From contig JAFSLH010000015.1 of the NCBI GenBank assembly GCA_017448545.1, positions 1-51,793 of the forward strand: 51,793 nucleotides of DNA. The letters are read 5' to 3'. A program made the position numbers and the translations under genes. The notes beneath the pieces were generated by a model. That model did not search any database and was not told the origin of the DNA. It saw only the letters and a program-made list of their open reading frames with translations. Of this stretch, positions 1-51,793 are shown in pieces; within the stretch, counting starts at the first letter, position 1, and every line of letters starts with the position of its first letter. The DNA is from Clostridia bacterium (GTDB lineage: Bacteria > Bacillota > Clostridia > Christensenellales > CAG-138).

Positions 1-1
1 C

Positions 2-98
2 CGCGTTTTCGCCCTACAAAATTCCGTGCGCTCGCAGTGCGAGATGCAGCACGGGATTTTGATATCCGCTGTCAGATAGCCTTCGGGACGAAAACGCG
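2..98. repeat. Nested inverted-repeat structured element
   Basis: Three nested inverted repeats lie downstream of the ROK kinase gene. The outer arms (2-14 and 85-98) read CGCGTTTTCGCCC and GGGACGAAAACGCG. The middle arms (18-29 and 49-60) form a 12-bp stem with one wobble. The inner hairpin (31-43) is CTCGCA/TGCGAG. No poly-T tract follows, so it is not a plain terminator. The window starts inside or right at its edge, so it may extend further. A mobile palindromic element or a structured 3' end are both possible; the function is unknown. Confidence 0.6.
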
Positions 99-168
99 AA
101 TTCTGCCTGCCTTATCAACAGCCCCTTACAGCGCTCAAAGAGTTTTGAGACAACGCCAGGCGCGTTTG

Positions 169-1143
169 TTATGCGTATGTGTGGTAGGATGCGATTGCGA
201 GCGCTTCGTAGCGGTCGACGTCGTCGCCGAGCGCGGCCGGGACGATACGGCACGACCGTGCCGAAACCGCAAACGCTTCCTGCGCGATCACGCGCTCCAT
301 CGCGGGCCGCAGCAGCGATTCCGCGCGCGCGAAGATACTGCCGATCACGATCACTTCCAGGTTCAATAGGTCGATCATAATCGCAAGCGTCCGCCCGAGC
401 ATCTCGCCCGATACCTCGTAAATCCGCTTTGCCAGCGGGTCGCCCGCATACGCGGCTTCCGCCACGGACTTCGCGGTCAGCTTGGAAAGGCCGTCGATCG
501 TCGGGCTCATCGCGGGTTTCTCGCCCGCCATGATCCGTTCGTAGACCATGTCGCGCGCAAGCTGCGCGATTCCGCCGCCGGAGCAGAACCCCTCCGCCGA
601 ACCGATCTTGGAACAGCCGACCGGCCCGAACGGCATCAGCCGGATATGACCGCACTCGCCCGCCATGTCGTTCGCGCCGCCGTAAAGCTGCCCGTTCAGG
701 ATCAGGCCCGAACCGAGTCCGGTGCCGAACGTCAGAAACGCCGCATGCTTTGCGCCCCTTGCCGCGCCGAACCGCCACTCCGCGAGCGCGCCGGCGTTCG
801 CGTCGTTTTCGAGATACGCGGGAACGCCGTAGTGCTCCTCCGTCAGTCTCACAGCCGGGATGTCGTCCCAACCCGGCAGGTTCGCCGGGGACTGGATCAC
901 GCCGGTCACCGGGTCGAGCGGACTGCCGCAGGCGATGCCGATCGCGTCCGGCTTTTCGATCCCGTGCCGCTTTAAGAGCTCGTCGCCGAGCCGGAAGAAT
1001 TCCGCAAACGCCGCGTACGGCCCGCCGATCTCCTTCGTCGCGAACTTTTCGCTGCCGATGATCCGAATCTCGCCTGCCTCTTCACAACCGAGAACGGCGA
1101 TACATTTCGTACCGCCGATCGCAAATCCCAAATAATTTTTCAT
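169..1143 (-). CDS. ROK-family sugar kinase-like protein
   Basis: This 324-residue protein has the ROK fold signatures: a phosphate-binding IGGTK loop (residues 9-13), the catalytic ENDAN motif (112-116, with D114 as expected base), a GTGLGSG loop (140-146) and E163/H166 of the ECGH motif. It probably phosphorylates a hexose or amino sugar in the cytoplasm. Two positions are unusual. The Asp that normally precedes the GGTK loop is Ala (A8), and the CxCGxxGCxE zinc motif is degenerate, with only C177 clearly kept. The substrate may therefore be atypical or activity reduced. It is the last gene of the importer operon, 3 bases after the ATPase stop codon. The coupling to an AfuABC-like importer suggests a sugar-type substrate (inference). 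Confidence 0.82.
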   Translation of the reverse strand: MKNYLGFAIGGTKCIAVLGCEEAGEIRIIGSEKFATKEIGGPYAAFAEFFRLGDELLKRHGIEKPDAIGIACGSPLDPVTGVIQSPANLPGWDDIPAVRLTEEHYGVPAYLENDANAGALAEWRFGAARGAKHAAFLTFGTGLGSGLILNGQLYGGANDMAGECGHIRLMPFGPVGCSKIGSAEGFCSGGGIAQLARDMVYERIMAGEKPAMSPTIDGLSKLTAKSVAEAAYAGDPLAKRIYEVSGEMLGRTLAIMIDLLNLEVIVIGSIFARAESLLRPAMERVIAQEAFAVSARSCRIVPAALGDDVDRYEALAIASYHTYA

Positions 1144-1146
1144 GCG

Positions 1147-2226
1147 TTACAGGATCGTACCGTCGCTCGGATTGAACCGCAGCCACGCTTCGTCGCCGAC
1201 GGAATAGATCTTCTTGCCCTTCGGATTGTAATCCGTGATCTTGATCAGGTTGTCGCCGACCATGACGTGGTAGTTCTGGTACGCGCCCATGAAGCACGAC
1301 AGCACGACGCGCGCCGGGAGAGCGCCCTCGTCGCCGAGTGTCAAAGACTCCGGACGGAGCATCAGCGCCGCGTCCGCACCGGCTTCCTTATCCTGATGGC
1401 AGAACGCTTCGATTCTTCGGCCGAGAACGTCGATCACGCCGGTTTCGCCTTCCAGCGAGTGCAGCGTGCCGCGCAGGTAGTTTGCTTCGCCGATGAAGCT
1501 CGCAACGAACTCGCTCGCCGGACGGTAGTAAATCTCGGTCGGCGTGCCCATCTGCGCGATAACGCCCTTGTTCATAACGACGATCTGGTCCGAAATGCTC
1601 ATGGCCTCGGACTGGTCATGCGTAACGTACACGGCCGTGGAACCGACATCCTGCTGGATGCGGCGAATCTCGGTACGCATCTGCACGCGCAGGTTCGCAT
1701 CGAGGTTGGACAGCGGTTCGTCGAAGAGCAGCACGCTCGGCTGGACGACCAGTGCGCGCGCCAGAGCGACACGCTGCTGCTGACCGCCGGACAGCTGGTT
1801 CGTCGCACGGTTTTCCATGCCCTTCAGCTCGACGAGGTCCAGGATCGCGAAGACCTTTTCGCGGATCTCGCTCTTCTTGAAGCCGCGCAGCTTCAGGCCG
1901 TACGCAACGTTGTCGTACACGTTCATGTGCGGGAACAGCGCGTAGTTCTGGAACATCATGGCGGTGTCGCGCTTATCCGGCGTCTTCTCGTTGATCTTCT
2001 CGCCGCCGAGATAGATTTCGCCGATATCGGGGCTCTCGAAGCCCGCGATCATACGCAGCGTCGTCGTTTTGCCGCAGCCGGACGGGCCGAGGAGCGTTAC
2101 AAAGTCACCGGGCTTGATATCCAGCGTGACGTCGTTGACCGCGTAAAACTCTTTCTTGGTTTTCGGGTCCGTATAGATTTTCGAAATATGATCGAGCAAA
2201 ATGCCCTTTTTCTGTTTGGTCTCCAT
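1147..2226 (-). CDS. ABC transporter ATP-binding protein (FbpC/AfuC/PotA type)
   Basis: This 359-residue ATPase powers the importer encoded just upstream. It shows Walker A (GPSGCGKTT, near residue 48), a Q-loop in MMFQNYALFPHM, the signature LSGGQQQRVALARAL, Walker B with LLFDEPLSNLDA, and the H-loop in YVTHDQSEAM. A C-terminal extension of about 110 residues fits the TOBE domain of the PotA/FbpC/MalK group. The gene begins 3 bases after the permease stop codon and ends 3 bases before the ROK kinase start, so all four genes are almost certainly co-transcribed. The family transports ferric iron, polyamines, phosphonates or sugar phosphates, so the ATPase alone does not settle the substrate. 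Confidence 0.93.
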   Translation of the reverse strand: METKQKKGILLDHISKIYTDPKTKKEFYAVNDVTLDIKPGDFVTLLGPSGCGKTTTLRMIAGFESPDIGEIYLGGEKINEKTPDKRDTAMMFQNYALFPHMNVYDNVAYGLKLRGFKKSEIREKVFAILDLVELKGMENRATNQLSGGQQQRVALARALVVQPSVLLFDEPLSNLDANLRVQMRTEIRRIQQDVGSTAVYVTHDQSEAMSISDQIVVMNKGVIAQMGTPTEIYYRPASEFVASFIGEANYLRGTLHSLEGETGVIDVLGRRIEAFCHQDKEAGADAALMLRPESLTLGDEGALPARVVLSCFMGAYQNYHVMVGDNLIKITDYNPKGKKIYSVGDEAWLRFNPSDGTIL

Positions 2227-2229
2227 AGA

Positions 2230-4002
2230 TTACTCCTCTCGCTTGATGTACCGGCTGGTACCGAAGTATTTCGTAAAGATCTGCAGCAGCAGGATTGCGG
2301 CGTATACGATCAGAATCAGGATCGTGGCGGCCGCGCACGCCGCGCCGTAGTAGCCCTTGTTCGCGCTCTCGCTGATCTGATAGGTGATCAGGTTGACGCG
2401 CGGGTTGACGAGCAGGATGACCGCGGAAATTGCCGTGATCGAGCGGACGAACGAGGTGATCAGACCGCTGATGAACGAGTCCTTGATCAGCGGAAGCGTA
2501 ATGGACGTAAAGACCTTTCCGCTGTTTGCGCCGAGGTCGGTTGCCGCCTCCTCAATGGATTTATCGATCTGTCGGAGAGCCGCGATGCCGTTCCGCGTGC
2601 CGACCGGCAGCGAACGGACAATGAAGACAAGTACGACGAGCGCCCCCGTGCCGTACAGGCCCTGCAGCGTCCAGAACGGCGCCTGCCCGCGCGGGAAGAG
2701 CTCCGCTGCATGGAACACGCCGGTAACGAAGCCGCGGATATACGCGATACCGAGAACGATACCGGGAACCGCCATCGCCATCATCGAGACGAACTCGATG
2801 TAACCCTTCAGCGCAAATTTCTTCTTGACGACCATCCACGCGATCAGCATCGACATCAGCGACGTGATCGGAGCGGAAATCAGAGCGAGCGTGATGGAGT
2901 CCGTATACTGCTTCGCGCCGCCGCTTGCAAACGTGTACTCATACCACTTGAACGTGAGGCTGTAATCGTAGCCCCAGAGGTTGAACAGCGAACCGACCGG
3001 AATCAGCACGTACAGCGCGATTACGAAGATACTGACCGCACCGGCCAGGATCGAAAGCGGAATCCGGACGCCCTTGTCCTCGATCAGGATTCTGCCGCGC
3101 GCCGCTTTGCCGGTCAGGGTTGCGGTCGCCTTGCGCTCGAGCCAATACTTCTGCAGCAGGAACAGCGCCATGGTCAGCAAGAGCAAAAACAGCGCCATCG
3201 CGGACGCAATGTTCTTGTTCAACGCGCCGGTGATCTGCAGATAAATCGAGGTTGCCAGCGTGTCGTAGTTGCCTCCGATGATCATCGGGTTCGCGAAGTC
3301 GGCGATCGACTCGATGAACGTAACGAGGAACGCGTTGCCGATGCCGGGCAGCATCAGCGGCAGCGTCACCGATGTAAAGACCTTCATACGGGAAGCGCCG
3401 ATGTCGCGCGCGGCCTCCTCGATCGACGGGTCGATGTTCTTCAGAAGGCCCTTGAACGTCAGATAGCAGACCGGGAAGAACGTCAGCGTCTGCACGACGA
3501 TCAGGCCCGTCAGGCCGTAAATACCCGAGGTGCGCAGGCCGAGGAGCGTTCTCGTAATGAAGCCCGTTCTGCCGAACAGCATGATCAGCGACAGAGACAG
3601 TACGAACGGCGGGGAAACGACAGGCATCGTCGCAACGACGTTGAACAGCCCCGCCAAAATTTTAGTCCTGGTTTTGACGTAAACGTCGATATACGCAAAC
3701 AGCATACCGACGATCGTCGAAGTTACGCCGACGATCAGCCCGAGCTTCAACGTGTTGAAGAACGAGGTCTTGAATGTAACGTACGTCAGCGTTTCCTGAA
3801 TCGTGCTCAGCGTAAACTGTCCGTTTGCGTTGCGCAATGCTTCGGAGAGCAGCATCACAAGCGGATAAACGATGAACAGCGTCAGGAAGAAAACCATAAT
3901 GACGATCATCGCAATCAGAATCGGATCGTTCCAGAACTTTTTCCGATCCAGCTTTTTGCTTTGACTGCGAAAATCCTGCGGTGCAGCAGCTTTGGCTTCC
4001 AC
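2230..4002 (-). CDS. Fused ABC permease (FbpB/AfuB type, two permease domains)
   Basis: This inner-membrane protein of about 590 residues contains two tandem binding-protein-dependent permease domains, giving about 12 membrane segments. Each half has an EAA loop for the ATPase: EEAARDIGASRMKVF in the first and EEAATDLGANSGKVF in the second. Fused permeases of this size are typical of the FbpB/AfuB/PhnV group. I chose the GTG start at 4002 because AGGAGG lies 6 to 8 bases upstream. A longer in-frame ATG at 4092 would place a terminator-like hairpin (4037-4063) inside the gene and add a low-complexity N-terminus. The start choice is fairly firm but not proven. Confidence 0.9.
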   Translation of the reverse strand: MEAKAAAPQDFRSQSKKLDRKKFWNDPILIAMIVIMVFFLTLFIVYPLVMLLSEALRNANGQFTLSTIQETLTYVTFKTSFFNTLKLGLIVGVTSTIVGMLFAYIDVYVKTRTKILAGLFNVVATMPVVSPPFVLSLSLIMLFGRTGFITRTLLGLRTSGIYGLTGLIVVQTLTFFPVCYLTFKGLLKNIDPSIEEAARDIGASRMKVFTSVTLPLMLPGIGNAFLVTFIESIADFANPMIIGGNYDTLATSIYLQITGALNKNIASAMALFLLLLTMALFLLQKYWLERKATATLTGKAARGRILIEDKGVRIPLSILAGAVSIFVIALYVLIPVGSLFNLWGYDYSLTFKWYEYTFASGGAKQYTDSITLALISAPITSLMSMLIAWMVVKKKFALKGYIEFVSMMAMAVPGIVLGIAYIRGFVTGVFHAAELFPRGQAPFWTLQGLYGTGALVVLVFIVRSLPVGTRNGIAALRQIDKSIEEAATDLGANSGKVFTSITLPLIKDSFISGLITSFVRSITAISAVILLVNPRVNLITYQISESANKGYYGAACAAATILILIVYAAILLLQIFTKYFGTSRYIKREE

Positions 4003-4036
4003 GGGGACGCCTCCTTCCTGTTTGAAATAAGAGAAA

Positions 4037-4063
4037 GGGGACGGAGGATTTTCCTTCGTCCCC
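4037..4063 (-). terminator. Intercistronic terminator-like hairpin between binding protein and permease
   Basis: GGGGACGGAGG and CCTTCGTCCCC form an 11-bp stem with one wobble around a 5-base loop. On the minus strand it is followed by a pyrimidine-rich tract (CCTTTCTCTTATTTC). Such hairpins between a binding-protein gene and its permease gene typically let most transcripts stop or be stabilised there, giving excess binding protein. That role is inference here. Confidence 0.65.
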
Positions 4064-4099
4064 TCCTTGGGTTCATGGGAATGACCGATCAAAGCCCGA

Positions 4100-5359
4100 T
4101 CAGGACTTCTTCTGGTGACGCTCGTCGTCGCCGACGTAGGACAGCCACTCAGCGGTCCAATCCTTCAGTTTCGGAGCAACGTCGGAGACGTCGTACGGAA
4201 CGAGGTTCAGCTTGCTGAGGTCGTCCAGGCCGTATTCTTTCAGGAGTTCAGGCTGGATTGCGCCGGCTTCCGCGGTGATGACGAGGTTCTGCATGGACTG
4301 ATAATCTTTGCCCATGTTGACGCAGTCAGCGGTGAGGCAGAATTCGACGAACAGCTTCGCCGCGTTCGGGTTCTTGTCGTTCTTGACCATTGCGGCCGCG
4401 CCGACTTCGAAGCCCGTGCCGTCTTCCGGAACGATCAGCTGGATGTTCTTGTAGCCGTTTGCAATCTGGGCAACGCCGTCATGCAGGAAGGAGATACCGA
4501 CAACGCACTCGCCCGGGCCTACCATCTTGGACGGGCCGGAACCGGACTTGGTGTACTGGCAGACGTTCTTATCGAATGCCTTCAGGTACGCTTCGAGGCC
4601 TGCGGAATCCAGGTTGTCCGGATAGCCGAAACGATACTTCTGGGTGGCCAGGAAGTTCGTTGCAGTTGCGGAAGTCTCGGGGTTCGGCAGAGCGATCAGC
4701 TTTTCGCCGTTGACAGTCCACTTCGGATCGGCCAGCTCAGCCCAGGTCTTCGGAGCTTCGAGACCGAGCGCTGCGCCTTCATCCATGTTGAACATAATGC
4801 CCAAGACGCCGGTGTAGATGCCGACCCACTGATAGTCAACATCGATAAACGCCGGATTGTCGATCAGGTTCTTCTTGTTCTCGGGCTCATAGGTCGCGAG
4901 CAGGCCCGCATCCTTCGCCTTGAAGTAGTAGTCGTTCGAGCCGCCGAACCAGACGTCAGCCTGCGGATTGTTCTTTTCCTCTTCGGTCTTGGTGAACAAT
5001 TCGCCGGTCGCATAACGGGTTTCTTCCGTCGGGATCTGGAACAGTTCTTCGAACTTTTCGCCGGCCGCCTTGACGTAGGACTCGTCGCACGCACCGTAAA
5101 CCGTCAGCGTCTCGCCGTTCTTATGAGCGGCATAGATCAGCTGCTGGATGTACGGGCTGTACTTCGACATGTCAACGGTGCACTTGCCGCAGGCGCACTT
5201 GCCGTCAGCGGTAAGCCACGGAGTATCCGACGTCGCAGTGGTCTGCGTATCCGTCTTGACCGGCTCCGTGGTCGTCGTCTGTGCCGGCTGCGAACCGGTG
5301 CAGGCAACCGCAGCGAGCATCATGACGACTGCCAATGCAATTGTCAATACCTTCTTCAT
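4100..5359 (-). CDS. ABC importer substrate-binding lipoprotein (FbpA/AfuA family)
   Basis: This 419-residue lipoprotein begins with a signal peptide and lipobox ending AAVAC (lipidated C20). A Thr-rich linker and a short cysteine cluster CACGKC (C55, C57, C60) follow, then a type II periplasmic-binding fold resembling FbpA/AfuA proteins (motifs around DVWFGGSNDYY and VGISFLHDGVAQ). The start at 5359 follows AGGAGG; a longer in-frame start at 5404 lacks such a site. It is the first gene of the operon after a strong promoter. Family members bind ferric iron, 2-aminoethylphosphonate or, in AfuA, sugar phosphates. The ROK kinase in the operon favours a sugar-type ligand (inference). The CACGKC cluster could bind a metal or form a disulphide. 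Confidence 0.9.
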   Translation of the reverse strand: MKKVLTIALAVVMMLAAVACTGSQPAQTTTTEPVKTDTQTTATSDTPWLTADGKCACGKCTVDMSKYSPYIQQLIYAAHKNGETLTVYGACDESYVKAAGEKFEELFQIPTEETRYATGELFTKTEEEKNNPQADVWFGGSNDYYFKAKDAGLLATYEPENKKNLIDNPAFIDVDYQWVGIYTGVLGIMFNMDEGAALGLEAPKTWAELADPKWTVNGEKLIALPNPETSATATNFLATQKYRFGYPDNLDSAGLEAYLKAFDKNVCQYTKSGSGPSKMVGPGECVVGISFLHDGVAQIANGYKNIQLIVPEDGTGFEVGAAAMVKNDKNPNAAKLFVEFCLTADCVNMGKDYQSMQNLVITAEAGAIQPELLKEYGLDDLSKLNLVPYDVSDVAPKLKDWTAEWLSYVGDDERHQKKS

Positions 5360-5406
5360 TTGATTTCCTCCTTCTAAACAGTCAGTTTTCTTACTGTCCA
5401 TCAACG

Positions 5407-5435
5407 ATTTTACACCCGGTTTACAGGTTTGTCAA
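5407..5435 (-). promoter_or_regulatory. Sigma-A promoter of the AfuABC-like/ROK operon
   Basis: On the minus strand TTGACA (5435-5430), a 17-base spacer and TAAAAT (5412-5407) lie about 50 bases before the binding-protein start. No operator is obvious. The rest of the 280-base gap up to 5639 shows no gene. Confidence 0.8.
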
Positions 5436-5639
5436 TAGGGGAGTAAAGGAAAAGTAAAAGACCGGCGGGAAGAAATTTACCGTTCCGCATTTCTTCGAAA
5501 AGCAATGAGGGTTCGCCCGGTTTTTCGTGCAGAGACTCCGGATGAATTTCATTTGTTCGTGATCCGTTCCGAACGAAAGGCGTTGTTTCAAGATCGTTCG
5601 CGCACCCGCAACGGTCCGGCGCCTTCTGCGACAGCCCTG

Positions 5640-6662
5640 TTATTTGCCTGTATGCAGCGCGGCGGAGAAGCCCGCCGTCATGGTCACCGTGCCGTCCGGC
5701 GCGACCCAGAGCGCATCCGCATGATAGGCCGCAAGCAGCGATTCGCCCGCCGCCTGCGGCAGCAGAAACAGTGCGGTCGAAAGCGCGTCCGCGACGGCGG
5801 AGTCCGCGCAGAGCACGGTCACGGAACGCCAAAGCGTTCCCGGCTGCAGCGTGTCCGGGTCGATAATGTGGTGGTAGGCGACGCCGTTCGCCGTGAAAAC
5901 GCGCTGATAGTCGCCGCTGGTTACGACGGCGACGTCCTTTGCATCCAGCAGCGCAAGCAGCCCGTTCGCATCGTCCGGCGACTGCACGCCGATCGTCCAC
6001 GGGACGTCGCCGGGCTTCGCGCCGACCGCGACGATATTCCGGCCGAGGTTCAGAAGGTACCCGTCCGGCAGCGTTTCGGCAACCTTCTTGGCCGCAAAGC
6101 CCTTTGCGATCGCGCCGACGTCCAGCCGTGCTTCGGGGTCCGTCAGCCGCACGGTTCCGGCGGCAGCGTCCAGCTCGAGCAGCGCAGCGCCCGTATGCTG
6201 CGCTGCTGCGGCAAGCGCGTCGGGATCGGGCGGCGCGGCGGTTTCCGGGTTGTCCAGAGCGGCGGTGCGCGCGTCATGCCAGAGCGAAAGCACCGCGCCG
6301 AGCGTCACGTCCACGCGGTGGTCGGTGGCGGCTTCCATTTCGAGACAGAACGAAAGCAGCTCGGTAATGCGCGGGTCGACCGCAACGGGGTCGCCGCCGG
6401 CCGCGTCGTTCACGGTTTTCAGATTCGCCCCGCCGGGCGCGTCGTGGTAAATATCGTACAGCGTATGGTATTCGAGCAGCCTTGCGTGCACCCGTTCCGC
6501 GACGGCGGAAAAAGCGGCTTCGCTTTCGGCGTATCCGGTCAGAATCGTGACCGTATCGAATACGTCGTACCAGGTCGCTTCATACCGTTGTTTCGCTTGG
6601 GAACAGCCGATCGGGCCGAGCATCAGCGCCGCGCAGAGCAGCAAACACAGGATTCGTTTCAT
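5640..6662 (-). CDS. apbE: FAD:protein FMN transferase (ApbE), lipoprotein
   Basis: The 340-residue protein matches the ApbE/flavin transferase family, which attaches FMN through a phosphoester bond to Thr/Ser of exported partner proteins. A lipoprotein signal ends LGPIGC. Recognisable segments are FDTVTILTGY near the N-terminus, VDVTLGAVLSLWHDA, the LDVGAIAKGFAAKKVAE segment that binds the flavin, the NLGRNIVAVG loop (NxGG in most relatives) and the HHIIDPDTLQPG motif with its metal site. Its ATG overlaps the upstream stop codon as ATGA, indicating translational coupling to the Gx-transporter gene. No FMN-binding partner with a DxxSGAT-type motif is encoded in this window. Confidence 0.93.
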   Translation of the reverse strand: MKRILCLLLCAALMLGPIGCSQAKQRYEATWYDVFDTVTILTGYAESEAAFSAVAERVHARLLEYHTLYDIYHDAPGGANLKTVNDAAGGDPVAVDPRITELLSFCLEMEAATDHRVDVTLGAVLSLWHDARTAALDNPETAAPPDPDALAAAAQHTGAALLELDAAAGTVRLTDPEARLDVGAIAKGFAAKKVAETLPDGYLLNLGRNIVAVGAKPGDVPWTIGVQSPDDANGLLALLDAKDVAVVTSGDYQRVFTANGVAYHHIIDPDTLQPGTLWRSVTVLCADSAVADALSTALFLLPQAAGESLLAAYHADALWVAPDGTVTMTAGFSAALHTGK

Positions 6663-7177
6663 CGGCAGGCCTCCCTTCGGGCGCGCAGCGCGTCCCATCC
6701 CTGCAGCACGCCGGCCGTCGCCGCGCCGATCAGCGCGCCGGTTCCGACCGAAACGAGCAGCAGCAGCGGCAGGTATGAAAAGACTGCGCCGGAGCCCATC
6801 AGCGCCGCCGCCGCCAAAATCTGGCCGACGCTGTGCGCCGCCGCGCCGAGCACGCTGACGCCGTACACGGAAAGACGGCGGGAGCGCGACGCGAGCGTCA
6901 TGACGAGGAGCGACAGCGCGCCGCCCGCCAGCGCATAGACGAGCGAGGTCAGACTGCCCGCAAAGATACTGGCGAGCACCGCGCGCAGCAGCAGAATCGC
7001 CGCGGCGTACGGCGCGCCGAGCGTCAAAAGCGCAAACAGCGTCACGATGTTGCTCAGCCCGAGCTTCACGCCGGGCAGCGGAATCCAGGCGAGCAGCGGC
7101 AGCGCGCGTTCCAGAAGGGACAGGGCCAGCGCAAGCGCGGTCAGAACCGCGCACCGTGTCAGCTTTGCGGTCTGCAT
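6659..7177 (-). CDS. Gx transporter / heptaprenyl diphosphate synthase component I-like membrane protein
   Basis: This 172-residue protein with about five hydrophobic segments contains the LPGVKLGLSNIVTLFALLTLG core typical of the Gx transporter family (also annotated Hpre_diP_synt_I). It resembles S-components of small-molecule importers. In Firmicutes such genes often sit next to NusG_II proteins and ApbE in loci linked to quinone or flavin-based electron transfer to the outside. Here it overlaps both neighbours: its start lies inside the NusG_II gene, and its stop overlaps the ApbE start. The transported molecule is not known from sequence. Confidence 0.85.
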   Translation of the reverse strand: MQTAKLTRCAVLTALALALSLLERALPLLAWIPLPGVKLGLSNIVTLFALLTLGAPYAAAILLLRAVLASIFAGSLTSLVYALAGGALSLLVMTLASRSRRLSVYGVSVLGAAAHSVGQILAAAALMGSGAVFSYLPLLLLVSVGTGALIGAATAGVLQGWDALRARREACR

Positions 7178-7572
7178 ACGCCCTCCGTTTCTATGACGAC
7201 GTCCGCCGCCGACGCGCCGACGATCCGGATTTCGAGCCGGTTCGGCAGACAGACGATGCTGCGGCCCGCGTTCCGGATTGCGCCGGAGCGCACGCAGTCC
7301 CCGCCGGGGCAGGTCGCGTGCGACACAAAAACGGCGCCGCCATGGATTTCAATCGTGTTTTCATAATCGCCGCCGACCGTAACCGTCGTGTCCCGATCGA
7401 GCGGCAGCTCATACAGCAGCGCGCCGTCCTGTAAGATTTGCACGGTCACGGCTTCGCTGCGAACCAGCAGCGGCAAAAGCAGCAGCGCGAGCGCGACCAA
7501 AACAACCGCTCCCGCAGCGATCCAATCGGCGGGGCGCGGTTTTCGGCTCAGCTGCGGCTTAGACTGCTCCAT
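7159..7572 (-). CDS. NusG domain II-containing membrane-anchored protein
   Basis: The 137-residue protein has one N-terminal membrane helix (about residues 16-38) followed by a small extracellular beta domain. It carries the characteristic NusG_II signature: IEIHGGAVFVSHATCPGGDCV, then RSIVCLPNRLEIRI. The two cysteines of the TCPGGDC motif are conserved in the family. I chose the start at 7572 because it follows GGAGG. A longer frame beginning at 7605 would start inside the -10 box. This is the first gene of the three-gene NusG_II-Gx-ApbE operon. Confidence 0.88.
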   Translation of the reverse strand: MEQSKPQLSRKPRPADWIAAGAVVLVALALLLLPLLVRSEAVTVQILQDGALLYELPLDRDTTVTVGGDYENTIEIHGGAVFVSHATCPGGDCVRSGAIRNAGRSIVCLPNRLEIRIVGASAADVVIETEGVCRPQS

Positions 7573-7600
7573 ACAAGAGCCTCCGGTCAACGTTTTCTCT

Positions 7601-7630
7601 ATCATAGCACAAACGGGCGCGCACTGCCAA
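7601..7630 (-). promoter_or_regulatory. Promoter of the NusG_II-Gx-ApbE operon
   Basis: Minus-strand TTGGCA (7630-7625), an 18-base spacer and TATGAT (7606-7601), with a TGTGC extended -10 context. The start codon lies about 28 bases downstream with GGAGG in front. Confidence 0.65.
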
Positions 7631-7643
7631 GTCCCGCAGGTGC

Positions 7644-7673
7644 AAAAAACTGCGGGCAGCCGATCGGCTGCCC
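7644..7673 (-). terminator. Rho-independent terminator of the GltS-like gene
   Basis: A near-perfect palindrome GGGCAGCCGATCGGCTGCCC (7654-7673) is followed on the minus strand by GCAG and six T. It closes the gltS-like transcript just before the next promoter. Confidence 0.88.
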
Positions 7674-7706
7674 GGTTTCTTCAAAAATTAATATTTATTG
7701 GCGTGA

Positions 7707-9146
7707 TCACATGGATTCCGTTTTCTGCTTGCGGCGGAAGATCAAATTCCGGAACAGCAGCACGAGCATCAGCGCGAACAGCAGCACCAGCGCGCCGAGC
7801 GTGATGAACGTCATCAAAGTCGGCTCGCCCGCGATCGTGTCCTTGGCAACGAGGCCCAGCAGCAGCAGCATCGGCGCGCCGAGGATGATCGACCAAAGGT
7901 TCTGATAGATCACGTTGTTCGCCGCCGGCGTTTTGAACAGCGGGTCGACTTCGCGGAGCAGGATCAGGCCGGTGCTGACGGTACCGGTCAGCATGCCGTA
8001 CATGACGAGGAACTGTTCGTCCACATACCCCGCAAAGAACCGGCGCGCAAGGAACCGGACGTAGAAGAAGCTGACGAGCCCGCCGGTGATGCAGACAAGC
8101 AGCAGCGGCAGCCAGAATTCCCGATAGCGGAACGCGGAAAGATCGATCGACGCGATCGACGCAACGACCATCAGGTCGAACATCAGGCCGGAGATGCGCG
8201 TCAGCAAAAAGTCGTTCGTGTAATTGCGATGCACAAAACCGGCTTTCTTGCCGACCTTGAAGAACGCCTTCAGGATCGAAGCGGCCAGCATGCCGAACAG
8301 GAAGTTGAAGCCCCAGATCAGCGGCTTGACCGTGCTGATCAAAAACTTCACTCCGCTCAGATCGCACAGCGCGGAAAGCCCGAGCATGAGACCGTACGCG
8401 ATCCCGTACGCGGAAAAGACGAGCGCGAACTGCACGGTCAGCTTGTCGAGCGATTCGGAAAGCGGGATTTCGCCGCGCGTCGTGATGACGGCGGCGGTCA
8501 GGTCCTCTTTTTCCTCCGCGTTCTCGGTGCGCAGCTTGCCCTTTTTGGCGGCGATGTTCAGATAGATGACGCCGCCGATGCTCGCCGCGAGGAAGCCGCA
8601 GGCGGCGATCGAAAGGCCGAAGCTCGAACCGTGCGCAAACCCGTACTGGTTCATGTAGGTCGTGCCCCAGTTAAACGCCTGTCCGGGGCCCTGTCCGTAG
8701 CCCATCGGCAGCAGGATACCGGCCTGCGACCAGTTGCCGAGCAGATAGAACAGCAAAACCGTCAGGACGAGACCGACGATGGCCTGGATCAGATAGGTCG
8801 AGACTGTAATCAAAGAGGAATTGAACACGTCGCGCCGCGCTTCCTTGCTCGAGCGTTTCGGCGCGGACTGAAACGTCATCGCCACGATGCCGAGGCCGAG
8901 GCCGTGGTAGGTCAAGGACTCCACGGTCGTCGCGGAAAACGGCGAAGTACCGGTGATCGCGCGGAACACGCCGATAAAGAGCAGCACCAAAAAGCCGCCG
9001 ATGACGGAGCTCGGGATCAGGGATTTTTTCAAAAACGGAATCGAGCGCCTTAGACCGTTCGCCAATAGCATGGCCAAAAACAGCGCGCTCAGCGTGATCA
9101 GAAAGTCCCAGACCGGGTAATCCCAGAATTGAATGGAAGTTGTCAT
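7707..9146 (-). CDS. gltS: Sodium/glutamate symporter-like protein (GltS family)
   Basis: This 479-residue integral membrane protein has about 12 hydrophobic segments in two related halves, each with a glycine-rich pore motif. The first half contains MGYGQGPGQAFNWG and the second MYGMLTGTVSTGLILLREVDP, as expected for GltS-type symporters, which import glutamate with sodium. A soluble loop (about residues 200-225) separates the halves. Relatives are usually about 400 residues, so this is a longer, atypical member and substrate specificity is not certain. It has its own promoter and terminator and is divergent from an XRE-type regulator gene, which may control it. Confidence 0.8.
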   Translation of the reverse strand: MTTSIQFWDYPVWDFLITLSALFLAMLLANGLRRSIPFLKKSLIPSSVIGGFLVLLFIGVFRAITGTSPFSATTVESLTYHGLGLGIVAMTFQSAPKRSSKEARRDVFNSSLITVSTYLIQAIVGLVLTVLLFYLLGNWSQAGILLPMGYGQGPGQAFNWGTTYMNQYGFAHGSSFGLSIAACGFLAASIGGVIYLNIAAKKGKLRTENAEEKEDLTAAVITTRGEIPLSESLDKLTVQFALVFSAYGIAYGLMLGLSALCDLSGVKFLISTVKPLIWGFNFLFGMLAASILKAFFKVGKKAGFVHRNYTNDFLLTRISGLMFDLMVVASIASIDLSAFRYREFWLPLLLVCITGGLVSFFYVRFLARRFFAGYVDEQFLVMYGMLTGTVSTGLILLREVDPLFKTPAANNVIYQNLWSIILGAPMLLLLGLVAKDTIAGEPTLMTFITLGALVLLFALMLVLLFRNLIFRRKQKTESM

Positions 9147-9187
9147 GCCCGCAAAATACCATCCTGTTTCAAGTTGGTTGCGAATAT

Positions 9188-9216
9188 ATTATAGAACGTT
9201 TTTTCGAATGCGTCAA
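9188..9216 (-). promoter_or_regulatory. Promoter of the GltS-like gene
   Basis: Minus-strand TTGACG (9216-9211), a 17-base spacer and a perfect TATAAT (9193-9188). It lies back to back with the promoter of the divergent regulator, in a 213-base intergenic region. Confidence 0.82.
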
Positions 9217-9274
9217 TCGAAAAACCGAAAAACCGTTTTCCCCTATTTTTTTCGAGAATATGGGCGTTTTTTAC

Positions 9275-9303
9275 TTGACGGAACGCCGTTTGCTTGATAT
9301 TAT
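9275..9303 (+). promoter_or_regulatory. Promoter of the XRE-type regulator gene
   Basis: TTGACG (9275-9280), a 17-base spacer and TATTAT (9298-9303), about 57 bases before the start codon. Confidence 0.8.
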
Positions 9304-9310
9304 ATACCAA

Positions 9311-9347
9311 AATCCACAGCAAGACAAAATCCCAGCGACTGTGGATT
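9311..9347 (+). promoter_or_regulatory. Inverted repeat in the regulator leader, candidate operator
   Basis: AATCCACAG (9311-9319) and CTGTGGATT (9339-9347) are perfect 9-base inverted copies separated by 19 bases. They lie at and just after the expected transcription start of the regulator gene. This could be an autoregulatory operator for the regulator or an mRNA hairpin near the ribosome binding site. Confidence 0.5.
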
Positions 9348-9359
9348 CGAGGAAAACCC

Positions 9360-9743
9360 ATGGATGAATTGACCCTGTTGATCAAGAAGGAGATTAAGCG
9401 ACAGTACCGCAGTGTAAGACAGTTTTCGATGGCGATCGGCGTGCCGCAATCCACCATCGTGACCGCGCTGCAAAAAGGGATCGGCGGAACCTCGTTTTCG
9501 ACGATCATGACCATCTGCAAGGTGCTCGGCATTAAGCCGGTTCTCGGAGAACAGGGGATGTTTCTGGATCGGGAAAGCCGCACTTTGCTCGAACGGTATG
9601 CGCTCCTGGACGAGCGCGGCCGGCAGACCGTACGCGCGTTGACCGAAGTCGAAGTCCTTCGCGCAACAAACGACCCCCTGTATCTCGAGCTCGGCAAGCA
9701 TCTCAATCAGATGGCCGAAGAAAGACCGGCGGCGCAGCGCTGA
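9360..9743 (+). CDS. Small helix-turn-helix (XRE-like) regulator
   Basis: The 127-residue protein begins with an HTH domain of the XRE/lambda-repressor type: RSVRQFSMAIGVPQSTIVTALQKG is the helix-turn-helix (about residues 15-40), followed by GGTSFSTIMTICKVLGIKP. The C-terminal half is helical and charged and gives no clear ligand domain. The start at 9360 follows a GAGGA site; a longer in-frame ATG at 9294 would lie in the -10 box. The gene is monocistronic with its own promoter and terminator and is divergent from the GltS-like transporter, its most likely target (inference). Confidence 0.82.
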   Translation: MDELTLLIKKEIKRQYRSVRQFSMAIGVPQSTIVTALQKGIGGTSFSTIMTICKVLGIKPVLGEQGMFLDRESRTLLERYALLDERGRQTVRALTEVEVLRATNDPLYLELGKHLNQMAEERPAAQR

Positions 9744-9774
9744 AGCTGCACGGCAGCAAACCAAATTCCAATGG

Positions 9775-9801
9775 ACAGCACGGTAACCCCGTGCTGTTTT
9801 T
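9775..9801 (+). terminator. Rho-independent terminator of the regulator gene
   Basis: ACAGCACGG and CCGTGCTGT form a perfect 9-bp stem around a 5-base loop, followed by TTTTT. Confidence 0.9.
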
Positions 9802-9922
9802 GCGTTGCCGGCGCGGCGGCGGGCGACAGTTTGGGGCTTGCAAAGGCACAGGGGATCGGCTACAATACGAAGTGGAAGCGTTCCGTTCGGAGCGCGCCGA
9901 TCCTGTCCAAACGGAGGCGTTT

Positions 9923-10882
9923 ATGCTGTATTTTTCTCCGGTTCCGTCCGACCTTCTGGTGCGGCCGTTTGACGAGCGGCGCATTCTTTGCGCGTTTCAC
10001 GACATCGACGGGACGCATTCTTTGATCCGCGACTGGCCGCCGGTCATGAGCATCGTTCTGGACTACGCGGAGCACAACGGCGTACCGGACGGGTACGACA
10101 GCGACGAAAACGTGCGGCGGATCGCTTCGCTGGCCGGGACGAAGCCGCTGCCGGTGACCGATGGTTTCTGCATCGAATCGGCGGGCCTGTCCGCGCTGAC
10201 GCAGATGGAATGGGCGCTCAGGCGGGCGATCGAGGCGGGCACGGTGCAGGTCGACTGCGATCGCGCCGAGAACCGGGAAAAGATCGAGCGGATCCGCGGC
10301 GGCGAAGAAGTATTCCCCGAGCTGCCCGATTCGCCGGAGCTCGAAGCGTTCCTCACCGAGCATACGCCGCGGCTGTTCCGGTTCTATGAAAAGGTGCTGA
10401 ACCTGTTTTGCCGGGATCGGAACCTCGAACTTGCAAAGCGGGACCCGGATCGGTTCATCGTGCCGGGCTCGCCCGCGTTCATGCGGTTTCTGCACGACCG
10501 CGGCGTCAAGAACTATTTCGTAACCGGCGCGGTCGTCGAAAAGGGCATGGGCATGCACGAGGAGGTCGTGACGCTCGGCTACCCGATCGGGCCGGGCGAG
10601 GTCGTGGAGGACATCATCGGCTCAACCTGGACGGAAAAGCTGCCGAAGGACGTGATCATGGAGCAGCTTGCGCAGCGGCTCGGCCTCTCCGGCGCGGAGA
10701 TCCTCGTCGTGGGCGACGGGCGAAGCGAGATTTCCGCCGGAGAGAAGATGGGCGCCGTGATGATTTCGCGGCTGCCGGAAACGGCGACGTACCAGCGGGA
10801 GCTGCACCGGCGGCTCGGGACGCATGTGATCGTTTCGGATTACTGCAGCCCGGCGCTGTATGCCATGTTTTCGGATCGCTGA
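9923..10882 (+). CDS. HAD-superfamily hydrolase
   Basis: This 319-residue protein has the four HAD motifs: I, HDIDGT (nucleophile Asp near residue 27 and acid/base Asp two positions later); II, VTGAV; III, a Lys in WTEKLPKD; and IV, VVGDGRSEISAGEKMG. A long helical cap lies between motifs I and II. This layout fits a phosphatase or mutase with a large C1-type cap; I do not recognise the substrate. The start at 9923 follows GGAGG, whereas the open frame continues upstream through the previous terminator. The next gene starts 10 bases after the stop codon with its own GAGGAGG, so the two are likely one operon. Confidence 0.8.
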   Translation: MLYFSPVPSDLLVRPFDERRILCAFHDIDGTHSLIRDWPPVMSIVLDYAEHNGVPDGYDSDENVRRIASLAGTKPLPVTDGFCIESAGLSALTQMEWALRRAIEAGTVQVDCDRAENREKIERIRGGEEVFPELPDSPELEAFLTEHTPRLFRFYEKVLNLFCRDRNLELAKRDPDRFIVPGSPAFMRFLHDRGVKNYFVTGAVVEKGMGMHEEVVTLGYPIGPGEVVEDIIGSTWTEKLPKDVIMEQLAQRLGLSGAEILVVGDGRSEISAGEKMGAVMISRLPETATYQRELHRRLGTHVIVSDYCSPALYAMFSDR

Positions 10883-10892
10883 GGAGGCGGCT

Positions 10893-11873
10893 ATGGACTA
10901 TCGGTATCTGGATTTTTCGGGCATTCGGACGGATACGGCGTTTCACCGCAAAAACCTTGTCCGGATCGACACGCTGCTGACGCCGGGGGTCGACCCGGAA
11001 CCGGAATGGGACGGCGGCGAAGCGTTTGACGCGCTGATCGCGAGGATCATCGACGCGCGGAAAAACGGCCGCCCGGTGATCTGGTCGCAGGGCGCGCATG
11101 TGATCAAGAACAGCCTTTCACGCTACCTGATCGACCTGATGCGGCGCGGCGTGATCACGCATATCGCCGGGAACGGCGCGTGCAGCATCCATGATTTCGA
11201 GCTCGCGTATCTCGGCGGGACGAGCGAGGACGTGCCGACGGCGCTGGAGGACGGCACGTTCGGCATGTGGGAGGAGACCGGCGGCTGGATGAACGCCGCG
11301 CTGCAGTACGGCGCCGCGCGCGAGATGGGCTACGGCGAATCGCTCGCATACTATATCGAGACGCACCCGGATGCTTTCCCGTATCGTGAGGACTGCGTGC
11401 TGTACATGGCGTACAAGCTCGGCGTTCCGGCGACGTTTCACATCGCGCTCGGCACCGACATCATCCACCAGCACCCGACGGTGGACTTCGGCGCGATCGG
11501 CAAGACGAGCGGGATCGACTTTCATCGGTACTGCGCGTCCGTTTCCGAACTGGACGGCGGTGTGTTTTTGAATTTCGGGTCCTCCGTGATCGGGCCGGAG
11601 GTGTTTTTGAAGGCGATTTCGATTTCGCGCAACCTCGGCTTCGATACCCGGCGGATCACGACGGCAAATTTCGACCTGGTCCCGCTCGGCGATTACCGCG
11701 TGAAGATCGGGTACGACGATCCGCATTACTATTACCGTCCGCGCAAGAACATCGTGAACCGTCCGCCGCAGAACGGCGGGATCGGCTGGCACTTCGTCGG
11801 CGATCACAAGCAGACGGTTCCGGCGATCTGGCGGCGGCTGTCGACAGTATTTTTGACGCCGGAAAACGACTGA
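10893..11873 (+). CDS. Conserved protein of unknown function, deoxyhypusine synthase-like
   Basis: The 326-residue protein shows distinct conserved motifs: GRPVIWSQGAHVIKNSLS, THIAGNGACSIHDFELAYLGGTSEDV, ETGGWMNAAL, HIALGTDIIHQHP and FLNFGSSVIGPEVFLKA. I recall a bacterial family with this set that is usually annotated as hypothetical or as distantly related to deoxyhypusine synthase. The Gly-rich stretches and the histidines in DIIHQHP could form a nucleotide or metal site. It is paired with the upstream HAD hydrolase, which suggests a joint metabolic step, perhaps on a phosphorylated sugar. No reaction can be assigned. The start at 10893 follows GAGGAGG. Confidence 0.75.
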   Translation: MDYRYLDFSGIRTDTAFHRKNLVRIDTLLTPGVDPEPEWDGGEAFDALIARIIDARKNGRPVIWSQGAHVIKNSLSRYLIDLMRRGVITHIAGNGACSIHDFELAYLGGTSEDVPTALEDGTFGMWEETGGWMNAALQYGAAREMGYGESLAYYIETHPDAFPYREDCVLYMAYKLGVPATFHIALGTDIIHQHPTVDFGAIGKTSGIDFHRYCASVSELDGGVFLNFGSSVIGPEVFLKAISISRNLGFDTRRITTANFDLVPLGDYRVKIGYDDPHYYYRPRKNIVNRPPQNGGIGWHFVGDHKQTVPAIWRRLSTVFLTPEND

Positions 11874-11882
11874 ACAGAATGA

Positions 11883-11928
11883 CGCGTCCCGGCACGGCGT
11901 TTGCTCCGTGCGTCGGGACGCGTTTTTT
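11883..11928 (+). terminator. Rho-independent terminator
   Basis: CGCGTCCCG-GCACGG pairs with CCGTGC-GT-CGGGACGCG, a long stem with a small bulge, followed by TTTTTT. It ends the HAD / unknown-protein operon and lies just before the convergent galactanase gene. Confidence 0.9.
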
Positions 11929-11944
11929 GCGTTTCTGATGTTCT

Positions 11945-13715
<1,771 letters not shown>

Positions 13716-13719
13716 CGGA

Positions 13720-14157
13720 TTACAAGGTTGCCGAAAGAATTGCGGCGAACGCAAAGATACAGGCGAGCGCAGCCATGATGACCGTCAGAACGATGCCGCA
13801 GATAAACGATGCAAGGCCGAGCACGTGCGCCACGACCGAGACCGGCGGACGGCGAACGCCTGCCGCGCGCGCTTCCAGGCCCACTTCCCGCGCGCGCCTC
13901 CATGCCATCCAGCCGAGGACCAGCATGACGACGCCCGCGATCAGCATTCCGACGAAGAAGATCAGCATTGCCGAAAAGACCGGCGCCGGCGTCTCCAGCT
14001 CCCAATCGTTCGCAATCAGATTGCCGAACAGACCGAACAGGAACCCGAAATACCCGATCAGGATCAGGACCGTCGGGATCGCATCGGCCAGGATGCCGAA
14101 GAGCAGCGCTTTTTTCGACCGTGCCTGCAGTTCAAGCTGCATGTTGTTCTGTTCCAT
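13720..14157 (-). CDS. Small multi-pass membrane protein, unknown function
   Basis: This 145-residue protein has four predicted membrane helices and a short hydrophilic N-terminus. Its loop VLGWMAWRRAREVGLEARAAG corresponds to the loop of the downstream paralogue. AGGAGG lies 7 bases before the start. The gene follows the upp terminator by about 30 bases, so read-through from upp or a promoter I cannot see must drive it. No function can be assigned. Confidence 0.72.
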   Translation of the reverse strand: MEQNNMQLELQARSKKALLFGILADAIPTVLILIGYFGFLFGLFGNLIANDWELETPAPVFSAMLIFFVGMLIAGVVMLVLGWMAWRRAREVGLEARAAGVRRPPVSVVAHVLGLASFICGIVLTVIMAALACIFAFAAILSATL

Positions 14158-14184
14158 ACAAAAATCCTCCTTCTGATAAAATAA

Positions 14185-14206
14185 CGGGAGCCGCCCACGG
14201 CTCCCG
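14185..14206 (-). terminator. Rho-independent terminator of upp
   Basis: CGGGAGCCG and CGGCTCCCG form a perfect 9-bp stem around 4 bases, followed on the minus strand by TTATTTTAT. Confidence 0.85.
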
Positions 14207-14217
14207 CGTTTTGCTGT

Positions 14218-14856
14218 TTATTTCGTTCCGAAAATGCGGTCGCCTGCGTCGCCGAGGCCGGGAACGATGTACATATGATCGTTCAGCTCCTTATCGAGCG
14301 CCGCGCAGTAGAGCTTGATATCCGGGTGGTTCGTCATGACGCGATCCACGCCCGGAACCGCCGCGATCAGGCAGACAAGGCGGATATCCTTGCAGCCGTA
14401 CCGGTTCTTCAGGATATCAATCGTCGCCGTCAGGCTGCCGCCGGTGGCAAACATCGGCTCGAGAACGATGACCGTGCTTTCCGCAACGTCTTCCGGCAGC
14501 TTGCAGTAGTATTCGACCGGCTGCTTCGTTTCCGGATCGCGATACAGGCCGATGTGGCCGACGCGGGCGTTCGGGAGCAGGGACGTAACGCCCTCCACCA
14601 TGCCGAGACCGGCGCGCAGAATCGGAACCAGCGAAATCTTCTTATCGGAAAGAACCATCGTCTTGGTCTTGGCAACCGGGGTTTCGATCTCGGTCTCCAC
14701 GAGCTCCAGATCCTTGGTGACCTCATAGACCATCAGCATCGCAAGTTCCTTGACAAGCGTGCGGAATTCCTTCGTTCCGGTGTTTTTGTCACGCAGAAGC
14801 GAAATCTTATGCTGAATCAACGGGTGATCGAATACGAATACATTTTCGTGCTGCAT
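14218..14856 (-). CDS. upp: Uracil phosphoribosyltransferase
   Basis: This cytoplasmic enzyme of 212 residues salvages uracil to UMP using PRPP. It matches bacterial Upp over its full length: [22 protein letters not shown] at the N-terminus, [14 protein letters not shown], the PRPP loop EPMFATGGS (the first residue is usually Asp, here Glu) and the uracil-binding end [17 protein letters not shown]. It is a single gene with its own promoter and terminator. AAGGAG lies 7 bases before the start. Confidence 0.97.
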
Positions 14857-14882
14857 ACAAATTCTCCTTTTGAATTTTTTTC

Positions 14883-14911
14883 AGTATACCACATTTTTCC
14901 GAAACACGCAA
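14883..14911 (-). promoter_or_regulatory. Promoter of upp
   Basis: Minus-strand TTGCGT (14911-14906), a 17-base spacer and TATACT (14888-14883) with a TG-rich extended -10 context. No uracil-responsive (PyrR or UTP) leader is visible in the short 5' region. Confidence 0.72.
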
Positions 14912-14949
14912 TCCTTTTTCGACAAAGACCCGTGATTTTACGCTTCGGC

Positions 14950-16818
14950 TCATCCCCAGATGCGGTACGCCATCAGAAAGTGTTCCTTCCAGTACGAACC
15001 GGTCAGCACCGTATCCGTGATGCGCACCTTGCCCGCGCTCGAGGACGCGTCGATCATTTTTCCGTTGCCGAGATAGATGCCGACGTGGCCCTTGCCGTTA
15101 CCTGTGCCGGAGAACACGAGGACGTCGCCGCGCCGAAGATCGCCGCGATCCGTGATGCGCAGATACTTTTTGCAGGTCGTCCAGCCCTTGCTCGTCATGT
15201 AGCTCTGCTTGACGCCCGCCTGGTTCAGGCACCAGTAGACGAAGCCGGAGCAGTCGAACCGGTCGGGGCCCTTCGCGCCGGACACGTACGGACAGCCGAG
15301 TTTGCTTTCGGCGATCGCGATGAACGCTTCCACGCCGTCGCCGTAGTCGATTGTGCTGCCGCTCGAACCCGTATCGCCCGCCGGCGGTTCGGTCGGATTC
15401 GGCGTTTCGGTCACGGTCGGTACTTCGGTTTCGCTCGGCTCCTCCGTCCCCTTCGGCGTCGCCGTCGGCTTCGGCGTCTTGGTCGGCTTCGGCGTCGCCG
15501 TGACTTTGGGCGTCGGATCGGTTCCGCTCGGCGTGCTTGTGGGCTTCGGCGTTGCAGTCGGCTTCGGCGTTTTGGTCGGTTTCGGCGTGGCCGTTACTTT
15601 GGGGGTCGGGGTCGGCGTCTTGGTCGGCTTCGGCGTCGGCTTGGCGACCGCGCTGCTCGCAAACAGCGCGCCGATCGTTTCCGCGTCCGCTTCCCCGCTT
15701 TGCGGGAGCTTGTTCTGCTTCTGGAACGCGGTCACCGCCGCCTCCGTTTTGTCGCCGAAATAGCCGGTCGCCTGCGAGGACGAAAGGTAGTTCAGTTTGG
15801 CAAGCCTGAGCTGGATATGCTCCACATCGTCGCCCTGCACGTCCTTTCGGAACACAAACGGCACGGCGTCGCCCGATTCGAGCAGGCGCATCGTCGTTCG
15901 GCCGAGGTTGCCGTCCACAACCAGCCCGTTTTCGCTCTGGAACCGCTCGACCGCGGCGCGCGTCATCTTGCCGAACACGCCGTCCGGCAGCCCCGCGAGG
16001 TATCCGAGCGCAAGGAGCCGCTGCTGATATGTGCGAATCTCCTCGTCCGTATCGCCGAGCGCATAGAACCGGCCGACGGAGTTTTCGTCGAACAGAGATT
16101 CAATGAGGCTGTTGTCCACGATCGACGTTTCGGGGAGCCCGTTGCGTCGACAGAAATCGAGAATCGCGTTTTCGGTCCCTTCGCCGTAAATATCGGTCGT
16201 ATCGGTTTCGGGCAGATAGCCGAGTTCAATCAGCCGCTCCTTGACCAGCGCGACCGCGTCGCCGGAAAACCCGCGCACGAGCGCGTAGGACAGCGCGTCG
16301 TCCCGGTAGAGCGCAGCGTACGTTTTCGGATCGACCGCGCCGGAGACCTCGAGCCCGTTGCGCAGCTGGAACGCGCGGATCGCGTTTGCCGTGCCCTCGG
16401 TAAACTCGTCGCTCGGCTGCTCGAAATCCAGATAATCAAGCTGCATCAGCCGGATCGAAACGTCGATGACAAGCGGCTGGCGGTCGCCCTCGAGCAGCGT
16501 GTCCCCCGCGGCGGGGTTCTTGGTCGGCACCGGCGACGGCGTCGGCTCCGCGGTCGGCGTCGGCTCCGGCGTCGGAATCGGCGTGCCGGGCGCGACAATC
16601 GCGATGTTGTCTTCGAACGCGGCATAAGCGACGGCGATCGGCGCGCTCTCCGCCGTGCCCTCGGGCGAGGGCGTCGGGTATGCGTCCGCAAAAACGGCAT
16701 GCAGAACGGTCGGCCGGAATGCGATCCAGACCGCGATGCACGCGCCGAAAAAAGCGATCGAAAGGATCACTTCCAGGGCGATGCGCCCGGCTTTTCGATT
16801 CGGCTTTTCGTTCTTCAT
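14950..16818 (-). CDS. NlpC/P60 peptidoglycan hydrolase with peptidoglycan-binding repeats
   Basis: This 622-residue secreted or membrane-anchored protein starts with a single membrane helix (about residues 13-33), followed by Pro/Thr-rich spacers. Peptidoglycan-binding-like repeats follow (for example LMQLDYLDFEQPSDEFTEGTANAIRAFQ cut short here, LLALGYLAGLPDGVFG and LAKLNYLSSSQATGYFG). A long Pro-Thr-Lys repeat linker precedes the C-terminal NlpC/P60 domain. The catalytic Cys lies in RFDCSGFVYWC and the His in GHVGIYLGNGKMID. It probably cleaves stem peptides in the cell wall. The start at 16818 follows GGAGC. The linker is encoded by near-identical direct DNA repeats (about 15,400-15,640), a likely site of length variation. 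Confidence 0.92.
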   Translation of the reverse strand: MKNEKPNRKAGRIALEVILSIAFFGACIAVWIAFRPTVLHAVFADAYPTPSPEGTAESAPIAVAYAAFEDNIAIVAPGTPIPTPEPTPTAEPTPSPVPTKNPAAGDTLLEGDRQPLVIDVSIRLMQLDYLDFEQPSDEFTEGTANAIRAFQLRNGLEVSGAVDPKTYAALYRDDALSYALVRGFSGDAVALVKERLIELGYLPETDTTDIYGEGTENAILDFCRRNGLPETSIVDNSLIESLFDENSVGRFYALGDTDEEIRTYQQRLLALGYLAGLPDGVFGKMTRAAVERFQSENGLVVDGNLGRTTMRLLESGDAVPFVFRKDVQGDDVEHIQLRLAKLNYLSSSQATGYFGDKTEAAVTAFQKQNKLPQSGEADAETIGALFASSAVAKPTPKPTKTPTPTPKVTATPKPTKTPKPTATPKPTSTPSGTDPTPKVTATPKPTKTPKPTATPKGTEEPSETEVPTVTETPNPTEPPAGDTGSSGSTIDYGDGVEAFIAIAESKLGCPYVSGAKGPDRFDCSGFVYWCLNQAGVKQSYMTSKGWTTCKKYLRITDRGDLRRGDVLVFSGTGNGKGHVGIYLGNGKMIDASSSAGKVRITDTVLTGSYWKEHFLMAYRIWG

Positions 16819-16932
16819 GGCGGCTCCCGATTGGATTTGCATACAGCATACCAAACGGATGCAACAGAATTACGCAAAAAATATGAAAAAAATGCAAACA
16901 AACCATCGAATCGGCATACGCTGCACAGAAAA

Positions 16933-17155
16933 AAGAGACTGTTCAAAACTTTGACCAGCCTCTTGTGAATTCTCGCTTCGCTCCGTGAATTGTCCTTCGG
17001 ACGTGAATTGACCGCTTCGCGGACGTGAATTGACGGCAAAGCCGTCGTAAAGGAAGCCTTTCCGGATGGAACACATTTATCACGACAACGCAGTTGTCAA
17101 TTCACGCGTTTACGCAATTCACGGCGCAGCCAATTCACGCGTTTACGCAATTCAC
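16933..17155. repeat. GTGAATTG / CAATTCAC micro-hairpin array (copy A)
   Basis: The element opens with an imperfect hairpin (16933-16964). GTGAATT-type motifs start at 16965, 16985, 17003 and 17025, and the inverted CAATTCAC motif starts at 17098, 17115, 17131 and 17148. The spacers are tiny palindromes such as TCCTTCGGA, CCGCTTCGCGG, GACGGCAAAGCCGTC and GGCGCAGCC. The arms flank a central segment with TTTCCGGATGGAAC and TTTATCACGAC, also present in copy B. The array stops one base before the MgtC-like stop codon and fills the 338-base gap before the NlpC gene. No protein-coding gene is seen. Confidence 0.8.
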
Positions 17156-17156
17156 C

Positions 17157-17885
17157 TTATTTGCCGAGTTCGCAGCGGATCTCGCGGATGCCCTCGTTCG
17201 ATTCGAGGAAACCGCTGAGGTCGCTGAGCGTCATATCCTGCGACATGCGCAGCGTCAGGTCGTAGGTCGCGCTGCCGTCCTCGTCGAACGCGATCTTGCT
17301 CGCCACGATCTGCATCTTGTGCGCGGAGATGTACTGGTTCAGCGCGGCACGGAACGCGTCGGACCGCTGGACGTGGCAGTGAATCTGCCCGACGATCATC
17401 GAATCGGCGCTGAGCGCGTACTTGTGCATAAAGACCTGCAGAAGCGCGACGACCGCGGTTGCGAAAATGCCGATGACGTACATACCGGCGCCGATCGCAA
17501 GACCGATGCCCGCCGTCGCCCAGATGCCCGCCGCCGTGGTCAGACCGCGGATCGACGTGCCGTTGCGGAAGATGATGCCGGCGCCGAGGAACGAAACGCC
17601 GCTGATGATCTGCGCGGCGAGACGCGCCGGGTCCGTGCCCTTGGAACCGAAGATGCCGTTTCCGGTCGGATCGACAAGATCGGCAAAACCGTACTTGCTG
17701 ACCACCATCATCAGCGACGCCGCGCAGCAGACGATGATGTGCGTCCGGATACCGGCCTCCTTGAACCGTTTGCTGCGCTCAAACCCGATCGCCGCGCCGC
17801 AAACGCAGGCCACCAGAATCCGCGCAAAAAACTCGAGGTATTGCACGATCGAAAACTGCCCCAGCATATAGCCGCCCAAAGTCAT
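17157..17885 (-). CDS. MgtC/SapB family membrane protein
   Basis: The 242-residue protein has the MgtC/SapB core: about five membrane helices with FARILVACVCGAAIGFERSKRFKEAGIRTHIIVCCAASLMM, then RLAAQIISGVSFLGAGIIFRNGTSIRGLTTAAGIWATAGIGLAIGAG (cited in parts), followed by a cytoplasmic domain resembling an ACT fold (from about residue 165). Family members support growth at low magnesium or acid tolerance by acting on ATP synthase or ion balance; here the role is not known. It is divergent from a LysR-type regulator. Its 3' end abuts a repeat array. Confidence 0.9.
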   Translation of the reverse strand: MTLGGYMLGQFSIVQYLEFFARILVACVCGAAIGFERSKRFKEAGIRTHIIVCCAASLMMVVSKYGFADLVDPTGNGIFGSKGTDPARLAAQIISGVSFLGAGIIFRNGTSIRGLTTAAGIWATAGIGLAIGAGMYVIGIFATAVVALLQVFMHKYALSADSMIVGQIHCHVQRSDAFRAALNQYISAHKMQIVASKIAFDEDGSATYDLTLRMSQDMTLSDLSGFLESNEGIREIRCELGK

Positions 17886-17912
17886 GCCGCAAATCCGCCT
17901 TTCCGCTCTTGA

Positions 17913-17941
17913 TTTTGCCTTGTGGATTCTGTTATTATAAT
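17913..17941 (+). promoter_or_regulatory. Possible promoter of the LysR-type gene
   Basis: A perfect TATAAT (17936-17941) is preceded at 17 bases by a weak TTTTGC (17913-17918), or at 15 bases by TTGCCT. It lies about 70 bases before the start codon, in the 129-base divergent region. Confidence 0.5.
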
Positions 17942-18014
17942 GGAAGAAATGAATTTTGTAAAATCATTTTTACAAACAGTGCGATAAAAAATCTTTATAG
18001 ATGCGGGGTGTCTT

Positions 18015-18914
18015 ATGCTGGATCCGAAATTGTATTCCGTCCTGCAGGTGTATGAAACACGGAGCTTTTCGGAAGCCGCCAAACGGCTTTCGATTACGCA
18101 GCCTGCCGTGAGCCACCATATCAAAATGCTCGAGGAGGAGCTGAACGTTCGGATTTTCGACCGGCGCAAGGGCGAAGTGATCGTCACGCGCGAAGGGGAA
18201 GCCGTCGTCAACTGCGCGAAAAAGCTGCTCGGCCTGTACAACAACCTCGTGCAGGACCTTTCGGACTCGAAGCAGCTGAAAACGCACCTGACCGTCGGCA
18301 TCACGCACACGGCGGAAAGCAATCCGGTTGCGGAAGCGCTGGCGCAATACTGCGCGACGCATCCGCAGGTCACGATCACGATGGTGACGGACACGATCGA
18401 CAACCTCTACCGGAAGCTGAAAAACTATGAGATCGACCTTGCGATCGTGGAGGGCCGGATTCCGTCCGACAGCGTGCATTATATGCTGCTGGACACGGAC
18501 TGCCTGATGCTTGCGGTTTCGGTCAATCACCCGTTCGCGTCGCGCAGCATGGTCACGCTGAACGAGCTCAAAAAGGAGCGCATGATCATCCGTCTGCCGA
18601 ACTCCGGCACGCGCAACCTGTTTGCCGCGCACCTCGAAAGCAACAACATGTCGATCCGCGATTTCAACGTGATCCTGGAGCTCGACAACATCGCGACGAT
18701 CAAGGATCTGATCCGGCGCGACTTCGGCGTTTCGGTGCTGCCCAAGAGCGTCTGCCTCGACGAGCTGAAGAAGAAAAAGATCGTTCTGCTGCCGGTCGAA
18801 AACCTCTCGATGATCCGGGAAATCAACCTGGCGTACAAGAGCGATTTCGGGTCGATCGAGCTGCTGCACGATCTCGTCACGGCATACAACGAAACGCGCA
18901 GCATTTACCAATAA
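18015..18914 (+). CDS. LysR-family transcriptional regulator
   Basis: This 299-residue DNA-binding regulator has the LysR winged helix-turn-helix at residues 1-60 (SFSEAAKRLSITQPAVSHHIKMLEEELNVRIFDRR). A periplasmic-binding-protein-like effector domain follows (THTAESNPVAEALAQYCATHPQVTITM, then LPNSGTRNLFAAHLESNN). LysR regulators usually control a divergent neighbour, here the MgtC/SapB gene, and often themselves. The effector is not predictable. The start lies at the GTGTCTTATG context without a strong Shine-Dalgarno sequence; the N-terminus agrees with the family. Confidence 0.92.
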   Translation: MLDPKLYSVLQVYETRSFSEAAKRLSITQPAVSHHIKMLEEELNVRIFDRRKGEVIVTREGEAVVNCAKKLLGLYNNLVQDLSDSKQLKTHLTVGITHTAESNPVAEALAQYCATHPQVTITMVTDTIDNLYRKLKNYEIDLAIVEGRIPSDSVHYMLLDTDCLMLAVSVNHPFASRSMVTLNELKKERMIIRLPNSGTRNLFAAHLESNNMSIRDFNVILELDNIATIKDLIRRDFGVSVLPKSVCLDELKKKKIVLLPVENLSMIREINLAYKSDFGSIELLHDLVTAYNETRSIYQ

Positions 18915-18930
18915 CCGCTCGGAAAAGGGT

Positions 18931-18959
18931 TGACATCCGATGGGTTGTACCCTATAATA
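18931..18959 (+). promoter_or_regulatory. Strong promoter of the pheST operon
   Basis: TTGACA (18931-18936), a 17-base spacer and TATAAT (18954-18959), both perfect consensus boxes. Transcription would start near 18966 and run into the T-box leader. Confidence 0.92.
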
Positions 18960-18965
18960 ATCGTG

Positions 18966-19212
18966 CGTTGAAGGTGTTTTGGTACCGTCCGAACGCAGCC
19001 AAAGAGAGCCCCCGCCGCGGCTGAAAGCGGGGACGCAGAGCACGGACGGGAAGTTTCGCCACCGGAGCATCCCCTTTCCTTCCGATTTGTCGGGAAAACG
19101 GGGCGCATACCCTGCGTTATCGGGGCCAAAGAGAAAGGCGTTTGCCTTTAACTTGGGTGGTACCGCGGAAATGTTTTCGTCCCATGCAGCAGCACGGGAC
19201 GATTCTTTTTTG
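18966..19212 (+). promoter_or_regulatory. T-box leader (phenylalanine) with terminator
   Basis: The canonical T-box sequence TGGGTGGTACCGCGG is at 19154-19168. A terminator stem CGTCCC / GGGACG (19179-19201) and a T-rich tract follow. Stem I contains an AGAGAG element, and the specifier region reads GGGAAGTTTCGCC (around 19048-19060). Both possible readings of the specifier, TTT and TTC, are Phe codons, matching the pheS gene 37 bases downstream. Uncharged tRNA-Phe should favour the antiterminator and expression. Confidence 0.95.
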
Positions 19213-19248
19213 GAACTGATTTTGCATCAAGATTCGTAAGGAGGAACT

Positions 19249-20274
19249 ATGGCAATTTCGATGGAGGAACTGCGCGAGCAGTTTTTTGAGAACCTCAGGG
19301 CGGCCGATTCGAGCGAGGCGTTTGAACAGCTTCGCGTTCGGTATCTCGGCAAAAAGGGCGAGGTCACCGGCCTTTTGAAGAACATGGGCGCGATCGCCGC
19401 CGAACAGCGCAAGGAATACGGGCAGCGCGTGAACGAGCTGAAAGCCCTCGTAGAGCAGGCGATCGCAGACCGCATCGCCGAAGCGCGGGCGAAGGACCTG
19501 GAAGCGAAAATTGCGCTTGCGCCGCGGTACGATCTGACCGCGCCGGTGCAGATTCCGGAAGGGTCGTATCATCCGATCACGCTGGTGCAGCGCGAAGTCG
19601 AGCAGATTTTCGCGTCGATGGGCTTCACGATCGAGGACTATGACGAGATCGTGGACGATTACCATTGCTTCGAAGCGCTGAACATCCCGAAGCACCATCC
19701 AGCCCGCGACATGCAGGACACCTATTATCTGACGAACGGGCAGCTTTTAAAAACGCATACGTCCGCCGCACAGAACGCGATCATGCGTAAGTACGGCGCG
19801 CCGCTTCGCGCGATCTTCCCCGGCCGCTGCTTCCGCAACGAGAGTACGGACGCCTGCCACGAAAACACGTTCTTCCAGATGGAAGGCATCATGATCGACG
19901 AGAACATCTCGATCTCGAACCTGATTTACTTCATGAAAACGATGCTGTCCGAAGTGTTCCAAAAGGACATCAAGGTGCGGCTGCGTCCGGGCTTCTTCCC
20001 GTTCGTCGAGCCGGGCTTCGAGCTCGACATCTCCTGCCTGATCTGCGGCGGCGAGGGCTGCCCGAGCTGCAAGAACAGCGGCTGGCTGGAGCTTTGCCCC
20101 TGCGGCATGATTCATCCGAACGTGCTGAAGGAAGGCGGCATCGACACCGAAAAGTATACCGGCTTTGCGTTCGGTCTCGGCCTGACGCGGCTGGCGATGA
20201 TGAAATACGGCGTGAAGGACATCCGCGATCTGAACAGCGGCAACCTCAAAGCGCTTTCGCAGTTTGTACGGTAA
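19249..20274 (+). CDS. pheS: Phenylalanine-tRNA ligase alpha subunit
   Basis: The catalytic alpha subunit of the (alpha-beta)2 enzyme charges tRNA-Phe. The 341-residue protein has an N-terminal coiled-coil arm, motif 2 (FPGRCFRNESTDACHENTFFQ) and motif 3 (GFAFGLGLTRLAMMKYGVKD). A CLICGGEGCPSC cysteine cluster in the loop before CGMIHPNVL is likely zinc-binding; I recall this insertion from many Clostridia. AGGAGG precedes the start. The pheT gene follows after 12 bases. Confidence 0.98.
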   Translation: MAISMEELREQFFENLRAADSSEAFEQLRVRYLGKKGEVTGLLKNMGAIAAEQRKEYGQRVNELKALVEQAIADRIAEARAKDLEAKIALAPRYDLTAPVQIPEGSYHPITLVQREVEQIFASMGFTIEDYDEIVDDYHCFEALNIPKHHPARDMQDTYYLTNGQLLKTHTSAAQNAIMRKYGAPLRAIFPGRCFRNESTDACHENTFFQMEGIMIDENISISNLIYFMKTMLSEVFQKDIKVRLRPGFFPFVEPGFELDISCLICGGEGCPSCKNSGWLELCPCGMIHPNVLKEGGIDTEKYTGFAFGLGLTRLAMMKYGVKDIRDLNSGNLKALSQFVR

Positions 20275-20286
20275 GGAGGACGAACC

Positions 20287-22653
20287 ATGAAAGTTTCCAT
20301 GAATTGGATCTCCGAATACGTTGATCTTTCGGGACTGGATCTCAATGATCTGATCCATCGCTTTACGCTTTCGACCGCCGAGGTGGAGGACGTTTACGAA
20401 ATGGGCCGCGACGTGAACGGCGTCGTCATCGCCGAAGTCACGAAGGTGGAGCCGCACCCGAATTCCAAGAAGCTGCATCTGGTGACGGTGAACTGCGGCG
20501 ATCACGAGGAGCACTGCGTTTGCGGCGCCCCGAACGTTCGCGAAGGCCTGCGGATTCCGTTTGCGCCGTTCGGCGCGTCGGTCGTCGGCATGACGATCGG
20601 GGAAGCCACGATCGCGGGCGTCGTTTCGCGCGGGATGTGCTGCTCGGCGCAGGAGCTCGGCATTGCCGACAGCTCTTCCGGCCTGCTGGAGCTTCCGGCG
20701 GACGCGCCGCTCGGCAAGCTGTTTACCGACGTGTACGCCGTGCGCGACACGGTGTTTGAAGTGGACAACAAGTCGCTGACGAACCGGCCCGACCTTTGGG
20801 GGCATTACGGCATCGCGCGCGAGTTTTCCGCGATTGCCCGCCGCCCGCTGAAGCCGCTCGACCTCGCCGATCTCTCGGTCTATGACAGCCTGCCGGAGGT
20901 TCCGATCGGACGGATCGACAGCGAGCTGTGCTACCGCTATTCCGCGCTGCGGATCGACAATGTGCAAAAGTCCGTCAGCCCGATCGACATGCAGATTCGC
21001 CTGTACTACTGCGGCATGCGCGCGATCAGTCTGCTGGCCGACCTGACCAACTACATCATGCTCGAGCTCGGACAGCCGACGCACGCGTTCGACTCGCGCA
21101 AGATCGCCGCGATCCAGGTGGAGCGCTTCCCGGAGCCGTTCCGGTTTGAAACGCTGGACGGCGTGAAGCGGAACATCGATCCCGAAACGCTGATGATCAA
21201 GTCGGACGAAACGCCGGTCGCAATCGCGGGCGTGATGGGCGGTCTCGACAGCGAGATCGTCGCCGACACGGATTCCGTGACCCTCGAATGCGCGACGTTC
21301 TCGGCGGTCTCGGTTCGCAAGACGTCCACGCGCGTCGGTCTGCGCACCGACGCTTCGATGCGCTATGAAAAGACGCTCGATCCCGAGCTGTGCAAGCTCG
21401 CGGCGGCGCGGTTCACCAAGCTGCTGCTCGGCATCGACGGCGGCGCGACGGTCGTTTCGCGGTTTACCGATCGGTACGGCTATCACTACCCGACGATCAC
21501 GCTGGCGTTCGATCAGGCGTTCATCGACCGCTACACCGGCATCAGGATTTCCGGCGAGCAGATCACGGATACGCTGACGCGGCTCGGCTTCGGCGTAACC
21601 CGCAGCGGCGACGATTTTACGGTGCTCGTTCCCTCCTGGCGCGCAACGAAGGACGTCACGATCAAGGCCGACGTCGTCGAGGAAATCACGCGCATTTACG
21701 GCTACGACAACTTCCGGATCGAAACGACGCTGAGCGCGCTGCATCCGGTTCGCCCGCTGCAGGTCAAGGCGGACGAGGCGGCGATCAAGGACGCGCTCGT
21801 CAAGCAGTTCGGTCTGCATGAAGTCCATACCTACATCTGGTGCGACGCGAAAAAACTCGCCGATCTGAACATTCCGCTGCCCGAGAACGTCAGCCTTCTG
21901 AACGGCATGAACCCGGACACGACGGTGCTCCGCAACTCGATGCAGCAGACGCTGCTGCCCGTTCTGAACGAGAACCGGTTCTTTGCGCCGGACTTCGGCG
22001 TATTCGAGATCGGGCGCGTCGTCGCCGGACAGAAAGCGGACGGCTCCTGCAACGAGCGCCGGACGCTCGGCGTCGCCGTGCAGTCCCACGCGCCGATCCC
22101 GCGGATCCCGTTCTCGCTGTTCCTCGACATGTTCTCGACAATGGTCTGGAACCTGCGGCGGCAGAAGGTCACGTTCCGTCGGATCGTGCCGACGTTCGCC
22201 TGGCAGCATCCGGCGAACACCGCGCAGGTGGTCGTCGCCGGCAAGCCGATCGGCTACGTTGCCGTCGTGCATCCCGCCGTGCAGGAAGCGATCGACAAGC
22301 GCGCGTTCCTTCTGACCGCAGAGCTTGACCTCGACGCGTTCGCCGAGATTCCGGCCAACGAGCTTTCGTATGAAGAGCCCTCGAAGTTCCCCGGCATCGA
22401 CATCGACCTGTCGTTCGCCGTCGGAACGGACAACACGTTCGGCGACATCGAGCAGGCGTTTGCTGCGCAGCCGAACGAGACACTGAAGAAGATTTCGCTT
22501 GTCGACGTGTATGAAGCCGACGGGCAAAAGAGCATTACGGTGCGGCTGCACTTCGTTTCGCCGGTGAAAACGCTGTCGAAGCCGGAGGTGCAGGCCTATA
22601 TTGACGGCGTCCTCAGTGAACTTGCAAAGAACGGAATCGTATTGAGAGGGTAA
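20287..22653 (+). CDS. pheT: Phenylalanine-tRNA ligase beta subunit
   Basis: The 788-residue partner of PheS has the full domain set: N-terminal EMAP-like tRNA-binding domain (about residues 40-150), B3/B4 editing domain that hydrolyses mischarged Tyr-tRNA-Phe (about 210-380), B5 domain (about 405-475), inactive synthetase-like core, and C-terminal FDX-ACB anticodon-binding domain (about 695-788, starting KFPGIDIDLSFAVG). The length is normal. AAGGAGG lies 7 bases before the start, and nadE follows after 4 bases in the same transcript, under T-box control. Confidence 0.98.
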   Translation: MKVSMNWISEYVDLSGLDLNDLIHRFTLSTAEVEDVYEMGRDVNGVVIAEVTKVEPHPNSKKLHLVTVNCGDHEEHCVCGAPNVREGLRIPFAPFGASVVGMTIGEATIAGVVSRGMCCSAQELGIADSSSGLLELPADAPLGKLFTDVYAVRDTVFEVDNKSLTNRPDLWGHYGIAREFSAIARRPLKPLDLADLSVYDSLPEVPIGRIDSELCYRYSALRIDNVQKSVSPIDMQIRLYYCGMRAISLLADLTNYIMLELGQPTHAFDSRKIAAIQVERFPEPFRFETLDGVKRNIDPETLMIKSDETPVAIAGVMGGLDSEIVADTDSVTLECATFSAVSVRKTSTRVGLRTDASMRYEKTLDPELCKLAAARFTKLLLGIDGGATVVSRFTDRYGYHYPTITLAFDQAFIDRYTGIRISGEQITDTLTRLGFGVTRSGDDFTVLVPSWRATKDVTIKADVVEEITRIYGYDNFRIETTLSALHPVRPLQVKADEAAIKDALVKQFGLHEVHTYIWCDAKKLADLNIPLPENVSLLNGMNPDTTVLRNSMQQTLLPVLNENRFFAPDFGVFEIGRVVAGQKADGSCNERRTLGVAVQSHAPIPRIPFSLFLDMFSTMVWNLRRQKVTFRRIVPTFAWQHPANTAQVVVAGKPIGYVAVVHPAVQEAIDKRAFLLTAELDLDAFAEIPANELSYEEPSKFPGIDIDLSFAVGTDNTFGDIEQAFAAQPNETLKKISLVDVYEADGQKSITVRLHFVSPVKTLSKPEVQAYIDGVLSELAKNGIVLRG

Positions 22654-22657
22654 GAAC

Positions 22658-23413
22658 ATGGGATTTGATGTGGAACAGGTGAAGGCGGACCTGATTGCGT
22701 GGCTGCAAAACTGGTTCGAAGAGAACGGCCCCGGCTGCAATGCGGTGATCGGCATTTCGGGCGGGAAGGACAGCTCTGTGACGGCGGCGCTGTGCGTCGC
22801 TGCGCTCGGGCGCGACCGCGTCATCGGCGTGCTGATGCCGAACGGCGTGCAGTCGGATATTCAGGATGCGGAACACCTCGTGAAGCATCTCGGCATCCGA
22901 TACCACATCATCAACATCAAGGATGCGTTTGACGCGTTTGTCAACGGCGTCTTCTTCGCGGGGATCCAATTCTCGCATCAGGCGCGCGTCAACCTGCCGC
23001 CGCGGCTTCGGATGAGCCTGCTTTACGCCGTGTCGCAGTCCGAGAACGGCAGAGTCATCAACACCTGCAATCTCAGCGAAGACTGGGTCGGGTACTCCAC
23101 GCGCTACGGCGATTCCGTCGGCGACGTTTGCCCGCTCGGCAAGCTGACCGTAACCGAAGTCAAGGAACTCGGCCTTTCGCTCGGCCTGCCGCGCGAGCTC
23201 GTATTTAAGGTTCCGTCGGACGGTCTCTCCGGTAAGACCGACGAGGACAACCTCGGCTTCACCTACGCCGTGCTCGATCGGTATATCCGCACCGGTGAGA
23301 TCGACGATCCCGAGACGAAGGCGCTGATCGACCGCAAGCACAAGGCGAACCTGTTCAAGCTGCAGCTGATGCAGACGTTCCCCTATGCGGGCCCGGAGCT
23401 TGCGCAGCACTGA
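22658..23413 (+). CDS. nadE: NH3-dependent NAD+ synthetase
   Basis: This 251-residue cytoplasmic enzyme makes NAD+ from deamido-NAD+, ATP and ammonia. It has the pyrophosphatase P-loop SGGKDSS (about residues 31-37), then RVNLPPRLRMSLLYAVSQ, TCNLSEDWVGYSTRYGDSVGD and SDGLSGKTDEDNLGFTY. No glutaminase domain is present, so ammonia is used directly. Its inclusion behind pheST, 4 bases from pheT, would tie NAD synthesis to the phenylalanine T-box; whether an internal promoter exists cannot be seen. Confidence 0.96.
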   Translation: MGFDVEQVKADLIAWLQNWFEENGPGCNAVIGISGGKDSSVTAALCVAALGRDRVIGVLMPNGVQSDIQDAEHLVKHLGIRYHIINIKDAFDAFVNGVFFAGIQFSHQARVNLPPRLRMSLLYAVSQSENGRVINTCNLSEDWVGYSTRYGDSVGDVCPLGKLTVTEVKELGLSLGLPRELVFKVPSDGLSGKTDEDNLGFTYAVLDRYIRTGEIDDPETKALIDRKHKANLFKLQLMQTFPYAGPELAQH

Positions 23414-23450
23414 ACCGGCGTTCTGTCAAGAAAATGTAAAAAATATGCGA

Positions 23451-23480
23451 AAAAACGGTTGCGCTGCAGCCGTTTTTCTG
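23451..23480 (+). terminator. Terminator of the pheST-nadE operon
   Basis: AACGGTTGC and GCAGCCGTT form a stem with one wobble, followed by TTTTTC. It shares bases with the next promoter (23459-23487). Confidence 0.75.
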
Positions 23481-23487
23481 TTATACT
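23459..23487 (+). promoter_or_regulatory. Promoter of the cytidylate-kinase-like gene, overlapping a terminator
   Basis: TTGCGC (23459-23464), a 17-base spacer and TATACT (23482-23487) in a CTGTTATACT context. The -35 box is inside the terminator stem of the upstream operon. Confidence 0.7.
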
Positions 23488-23517
23488 GAATGAGAGTGTG
23501 GGAAAGAAGGGATCACG

Positions 23518-24135
23518 ATGGCATACCGGATCATTACCATCAGCCGCCAGTTCGGCAGCGGCGGCAGAAGCATCGGAAAGAAGCTTGCGGAACGGCTCGG
23601 GTTCGCGTATTACGACAAAGAGCTCGTGAAGCAGGTTTCGCTTGCGACCGGATTTTCCCCCGAATACATTGAGGAGCGCGGCGAGTATGCGCAGAGCCGG
23701 AGCAAGCTTTCCTACCTGTTCACGACGGTCGGCGCCGTCGGCGTGATGAACGGCATGACGCCCTCCGATTACCTCTATACGATGCAGCGGAAGGTGATTT
23801 TGGACCTTGCCGAACAGGGCGACTGCGTGATCGTCGGGCGCTGCGCGGACTATATCCTGCGCGATCGGCCGGACACGTTGCATTCGTTCATCCACGCCCC
23901 CGTCCCCTACCGCGCCGAGCGCATCGTGCGGCTGTACGGCGAATCGGAGCATTCGCCGGAAAAGCGCCTTTCCGACAAGGACGGCAAGCGCCGCGTCAAT
24001 TATGAGCATTTCACCGGCCGGCCCTGGGGCGCGGCGGAGAACTACGATATCTCGCTCAACTCGGCCGCGATCGGCGAGGACAACTGCGTGGAGCTTCTCT
24101 ACCGGATCGTCACAAACGAGCAAAAGCCCTGCTGA
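23518..24135 (+). CDS. Cytidylate kinase-like family protein
   Basis: The 205-residue protein has an N-terminal P-loop, ISRQFGSGGRSIGKKLAERLG, a substrate region AYYDKELVKQVS and the downstream VIVGRCADYIL. This pattern defines the cytidylate kinase-like (AAA_26) family of Clostridia. It is related to CMP kinase, but family members often lack proven CMP kinase activity, so I avoid the cmk symbol. It has its own promoter and ends just before a hairpin and repeat array shared with the convergent transporter operon. Confidence 0.85.
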   Translation: MAYRIITISRQFGSGGRSIGKKLAERLGFAYYDKELVKQVSLATGFSPEYIEERGEYAQSRSKLSYLFTTVGAVGVMNGMTPSDYLYTMQRKVILDLAEQGDCVIVGRCADYILRDRPDTLHSFIHAPVPYRAERIVRLYGESEHSPEKRLSDKDGKRRVNYEHFTGRPWGAAENYDISLNSAAIGEDNCVELLYRIVTNEQKPC

Positions 24136-24146
24136 AAAAGCAAACG

Positions 24147-24186
24147 ACAAGGGGCTGTTCATAAATGATTTTGAACAGCCCCTTGT
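24147..24186. terminator. Long hairpin after the cytidylate-kinase-like gene
   Basis: ACAAGGGGCTGTTC and GAACAGCCCCTTGT form a perfect 14-bp stem around 12 bases. No T-run follows, because the GTGAATT motif of the repeat array starts on the stem's last bases. It can fold on both strands. Confidence 0.7.
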
Positions 24187-24446
24187 GAATTCTCGCTTCG
24201 CTCCGTGAATTGTCCTTCGGACATGAATTGTGCCTTGCGGCACGCGAATTGACAAAGATTCTGCGCTCCCGGTGGGAGAAGAAGCAGAATCTTTGATAAC
24301 CGCTGTTCGCACGCTGCAGGCGATTGAGCCGTCGTGAAGATAAGGTTTCCGGAATGGAACTGTTTATCACGACCGCGTCAGCGGTCAATTCACGCGCTTG
24401 CGCAATTCACGGCGAAGCCAATTCACGCGGCAACGCCGCAATTCAC
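24185..24446. repeat. GTGAATTG / CAATTCAC micro-hairpin array (copy B)
   Basis: Left-arm motifs start at 24185, 24205, 24223 and 24244, and right-arm CAATTCAC motifs at 24386, 24403, 24419 and 24439. Spacers are short palindromes (TCCTTCGGA, GTGCCTTGCGGCAC, CGCGCTTGCG, GGCGAAGCC, CGGCAACGCCG). Between the arms lie the 43-nt hairpin at 24253-24295 and a core shared with copy A (GTCGTGAAG, TTTCCGGAATGGAAC, TTTATCACGAC). The element fills the convergent gap of 357 bases. No gene is visible. Confidence 0.8.
24253..24295. repeat. 43-nt double hairpin (copy 1)
   Basis: Arms CAAAGATTCTGC (24253-24264) and GCAGAATCTTTG (24284-24295) enclose CTCCC (24266-24270) and GGGAG (24274-24278). The same structure is at 51559-51601 with two compensatory base-pair changes. 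Confidence 0.75.
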
Positions 24447-24470
24447 TGTTAAGAAATGAATTTCTTAACA
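24447..24470. terminator. Palindromic hairpin after the ABC importer operon
   Basis: TGTTAAGAAA and TTTCTTAACA form a perfect 10-bp stem around TGAA, 22 bases beyond the ATPase stop codon. No T-run follows on the minus strand, so termination by this hairpin is uncertain. Confidence 0.55.
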
Positions 24471-24492
24471 CCCTCTCGCTTGTTTTGGAGTA

Positions 24493-25293
24493 TTAATCTT
24501 TTGTCAGCAGCGTCTGATCGCTTTCGAGCGCATAGCCCGCGACGGCGGCGAACCGCTCCATCAGGTCGCGCTTGGTCAGTCTGCGCTTCTCCTCGCCCGC
24601 GATGTCGAGGATGATATGGCCCTCGTCCATCATAATCAGGCGGTTGCCGTGCTTGATCGCGTCGGTCATGTTGTGCGTGATCATCAGCGCGGTGAGCTGG
24701 TTTTCGGCAATGATCCGATCGGACAGCTCGAGCACCTTGGCGGCGGTCACCGGATCCAGCGCGGCGGTATGCTCGTCGAGCAGCAGAAGCTTCGGCTTTT
24801 TCAGCGACGCCATCAGCAGCGTCAGCGCCTGCCGCTGGCCGCCGGAAAGCAGCCCGACTTTGACCGTCATGCGATCCTCGAGCCCGAGACCGAGAATCTT
24901 CAGCTTTTCGCGGTACTCCTCGCGCTCCTTTTTCGTTACGCCCCATCCGAGGCCGCGCCGGGCGCCGCGCCGCAGCGCGAGCGCGAGGTTTTCCTCGATC
25001 TGCATGTTCGCGGCGGTGCCGAGGATCGGATCCTGAAACACGCGGCCGATATACGCTGCGCGCTTATGCTCCGGCAGTGCGGTGATGTCGGCGCCGTCCA
25101 GTTCGATCCGGCCGCTGTCGATCGGCCAGACGCCCGCGACCGCGTTCAGCAGCGTGGACTTGCCCGCGCCGTTGCCGCCGATGACGGTGACGAAATCGCC
25201 GGGCAGCAGGTGCAGCGACAGGTCGGCGATCGCGCGTTTCTCGTTGATTGTGCCGGGGTTGAACGTCTTGTGAATGTGCGTCAGCTTAAGCAT
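24493..25293 (-). CDS. Aromatic amino acid ABC importer, ATPase (TrpZ/CD0873-system type)
   Basis: This 266-residue ATPase has Walker A (GGNGAGKST), Q-loop (RVFQDP), signature LLSGGQRQALTLLMA and Walker B (LLLLDEHTAALDP), with the H-loop in MITHNM. The HTAALDP form is typical of ABC systems with a PF04392-type binding lipoprotein. Its start overlaps the end of the permease gene by 8 bases, indicating coupled translation. The attenuator upstream of the operon points to tyrosine as the sensed and probably transported amino acid (inference). Confidence 0.92.
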   Translation of the reverse strand: MLKLTHIHKTFNPGTINEKRAIADLSLHLLPGDFVTVIGGNGAGKSTLLNAVAGVWPIDSGRIELDGADITALPEHKRAAYIGRVFQDPILGTAANMQIEENLALALRRGARRGLGWGVTKKEREEYREKLKILGLGLEDRMTVKVGLLSGGQRQALTLLMASLKKPKLLLLDEHTAALDPVTAAKVLELSDRIIAENQLTALMITHNMTDAIKHGNRLIMMDEGHIILDIAGEEKRRLTKRDLMERFAAVAGYALESDQTLLTKD

Positions 25294-26236
25294 GCGGCGC
25301 CTCCTTCCACTTTGCGCTCCGACGGAACGAAGACTTCGACTTGTCGCGGAAGTACGGAACGGCGAGGAAGATCGCCACGGTGATCGCCGTGAACAGCTTC
25401 AGATCGTTCGAATCGAGCTTCAGCCAGAGCACGATAACCAGCACGAGGTTGTACAGCACGCCGCCGATCACGACGAACGCCAGCGTCCAGAAGAAGTTCA
25501 GGTGCTTGCCGAGCAGCGCTCTGCCGATGACTTCGCCGATGATGACCGCGGCAAGGCCGATGACGATCGCGCCGCGTCCCATGTTGATATCCGCGAAGCC
25601 CTGATACTGTGCCATCAGTCCGCCGGCCATCGCGACGATGCCGTTGGAGATCGCAAGGCCGATCAGCTTCATGTTGTCCACGCTGATGCCGAGCGCGCGC
25701 GCCAGGGCCGGGTTGCTGCCCGTCGCACGGAGCGCGGAGCCCTGCTCGGTGCCGAAGTACCAGTACATCAGCGCAATGACCGCGAGCACGATCAAAAACC
25801 CGACGAGGATCGCCTGCGGAATGTGCCGCAGCGACAGCACGAGCGTATACCGGTCGACGCTGATCGCCTTGTTTGCCGACATGCCCATGATGTGCAGGTT
25901 GACCGAATACAGCGCGTACTGCGTCAGAATGCCGGAGAGGATCGCCGGGATGCCGAGCTTGGTGTGCAGAAGGCCCGTGATCAGGCCCGCCGCGCAGCCG
26001 ACGACCATGGCGATGAGGACGGCAAGCCACGCGGGGCAGCCGGAAAGGATCAGCATTGCCGCCACGGCGCCGCCGGTCGTAAACGAACCGTCAACGGTCA
26101 GATCGGCAACGTCCAGCAGACGAAACGTGATATAGATGCCGAGCGCCATCAGGCCCCAGATCAGGCCCTGCGCAATGCCGCCCGGCATGTTTTTCACGAG
26201 CTTTAAGAGGCTGAGCGAAGCGAAATACGCTCCCAT
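25286..26236 (-). CDS. Aromatic amino acid ABC importer, permease
   Basis: The 316-residue inner-membrane protein has about eight hydrophobic segments and the conserved GLIWGLMALGIYITFRLLDVADLTVDGSF start typical of LivH-like permeases from the TrpXYZ group (cited in part: DVADLTVDGSF). A second conserved block is ALRATGSNPALARALGI, which contacts the ATPase. AAGGAGA lies 9 bases before the start. The gene sits between the binding protein (36-base gap) and the ATPase (8-base overlap), with no internal promoter seen. Confidence 0.92.
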   Translation of the reverse strand: MGAYFASLSLLKLVKNMPGGIAQGLIWGLMALGIYITFRLLDVADLTVDGSFTTGGAVAAMLILSGCPAWLAVLIAMVVGCAAGLITGLLHTKLGIPAILSGILTQYALYSVNLHIMGMSANKAISVDRYTLVLSLRHIPQAILVGFLIVLAVIALMYWYFGTEQGSALRATGSNPALARALGISVDNMKLIGLAISNGIVAMAGGLMAQYQGFADINMGRGAIVIGLAAVIIGEVIGRALLGKHLNFFWTLAFVVIGGVLYNLVLVIVLWLKLDSNDLKLFTAITVAIFLAVPYFRDKSKSSFRRSAKWKEAPHA

Positions 26237-26272
26237 ACAAAACGTTCTCCTTCCGTGATCCTCGCGGGGGAA

Positions 26273-27244
26273 TTACACGATGGGTTCATAGCCGTCGGGA
26301 ATCGCGACGCCGACGGTCTCGCTGTTCGCAGCGTTGTAGAGACGGCCGAACGGCGCATACCGGATTTCCATATCGCCCGGGTTCTTGCCGTTCACAAGGA
26401 TCTCATACGCCATTTCGCCGGTCACGCGGCCAAGCTCATAGTAAGAGATTGACAGCGTTGCGATGCCGCAGTGACGGCAGATCGACTCTTCGCCCGCCAG
26501 GATCGGCGTCTTGGACGTGTTCGCGATGTTGTTGATCAGCTCTGCGTTCGAAGCGGCGGTGTTGTCGGTCGGGACATAGATGACGTCGCACTCGTCGCAC
26601 GCGGTCTGCGTAACGGCGGCCAGGTCGTTCGAATCGGCGAACGTGAACTCCACAACGGTGTAGCCCATCGCCTTGGCCGCTGCGCCGTAGGCCGCCGCCT
26701 GTACCTTGGAGTTCGCTTCCGCGGAGCAATAGAGGATGCCGAGCGTCTTGGCGTCCGGGAAAAGCTCCTGCAGAATCTTCGCCTGCTCCTCTTCGGGCAC
26801 GCGGTCGGACGTACCGGTGACGTTCGTGCCGGTCTTGGCGCCGAAGTTGTCGATGCCGAGCGCCGCGCCGTAATCCGTGACGGACGTGCCGACGACCGGG
26901 ATCTTGTTCGTCGCAGCCTGCGCCGCCTGCACTGCCGGCGTTGCGTTGGCCATGATCAGATCGACTTCCTCGCTGACGAACTGGTTGCAGATCGTCGCGC
27001 AGGTCGAAGGATCGCCGGAACCGTTCTTCACATCAAACGCGACTTTGTCGCCGAGCTTCTCCTTCAGAACGTCCATAAAGCCCTGCGTCGCCGCGTCGAG
27101 CGCGTCGTGCTGCACGAGCTGGCAGATGCCGACCGTGTACGTCTTCTCAGCGGAAGCGGCGTTGCCGGAACCGGTGCAGCCAACCGCAGCCAGCAGCAGA
27201 ATCGCGCCGAGTACAAGCGCAAGGATGGATTTTGTCTGTTTCAT
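26273..27244 (-). CDS. Aromatic amino acid (probably tyrosine) ABC importer, binding lipoprotein
   Basis: This 323-residue lipoprotein has a signal ending LLAAVGC (C23). A type I periplasmic-binding fold of the PF04392 family follows, with VGICQLVQHDALDAATQGFMD near the start, then IMANATPAVQAAQAATNKIPVVGTSVTDYG and VIYVPTDNTAASNAELI (cited in parts). Relatives include the tyrosine-binding lipoprotein CD0873 of C. difficile and TrpX-type proteins. It is the first gene of the operon, with AGGAG in front of the start, and its leader carries a complete Tyr-rich attenuator. Tyrosine is therefore the leading substrate candidate; binding data would be needed. Confidence 0.9.
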   Translation of the reverse strand: MKQTKSILALVLGAILLLAAVGCTGSGNAASAEKTYTVGICQLVQHDALDAATQGFMDVLKEKLGDKVAFDVKNGSGDPSTCATICNQFVSEEVDLIMANATPAVQAAQAATNKIPVVGTSVTDYGAALGIDNFGAKTGTNVTGTSDRVPEEEQAKILQELFPDAKTLGILYCSAEANSKVQAAAYGAAAKAMGYTVVEFTFADSNDLAAVTQTACDECDVIYVPTDNTAASNAELINNIANTSKTPILAGEESICRHCGIATLSISYYELGRVTGEMAYEILVNGKNPGDMEIRYAPFGRLYNAANSETVGVAIPDGYEPIV

Positions 27245-27283
27245 TGGGAATGATCTCCTTTTCTTGATTGTCCTTTGGTGCGT

Positions 27284-27374
27284 AAAAAAGCCGCACAGTC
27301 ATTTGTGCGGCGGATTACCTTTTGGGCTTCCGGTTACAAACACAAACGACTGCTTTAACGGTTGCTAAAGTAGT
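27284..27374 (-). promoter_or_regulatory. Tyrosine attenuator: antiterminator and terminator
   Basis: Minus-strand coordinates are used. Strand 1 (27374-27366) pairs with strand 2 (27357-27349), overlapping the last Tyr codons and the leader stop codon. Strand 2 extended (27352-27341, CAGTCGTTTGTG) pairs with strand 3 (27307-27296, CACAAATGACTG) over 12 bp with one wobble. Strand 3 also pairs with strand 4 in the terminator GCCGCACA / TGTGCGGC (27311-27304 and 27297-27290), followed by TTTTTT (27289-27284). The alternatives exclude each other, as in classic ribosome-mediated attenuation. Confidence 0.88.
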
Positions 27375-27411
27375 AATAATAGCCGTATGCGTATGCGAAC
27401 CGAACTGCCAT
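27355..27411 (-). CDS. Tyr-rich leader peptide of the attenuator
   Basis: An 18-codon reading frame encodes MAVRFAYAYGYYYYFSNR. Six of 18 codons are Tyr (27393, 27387, 27381, 27378, 27375 and 27372 are their first bases) and two are Phe. GAAAGG (27426-27421) lies 9 bases before the ATG, and the promoter is 31 bases upstream. A ribosome stalled for Tyr-tRNA over codons 11-14 would cover strand 1 and free strand 2 for the antiterminator. A ribosome reaching the stop codon (27357-27355) would cover strand 2 and let the terminator form. Confidence 0.88.
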   Translation of the reverse strand: MAVRFAYAYGYYYYFSNR

Positions 27412-27441
27412 ACCTCAAAACCTTTCGGAAGAGATACGGTA

Positions 27442-27470
27442 ACTGTACCACTTGTCCTGTCGAAAGTCAA
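27442..27470 (-). promoter_or_regulatory. Promoter of the attenuated ABC importer operon
   Basis: Minus-strand TTGACT (27470-27465), a 17-base spacer and TACAGT (27447-27442). Transcription would begin near 27435, about 24 bases before the leader peptide start codon. Confidence 0.72.
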
Positions 27471-27564
27471 CCCGTATTTTTCACATTTTATATATTTTAT
27501 ACCATGCGCCGTTTGTTCCGGCATTTTTCTACGCCCGGGCGGCATATTTTTCCGAAAAAACGTG

Positions 27565-27593
27565 TTCCCCTGCGGCAGAATCTGTGCTATACT
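27565..27593 (+). promoter_or_regulatory. Promoter of the DUF2156 gene
   Basis: An extended -10 element TGC-TATACT (27585-27593) is preceded at 17 bases by a weak TTCCCC (27565-27570). Expected transcription start is about 27600, essentially at the start codon. Confidence 0.6.
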
Positions 27594-27601
27594 GCTATTA
27601 T

Positions 27602-28510
27602 ATGGAAGAAACAGGATCGAAGGCCGTCGGCTTTGTGCCGCTGACAGAACAAAATATCCTCACGCTTGCGCCGTATTTTGCGGAAGCGGCGTACGGCGTC
27701 TGCGACAACACGCTCGGCGCGGTCTACCAGTGGCGGCGAAACTACCGGCCGTGGGTTCTGCTCGCGGACGGGTTTCTGTGCCTCCGCGCGTTCTACGAAG
27801 GGTACGGCGAATGCTACACGACGCCGATCGGCGCGGGCTGCATCGACCGCGCGTTTGACCGGATCGAAGCCGACGCGGCGCAGCGGAACCTGCCGCTGCG
27901 GTACTGCGTGGTGCCGGAAGCGGCGCTGCCGGTGCTTTCGGCGCGCTACGGCGACCGGATGACGACGGAAAGCGTGCGAGACTGGGCCGATTACCTTTAC
28001 GACGCGGAAGCGTTCCGCACCTATGCGGGCAAGTCGCTGCACACGCAGCGGAACCACGTCAACCGCTTTCGGCGCGAGCATCCCGACGCGGCTTTGATCG
28101 ACGTGGAAACCGAAGAGACCGAACGCCTGGTCTGCGCGTTCAATTACCGGTATGCCGAGCAGCACCCGGACAGCGCGCTGATCGAACGGAACGAACTGCG
28201 CGGCGCGTGGGACCTGCTGCAAAAGCGGGCGCAGCTCGGGCAGATCGCCTGCTGTCTGATCGAAAACGGGCAGGTGCTGGCGCTTTCGATCGGCGAAGCG
28301 AAGGGCGACACGCTGTTCGTACACGTCGAAAAGGCGCTGCTGGACGTGCCCGGCGCATACCCTGCGATGGCGCAGGCGTTCGCGCAGCGGTTCCCCGCCG
28401 TGACGACCGTGAACCGCGAGGACGACGGCGGCGATCCGGGGCTCCGCTATTCCAAGCTGCAGTATAAGCCGAGAGCACTTTTGGAAAAGTATCTCGTCAC
28501 GATCACATAA
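27602..28510 (+). CDS. DUF2156 (MprF C-terminal-like) protein
   Basis: The 302-residue protein matches the DUF2156 family, which has two tandem GNAT-like folds related to the aminoacyl-transferring part of MprF. Visible blocks are GAVYQWRRNYRPWVLLADGFLCLRA at the start, then AEYLYDAE-like YLYDAEAFRTYAGKSLHTQRNHVNRFRREHP (cited in part: GKSLHTQRNHVNRF) and NREDDGGDPGLRYSKLQYKPRALLEKY near the end. Stand-alone members lack membrane helices; their reaction is unknown. The ATG at 27602 has no Shine-Dalgarno sequence and lies 8 bases from the -10 box, so the mRNA may be leaderless. Confidence 0.85.
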   Translation: MEETGSKAVGFVPLTEQNILTLAPYFAEAAYGVCDNTLGAVYQWRRNYRPWVLLADGFLCLRAFYEGYGECYTTPIGAGCIDRAFDRIEADAAQRNLPLRYCVVPEAALPVLSARYGDRMTTESVRDWADYLYDAEAFRTYAGKSLHTQRNHVNRFRREHPDAALIDVETEETERLVCAFNYRYAEQHPDSALIERNELRGAWDLLQKRAQLGQIACCLIENGQVLALSIGEAKGDTLFVHVEKALLDVPGAYPAMAQAFAQRFPAVTTVNREDDGGDPGLRYSKLQYKPRALLEKYLVTIT

Positions 28511-28528
28511 AATTTCAGGAGGAGAACT

Positions 28529-29443
28529 ATGAAAAAACCGATTCTTTTGATTATGGCGGCGGGTATGGGCAGCCGCTTCGGCGGGCTCAAGCAGATCGAG
28601 CCGATCGACGAGCAGAACCACGTCATCATCGACTACTCGATTTTCGACGCAAAGCGCGCGGGCTTTGAAAAGATCGTCTGCATCATCAAGCCGGAGATCG
28701 AAGCGGATTTCGAGGAGCGCATCGGCAAGCGCATCCGTCCGTTCGTGAATCTGGTCTATGCCTACCAGACGCCGGACAAGCTCCCCGCCGGGTACGGCAT
28801 TCCGGAAGGCCGCGTCAAGCCCTGGGGCACCGCGCACGCGATCCTTTGCGCCAAGGACGCGCTCGACGCGCCGTTCGCCGTTCTGAACGCCGACGATTTC
28901 TACGGCGCGGACGCGTTCCGCAAGATTTACGACTACCTCGCGGTCGAGCGGCCCGAGAGCGACAACGCGATGGTCGCCTATCAGCTCGGCAACACGCTTT
29001 CCGATTATGGCTCCGTTGCGCGCGGCGTTTGCGAAGTCGGCCCGGACGGCAAACTGCAGTCGCTGACCGAGCGGCTGAAGATCGTCAAGCAGGGCGACGC
29101 CGCGGCGTTCACCGAGGACGACGGCGCAACGTGGGAACCGCTCGCGTTTGATACGCCGGTTTCGATGAACCTGTTCGGCCTACAGCCGTCCGTGCTCGAC
29201 GAGTTCGAGAAGCGGTTCCCGGCCTGGCTCGACGAGAACCTGCCGAAGAACCCGATGAAGTGCGAATATCTGCTCCCGCGCGTTCTCGACGACCTGATGC
29301 GCGAAGGCAAAATCACGATCGAAATGCTCACGACGACCGCGCGCTGGCACGGCGTGACGAACCGCCCGGACCTCCCGATCCTGCAGGCGGCGATCAAGAA
29401 GATGCAGGACGACGGCCTGTACCCCGTCGAGCTCTGGAAATAA
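28529..29443 (+). CDS. Sugar-nucleotidyltransferase family protein
   Basis: This 304-residue cytoplasmic protein has a GT-A nucleotidyltransferase fold: LIMAAGMGSRFGGLKQIEPI at the N-terminus (nucleotide-binding loop) and VLNADDFYGADAF holding the metal-binding Asp. It probably makes an NDP-sugar from a sugar 1-phosphate; family relatives are often paired with an N-acetylhexosamine kinase, which is missing here. AGGAGG lies 7 bases before the start. The gene begins 18 bases after the DUF2156 gene and ends with a strong terminator, so the two are likely co-transcribed. Confidence 0.85.
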   Translation: MKKPILLIMAAGMGSRFGGLKQIEPIDEQNHVIIDYSIFDAKRAGFEKIVCIIKPEIEADFEERIGKRIRPFVNLVYAYQTPDKLPAGYGIPEGRVKPWGTAHAILCAKDALDAPFAVLNADDFYGADAFRKIYDYLAVERPESDNAMVAYQLGNTLSDYGSVARGVCEVGPDGKLQSLTERLKIVKQGDAAAFTEDDGATWEPLAFDTPVSMNLFGLQPSVLDEFEKRFPAWLDENLPKNPMKCEYLLPRVLDDLMREGKITIEMLTTTARWHGVTNRPDLPILQAAIKKMQDDGLYPVELWK

Positions 29444-29455
29444 CCAAAAACAATG

Positions 29456-29488
29456 CACCGGAGAGGGCTCCTCTCCGGTGTGTTGTTT
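29456..29488 (+). terminator. Terminator after the nucleotidyltransferase gene
   Basis: CACCGGAGAGG and CCTCTCCGGTG form a perfect 11-bp stem around GCT, followed by TGTTGTTT. Confidence 0.82.
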
Positions 29489-29501
29489 CATAACGGGGAA
29501 T

Positions 29502-29673
29502 AACACAGGGGGACGGTTCTTCTGTGTTCTCTGAACACAGGGGGACGGTTCTTCTGTGTTCTCTTTGTCGCATAATCAAGCTAACATTTACACAGCAAGA
29601 ACCGTCCCCGCTGTGTTTGTCCCCGCTGTGTTCTCATTCTCCTGTCAACACAAAAGAACCGTCCCCTTGTGTT
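29502..29673. repeat. Cluster of REP-like GGGGACGGTTCTT palindromes
   Basis: Two direct copies (29502-29528 and 29534-29560, 32-base period) and two inverted copies (29590-29617 and 29647-29673) share the core GGGGACGGTTCTT and AACACAG...CTGTGTT ends. A partial copy is at 29618-29632. I recall the same motif scattered through many Clostridia genomes as an interspersed repeat. No transposase is nearby. The cluster fills the 238-base gap between two convergent units. Confidence 0.82.
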
Positions 29674-29681
29674 CGTGTTGC

Positions 29682-30230
29682 CTAAAACCACATCTCATAA
29701 TAATAGTAGGATGTAGTAATTCTTTTGAAGAACACGGAATTGTCCCCGTCTGTTTGCTCCCAGAAATAGGTATCTTGATCCATTACACAAATCTCGCCTG
29801 TCGCGTCGGCGGGCAGGAGGTCTTGTATTGTAATGCTTTCATCCGGTGAATAGAGAAATCCAATGCTTGAAGAAACAGAACCCCATCCGCCAAAGTCGAG
29901 TGCGTTATTGCGTGTTGTAATTCCTCGTAAACCTTTTAGTTCCTTGAATGGAGTTTGTAATTCTTCTACGGTATTCTGTGTGTTGATCATCTCCCCATTC
30001 AGATCGGTTTTTTCGATTTTTTCGGAATTGATATAGAGAAAAGAAGTATTCTCGTCTTTTATCTCTGCAACCGCCTCATAGCAATTCCGAATACATGCGT
30101 CATTGTCCTGAACCAATTTGGAAATCTTTGCGAATTTTGACCTGCTATATCCTTCCTGACTCGAACAGTTACATCCGAAAGCCAGAATCAGAAAAGACAA
30201 AACAATACAAATCAAGACTTTTCGTTTCAT
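29682..30230 (-). CDS. Hypothetical lipoprotein, AT-rich
   Basis: The 182-residue protein starts with a lipoprotein signal whose lipobox ends LAFGC. I chose the start at 30230 because GGAGA precedes it by 6 bases; an ATG at 30248 is also in frame. The mature part is mixed alpha/beta and ends in an aromatic motif TTSYYYYEMWF. I do not recognise the family. The DNA is clearly more AT-rich than its surroundings, and rare codons are used, which suggests recent acquisition. The next gene upstream encodes a protein with a similar C-terminal aromatic patch. Confidence 0.75.
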   Translation of the reverse strand: MKRKVLICIVLSFLILAFGCNCSSQEGYSRSKFAKISKLVQDNDACIRNCYEAVAEIKDENTSFLYINSEKIEKTDLNGEMINTQNTVEELQTPFKELKGLRGITTRNNALDFGGWGSVSSSIGFLYSPDESITIQDLLPADATGEICVMDQDTYFWEQTDGDNSVFFKRITTSYYYYEMWF

Positions 30231-30263
30231 CAACATTCTCCGTTTCATGTGATCAGGATCAAT

Positions 30264-30692
30264 TCAGTCCATATATGTCTTATAGTAATACAGATTCCGA
30301 GCGGCTCGCTTGATTGACCATAACCCGTCCATGTTGACACTTGAACCATTCCCATAAATCAGTCCGTATTCATCGTCCAATGCTGCACTCAAAACGAAGA
30401 ACAGCATGTCGTTTTGACGGTAGACCCGCATCACGCGTTTACAGAACAATGGACTGACCGAAATCGTTTTCTCGTTCCCGTCGGTTCTTTGCACAAGGAT
30501 CTTTCCGGCTTCCCGGTCATAAACGATTGCACGGTATTCCTGTGCTTCGATCCAGTCGGACACCTTCTGCGCTTCTGATTCTATGCGGTCATTCTCTTTG
30601 GAAGCGTTCGCCCTGATCACGACGGCAAGGACGATTGCAGCGATGACGGTGAGCGCGCATAGAATCACGATCAGCTTCTTCCGGTGATGCAT
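30264..30692 (-). CDS. Hypothetical membrane-anchored protein
   Basis: The 142-residue protein has one N-terminal membrane helix (about residues 7-28), then an exported charged domain. Its C-terminus, LWSIKRAARNLYYYKTYMD, resembles the end of the downstream lipoprotein (KRITTSYYYYEMWF), so the two may be distant paralogues. I do not recognise a named family. It lies between two lipoprotein genes on the same strand, with 33- and 30-base gaps, probably one transcript. Confidence 0.68.
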   Translation of the reverse strand: MHHRKKLIVILCALTVIAAIVLAVVIRANASKENDRIESEAQKVSDWIEAQEYRAIVYDREAGKILVQRTDGNEKTISVSPLFCKRVMRVYRQNDMLFFVLSAALDDEYGLIYGNGSSVNMDGLWSIKRAARNLYYYKTYMD

Positions 30693-30722
30693 ACTGCCGC
30701 GCCTCGGTTCGCCGTGCTCCGA

Positions 30723-31172
30723 TCACGCTTCGGGGCGGGACTGTTGCTGCACCGTGAGCCGATAGCCGTCCGCCGCGCTGCCCTCGATCGTGAAATCGTA
30801 TGCCCAGCCGTCCGCCATCGACAGCGTGACCGATCCGACGGTCTGTTCCGCGGCTTCGTCGCCCGGCTCGGTCGTGATCGAAACCGTCACTTCCACGGCT
30901 TCGCGATCCGGCAGCCCGGACAGCTCTTCCGCCGTCCAGCCGAACGTGTAGGCGTCCCGGATCGCGGTTCCGTCGGCGTTCATTACGCTCGAGCTCGCCC
31001 GGACGTCGCCTTCGGGGCCGTACGCCAGCGTTATCGAATACACGGGCTCCGCCGTTTTCGCCGTCACGTCGATCCGGACGGCACAGTCCTCCTCGCAGCC
31101 CGCCGTACAGCCGACCGCGAGCAGAAGAAACAGCGCGCAAAGCGCCGCCAGAATGTTCCATTGTCGTTTCAT
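30723..31172 (-). CDS. Hypothetical lipoprotein
   Basis: This 149-residue lipoprotein has a lipobox ending LAVGC (C22) and a beta-rich mature region of normal host base composition (EPVYSITLAYGPEGDVRASSSVMNADGT, cited in part). No catalytic motif is visible. Strong AGAGAGG lies before the start. It is the first gene of a three-gene minus-strand cluster of exported proteins whose function is unknown. Confidence 0.75.
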   Translation of the reverse strand: MKRQWNILAALCALFLLLAVGCTAGCEEDCAVRIDVTAKTAEPVYSITLAYGPEGDVRASSSVMNADGTAIRDAYTFGWTAEELSGLPDREAVEVTVSITTEPGDEAAEQTVGSVTLSMADGWAYDFTIEGSAADGYRLTVQQQSRPEA

Positions 31173-31299
31173 ACTCGACCTCTCTTTTGCAGTATTTTAC
31201 GATCGCATCTGTATCATACCATTCTATTCATTGTTTGTCAACCGTTTTTTATTGATTTTCAATATTTGCAGGGGCAGGGCACAGAGTGGGCTTTTCCGG

Positions 31300-31327
31300 T
31301 TGCTTTTCGTGCAAATTCTGTTATACT
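31300..31327 (+). promoter_or_regulatory. Promoter of the cyclophilin-like-domain gene
   Basis: TTGCTT (31300-31305), a 16-base spacer and TATACT (31322-31327) with an extended TGT context, 37 bases before the start codon. Confidence 0.68.
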
Positions 31328-31364
31328 GTGGATAGACGCAAAAGCGGCTTACGGAGGTGGCTCT

Positions 31365-32501
31365 ATGAAGAAATGGTGGATCATTCTGCTGATCGTACTG
31401 GGCGCATTGCTGACGCTTGCCGTGATGATCGCGGCGATCGCTGCTGTGCTGCAGTACCGGCTGCGGATCGAACAGCCGATGGACGGGCCGGGCATGTTCT
31501 ACGAAGTGGTGGTCGACGAGCTCGACTACTGGGAATACGACAACGTGAACGGCGGAACGTACCACATCACGGCGACGCGCGGCGACGTTGTGCATCTTGT
31601 CATGGAGCGCAAGGCGAACCCCGACGCCGAGCCGGTTCGGCTGGAGGCGGACGCGGACAAGGAACTGCTGAAGCAGATCGGCGATGCGATTGCGGAAGGC
31701 GGGCTGGAAAACGCGTCGCGGCTGCCGGAGCGCGACCCGTACCGGATGCCGGACACCACCTCGCAGATGAAGGTCAAAGAGCCGTACTGGGAGTTCACGG
31801 TGACGTCGCTGATGGATCTGCCCGCAGACGCATGGGACGGCTGGAACAAGGTCGTCAAGCTGCTGCAGGACGCGCTGAACGAACCGCTGTACAAGGTCGA
31901 TTACGGAACGCGGATGTTCGACTTCCCCAACGCGCGCGAAGCGTACCCTGCCGGCACGGCCGTCGTGCTGTACTTTGACAGGATCGCAACCGATACGGAT
32001 TATTCGTTCTATCTGGACGGCGAGCCGCTGCGCTATTCGTTCGACGACGCGTTCGGGATTCTGCTCACCTTTACGATGCCGGCGCACGACGTGACGCTGG
32101 AAGTAAAGCAGCGCAACAGCATGATGATCGACCCGCTGGCGAACAACAGGCACAACATCACCGTCACGATCGGCGGGCAGACCGTTTCGGGCTACCTCTA
32201 CAGCAACTTTTCCGGCGACACGCTTTGGGAACAGCTGCCGCTGACGCTGACGGCCGAAAACCGGGCCGGGCGCGAACTGTGCGGCGTTCTGGGGCCGGAT
32301 GCGCTGCCGTCGCCGGACAGCGAAACGGACGGGTTCGAGATCGGCGATCTCGTGTATCTGCCGGCGGAAGGCGGGCTTGCGATTCTCTACGCGCAGGACG
32401 GCGAGCGGTTCGACCGGCAGCCGCTCGGCCGGATCGAGGACGATCTTTCATTCCTCGCCGACGTTACGGAAGCGACCGTGACGATCGCGCGCGCGGAGTG
32501 A
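31365..32501 (+). CDS. Membrane-anchored protein with C-terminal cyclophilin-like domain
   Basis: The 378-residue protein has one N-terminal membrane helix (about residues 4-27), an extracellular region of unknown fold (30-265) and a C-terminal domain from about residue 268 (NITVTIGGQTVSGYLYSNFSGDTL, cited in part). That domain matches cyclophilin-like fold proteins, with GDLVYLPAEGGLAILY typical of the family. The function is unknown. Such domains are rarely isomerases. The start at 31365 follows GGAGG. It is a single gene. Confidence 0.78.
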   Translation: MKKWWIILLIVLGALLTLAVMIAAIAAVLQYRLRIEQPMDGPGMFYEVVVDELDYWEYDNVNGGTYHITATRGDVVHLVMERKANPDAEPVRLEADADKELLKQIGDAIAEGGLENASRLPERDPYRMPDTTSQMKVKEPYWEFTVTSLMDLPADAWDGWNKVVKLLQDALNEPLYKVDYGTRMFDFPNAREAYPAGTAVVLYFDRIATDTDYSFYLDGEPLRYSFDDAFGILLTFTMPAHDVTLEVKQRNSMMIDPLANNRHNITVTIGGQTVSGYLYSNFSGDTLWEQLPLTLTAENRAGRELCGVLGPDALPSPDSETDGFEIGDLVYLPAEGGLAILYAQDGERFDRQPLGRIEDDLSFLADVTEATVTIARAE

Positions 32502-32555
32502 CTCGCGTTTTACCCGTGTTTTGCCTGAAAAAGCCGGAAAAGCGGAAAATAATGC

Positions 32556-32584
32556 TTGCTTTTTGGGAACGCCGTGTGTATAAT
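32556..32584 (+). promoter_or_regulatory. Promoter of rpmE
   Basis: TTGCTT (32556-32561), a 17-base spacer and a perfect TATAAT (32579-32584) in a GTGTATAAT context, 42 bases before the start codon. Confidence 0.82.
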
Positions 32585-32625
32585 AGCCGATGGTAGTGCA
32601 TTACACGACGAAGGAGTGATAATAC

Positions 32626-32823
32626 ATGAAGAAAGATATTCATCCGTCTTACGGCGAAGCGGTTGTCCGCTGTGCGTGCGGCGAGACCTTCCTCACGGGT
32701 TCCACGAAGGGCGAACTGAAGGTCGAAATCTGCAGCAAGTGCCATCCGTTCTTTACCGGCCGTCAGAAGCTGGTAGACAGCGGCGGAAGAGTCGATCGCT
32801 TCAAGAAGCGGTACGGTCTGTAA
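32626..32823 (+). CDS. rpmE: 50S ribosomal protein L31 (zinc-binding type)
   Basis: The 65-residue protein is full-length bacterial L31: [19 protein letters not shown] at the start, [22 protein letters not shown] in the middle (cited in part), and a basic C-terminus. The CxC and CxxC pairs (C16, C18, C36, C39) mark the zinc-binding C+ form. A ribosome binding site AAGGAG lies 11 bases before the start. It is a single gene between its own promoter and terminator. Confidence 0.97.
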
Positions 32824-32859
32824 GAACGGCTTTTCCAAACGTCCCCATGAACCAATTAC

Positions 32860-32891
32860 GCCGGATCACTACCGATCCGGCTTTTCTTTTT
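32860..32891 (+). terminator. Rho-independent terminator of rpmE
   Basis: GCCGGATC and GATCCGGC form a perfect 8-bp stem around ACTACC, followed by TTTTCTTTTTC. Confidence 0.9.
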
Positions 32892-32932
32892 CTTTTTTTG
32901 CGGCAAATCAGCCGTCTTCTGAACAGCCTGAC

Positions 32933-33139
32933 TCAGTGCTTCTTTTCGAGTTTTGTCTTGTTCCCCTTATGATCGACGATATAGGTATTGTCGAGCTGCG
33001 TCTGCAGGCTTTGGCGAAACTCCGCGATGTACGCCTTGCGCAATTCTGCGCGCTCGGCGTGTTCCTCCGGCGTTAAGCCCTCGTCCGTCTTTGCTTTTCT
33101 GGCCAGTTCGTTGATGCGATCGATATGCTGCTGTTTCAT
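32933..33139 (-). CDS. UPF0291/DUF896 family small protein (YnzC-like)
   Basis: This 68-residue helical protein fits the UPF0291 family of Firmicutes: RINELARKAKTDEGLTPEEHAERAELRKAYIAEFR near the N-terminus and LDNTYIVDHKGN toward the end. Family members form short helical hairpins; YnzC of Bacillus has no firmly assigned function. GGAGGG lies before the start. It is monocistronic, divergent from the HEFGH-protein gene. Confidence 0.93.
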   Translation of the reverse strand: MKQQHIDRINELARKAKTDEGLTPEEHAERAELRKAYIAEFRQSLQTQLDNTYIVDHKGNKTKLEKKH

Positions 33140-33162
33140 ACGCCCTCCGTTCCTTTGGCGTT

Positions 33163-33190
33163 ATTATACCGCAATTTCCGATTTTGTAAA
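33163..33190 (-). promoter_or_regulatory. Promoter of the UPF0291 gene
   Basis: Minus-strand TTTACA (33190-33185), a 16-base spacer and TATAAT (33168-33163), 24 bases before the start codon. A second TATAAT (33251-33256) on the plus strand probably serves the divergent gene, though its -35 box is weak. Confidence 0.72.
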
Positions 33191-33281
33191 GACGAATGAA
33201 TGTTTCGCGGGATTGGGGGCAAAGGCCCTTTTCTTTTTTCGGATTTTTGCTATAATAAAGGAACGGAAAGGAGGAACGCGC

Positions 33282-33728
33282 ATGCTGCATCCCGTGCTGC
33301 AATGGACCTGGGGCTTTTGGCAAAACGCGCTCGGCGGTCTGCTCACGCTTGCGCTTTGGCGCCGTCCGCACGAACGGTTTTTCGGCGCGGTCGTGACGCA
33401 CTGGCGGCTTCGCGGGAGCATGTCGCTCGGCATGTTTCTGTTCCTCGGCCGGCACGCACAGGCCGTAGCGGACGACCCCGCGGCAGGCGACTATAAGCGC
33501 CGCGTACTGGTGCACGAGTTCGGACATTCGATCCAGTCCGCGCTGCTCGGGCCGCTGTATCTGCCGCTCGTCGGGCTGCCGTCCCTGCTTTGGGCGAACC
33601 TGCCCGCCTGCCGACGGTATCGCAGACGGCACGCCGTTTCCTACTACGCCGCATTTCCCGAGAATTGGGCAAACCGGCTCGGCCGGCGCGCGACCGCGCT
33701 GCCCGCCCCCGAACAGAATGTATCATAA
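33282..33728 (+). CDS. Conserved membrane-associated protein with HEFGH motif
   Basis: The 148-residue protein contains RRVLVHEFGHSIQSALLGPLYL, a zinc-peptidase-like HEFGH next to a hydrophobic segment, and ENWANRLGR near the C-terminus. A short conserved N-terminal section (GGLLTLALWRRPHERFFGAVVTHW, cited in part) is also shared by small Firmicutes proteins I have seen labelled hypothetical. The third zinc ligand is unclear, so metalloprotease activity is unproven. The start at 33282 follows AAGGAGG. The clostripain-like gene begins 12 bases downstream and may be co-transcribed. Confidence 0.72.
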   Translation: MLHPVLQWTWGFWQNALGGLLTLALWRRPHERFFGAVVTHWRLRGSMSLGMFLFLGRHAQAVADDPAAGDYKRRVLVHEFGHSIQSALLGPLYLPLVGLPSLLWANLPACRRYRRRHAVSYYAAFPENWANRLGRRATALPAPEQNVS

Positions 33729-33740
33729 GAGAGGAAGCCT

Positions 33741-36245
33741 ATGAACAACACACCGAATTCCGGCGGCAGAAAACGCACGCCGATCTCCGGCAGCAGCGAC
33801 GTCCGCAAGACGGAGAAGCTTCATTCCAACGGCCCGGTCGGGCAAAAAGACGGCTATGCCGGCAGAAAAACCGGCCCCGCCGATCAATACGGCAGTTCCG
33901 GCCCGCAGCGCAGCGCCGGCGGGATCTCGATCGCCAAGCTGCTGCCGCTGCTTCTGATCCTGGTCGCCGTGTTCCTGGTCTTCCGGTTCTGCACCGGCGG
34001 ATGCAGCAGCTGCGTCCCGCTGATGGAGCTGGACGGCAGCTCGCTGTTCGGCGACGAAGACCTGTCCGGCCTCCTGTCGTCCGACACGACCTCGTCCACG
34101 TCCTCCGGCACGTCCGCCGGCACGTCGTTCAGCACGTCGGATCTTTTGGGAACGCTGCTCGGCGGCTATGACGAAACCGACGCGACCGCGGCGGAATCCG
34201 TTTCCGCAACGACCTCGACCGCGACCGCTGCGACGACCGTTTCCAATCAGGCGCGCGAAAAGTTCACAAAGCTCGTCGGCAACGGCAAGGACGAAGTCAC
34301 GATCATGGTGTACCTCTGCGGCACCGACCTCGAGTCCGAAAACGGCATGGGCACCGCCGACCTGAACGAAATGCTGCACGCGACGATCGACGACGAGCAT
34401 GTCAACGTGATCGTGGAAACCGGCGGCACGAAGAAGTGGAACAACACGGTCATTTCCAGCACGACGAACCAGCTCTATCGCGTGACGAACAAGGGGCTTG
34501 AGACGCTCAACGCGAACCTCGGTCGCAAGTCGATGGTCGACCCGGGCACGCTCAGCGACTTCATCCGGTACTGCGCGAAGAACTATCCCGCCGACCGGTA
34601 CTGCCTGATCTTCTGGGATCACGGCGGCGGCGCAATCTCGGGCTACGGCTACGACCAGTATTATTCCGGTTCGATGACGCTGGACAAGATTTCCAAAGCG
34701 CTGACCGACGGCGGCGTGAAGTTTGACTTTATCGGCTTCGACGCCTGCCTGATGGGCACGCTGGAGACCGCGCTCGTTTGCAGCGAGCACGCGGACTACC
34801 TGATCGCTTCGGAGGAATCCGAGCCCGGCTGCGGCTGGTACTACACGAACTGGCTGACGACGCTCAGCAAGAACACCTCGACCGATACCGTTACGCTTGC
34901 CAGGACGATCATCGACGACTTCAACAACGTCTGCCAGAAGAACTACCGCGGCTGCAACACAACGCTTTCGATCGTTGACCTCGCCGAATTCGTCGGCACC
35001 GTGCCGGAACCGTTTGCGGCGTTCTCGAAGTCCGTCGGCGTTCTGCTCGACGACGACCAATACGAGACCGTTTCGACCGCGCGGCACGATGCGCGCGAAT
35101 ACGGCAAGTCGAGCAAGGCGAACCACGTCGACCTGATCGATCTTGCCAACCGTATCGGTACGAGCGAAGCCAAAGCGCTGGTATCCGCGATCAGGAGCTG
35201 CGTCAAGTACAACCGCACCTCGACCTCGATGGCGAACTCCTACGGGCTTTCGATCTACTTCCCGTATTCGTCGTTCAAGGGCGTCAGCTCAGCCGTGAAG
35301 GTGTACGACAGCATCGGCATGGATTCGGGCTACACCGACTGCCTGAAGAGCTTCTCCTCGCTCGCGGCGGGCGGACAGCTCGCGACGGGCGGCACGACCG
35401 CCTCGCCGATCAGCAGCCTGCTCGGGCAGTACACCGGCGAGAGCAGCTTCTCCGCCGGCTCGATGCTCGAATACCTGCTCGGCGGCACGTCGCAAAGCAG
35501 CGGCTCGGCGTACGGCATCGACGCATCGAGCCTGCTGTCCGGCATCCTCGGCAGCGATGCGGGCAGCTGGTTCGACAGCGACCGCGTGCTGCGAAATGCG
35601 GACATCTACGACGAAACCGTGCTGTCCGAAGACGATCTGCTGCTGACGAGCAAGGGCGACGAGATCGTCCTCGCGCTTACGGCGGAGCAATGGGCGCTCG
35701 TGCAGGACGTCCGGCTGAACGTGTTCGTGGACGACGGCGAAGGCTATATCGACCTCGGCCTCGACGCAATCTATTCCTTTGACAACGACGGCGATCTTCG
35801 CATCGCATGGGACGGCGCATGGCTCGGCGTCAACGGGCAGGTCGTGCCGTTCTACATGGAGGACGAAACGACGAACAACGGCGTGACGACGTACACGGGC
35901 CGCGTCCCGGCGCTGCTGAACGGCGAAGCGATCAACCTCTTTATCACGTTCGAAAACGACGTGCCGCGCGTGCTCGGCTATCAGCCGGTCTATGCGGACG
36001 AGACGGAAACCGTTTCAAAGTCGTACCTGCCGCTGCGCAGCACCCAGGTGCTGCAGTTCGTCTGCGACTACTACGGTTACGACGGAACCTACAGCGCGAC
36101 CTATCTGCTCGGCAATCCACTGGCCGTGGGCGACGGGCTGACCGTTTCGGATCTGTGGGTCAACGCCGACCGCTGCGTATTCTGCTACTGCCTGACCGAC
36201 CTGTACGGCAACACGTTCTGGACCGAATCGCTGGTTGCGGAATAA
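33741..36245 (+). CDS. Clostripain family (C11) cysteine protease, membrane-anchored
   Basis: This 834-residue protein has a basic N-terminal tail, one membrane helix (about residues 63-84), and a Ser/Thr-rich linker. The C11 peptidase domain (about 185-530) carries TIMVYLCGTDLES at its start, the catalytic His in FWDHGGG (H294) and the catalytic Cys in FDACLMG (C336). A further Ser/Gly-rich section and a C-terminal beta-rich domain follow. Clostripain-like proteases cleave after Arg or Lys outside the cell or at the surface; here the helix suggests surface anchoring by an N-terminal transmembrane segment. AGAGGAAG lies before the start. Confidence 0.93.
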   Translation: MNNTPNSGGRKRTPISGSSDVRKTEKLHSNGPVGQKDGYAGRKTGPADQYGSSGPQRSAGGISIAKLLPLLLILVAVFLVFRFCTGGCSSCVPLMELDGSSLFGDEDLSGLLSSDTTSSTSSGTSAGTSFSTSDLLGTLLGGYDETDATAAESVSATTSTATAATTVSNQAREKFTKLVGNGKDEVTIMVYLCGTDLESENGMGTADLNEMLHATIDDEHVNVIVETGGTKKWNNTVISSTTNQLYRVTNKGLETLNANLGRKSMVDPGTLSDFIRYCAKNYPADRYCLIFWDHGGGAISGYGYDQYYSGSMTLDKISKALTDGGVKFDFIGFDACLMGTLETALVCSEHADYLIASEESEPGCGWYYTNWLTTLSKNTSTDTVTLARTIIDDFNNVCQKNYRGCNTTLSIVDLAEFVGTVPEPFAAFSKSVGVLLDDDQYETVSTARHDAREYGKSSKANHVDLIDLANRIGTSEAKALVSAIRSCVKYNRTSTSMANSYGLSIYFPYSSFKGVSSAVKVYDSIGMDSGYTDCLKSFSSLAAGGQLATGGTTASPISSLLGQYTGESSFSAGSMLEYLLGGTSQSSGSAYGIDASSLLSGILGSDAGSWFDSDRVLRNADIYDETVLSEDDLLLTSKGDEIVLALTAEQWALVQDVRLNVFVDDGEGYIDLGLDAIYSFDNDGDLRIAWDGAWLGVNGQVVPFYMEDETTNNGVTTYTGRVPALLNGEAINLFITFENDVPRVLGYQPVYADETETVSKSYLPLRSTQVLQFVCDYYGYDGTYSATYLLGNPLAVGDGLTVSDLWVNADRCVFCYCLTDLYGNTFWTESLVAE

Positions 36246-36263
36246 GAAATAACAGAAAACCTA

Positions 36264-36342
36264 TTACGACAACGCAGTTGTCAATTCATGCGCTTGCGCA
36301 ATTCACGGCACTGCCAATTCACGCGGCAAGGCCGCAATTCAC
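36264..36342. repeat. CAATTCAC micro-hairpin array (half copy C)
   Basis: Only the right arm is present: CAATTCAT/CAATTCAC motifs start at 36282, 36299, 36315 and 36335 (steps 17, 16, 20, as in copy B), preceded by the shared ACGACAACGCAGTTGT. It leads directly into the terminator hairpin at 36347-36385. It lies in the convergent gap between the protease gene and iolD. Confidence 0.78.
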
Positions 36343-36346
36343 AAAA

Positions 36347-36386
36347 AAGAGGGCGTTTCAGAATTGTGTTCTGAACACCCTCTTTT
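36347..36386 (+). terminator. Terminator of the clostripain-like gene
   Basis: AAGAGGG-C-GTTTCAGAA pairs with TTCTGAAC-A-CCCTCTT, a long stem with one internal mismatch, and ends in TTTT. It follows the repeat arm after five A. Confidence 0.78.
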
Positions 36387-36435
36387 GATTCTTTTTGATC
36401 AGTCGCCCATTTCCTCTCTTTCAAGCCCAAAATGC

Positions 36436-36462
36436 AAAAACGCCGCCCCGAAAGAGGCGGCG
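36436..36462 (-). terminator. Terminator of the 14-gene inositol operon
   Basis: On the minus strand CGCCGCC and GGCGGCG form a stem around TCTTTCGG, followed by TTTTT (36440-36436). It lies 15 bases past the iolD stop codon. Confidence 0.9.
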
Positions 36463-36476
36463 CATGTTTGCGGGAA

Positions 36477-38399
36477 TCAATATTTTCTGGCGTCCTTGAC
36501 GTGTTCGAGATGGTCGGCATAGGCCTTGAGGTTGCGCGGGTTCTCGCTGACCTCGGTGTCGCCGACGCGCCACCACGAACCGTAGCCCTCCGTCATCGAC
36601 TTCGGCAGCACGCGGATATCGAACAGCACCGGACGGTCCTTGATCGTCTTTGCATCGCGGATCGCAGCCAGCAGCTCGTTGATCGAACGGATCGTATAGC
36701 CCTTGGCGCCGTAGCCTTCGGCGATCTTTGCAAAGTCGACCGGCATGAACGCGCCGGAGTGCTCGCCGTCCTCGCCGCGGAACCGCAGCTCGGTGCAGAG
36801 CGTGTCGTTGCCGTGGCCGACCTGCAGGTTGTTGATGCAGCCGAACGACGCGTTGTTGAACAGGCAGACGTTGATCTTCTTATGCTCCTGCACGGCGGTC
36901 AAAAGCTCGCTGTGGAGCATGACGAACGAACCGTCGCCCGCCATCGCGTATACGTCGCGGTCGCCGATCGCATACTTGACGCCGAGCGCGCCGGAGATCT
37001 CGTAGCCCATGCAGGAATAGCCGTATTCCATGTTATAGGTATCCACGCCGCGCGCGCACCACATGCGCTGCATATCGCCCGGCAGCGAACCGGAAGCGCC
37101 GATCACGACGTCGTCCGGGTCGATCGCAAGGTTGATCGCGCCGAGAACCGTCGTCTGCGTCAGCGTTGCATCCAGGTCCTTCGCAAACCGGTCGGCAGAC
37201 GCCGCGTTCGCATCGTTGACTTCCGGCACATAGCCTTCGCCGTATTCGATGCCGCGCAGCCGGTCGAGCTCGCGGAACCAGCGATCCCGCGCTTCCTGCA
37301 CTTCGGTGGTGTACGGCGCGCAATAGCCGTCGAGCGCTGCCAGCAGCAGCGGCAGGGCGCGCTTGGCGTCGGCCACGACCGGAACCGCATCCAGCTTCAT
37401 CGCCTGGAAATCGGAAACGTTGACGTTGACAAACTTCGCATCCTCGCGGAACAGCCACTTCGACGCGGTCGTAAAGTCGGTATAGCGGGTGCCGACGCCG
37501 ATCACGACGTCCGCTTCCCTGGCGATCTCGTTCGCCGCGGAGCAGCCCGTTACGCCGATGCCGCCGAGGTTCAGCGGATGATCGAACAGCAGCGCGCTCT
37601 TGCCCGCCTGCGTCTCGCCGAACGGAATGCCGGTCGCTTCGGCAAACGCGCGGAACTCGCCGTGCGCTTCGCTGTACCGGACGCCGCCGCCGCAGATCAG
37701 CAGCGGCTTCTTGGCAGCCTTGATGACGGCCGCCGCTTCCTCGATCGCTTCCGCATCCGGCACGCGCCGCGCGAGGCGGTAGACGCGCTTGGCGAAGAAC
37801 GTTTCGGGATAGTCATACGCTTCGCCCTCGACGTCCTGCGGAATCGCAATGCAGACCGCGCCGGTGTTGGCCGGATCGGTCAGCACGCGGAACGCGGAAA
37901 TCATCGCGCTCATCAGCTGCTCGGGCCGCACGATGCGATCCCAATACCGGCAGACCGGACGGAACGCGTCGTTCGTCGAGATCGAAAGGTCGTTCGTCTG
38001 CTCAATCTGCTGCAGCACCGGATCGGGCTGGCGGCAGGCATAGACGTCGCCGGGCAGAATCAGCACGGGGATGTTGTTCGCCGTTGCCGTTGCCGCCGCG
38101 GTCACCATGTTCGCCGCGCCGGGGCCGACGGACGAAGTGACGGCGATGATCTTTTTCCGCTTCATCTGCTTTGCAAACGCGACGGCGGTATGCGCCATGC
38201 CCTGCTCGTTCTTGCCCTGCCAGACCTTCAGGTTATGCCGTTCCTGCCGGAGCGCCTGGCCGAGACCGACGACGTTGCCGTGGCCGGGCAGCATGATGAC
38301 GCCTTCCACGAACCGATGCTCGATGCCGTCGTATGCAATGTACTGATTCTCCAAAAAGCGCACCAACGCCTGCGCCATGGTCAATCGGACAGTTTTCAT
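36477..38399 (-). CDS. iolD: 3D-(3,5/4)-trihydroxycyclohexane-1,2-dione hydrolase
   Basis: This ThDP-dependent enzyme opens the inositol ring: it hydrolyses the dione made by IolE to 5-deoxy-D-glucuronate. The 640-residue length is normal. Family blocks include [49 protein letters not shown]-like [15 protein letters not shown], the ThDP/Mg motif [29 protein letters not shown] and the C-terminal [12 protein letters not shown]. It is the last gene of the operon and begins 27 bases after iolB with AGGAGG in front. A terminator follows. Confidence 0.96.
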
Positions 38400-38426
38400 A
38401 GGTTCCTCCTTCTTGATTCAGCTCGT

Positions 38427-39218
38427 TCAGCCTTGAAAAATGTGTTCGTTTGCGTCGGGCTTCCAGAGCCAGGCATGCTCCGGATCGTCGATCCGCGTCT
38501 TTTTCCACGGATCGCCGTCGAGATGCCGGATGCCCCAGGCGTAGCACATGGCATAGCCCGGCGCCGCCGCCTGCGAATGGAACCCGTGATTGATGACCGC
38601 ACAGCCGTTGTGTCCGGTTTTGTAGATCTCGCCGTTTGCGAAGCCCGCGCCGAAACCGTGCGGATAGTCGAAACGGTAGAAGTACACTTCCGGCTGCGGA
38701 TGATGGTGCGGCGGGTAGGACGACCACTTGCCGGGGAAGTTCAGCACCTCGCCGAGCACCATGTTGGAAAACGGAGCGTTCTCGTAATCGAAGAACGTTT
38801 TGATCTCCCGCCGCATCGCGCCCATCAGCTCGCCGTTTGCGCCGGCGTGCTGCACCTGGACGGTTTCCGGCGTATACAGCACCGGCTCGTAATCCCGCGG
38901 ATTGACCGTTTGCTGCACATACAGCTCGGCATGGCTCTTTGCCAAAATCCCGATCTTCACGCCGCGCGGGCTGAGCAGGCAGTACGCTTCATGCCGGAAG
39001 CAATCCGGCCGTTCGCACTCGGCGCTCTGCCCGCCGTAGGTGATCGTGACGCTGCCTTCGAACAGCAGCACCGCCGTCTCCTTCTCGGCAGAATCGATCG
39101 TATACACATCGCCCGGCTCCATGACGAGCAGGCCGACGTCCATCAGCGTCCCGAGATCGTCCCGGTCGCTGTCGATGTACGCATTGTAGCCGCGCACAAG
39201 CTGTTTTTCGAGATACAT
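38427..39218 (-). CDS. iolB: 5-deoxy-glucuronate isomerase
   Basis: This cupin-type enzyme converts 5-deoxy-D-glucuronate to 2-deoxy-5-keto-D-gluconate (DKG). The 263-residue protein has the metal-binding SSYPPHHHPQPEVYFYRF (histidines and Glu) and the downstream HNGCAVINHGFHSQAAAPGYAMCYAWGIRHL section (cited in part) of the family. It starts 3 bases before the iolE stop and ends before iolD. Here its product would be the last intermediate of the standard pathway that this operon can make. Confidence 0.94.
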   Translation of the reverse strand: MYLEKQLVRGYNAYIDSDRDDLGTLMDVGLLVMEPGDVYTIDSAEKETAVLLFEGSVTITYGGQSAECERPDCFRHEAYCLLSPRGVKIGILAKSHAELYVQQTVNPRDYEPVLYTPETVQVQHAGANGELMGAMRREIKTFFDYENAPFSNMVLGEVLNFPGKWSSYPPHHHPQPEVYFYRFDYPHGFGAGFANGEIYKTGHNGCAVINHGFHSQAAAPGYAMCYAWGIRHLDGDPWKKTRIDDPEHAWLWKPDANEHIFQG

Positions 39219-39221
39219 ACC

Positions 39222-40130
39222 TTACAGCCCCGTATGCGCCGCGATATACTTGCGGCCCTTGATCGCGTATTCGAGCGGGTTCGCCTTGGCGGGATCCTGC
39301 TCGGCTTCGACCAGCAGCCAGCCCTCGTACTTCGCGTCGGACAGTACCTTGAACACCGGATCGAAGTCCACGTCGCCGTCGCCCGGAACCGTGAACGCGC
39401 CGTTGCGGACGGCGGTCAAAAAGCTCCAGTCGTTCTGCCGCGCCTGCTCGACGACCGACAGCCGCATATCCTTCAGATGCACATGGCCGACGCGGTCGAC
39501 GTACTTCTTCAGCATCAGCAGCGGGTCTTCGCCCGCAAACGTGAAATGACCGGTATCGTAGCACAGGAACACATACCGCGGATCGGTATTCTGCATCATG
39601 CGGTCGGTCTCCTCCGCCGTCTGCACGACGGTGCCCATGTGATGATGGAAGCAGAGCTTGAAGCCGCGCTCCACGGCGATCTTGCCGAGCGCGTCGAGGC
39701 CCTTGCAGAGGCGATCCCATTCGGCGTCGTTCATCACGTACTTATGACCGCCGGTCAAAATCGGCGTGTTGACCTGGCCCTGGATCGAATAGCTCTGCTC
39801 CGAAACGTTGATGCGGTTTGCGCCGACGGCTTCGAGGAAGTCGAGTTCCTTTTGGAAGCTCGCGACGTTCTCCTCGAGCGGCTGCCGAAGCAGGAACGAC
39901 GAGAACCAGCGGCTCGCGATCCGCATCCCGCGCAGGTCGAGTTCCCATTTCAGGACTTTCGGGTCCTTCGGGTACTTGTTGCCGATTTCGCAGCCCGTGA
40001 AGCCCGCGAGCGCCATTTCGCTCACGGTCTGGCGGAACGTATTCTCCGCGCCGAGCTCCGGCATATCGTCGTTGCACCAGCCGATCGGCGCGATGCCGAG
40101 CGAAACCTTTTTCTTATCGAACAATTCCAT
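39222..40130 (-). CDS. iolE: Myo-inosose-2 dehydratase
   Basis: This metal-dependent TIM-barrel enzyme dehydrates 2-keto-myo-inositol. The 302-residue protein has GIAPIGWCNDDMPELG at the N-terminus, TGCEIGNKYPKD, LCFHHHMGTVVQ, YDTGHFTFAGEDP and VHLKDMR with conserved metal ligands (Glu, Asp, His, Glu). Length and motifs agree with IolE. It lies 34 bases downstream of larA and 3 bases upstream of iolB. Confidence 0.95.
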   Translation of the reverse strand: MELFDKKKVSLGIAPIGWCNDDMPELGAENTFRQTVSEMALAGFTGCEIGNKYPKDPKVLKWELDLRGMRIASRWFSSFLLRQPLEENVASFQKELDFLEAVGANRINVSEQSYSIQGQVNTPILTGGHKYVMNDAEWDRLCKGLDALGKIAVERGFKLCFHHHMGTVVQTAEETDRMMQNTDPRYVFLCYDTGHFTFAGEDPLLMLKKYVDRVGHVHLKDMRLSVVEQARQNDWSFLTAVRNGAFTVPGDGDVDFDPVFKVLSDAKYEGWLLVEAEQDPAKANPLEYAIKGRKYIAAHTGL

Positions 40131-40164
40131 TTTCCAATCTCCTTTCGGTTATTCCGTTTCAAAA

Positions 40165-41421
40165 TCATTGCTGCGCCTTGACGCTCGGCAGCGTCGAACC
40201 GCCGAACGGCATCGCCAGTACCGTCGCGTCCGGGCCGAGTTTTTCAAACGCACGATCAAGCGCCGCCTGCGCCGACGGCTGCGGCGTCAGGAAAATCGAC
40301 CGGACAAAGTCGTCGTCCAGATCGGAGACGAGGTCGACCTCCGCGCGCTCCAGCACCATCGCGATCGCCGCCGCCTTATGGCCGCCGAGCTTAAATTCCC
40401 GCCCGATCCGCTCGATCAGGCTGTGCGCGCTCGGCGCGGTCGTCATCCATTCCTCGAACGTTTTTTCGCCGAGACCTTCGTGGCAGGAGCCGATCAGGAT
40501 AATGATCCCGCCGTCCCGCACCGCATGCTTCGCGTTGTCGAGCGCCTTTTGCGTCTGGTACAGGTTCAGATCCTTCGGCGCGCCGCCCTGCGAAACGAGC
40601 ACGATATCCGCCGGCGCGTCGAGCTCCTTGCGATACAGCGTATCGAGGAACGCGCAGCCTGCGCGGTGCGCCGCCACGGGATCGCCCGCCACGGCGCGCA
40701 GAATTTCCTTGTGCTCGCTCAATACGACGTTCACGATAAAGTCGATCCCGACCATTGCGCCCGCTTCTTCGATGTCCATCCGCAGCGGATTCGATTCGAG
40801 CGCGCCCGCTTTCGCTTCGGGCAGCACCATCCGGCTGTGATTCGCCTGGATCGCGGCGCGCGTCGAAACGCCGGGCATGATCGCCTTGGCCCCGCCGGAG
40901 TACCCCGCAAAATAGTGGTACTCGATGTTGCCGAGGCAGATGCGCCGATCCGCTTCCGCGACGACGCGGAAAATGTCCACGGGCGTCCCGCGCGACGTCG
41001 TTCCGTAGGACACGCAGTCCTCTGCGTCGCTGTCGATGCAGCGGATTTCGGCAAACGCGCGCTCGCCGGCGAGCTTTCTGTGCTCTGCTTCGGTCTGCTT
41101 GCGGTGACTGCCGAGGCCGAACACGAGCGTGATATCCTCCGGCTGAACGCCGGCGGCGTACAGCTCGTCCAGCAGCGCGGGCATGACCTTATACGTCGGC
41201 ATCGGGCGCGTGACGTCGCTCGTAATGATCGCGACGGTCTCGCCGGGATGGACGATCTCCCTCAGCCGCGGCGAACCGATCGGTTCCTGCAGCGCGCGGC
41301 GCACCTCCGCTTCCCCGGTCAGCCCGACCGGGACTTCGTTCGCGTGGAGCACGCCGATCAGATTATTATCCGGCACCTCCACCGTCTGGACGGAGGCGCC
41401 GAAGCCGAATTCCAGTTTCAT
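40165..41421 (-). CDS. LarA-family nickel-dependent 2-hydroxyacid racemase/epimerase
   Basis: The 418-residue protein matches the LarA superfamily, whose Ni-pincer cofactor racemises 2-hydroxy acids by hydride transfer. Visible motifs: TSDVTRPMP (D69), GLGSHR (H106), EYHYFAGYSGGAK (H169, cofactor-binding K179) and NHSRMV (H195). The K179-H195 spacing of 16 equals that of K184-H200 in the lactobacillus lactate racemase. LarA relatives include malate, phenyllactate and gluconate epimerases. No larB, larC or larE is present here, so cofactor maturation must come from elsewhere. In this operon, D-malate racemisation is my preferred guess (inference). Confidence 0.9.
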   Translation of the reverse strand: MKLEFGFGASVQTVEVPDNNLIGVLHANEVPVGLTGEAEVRRALQEPIGSPRLREIVHPGETVAIITSDVTRPMPTYKVMPALLDELYAAGVQPEDITLVFGLGSHRKQTEAEHRKLAGERAFAEIRCIDSDAEDCVSYGTTSRGTPVDIFRVVAEADRRICLGNIEYHYFAGYSGGAKAIMPGVSTRAAIQANHSRMVLPEAKAGALESNPLRMDIEEAGAMVGIDFIVNVVLSEHKEILRAVAGDPVAAHRAGCAFLDTLYRKELDAPADIVLVSQGGAPKDLNLYQTQKALDNAKHAVRDGGIIILIGSCHEGLGEKTFEEWMTTAPSAHSLIERIGREFKLGGHKAAAIAMVLERAEVDLVSDLDDDFVRSIFLTPQPSAQAALDRAFEKLGPDATVLAMPFGGSTLPSVKAQQ

Positions 41422-41424
41422 ACG

Positions 41425-42387
41425 TTATTTCCGTGCCAGCACGGCCTTGACCTGCTGAGCGACGTGATCCGCCGTCAGGCCGAACCGCTTCTGCAGATAG
41501 TCCTGCTTGCCGACTTCGCCGAACTCGTCCTCGACGGCGACGCACGCCGCGGGAACCGGGCAGCGCTCCGCCAGCACTTCGAGCACGTTGCAGTAGAGGC
41601 CGCCGTGGCGGTTCGCGTTCTCCGCTACGACGACCGCGCCGGTCTTCTTTGCCCACGCTTCGACCGCGTCCGCATCGAGCGGCTTGATCGTGAAGCAGTC
41701 GACGACCGCAACGGAGATGCCCTCTTTTTCGAGCGCGGCAGCCGCCTGCAGCGCTTCATGCAGCATCAGGCCAGCCGCGAACACGACCGCGTCCGTGCCT
41801 TCGCGCAGCGTGACCGCCTTGCCGATTTCGAGCTCGCTGCCGTCCGCGTAGATGCGGGCCAGCTGCTTGCGGCCGACGCGGATGTATTTGACGCCCTTCC
41901 GGCCGTTGCACTGGCGCAGCACGCTTTCGAGGCAGGTCGGGTCGGACGCGTCGATGATCGTCGCTTCCGGCAGAACGTTGTACAGCGCGACGTCTTCAAA
42001 CGGCATGTGCGTGCCGCCGTTCATGGCCGCCGTAACGCCCGGGTCGGTGCCGATGACCGTGATGCTGTTCTTTGCATAGCCGCCGGACAGGAAAATCTGG
42101 TCGTAAATGCGGCGCGAAGTGAACGTGCCGAAGCTGTGGATGATCGGCTTGAACCCTGCGACCGCAAGACCGGCCGCCACGCCCGCCATGTTCGCTTCGG
42201 CGATGCCGCAGTCGATCGCGCGGGTCGGGTTCGCCTGCGCCCACTTGAGCGTGCCGGAGCAGCCCATCAGGTCGGCGTCGAGGAAGATCGCATCGGGATC
42301 GTTGTCCACGATATCCGCAATCGTTGCGCCCAGAACGTCCTTACAGAGGCGCGGATCCATTTCTCCGTTATACACAATCTGTTTCAT
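41425..42387 (-). CDS. Transketolase, C-terminal subunit (split enzyme)
   Basis: The 320-residue protein is the pyrimidine-binding plus C-terminal domain of a two-gene transketolase. The conserved Glu that activates ThDP lies in DCGIAEANMAGVAAGLA; next come SFGTFTSRRIYDQI, VIGTDPGVTAAMNGGTHMPFEDVAL and KYIRVGRKQ. The unit is 3 bases from larA and 1 base from the N-terminal subunit gene, so both subunits are made together. In a split form the enzyme may use substrates other than the usual sugar phosphates; see the DKG hypothesis. Confidence 0.95.
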   Translation of the reverse strand: MKQIVYNGEMDPRLCKDVLGATIADIVDNDPDAIFLDADLMGCSGTLKWAQANPTRAIDCGIAEANMAGVAAGLAVAGFKPIIHSFGTFTSRRIYDQIFLSGGYAKNSITVIGTDPGVTAAMNGGTHMPFEDVALYNVLPEATIIDASDPTCLESVLRQCNGRKGVKYIRVGRKQLARIYADGSELEIGKAVTLREGTDAVVFAAGLMLHEALQAAAALEKEGISVAVVDCFTIKPLDADAVEAWAKKTGAVVVAENANRHGGLYCNVLEVLAERCPVPAACVAVEDEFGEVGKQDYLQKRFGLTADHVAQQVKAVLARK

Positions 42388-42388
42388 G

Positions 42389-43231
42389 TTACGCCTCCAG
42401 TTCCTTGATTTCCGCTCTGAGCTGTTCCGTCCACCGCGCGTGACGGTCGTCGTCGACCGGCATGCTGTGGTTCATCTTTGTTTCTTCGATCTCCTTGACG
42501 CCGTGGCCCTTCACGGAATCGAGGATGATCGCATACGGTTTCTCGCCGCCCGCACGGGTGCGCTCGACCGCCGCCGCAATCGCTTCGACGTCGCCGCCGT
42601 CCACCATCACGGTATCGAAGCCGAACGCTTCCATCTTGGCAACGTAGTCGCCCATCGGGAACACGTCCTCGCAATAACCGTCCAGCTGCTTCTTGTTCCA
42701 GTCGATGAACACGACGAGGTTTCCGACCTTCTTGGCCGCGGCAAACGCGAACGCTTCCCAGCACTGGCCCTCGTTGCTCTCGCCGTCGCCGACGATCAGG
42801 AACGTGCGCGACGGACGGCCCTTCAGCTTATCGCCGAGCGCAAGACCGACGGCCTGCGACGTGCCCTGGCCGAGCGAACCGGTGGTCACGTCGACGCCGG
42901 GCGTCTTGTTCCGGTCGCAATGGCTCGGGAGCCGCGTGCCGCCCTTGTTCAGCGTTTTCAGCTCTTCATACGGGAAGAATCCCAACAGAGCGAGCGTGCC
43001 GTACACGGCGGGGCCGGCATGGCCCTTCGAAACGACCAGCTTGTCGCGATCCGGCCACTTCGGATCGGTCGGACGAACCTGCATTTCCCGGCCGTACAGC
43101 ACGGCCAGCGTATCGGCGATGCTCAGCGCGCCGCCGACGTGGCCGGAGCCGATCGAATGGATCGCGTCCAGCGCGGCGATGCGGATGCGCGCCGCAAATG
43201 CTTTCAGTTTTTTGATTTCCTGTTGTTCCAT
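42389..43231 (-). CDS. Transketolase, N-terminal subunit (split enzyme)
   Basis: The 280-residue protein is the ThDP-phosphate-binding half. It contains GSGHVGGALSIADTLAVLY, KLVVSKGHAGPAVYGTLALLGF and TGSLGQGTSQAVGLALGDKL, and the ThDP/Mg motif GDGESNEGQCWEA. It pairs with the downstream C-terminal subunit. It lies 19 bases after pgk. In the proposed pathway this enzyme would cut the unphosphorylated ketose DKG between C4 and C5. Confidence 0.95.
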   Translation of the reverse strand: MEQQEIKKLKAFAARIRIAALDAIHSIGSGHVGGALSIADTLAVLYGREMQVRPTDPKWPDRDKLVVSKGHAGPAVYGTLALLGFFPYEELKTLNKGGTRLPSHCDRNKTPGVDVTTGSLGQGTSQAVGLALGDKLKGRPSRTFLIVGDGESNEGQCWEAFAFAAAKKVGNLVVFIDWNKKQLDGYCEDVFPMGDYVAKMEAFGFDTVMVDGGDVEAIAAAVERTRAGGEKPYAIILDSVKGHGVKEIEETKMNHSMPVDDDRHARWTEQLRAEIKELEA

Positions 43232-43250
43232 ACCTTTCTCCTTCCCGTAC

Positions 43251-44501
43251 TTACAGAGGCAGTTCGGAGCCGTGCCGCAGCGCCTTCACCACCGGCAGTT
43301 CTTCGCCGCTGAGGAAGCGGATCAGCGCGCCGCCGCCCGTGCAGATATAGCCGATCTTGTCGGTCAGACCATACTTTTCGGTCGCAGTGATGCTGTCGCC
43401 GCCGCCGAGCACCGTAAAGCCCTCGGTATCGGCCAGCGCCTGCCACAGCGCCTTCGTTCCGTACTCGCTCGGCGCCTGCTCAAAAATGCCCATCGGGCCG
43501 TTGACGAACACGGTCCTGGCCCGCAGGATGCGCGCCCGATAGTCCGCCGCCGTTTCGTGCCCGACGTCGATCGCGCCGATGTCCGCCGGAATCTCGCCGA
43601 GCTTCGCCTCGTGCCGCTCGCCGTCCGTGACCCATGCAAGGTCGGTCGGCAGCACGATCTTCTGCCCGTACGTCGCGTACAGTTCCCGCGCGACTTCGTA
43701 ATATTCGGTATAATTCGATTTCTCAATGAACGCCGCGCTGCCCGCGCCGATGTCGTTTCCGAGCGCGATCAGGAAGATGTTCGCAACGAGGCCGCCGGTC
43801 AGGATCTCGTCGGCAACGCCGCGCTCCAGCACGGTCTTCATCATCTGGAACGCATCCGAAATCTTCGCGCCGCCCAGAGAGAACACGCAGGGGCGCTGCG
43901 GCTCCTCCATGACGGAAGACACGGTGCAATATTCCTTCTCAAACAGCCGGCCCATCGCACTCGGCAGAACCTGCTCGAACCCGCAAAGGCTCGGCTGATC
44001 GCGGTGCGCTGCGGCAAACGCGTCGCAAACGTAGTAATCCGCCAGCGGCGCAAGCTTTTCGACAAGCAGCGTCTTTGCCTGCTGCTCATGCGAAAGGCGA
44101 AGCTTCATCTCAAAGAGCGTCTGCTCCTCGGAAACGAAGCGAACATTGTCCAGCAAAAGGATTTCGCCGTCCTTGAGGGCTTTGATCGCTTCGCGCGCGG
44201 CGGGGCCGCAAACGTCGTCGATAAAGCGCACTTCCTTGCCCAAAAGACGCGAAAGAACCGCAGCATGCGGCCTTGTCGTGTAGAAATTTTTATACTCGAT
44301 GTCGCTGCCCTGATGCGCAAGCAAAACGACCCGCGCTCCGTTTTCACTGAGCTCGCGGATCGTCGGCACGCAGGCCGTGATACGGTTCACGCTTTTCAGC
44401 GTGCCCGTACCACGGTCCACGGGTTGATTGATGTCTACCCGGCACAGCACGGTCTTGCCGCGCACTGGAAGCTCATCGAGCGTTCTGATCCCGAATCGCA
44501 T
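43251..44501 (-). CDS. pgk: Archaeal-type phosphoglycerate kinase (variant substrate site)
   Basis: The 416-residue protein is a full PGK resembling the archaeal type: VLCRVDINQPVD (R21, D23), CDAFAAAHRDQPSLCGF (R167), FSLGGAKISD (K213), FVNGPMGIFE, LGGGDSITATEKYG and ICTGGGALIRFL. The canonical HxGR/K position, which holds a basic residue for the 3-phosphate of 3-phosphoglycerate, is H63-Q-G-S66-D67 here, so that residue is gone. R40, R121 and R167 are kept. It may thus act on a carboxylate analogue (malyl phosphate) rather than, or besides, 1,3-bisphosphoglycerate (inference). It is directly downstream of the GAPDH gene (18-base gap). Confidence 0.9.
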   Translation of the reverse strand: MRFGIRTLDELPVRGKTVLCRVDINQPVDRGTGTLKSVNRITACVPTIRELSENGARVVLLAHQGSDIEYKNFYTTRPHAAVLSRLLGKEVRFIDDVCGPAAREAIKALKDGEILLLDNVRFVSEEQTLFEMKLRLSHEQQAKTLLVEKLAPLADYYVCDAFAAAHRDQPSLCGFEQVLPSAMGRLFEKEYCTVSSVMEEPQRPCVFSLGGAKISDAFQMMKTVLERGVADEILTGGLVANIFLIALGNDIGAGSAAFIEKSNYTEYYEVARELYATYGQKIVLPTDLAWVTDGERHEAKLGEIPADIGAIDVGHETAADYRARILRARTVFVNGPMGIFEQAPSEYGTKALWQALADTEGFTVLGGGDSITATEKYGLTDKIGYICTGGGALIRFLSGEELPVVKALRHGSELPL

Positions 44502-44519
44502 TCTGTTTCTCCGATCTTC

Positions 44520-45572
44520 TTATTTGAACCGACCGATCTTGAGGTACTCGTTCGTCTTGGCGGTGCCTTCCTCACAGGTCAGCTGCATCTTCATGCAGGC
44601 ACGGATTGCGTCGATCGTTTCCGGAATCGTGACGCTCTCCTGCGGAATGTTGATCGCGAACATGATATCGTTGCCGCTCTCGACGATGCTGTCTTCCCAG
44701 AGGCCGATCTCGTACATGTCGCCGCGGCGGTTGCCGAGGTCACGCGCATACTTGAACAGACTCGCATTGCCCTTGAAGCCTTCGTCGATCGTGACGGTGC
44801 GGATACGCGGATGCTTGCGGAACGCTTCGAGCGCTTCTTCCCGCGTGATCTTTCTGCCGTCCCGGCCGGTTGCGAGCACGGTGATGATGTGGCCGTGGGT
44901 CACCGGCGTGTGGACGAGGATGCCGGTCGCTTCGATGTGCGGCATGATCGTCATCAGGTCGAGCGCCTGGTGCGACGGCGCCTTGTCGATCTGCAGCGCG
45001 TTCGTCAGGCCGCGATGATAGTCGCCCGGATCCGCAACGCGGCGGATAATCGTGATGGCAACCTTCTCGACGCCGTATGCGCGATCGAGGCAGTCGACCG
45101 CACGGATCAGACCGGTCGTGTTGCAGCTCGTCAGCTTCAGGTATTCCTGGCCGACGCCCTTTTCGTAGTTCGCATAGCCATGGAAGAACACGTCCGCGAC
45201 GGAGTTCTTTTCACCGCCCTGGAAGATCGCCTTGACGCCGACCTTCTGGTACAGCTCCTTGTTCTTTGCGCCGACGCCGCCCGGGGAGGAATCGAGCATG
45301 ACGTCTACCTTGCGGCAGAGTTCCTCGAACGTTCCCGCGACCGGGATATCGAACTTGTCGAACGCCGCCTTGTCCGCGCCGTCGACCAGATACAGATTGT
45401 ACTTGACGTTGTTCGCGCCGATCATGTCATTCTCGCGCAGCGCGCGGATGGACAGCGTAGGCGCAAGATCCGCGATACCGACGAGCTCCATGTCCCCCTG
45501 CATCGCAACGCCGTCTGCGAGGCGCTGACCGATTGTGCCGTATCCTGCTACGCCGACTTTAATCTTTGCCAT
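44520..45572 (-). CDS. Archaeal-type (type II) glyceraldehyde-3-phosphate dehydrogenase-like protein
   Basis: The 350-residue protein resembles archaeal GAPDH, not the bacterial GapA. It has a Rossmann start KVGVAGYGTIGQRLADGV, LDSSPGGVGAKNKELYQ, KAIFQGGEK, the catalytic Cys in SCNTTGLIR (C150), RRVADPGDYHRG and GHIITVLA with a likely catalytic His (H226/H228). The HHGPD segment of archaeal enzymes, near the substrate phosphate, is HQALD here (201-205). It may oxidise an aldehyde acid such as malate semialdehyde to an acyl phosphate (inference). It lies between iolG (28-base gap) and pgk (18-base gap), which is unusual for inositol clusters. Confidence 0.88.
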   Translation of the reverse strand: MAKIKVGVAGYGTIGQRLADGVAMQGDMELVGIADLAPTLSIRALRENDMIGANNVKYNLYLVDGADKAAFDKFDIPVAGTFEELCRKVDVMLDSSPGGVGAKNKELYQKVGVKAIFQGGEKNSVADVFFHGYANYEKGVGQEYLKLTSCNTTGLIRAVDCLDRAYGVEKVAITIIRRVADPGDYHRGLTNALQIDKAPSHQALDLMTIMPHIEATGILVHTPVTHGHIITVLATGRDGRKITREEALEAFRKHPRIRTVTIDEGFKGNASLFKYARDLGNRRGDMYEIGLWEDSIVESGNDIMFAINIPQESVTIPETIDAIRACMKMQLTCEEGTAKTNEYLKIGRFK

Positions 45573-45600
45573 ATTCGAACTCCTTTCCGTTTTCCGCCGT

Positions 45601-46614
45601 TCAGATTTCGTCTACCCGTACCGGGCGATTTTCTTTCATGGACTTCAGGCAGGCCTGCGCCAGCTTGACCGAGACGAGACCGTCCCAGATGCCGGTCTGC
45701 GGCTGCTCGTTCTTGAGGATACACTCGATGAACTCGCGGACTTCCGCCTGATAGGAACCCATGTACCGCTCGAGGAAGAACCACAGCGGCTTTTCACCGG
45801 TCACGCCGTCCACATTGGACAGCACGACGTTCGAAGCGGTATCGTTCTGCGTCGTGGCGCAGCCCTTGGAGCCGAACACTTCGCCGCGCTGATCGTAGCC
45901 GTACACCGCCTTGCGGGAACCGTCCACGGTCGCGAGCGCGCCGTTCGCCAGCTTCATCGTGATCGTGCAGGTATCCACGTCGCCCGCTTCGCCGATGGCC
46001 GGATCGATCAGGCATGCGCCCTGCGCGTACACTTCAACGACTTCCTGACCGGACAGGTAACGCACCATATCGAGATCGTGAATCATCATGTCCATGAAGA
46101 TGCCGCCGGACACCGCAACATACTTGGCGGGCGGGGGCTCCGGGTCACGGGAGGAAACACGAACGTACTGCACCTCGCCGATCTTGCCGTCCTGCACGGC
46201 CTTGCGCAGCGCGCGGTAGTTGTGGTCATACCGGCGGTTGAAACCGACCTGATAGATCAGCGGCTTCGGAGACGCTTTCAGCGCCGCGTCGACTTCTTCG
46301 ATCCGCTCGATGCTCTGATCGATCGGCTTCTCGCAGAAGATGTGCTTGCCGGCGGCGATCGCTTCAAGCGAAATCTGCGCGTGCAGCGTCGTCGAAGCAC
46401 AGATCAGAACCGCCTCGATCTTCGGATCGTCCAGAATCTTGTGATAGTCCTCATACACATTGTCGATTCCGACAGACTTTGCCCATTCCGCAACTGCGGG
46501 CTGCATGAACGGGTCTGCGATGGCGGCGATGTGTGCTTCCGGAACGCCCGTCAGGATGCTCTTCGCGTGGACCTGTCCGATACGACCGGCTCCGATAATG
46601 CCAACTTGAATCAT
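45601..46614 (-). CDS. iolG: Inositol 2-dehydrogenase
   Basis: The NAD-dependent enzyme starts inositol breakdown by oxidising myo-inositol to 2-keto-myo-inositol. The 337-residue protein of the Gfo/Idh/MocA family has GIIGAGRIGQVHAKS (dinucleotide binding), FCEKPIDQS with the catalytic Lys, QVGFNRRYDHNY and GGIFMDMMIHDLDM with the conserved Asp/His. Length and sequence match IolG best, but scyllo-inositol or glucose dehydrogenases in the family are close relatives. It lies 41 bases after the phosphoglycerate mutase gene. Confidence 0.93.
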   Translation of the reverse strand: MIQVGIIGAGRIGQVHAKSILTGVPEAHIAAIADPFMQPAVAEWAKSVGIDNVYEDYHKILDDPKIEAVLICASTTLHAQISLEAIAAGKHIFCEKPIDQSIERIEEVDAALKASPKPLIYQVGFNRRYDHNYRALRKAVQDGKIGEVQYVRVSSRDPEPPPAKYVAVSGGIFMDMMIHDLDMVRYLSGQEVVEVYAQGACLIDPAIGEAGDVDTCTITMKLANGALATVDGSRKAVYGYDQRGEVFGSKGCATTQNDTASNVVLSNVDGVTGEKPLWFFLERYMGSYQAEVREFIECILKNEQPQTGIWDGLVSVKLAQACLKSMKENRPVRVDEI

Positions 46615-46655
46615 GTTTTTTCCTCCGTTTTTTTGAACTATAACCCTTCCGGGGA

Positions 46656-48221
46656 TTATTCGGTATAAGCTTCGCCGCTGCCTTCGGTCAAAGAACCGTA
46701 GGTGCGCTGAATCTTAGCCCAGTTTTGGTCGCGGTCGAGCGCAACGCCTCTCCCGACGCCCGAAACGATCGTGCCGACGCCTTTTTGTGCGAGCGTTTCG
46801 CCGAGCTCGCGCAAAAGCGCGGGCGCACTGCCCGGCAGCGTGGATCGCCCGTCAAAGATGATATGTACATAAACGTCCTCGAGGCCCGCTTCCTTCGCCA
46901 TGTCGACGAGCGCAAGCGGATAGTCGATCGACCCATGCGAGGACTTTTTCGTCAGCAGCGCGAACAGGTGCAGCGCCGTCCCGCGCCGTTTGACCGATTC
47001 GATCGTTTCGAGGAACACAGGGTTCTTCGCAAACGAACCGTCCTTCATCGCATTGTCCAGCCGCACGTCGTCCTGCAGAACGACTCTGCCGGAACCGAGA
47101 TTGATGTGTCCCGCTTCCGAATTGCCGGTCTTGCCCTCCGCAAGCCCGACCGCCGGGCCGGACGCTTCGAGCTTTGCATACGGATAGTCGCGCAGCAGCG
47201 CGTCCCATTCCGGCGTCGCCGCCGTATGGATCGGGTTGTTTTCGGTCGGCAGATCGAGACCCCATCCGTCGCAGATCAAGAGCAGCACTTTTCCGGTGTT
47301 TGCAAAGCGGAACAGCGGCTTTCCGGTCATTTCGGCGGGCTGTTCAATGCCCATCGCGGACAGGATCGTCGGCGCGACGTCGCAGAGTTTTCCGCTCTCC
47401 CTCAGCCGCTCGGTTCCTTCGCCGAGCGCGATGCAGGCGACGAGATTCGTCGTGTGCGAAACGTGCGGTTTGCCCTCCGGCGTATGCAGAATTTCGATGT
47501 TTCCGTGGTCTGCGGTTACAAGAACAGTATAGCCCTTTTCACGCGCGTATGCAACAGTTTCGCCGATATATTTGCTGACTGCAGTGCACGCAATCGGCTT
47601 TGCGCTGTCGCTGGAAGTATGGCCGATGACGTCGCCGTTCGCGAAGTTCGTCACGATGAAATCATACCCCTTGTCGAGCCCTTCTTCGAGCTTTTTCGCG
47701 ACCTCCGGCAGCTTCAGTTCCGGTACCGTGTCGAACGGAACGCCCTTCGGCGACGGGATGCGGAAATCGTCCTCGCCCGCAAACGGCGTCTGGTTGCCGC
47801 CGTTGAAGAAGAACGTCACATGCGCGTATTTCTCGCTTTCGGCGAGGTGCATCTGCGTCTTGCCGTTATTCGCCAGCACCTCCGCCAGCGTCTTCTGCAC
47901 CTTCGACGGCGCAAACGCGATCGGCAGATAGGTATACCGCTCGCTGTACATCGTCAGGATCACGAAATCGAGCGGATCGAGCATCCTGCGCTCGAACCCC
48001 TTGAAGTTCGGATCGGTAAACGCGTCGGTCAGTTCCGTTTCGCGCTCGCCGCGGCGGCAGCAGAAGATCACGCCGTCGCCCGCCTGCACAAGTCCTTCCG
48101 CCTTGCCGTCTTGGCCGACAAGGTTCATCGGCTCGAAATGGTACTCCGAGCCGCCGTTTTCATACCGTTTTTCGACCGCGCGCGCAAGCGCCTCGCCGCC
48201 GGCCAGTTGATACTGTGACAT
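46656..48221 (-). CDS. Circularly permuted cofactor-independent phosphoglycerate mutase
   Basis: The 521-residue protein contains all of iPGM, but in rotated order. Residues 1-302 match the canonical second half: IFCCRRGERE, EKYAHVTFFFNGG (131-142), NFANGDVIGH (D197, H201), TADHGN (D238, H239) and PHVSHTTN (H256), ending EMTGKPLF. A 7-residue linker leads into residues 311-521, which match the canonical first half: LLICDGWG (D318), GNSEAGH (catalytic S368), LTKKSSHGSIDYP (H429), DGRS (R459, where the family has DGRD) and ALDRDQNW. All seven metal ligands and the catalytic Ser are present. The gene is a single open frame with a GGGGGG site before the ATG. It is 71 bases after a HAD gene. Confidence 0.92.
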   Translation of the reverse strand: MSQYQLAGGEALARAVEKRYENGGSEYHFEPMNLVGQDGKAEGLVQAGDGVIFCCRRGERETELTDAFTDPNFKGFERRMLDPLDFVILTMYSERYTYLPIAFAPSKVQKTLAEVLANNGKTQMHLAESEKYAHVTFFFNGGNQTPFAGEDDFRIPSPKGVPFDTVPELKLPEVAKKLEEGLDKGYDFIVTNFANGDVIGHTSSDSAKPIACTAVSKYIGETVAYAREKGYTVLVTADHGNIEILHTPEGKPHVSHTTNLVACIALGEGTERLRESGKLCDVAPTILSAMGIEQPAEMTGKPLFRFANTGKVLLLICDGWGLDLPTENNPIHTAATPEWDALLRDYPYAKLEASGPAVGLAEGKTGNSEAGHINLGSGRVVLQDDVRLDNAMKDGSFAKNPVFLETIESVKRRGTALHLFALLTKKSSHGSIDYPLALVDMAKEAGLEDVYVHIIFDGRSTLPGSAPALLRELGETLAQKGVGTIVSGVGRGVALDRDQNWAKIQRTYGSLTEGSGEAYTE

Positions 48222-48241
48222 TTGCGTCCCCCCAGATCAAT

Positions 48242-48283
48242 AGTTTACAGTTGAGAGTTTACAGTTTACAGTTTACAGTTGAA
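48242..48283. repeat. Six-copy 7-bp tandem repeat
   Basis: AGTTTAC, AGTTGAG, AGTTTAC, AGTTTAC, AGTTTAC and AGTTGAA follow one another in the intergenic space between the mutase and the fourth HAD gene. The copy number could vary. No gene or terminator lies here. Confidence 0.85.
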
Positions 48284-48292
48284 AGTGTTCGA

Positions 48293-49072
48293 TCAGCCGA
48301 CGATGCGGGGCGTCGGGTCCTCCGCCGCTTCGGGGCAGAACCTGCCGTCTCCCGGGAAGATCTCGAGCAATTCTTCGAAATGATGCAGGATGCAGTCCGG
48401 CCGGTTCTCCTGCGTCAGCTTGAATTCCAGCCCGCCGGGGTACTCCGCGCCGACCGTGCCCGCAAAGTTCGACTGCTTTGCGCCGATGATGTCGCGCTTG
48501 AGGTTGTCGCCCACGAAACAGCTTTCCTCCGGCCGCACGCCCGCTTCCTGCAGCGCGAGGAAGTAGATCGCCGGATGCGGCTTCCGCAGCATCGTTACGC
48601 TCGACTGCTGCACGGTGCAGAACAGATCGCGGATTCCGTCGTGATCCAGCCACTCGTCGATCTCGATCGTGCCGATCAGGTCGCTGATGATGCCGACCAG
48701 ATAGCCGCGTTTCCGCAGCTCGCGAACCGTTTCCACGCCGTTTTCCACGACCACGCGCTCGCCCTTGGCGCGGCGGAAGCAATAGGTCAGCTCCTTCGCC
48801 GCGGGTTCGATCTTGGCACGATCCCATTCCGGGACGAGCCAGCGCGTCCAGAGCATCTCCTCCGGCGCTTCGCACATATACTTCAGCGCCCAGTTCCGGT
48901 ACCCGTCGTACCGCTTGTTCAGGAAATCATAGAACGTATCTGCGTCCATGTCCGTCCCGCAGAGTTCCTTGATGCGCTCGCGCGCCTGCCGGATGAACGG
49001 ATGGTTCTCCTCGTCCACCACGCGGAACGTGCCGCCGAGATCGAGGAAGATCGCCTTGATGTTCTCTTTCAT
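48293..49072 (-). CDS. HAD-like hydrolase (fourth of tandem set)
   Basis: The 259-residue protein has HAD motif I as FLDLGGT (nucleophile Asp, but Gly where the acid/base Asp is usual), motif II as IISD, motif III Lys in RKPHP and motif IV as VGDNLKRD. A helical cap (EMLWTRWLVPEWDR and following) resembles the neighbouring paralogues. Substrate unknown. The gene starts 2 bases after the third HAD stop codon, so the set is co-transcribed. Its last third has diverged more than its paralogues. Confidence 0.85.
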   Translation of the reverse strand: MKENIKAIFLDLGGTFRVVDEENHPFIRQARERIKELCGTDMDADTFYDFLNKRYDGYRNWALKYMCEAPEEMLWTRWLVPEWDRAKIEPAAKELTYCFRRAKGERVVVENGVETVRELRKRGYLVGIISDLIGTIEIDEWLDHDGIRDLFCTVQQSSVTMLRKPHPAIYFLALQEAGVRPEESCFVGDNLKRDIIGAKQSNFAGTVGAEYPGGLEFKLTQENRPDCILHHFEELLEIFPGDGRFCPEAAEDPTPRIVG

Positions 49073-49074
49073 GG

Positions 49075-49842
49075 TCAGACCCTCCGCACCTTATCCCACG
49101 CGACGTGCGGCGCCGCCGGGAAGATTTCCTTGAGCTCGGCGAAATCGAAAATGACCGCGTCCGGACGGTTCTCGTCCGTGATCTTTTCCTTCGCCAGCTT
49201 TTCGGGCGTCGTATACAGAATGAACATGCCGTAGCCCGCCAGCCGCGTGCCTTCCACGTCGCGGTTCAGGTTATCGCCGATATAGACGCAGCGCTCCGGC
49301 TTGACGCCGAGCAGGTCGCACGCCTTATTCGAGATCGCCGGGTCGGGCTTGCGGATGCCTTCCACACAGGAAAGCAGCACCGCGCCGAAATACTGTTCCA
49401 GACCGTCCGCCTTCAGCCAGCGCGGAATCTCCTGCGACGTGACCAGGTTCGAGATGATGCCGAGCTTATAGCCGTTCGCGTACAGGTCCTTGATCGACTG
49501 TGCGCCGTTCGGCGCGACGACGCGGCGGCCGTCCTTGTTGCGGTACTCGATCGTCAGCTCGATCGCGTTCTTCTTGATCAGCTCGCGATCGTATTCCGGC
49601 GTCAGCCACTTCGTCCAAAGCTCCTCTTCCGGCGCTTCCTTCATCGTTTCGAAGCACCATTTGCGGTAGCCCGCATAGCGGTAATCGAGGAATTTGCAGA
49701 ACTCGTCCGGGTCGCCGGTCTCGCCGCACATTTCGGCGATTTTGCGGCGCGCTTCGGCTTCAAACGCAGCGTCGCGCTCGACCAGACGCAGCGTTCCGCC
49801 GAGGTCGTAAAAGACAGCGTCAAATTCGCGTTCGGTATTCAT
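49075..49842 (-). CDS. HAD-like hydrolase (third of tandem set)
   Basis: The 255-residue protein has motif I FYDLGGT, motif II IISN, motif III Lys in IRKPDP and motif IV YIGDNLNRD. The nucleophile Asp is present, but the second Asp of DxDxT is Gly. Cap sequence EELWTKWLTPEYDRE is close to its neighbours, so it arose by tandem duplication. It lies 1 base from the second HAD gene and 2 from the fourth. Role not assignable beyond phosphate-ester or acyl-phosphate cleavage. Confidence 0.85.
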   Translation of the reverse strand: MNTEREFDAVFYDLGGTLRLVERDAAFEAEARRKIAEMCGETGDPDEFCKFLDYRYAGYRKWCFETMKEAPEEELWTKWLTPEYDRELIKKNAIELTIEYRNKDGRRVVAPNGAQSIKDLYANGYKLGIISNLVTSQEIPRWLKADGLEQYFGAVLLSCVEGIRKPDPAISNKACDLLGVKPERCVYIGDNLNRDVEGTRLAGYGMFILYTTPEKLAKEKITDENRPDAVIFDFAELKEIFPAAPHVAWDKVRRV

Positions 49843-49843
49843 G

Positions 49844-50581
49844 TTATGCCTCCTGTTTTTCGTTCAGCGGCGGGAAGATATCCAAAAGCTCGGAAATCCG
49901 CGTGATCGTATAATCCGGCTGTAGAATGATTTCCTGCGGCTCGTTTTTGATGGTATCCGGCTCGTCGATGCGGATCATCGTCGCAAAACCCGCCTTGCGC
50001 GTGCCTTCCACGTCGCGGATCGGGTTGTCGCCGACGTACGCGCACTGTTCCGGCTTCTTGCCGATCGCGCGGCAGGCGAGGAAATAGATTTCCGGGTCCG
50101 GCTTGCGCAGACGCACCTTCGAAGATAGAATCACGGCCTTGAAATAATGCGCTACGCCGTCGGCGATCATCCAGTCCGGAATCTCGGTCTCGGTGATCGT
50201 GTTCGCAATGATGCCCAGCGTATAGCCGCGCCGATTCAGCTCAATAATCGTGGACTTCACGTCGTCGCGCGGAACGCGGCGGCCGTCGTGATCCCGCCAG
50301 AGCCGCGTGAGCCGTCCCGCATGCGCGCAAACGCGTTCGGAATCGTAATCGGGCAGCAGATGCTGGCTCCAAAGCTCCATCTCGCCGGCGTCCAGCAGCG
50401 TCTTTTTGACTTCCTTGCGGTACTTCTGCCAATTCCGCTCCAGCTTTTCGAAGAACACATCGTGCGGCTCGGTCGCGCCGACCAGCTCCATCAACTCCTT
50501 CTCGGCCGCGGCGGAAAACTCGGGGTCGCGGATGACGATGCGCAGCGTGTTTCCGACGTCAAAAAAGATCGTGTCTGTCAT
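49844..50581 (-). CDS. HAD-like hydrolase (second of tandem set)
   Basis: The 245-residue protein has motif I FFDVGNT (nucleophile Asp; Gly at the acid/base position), motif II IIAN, motif III in LRKPDP and motif IV YVGDNPIRD. It matches the other three in the cap (MELWSQHLLPDYDSE) and length. It is 26 bases after the first HAD gene, with a weak ribosome binding site, and 1 base before the third gene. Substrate unknown. Confidence 0.85.
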   Translation of the reverse strand: MTDTIFFDVGNTLRIVIRDPEFSAAAEKELMELVGATEPHDVFFEKLERNWQKYRKEVKKTLLDAGEMELWSQHLLPDYDSERVCAHAGRLTRLWRDHDGRRVPRDDVKSTIIELNRRGYTLGIIANTITETEIPDWMIADGVAHYFKAVILSSKVRLRKPDPEIYFLACRAIGKKPEQCAYVGDNPIRDVEGTRKAGFATMIRIDEPDTIKNEPQEIILQPDYTITRISELLDIFPPLNEKQEA

Positions 50582-50607
50582 ATCCTCTGTCTCCTTTTCT
50601 GTAATAC

Positions 50608-51369
50608 TTATTTCTGATCATTGATCCGGCGAAGTATCTCCGGAATTTCATACAGCTCCTGCACCAGATAATCGGGCTTCGGCGCGTCCGCGCCATGGAA
50701 CGCCACGTCCCGATGTGCGATCGACGGGTTCGCAACCTGAATCACAAGCCCCAGCCCCGCGTTGCGCGCGCCGCGCACGTCGCGCGAAATCGTGTCGCCC
50801 ACATACCCGGTTTCGGCCGCCGTCACGCCCATTTCGTCCATCGCGACGGCAAAGATGCGCGGGTCCGGCTTCCGGATCCCGGCCGACGACGACATCACGA
50901 TCGTTTCCATGTACTGCGCGATGCCGTATTCGTTCAGCATGTGCGGCACGAGCGACGTCGAGATGATATTGGAAACGACGCCCATCCGGATGCCGAGCGC
51001 ATGCAGCTCCTCGATCGTTTCCTTGAGACGCGTTTTGCGCATGTTCTCCACGCGCTCATAATCATAGAGGAAGCTCAGCTCTTCCGCGATCGGCGCAAAC
51101 CGCTCGCGCGGGATGCCGAAGTCGCGCAAATACCATTCGCTCCAGATTTCGTCCTGCGGCAGCTCCGTCCAATCCTGCTCCCCGCGGTGCTTGTACGATT
51201 CCGCGTTTTTACGAAGGAGCGCATTGAGCGCCTCCGGCGTCGTGTCGAGCGCGATCCCGTATTGCCCCAGACGGCGAATCAGATGCGCGGCAAACCGCAG
51301 GCGGGATTCCTCCGACCCGTGCACGTCGTGCAGCGTTCCGCCCAGATCGAACAGCAGCGTTGTGATCAT
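50608..51369 (-). CDS. HAD-like hydrolase (first of tandem set, first gene of operon)
   Basis: The 253-residue protein has motif I LFDLGGT, motif II VVSN, motif III in IRKPDP and motif IV YVGDTISRD, with the same missing acid/base Asp. The start at 51369 follows GGAGGGG; an in-frame start further upstream (51426) would read through the operator region and lacks such a site. It leads the operon, so it is expressed closest to the LacI-type operator. Its substrate is unknown. Confidence 0.85.
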   Translation of the reverse strand: MITTLLFDLGGTLHDVHGSEESRLRFAAHLIRRLGQYGIALDTTPEALNALLRKNAESYKHRGEQDWTELPQDEIWSEWYLRDFGIPRERFAPIAEELSFLYDYERVENMRKTRLKETIEELHALGIRMGVVSNIISTSLVPHMLNEYGIAQYMETIVMSSSAGIRKPDPRIFAVAMDEMGVTAAETGYVGDTISRDVRGARNAGLGLVIQVANPSIAHRDVAFHGADAPKPDYLVQELYEIPEILRRINDQK

Positions 51370-51440
51370 AGCCCCTCCCGTTTTTCGCCGTTTTATCGCC
51401 CGCTGTGCATACCGAAACAAACGCATCTTACGCAGCGATT

Positions 51441-51456
51441 ACGAAAACGTTTACGT
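51441..51456. promoter_or_regulatory. LacI-family operator
   Basis: ACGAAAACGTTTACGT is a 16-base near-palindrome with the CG-centred AACGTT core of LacI/GalR operators; only one base pair deviates. It lies at the expected transcription start of the HAD-iol operon, so a repressor bound here would block the promoter. No LacI-family gene is in the window. Confidence 0.75.
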
Positions 51457-51464
51457 TCGAGAAT

Positions 51465-51493
51465 ATTGTACCCCGTCAGCAGTCGTTTGTCAA
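51465..51493 (-). promoter_or_regulatory. Promoter of the 14-gene inositol operon
   Basis: Minus-strand TTGACA (51493-51488), a 17-base spacer and TACAAT (51470-51465). The long 5' region to the first start codon (51369) contains the operator and no other gene. Confidence 0.85.
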
Positions 51494-51558
51494 TATGTAA
51501 AAAGGCTGTAAGGCATGAAGTTTTTCCGGATTTTACGGGGTTGGTGCAAAAAGGGGGA

Positions 51559-51601
51559 CAAAGATTTCGCGCTCCCGGTGGGAGAAGAAGCGAAATCTTT
51601 G
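51559..51601. repeat. 43-nt double hairpin (copy 2)
   Basis: CAAAGATTTCGC (51559-51570) and GCGAAATCTTTG (51590-51601) enclose CTCCC and GGGAG (51572-51576, 51580-51584). It is the same size and shape as 24253-24295, with the two swapped base pairs noted there. It lies just past the 5S terminator. Confidence 0.75.
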
Positions 51602-51613
51602 CTGTCCGCGCGC

Positions 51614-51646
51614 AAAAAAACAAGGCGCTTTTTGAGCGTCTTGTTT
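51614..51646 (-). terminator. Terminator of the rRNA operon
   Basis: On the minus strand AACAAG-A-CGCT pairs with AGCG-C-CTTGTT around CAAAA, followed by TTTTT. It lies 5 to 10 bases after the 5S end. Confidence 0.88.
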
Positions 51647-51650
51647 TGGA

Positions 51651-51767
<117 letters not shown>

Positions 51768-51793
51768 AGGTGTGTTGCTTTCAAGCAACTTGA

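Follow-up and report, generated by a model that had tools for sequence, protein, structure and literature searches.

An operon of a Clostridia bacterium may encode a kinase-free route from inositol to malate

How could inositol be degraded by an operon that encodes the enzymes leading to 5-dehydro-2-deoxy-D-gluconate (DKG) but neither iolC nor iolA? In the canonical pathway of Bacillus subtilis (IolG, IolE, IolD, IolB, IolC, IolJ and IolA), the first four enzymes lead from myo-inositol to DKG; the locus described here shares IolG, IolE and IolD, and probably IolB, with it. The whole stretch of DNA analyzed (the window) comprises 51,793 nt of contig JAFSLH010000015.1 from assembly GCA_017448545.1, a MAG of a Clostridia bacterium (Christensenellales; CAG-138) that is 59.87% complete. 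ORF listing of the window gave 14 end-to-end open reading frames on the minus strand, spanning 36477-51426 (Table 1). An initial annotation had described a minus-strand operon containing iolG, iolE, iolD and iolB together with a split transketolase, GAPDH, PGK, LarA, iPGM and four HAD hydrolases. Family scans confirmed all of these genes; the first HAD gene can begin at 51426 instead of 51369. The operon is more than a chance arrangement, since the same gene set was found again in many genomes. From the sequence comparisons presented below, we consider it likely that these genes specify a pathway of inositol catabolism that dispenses with DKG kinase and would run via transketolase, GAPDH, PGK and LarA to malate.

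Table 1. Genes of the operon, with their coordinates in the window and the evidence for each assignment.
Gene or product	Coordinates	Strand	Evidence
iolD, trihydroxycyclohexanedione hydrolase	36477..38399	-	TIGR04377 899.8 bits, cut-off 715
iolB, 5-deoxy-glucuronate isomerase (makes DKG)	38427..39218	-	KduI/IolB PF04962 161 bits; TIGR04378 92 bits, below cut-off 205
iolE, inosose dehydratase	39222..40130	-	TIGR04379 407 bits, cut-off 290
larA, nickel-pincer malate racemase, LarAH6/Mar2 type	40165..41421	-	NF052593 570 bits, cut-off 500; best PDB match Mar2 6d6z
Split transketolase C-terminal subunit, headgroup motif KCFDR	41425..42387	-	PF02779/PF02780; best PDB match 6yaj (split transketolase)
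Split transketolase N-terminal (ThDP) subunit	42389..43231	-	PF00456 172 bits; best PDB match 6yak
PGK homologue, proposed D-malyl phosphate kinase	43251..44501	-	PF00162 386 bits; Ser-66 at Arg65 position
Type II GAPDH homologue, proposed phosphorylating D-malate semialdehyde dehydrogenase	44520..45572	-	NF003251 394 bits (393.9), cut-off 185
iolG, inositol 2-dehydrogenase	45601..46614	-	TIGR04380 452 bits, cut-off 355
Circularly permuted iPGM homologue, accessory	46656..48221	-	Alignment to 1ejj; conserved in 13 aligned copies
HAD hydrolase 4, accessory	48293..49072	-	PF00702 65 bits
HAD hydrolase 3, accessory	49075..49842	-	PF00702 67 bits
HAD hydrolase 2, accessory	49844..50581	-	PF00702 70 bits
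HAD hydrolase 1, accessory; the operon's first gene within the window	50608..51426	-	PF13419 72 bits

By profile scan of the operon proteins, IolG, IolE and IolD all scored above their NCBIfam equivalog cut-offs, whereas IolB was recognized by its Pfam family yet fell short of its equivalog cut-off. No tblastn match to iolC, iolA or malic enzyme was obtained at E 1e-5 in the whole window. IolJ-type class II aldolases are common to glycolysis as well. In the source genome, none of the proteins passed the cut-off for IolC (best E 4.8e-12) or IolA (best E 1.5e-28). The absence of both genes was further surveyed in 201 genomes, i.e., the source genome and 200 relatives, in which hits over cut-off were found for iolD in 29, type II GAPDH in 31, iolC in 8 and iolA in 13. 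Genomes that have iolD and lack type II GAPDH contained iolC and iolA in 6/6 cases each; in those with iolD and type II GAPDH, each of the two genes was found in 0/23. In 33 further genomes, selected for carrying iolD (by tblastn) and type II GAPDH in one locus, iolC was again found in none and iolA in one, a spirochaete (G232). The predicted absence of iolC alongside the module was thus borne out in both sets, and that of iolA with this single exception. One genome (G075) possessed type II GAPDH, pgk, larA and tkt as well as iolA over cut-off, with iolD not over cut-off, which counts against the scheme. Copies of iolC and iolA elsewhere in the genome can be excluded for relatives only; the 60% complete source genome may still carry them.

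In the proposed route, myo-inositol would be converted to DKG by the textbook steps of IolG, IolE, IolD and IolB, whose families are found here. The split transketolase would then take DKG as a look-alike of xylulose 5-phosphate and hand its C5-C6 unit on to an acceptor sugar phosphate, so that (R)-3-hydroxy-4-oxobutanoate, i.e., D-malate semialdehyde, would remain. Judging from family, stereochemistry and phosphate-site residues, the type II GAPDH homologue would convert D-malate semialdehyde, with Pi and NAD(P), to an acyl phosphate, from which the PGK homologue and ADP would yield D-malate and one ATP. LarA is predicted from its family to convert D-malate to L-malate. A malic enzyme, encoded in the same operon of many relatives but not in the window, would form pyruvate and CO2 from L-malate, and the C2 unit would enter the pentose phosphate pool. 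DKG is the carboxylate analogue of xylulose 5-phosphate, as D-malate semialdehyde is of glyceraldehyde 3-phosphate (G3P). Literature searches retrieved no such inositol route.

The window PGK had the P. horikoshii enzyme (2cun) as its best match among solved structures. Its Ser-66 occupies the position of Arg65, which contacts the 3-phosphate (PMC7729029). Among 81 distinct proteins of relatives, this position held Ser in 76, Asp in four and a gap in one, such that Arg was absent from 80/80 readable sequences. By comparison, Arg or Lys was present in 5/5 PDB rows compared, and Arg in the separate canonical PGK of the source genome. Five other site residues were kept in 81/81 proteins; of the basic patch for the 3-phosphate, Arg121/122 and Arg168/170 were kept in 81/81. 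Loss of Arg65 does not exclude the use of 3PG, because a human Arg65-to-Trp PGK retains approximately 7% of kcat/KM for this substrate (PMC6040698).

A corresponding pattern was seen in the GAPDH homologue, in which Cys-150 is kept and SHQA replaces SHHG/SHHA. The catalytic Cys was present in 95/95 copies and the second His of the SHH motif was replaced by Gln in 95/95, with the copies reading SHQ, THQ or NHQ; this His was present in 4/4 archaeal GAPDH structures. According to UniProt/HAMAP annotation, the SHH motif lies at the G3P site of type II GAPDH. The window enzymes thus share with archaeal type II GAPDH and archaeal-type PGK their families, the catalytic Cys and the PGK site residues except Arg65, but differ in the substrate-phosphate residues of the copies read, in their bacterial host and in their position beside iol genes.

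In the transketolase C subunit, the headgroup motif RSFHR is changed to KCFDR in 44/56 homologues, including that of the window, and K[CST]FDR is present in 50/56. The same His-to-Asp change is shared by a paralogue in the same genome, which counts against the scheme. Of the genomes without a transketolase in the operon, the four examined (G003, G006, G010, G014) each possessed an 80-82% identical copy elsewhere. Transketolase, GAPDH and PGK all retain their catalytic residues and are altered in residues that bind the phosphate of the substrate, in keeping with the analogue-substrate scheme of the initial annotation; such altered sites would fit DKG and D-malate semialdehyde as substrates.

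A close parallel to the transketolase step is offered by the sulfo-TK pathway for sulfoquinovose (SqwGH), which likewise employs a two-gene transketolase with a ThDP N subunit and a C subunit. There, too, a C2 unit is moved from a ketose whose acidic end group is not a phosphate, as proposed here, and the headgroup His is replaced by Asp. According to PMC11659671, the sulfofructose transketolase carries the motif RAFDR and its acceptor is G3P. The predicted substrate here is carboxymethyl rather than sulfonate and the motif KCFDR rather than RAFDR (PMC11659671); the aldehyde is predicted to yield malate and ATP, whereas in the sulfo-TK pathway it is isomerized and cut again. Among the operon's family-scan matches, none bore the name of the SQ isomerase SqvD or the SEu isomerase SqwI. 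Phosphoketolase was found in 3/201 genomes and transaldolase in 1/8, so the C2 unit has no straightforward fate.

The window LarA scored 570.5 bits against the malate racemase model NF052593 (LarAH6), and the homologues of four of six other loci (L036, L173, L185 and L187) also passed its cut-off, with L138 (357) and L188 (407) below it; these scores support the claim that this LarA is of malate-racemase type. Mar2 of Thermoanaerobacterium thermosaccharolyticum (LarAH6; PDB 6d6z) provides the residue assignments His171, Tyr172, Lys173, Gln293 and Lys351 (PMC7583248). Among the readable sequences of 75 distinct LarA proteins, Tyr172, Gln293 and Lys351 are kept and Phe occupies the Lys173 position; His171 is also kept. 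The window LarA thus differs from Mar2 in having Phe for Lys173, a point against the scheme, and in its operon context of inositol breakdown. A malic enzyme gene lies between larA and iolE in 13/20 larA-iolE junctions of relatives and is absent from 7/20, a form of support that the initial annotation had not foreseen. Since this gene adjoins larA in many relatives, although it is missing from the window, malate is probably decarboxylated to pyruvate, which appears more likely than the fumarate and succinate formation suggested earlier.

The search for iolDEBG beside larA, split tkt and type II gap in other genomes found the same set repeatedly, with varying gene orders and divergent iolD types. 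The labels of these loci name Clostridia, Spirochaetes and Chloroflexi, and the carriers include gut and rumen bacteria. Eighty loci were selected by type II GAPDH alone and neighbours counted within the fetched DNA. At least two iol genes were nearby in 41/80, and these 41 loci contained pgk (40), a larA homologue (38), tkt (27) and a malic enzyme homologue (17). The remaining 39/80 had fewer than two iol genes in the fetched DNA, some being cut by contig ends, and in Dorea sp. D27 the module occurs without nearby iol genes. Such loci suggest that the module may have other or wider substrates than inositol. Type II GAPDH stood without any other module gene in 5/80 loci. One 98% complete genome (G026) kept iolD/E/B/G and type II GAPDH, with pgk, tkt, larA and malE missing at the locus; a search of this genome with the transketolase C subunit matched DXS alone (694 bits), and larA gave no match. 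As an exception lacking transketolase and larA, G026 counts against the proposed route.

This genome also bears on the idea that transketolase cuts DKG but the GAPDH homologue yields D-malate directly without phosphate, PGK serving another reaction: in G026, type II GAPDH lies beside iolE with no pgk at the locus. Given that pgk is present in 71/80 type II GAPDH loci and 40/41 of those with iol genes, and that GAPDH and PGK bear matching changes, we regard this as quite unlikely. A spare lower-glycolysis set co-regulated with inositol use, in which GAPDH, PGK and iPGM would act on G3P and phosphoglycerates and the transketolase would belong to the ordinary pentose phosphate pathway, would account for three consecutive glycolytic steps being represented. 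As we read the 1ejj alignment, the residues of iPGM that bind metal, its active Ser and most of those for the substrate persist in the permuted protein, and entry of the C2 unit into the pentose phosphate pool would mean that some G3P has to be processed. Nevertheless, a canonical PGK and another split transketolase are already available in the source genome, family scans of the operon revealed neither enolase nor pyruvate kinase, and iPGM is present in just 14/80 type II GAPDH loci. PGK Arg65 and the GAPDH SHH motif are gone from every readable copy, and this reading leaves unexplained why there is a malate racemase, a malic enzyme and neither iolC nor iolA; such a set is therefore unlikely.

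DKG might also still be phosphorylated by a divergent PfkB kinase and then cut by an aldolase encoded elsewhere. In close relatives and many same-family loci, a pfkB gene (PF00294 35 bits) adjoins the operon in a divergent lacI-PHP-pfkB cluster, and loci L100 and L101, both of the canonical iol type, contain copies that are 46-48% identical. The two loci carry a true iolC as well, so PfkB does not replace IolC there; PfkB is found in 14/80 type II GAPDH loci, 12 of the 14 with the permuted iPGM, and IolA, required for the resulting malonate semialdehyde, was over cut-off in 0/23 relatives with iolD and type II GAPDH. This makes the PfkB explanation very unlikely. The kinase-free scheme is, with amendments, supported by the sequence tests run. 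The locus would then depart from the canonical iol pathway in having no iolC and, with one exception among genomes with iolD and type II GAPDH, no iolA, and in carrying instead transketolase, GAPDH, PGK, malate racemase and often malic enzyme.

Inositol is a common gut substrate, derived from phytate and phospholipids. If the proposed route is correct, ATP would be gained from inositol without spending ATP on DKG kinase, the product would be malate instead of DHAP and malonate semialdehyde, and three textbook enzyme families would gain new substrates. We further lean towards the view that central metabolism has a widespread "carboxylate-mimic" branch. In it, transketolase, GAPDH and PGK would all have exchanged phosphate substrates for carboxymethyl ones; a C6 keto acid that bears no phosphate would be split, and the C4 half would yield ATP through substrate-level phosphorylation at D-malyl phosphate. 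Gut and rumen bacteria from several phyla would use this branch for inositol, and it would probably serve other deoxy-keto acids too, since the same module occurs without nearby iol genes. If correct, the proposed route would also provide a metabolic place for the LarAH6-type malate racemase, whose in vivo role has been called an open question (PMC7583248). Genome surveys score inositol use by iolB, iolC, iolD and iolE; a 2022 survey required three of the four and attributed a missing fourth gene possibly to incomplete sequence, assembly errors or frameshifts (PMC9430895), so that carriers of the module could pass for damaged canonical clusters. The Anaerostipes inositol-to-propionate route also represents anaerobic gut inositol use (PMC8355322); its abstract names 3-oxopropionyl-CoA and a CoA transferase, and a count of the word transketolase in that source gave none.

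The permuted iPGM and the four HAD hydrolases are accessory; as the initial annotation had remarked, the route does not explain them. The iPGM scored 470 bits against TIGR01307 (cut-off 331). Its circular permutation, which had previously been missed, is such that its residues 15-303 match positions 219-508 of iPGM, and 312-520 match 6-214.

The 14 genes that run in one direction through the operon (by reading of open frames) were assigned by family scans, in order of transcription, to four HAD hydrolases, an iPGM homologue, iolG, type II GAPDH (GAPDH-II), PGK, the two parts of a transketolase, larA, iolE, iolB and iolD, which bears out the gene names of the initial annotation. IolB matched the equivalog model weakly and was clear by Pfam. 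The LarA protein scored 570 bits against the cut-off of 500 for the NCBI family "nickel-dependent malate racemase, LarAH6 family", and among solved structures Mar2 (PDB 6d6z) matched it best, in agreement with the malate racemisation proposed for it. No match to iolC, iolA or malic enzyme was found anywhere in the window. Given that the window's genome is a 1.5 Mb MAG that is only 59.87% complete, gene absences were examined in relatives. A clostripain-family (Peptidase_C11) protein is encoded just downstream of the operon.

Positions of the genes and loci discussed in the text
Feature	Stretch	Positions	Strand
Operon of 14 genes	window	51426 down to 36477	minus
iPGM homologue	window	46656-48221	minus
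Clostripain-family (Peptidase_C11) gene	window	33741-36245	plus
gapII-pgk-larA-malE-tktN-tktC	L185 (Dorea sp. D27)	10001-16765	
GAPDH-II beside a different split transketolase	L039 (G088)	9102-19820	
gapII-pgk-malE-larA	L194	7251-14781	
Non-module transketolase paralogue	L164	at 7413	
Non-module transketolase paralogue	L167	at 218	

The IolB product, 5-dehydro-2-deoxy-D-gluconate (DKG), is (3R,4S)-3,4,6-trihydroxy-5-oxohexanoate. By established stereochemistry, it is configured like D-xylulose 5-phosphate when viewed from C6, CH2-COO replacing CH2-OPO3. Cutting DKG between C4 and C5 would yield (R)-3-hydroxy-4-oxobutanoate, the same type of analogue of D-glyceraldehyde 3-phosphate. Oxidation of this compound would give (R)-malate, i.e., D-malate, so that a racemase would be needed ahead of a malic enzyme specific for L-malate. 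The initial annotation had proposed such a kinase-free route from inositol to malate via transketolase, GAPDH, PGK and LarA. Its original observation was right and its interpretation is the best-supported one; the mechanism itself, in which the enzyme activities are predicted, we consider quite probable. No route from inositol by way of transketolase, GAPDH-II or malate appeared in the titles or abstract openings of the top-ranked literature matches, among which subscription journals are poorly covered, so that this is not proof of absence.

Among 201 genomes (the window's own and 200 relatives), GAPDH-II scored over the cut-off in 31, iolD in 29, iolA in 13 and iolC in eight. Neither iolC nor iolA was over the cut-off in any of the 23 genomes having both iolD and GAPDH-II, and both were present in all six with iolD and no GAPDH-II (G113, G171, G179, G189, G194 and G196). 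Because kindred genomes are not independent, the exclusion test was repeated in another collection, on 33 genomes that were not recognised from the first set and whose GAPDH-II locus was accompanied by iolD (tblastn). None of these had iolC over the cut-off, and a single one, the spirochaete behind locus L191, had iolA. The predicted absence of iolC thus held in both sets, whereas that of iolA held in the first and met one exception in the second. A passage in a 2022 survey of inositol genes (PMC9430895) names sequence problems as a possible source of a missing core gene.

When the window's proteins were mapped onto 40 stretches of relatives, gene order was found to be near-identical across the genus and a second genus of the family (g13). 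In another genus, the locus of genome G028 (L036) holds iolE, iolB, iolD, two iolG genes, GAPDH-II, PGK, larA, malic enzyme and both transketolase parts in a different order, with neither iPGM nor HADs. Four of the genomes whose operon lacks a transketolase were examined (G003, G006, G010 and G014), and each has an 80-82% identical copy elsewhere. In G150 (L095 and L037), iolB, iolD, iolE and iolG share one contig, gapII and a 45% identical pgk lie on another and larA on a third; the same parts are thus present but unlinked, and neither iolC nor iolA is over the cut-off.

Enzymes acting on carboxymethyl analogues would be expected to have altered phosphate-holding residues and intact catalytic ones, and this is the pattern seen in GAPDH, PGK and transketolase, consistent with the carboxylate substrates predicted for them. 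With one best match taken per locus (the window itself, homologues below 30% identity, matches that cover less than half the length and duplicates being omitted, here as for PGK and LarA), GAPDH-II keeps its Cys in 95/95 proteins. The SHH motif is found in four archaeal GAPDH structures; its His pair, which we take to contact G3P, is altered by a Gln in place of the second His in all 95. In LarA, the residues equal to Tyr172, Gln293 and Lys351 of Mar2 are kept, whereas Phe stands in place of its Lys173 (75/75). The PGK positions equal to Arg38, His62, Arg121, Arg168 and Lys215 are kept in all 81 distinct proteins, and the position of Arg65 carries Ser in 76, Asp in four and a gap in one; in the comparison PGKs it is Arg or Lys in the five PDB rows shown and Arg in the genome's own canonical PGK. 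According to a passage in PMC7729029, Arg65, 122 and 170 bind the 3-phosphate. Loss of Arg65 is not decisive, however, since human PGK R65W retains a kcat/KM for 3PG of 14.7 vs 224.5 s-1 mM-1 (PMC6040698).

The relevant section of PMC11659671 gives the motif for the phosphate group as RSFHR in canonical transketolases and as RAFDR in sulfofructose transketolase. The window's C subunit has KCFDR, as do 44 of the 56 aligned proteins, itself included, with K[CST]FDR in 50 of 56; matches of fewer than 280 aligned residues are omitted from these counts, which still hold non-module paralogues (L039, L146, L164 and L167). The His-to-Asp change was dropped as an operon-specific mark, the genome's own paralogue in L034 having Asp too, and the whole headgroup motif was therefore relied on. 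This paralogue, on contig C5, is the second split transketolase of the window's genome; its motif is the RAFDR reported for sulfofructose transketolase, and the window's genus may also use sulfoquinovose.

A gene of approximately 390 codons separates larA from iolE in 13 of 20 such junctions among relatives and, in the two copies scanned, proved to be malic enzyme (PF00390 and PF03949). It is missing from the window and from the other seven junctions; L036 has it after larA, and the match is fragmented in L046 and L104. This enzyme, which lay outside the reasoning of the initial annotation, would consume L-malate, the predicted product of the scheme. With malic enzyme beside larA in relatives, the malate route stands, with pyruvate more likely as its sink than fumarate and succinate. 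In locus L194, gapII-pgk-malE-larA directly follows genes for E2-like and E3-like components of a pyruvate dehydrogenase complex, a neighbourhood that fits pyruvate as product.

The operon's glycolytic homologues could also be read as a spare glycolysis set; as their main role, this was rejected. The clearest counter-example to the proposed route is G026 (L040), a 98% complete genome in which the block pgk-tktN-tktC-larA-malE is missing between gapII and iolE, DXS is the sole match to the transketolase C subunit and larA has no match in the genome. The block may have been deleted naturally, or DKG may have another fate in this genome. A further oddity is G075 (L038; 93% complete), in which GAPDH-II, pgk, larA and tkt lie together and iolA, but not iolD, is over the cut-off. 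As for the C2 unit left by the transketolase route, a sedoheptulose bisphosphate route is a possible fate, and transaldolase was found in one of eight genomes. Phosphoketolase was rejected as its general fate, being present in three of the 201 genomes, with G018 alone in the window's genus.

Scanning of a genome collection with a GAPDH-II alignment yielded at least 491 relatives, of which the best 80 (77-95% identical) were used; 11 of these loci (L115-L125) were judged to come from genomes already in the first set. Their record titles, which contamination can make wrong for MAGs, include Clostridia, Spirochaetales, Treponema, Chloroflexi, Anaerolineaceae and one Planctomycetaceae MAG. The isolates Oscillibacter valericigenes An411 and Dorea sp. 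D27 are also among the titles; the O. valericigenes locus, like the Planctomycetaceae one, showed gapII and pgk alone. In this set of 80, pgk occurs in 71 loci, larA in 58 and malic enzyme in 26 (both above 50% identity), tkt in 47, iPGM in 14 and two or more iol genes in 41, and in five no other module gene accompanies GAPDH-II. The 41 iol-bearing loci hold pgk (40), a larA homologue (38), tkt (27) and a malic enzyme homologue (17), homologues below 50% identity being included here; the numbers are the same if iol genes are restricted to iolD, iolE and iolB with at least 35% identity. Their gene orders form 25 strings, some cut by contig ends. Of the 41 loci with an iolD match, 29 encode an IolD that is 66-90% identical to that of the window and 12 one that is 48-55% identical, the latter near the level of IolD from iolC-bearing clusters (53-56%). 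With IolD this divergent and GAPDH-II so much less so, these comparisons suggest that the module became linked with different iol sets on more than one occasion.

The module is also present away from iol genes. In the Dorea sp. D27 locus, no iol match was found within the 21 kb read; close by, the opposite strand encodes a TIM-barrel isomerase-like protein and a zinc alcohol dehydrogenase. In L039, a GAPDH-II of the same clade has as its neighbours a different split transketolase, whose motif is RAFDR, and several other genes: some are alcohol dehydrogenase-like, one encodes a protein of the HpaB family and one a protein of the acetyl-CoA hydrolase/transferase family. This is perhaps another carboxylate-mimic route.

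The iPGM homologue is a circularly permuted 2,3-BPG-independent phosphoglycerate mutase, with the C-terminal part first and the N-terminal part second in one open frame: its own N-terminal part aligns with residues 219-508 of iPGM and its C-terminal part with residues 6-214. This order is conserved in 13 aligned copies, the 12 others being 73-90% identical to that of the window, and the permuted form also occurs in L040-L054, L127, L133, L135 and L163. By our reading of the alignment, the metal ligands, active Ser and substrate residues are kept, except that Asp154 is Ser. As the initial annotation had said, the iPGM and HADs fall outside the scheme; only some of the loci have them. In L040-L048, L051-L053 and other loci of the same family, a divergent cluster upstream of the HADs encodes a lacI-type regulator, a PHP-domain protein and a PfkB kinase, itself divergent, which may act on inositol or inositol phosphates. 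This PfkB is also present in L100 and L101, both of them canonical iol loci.
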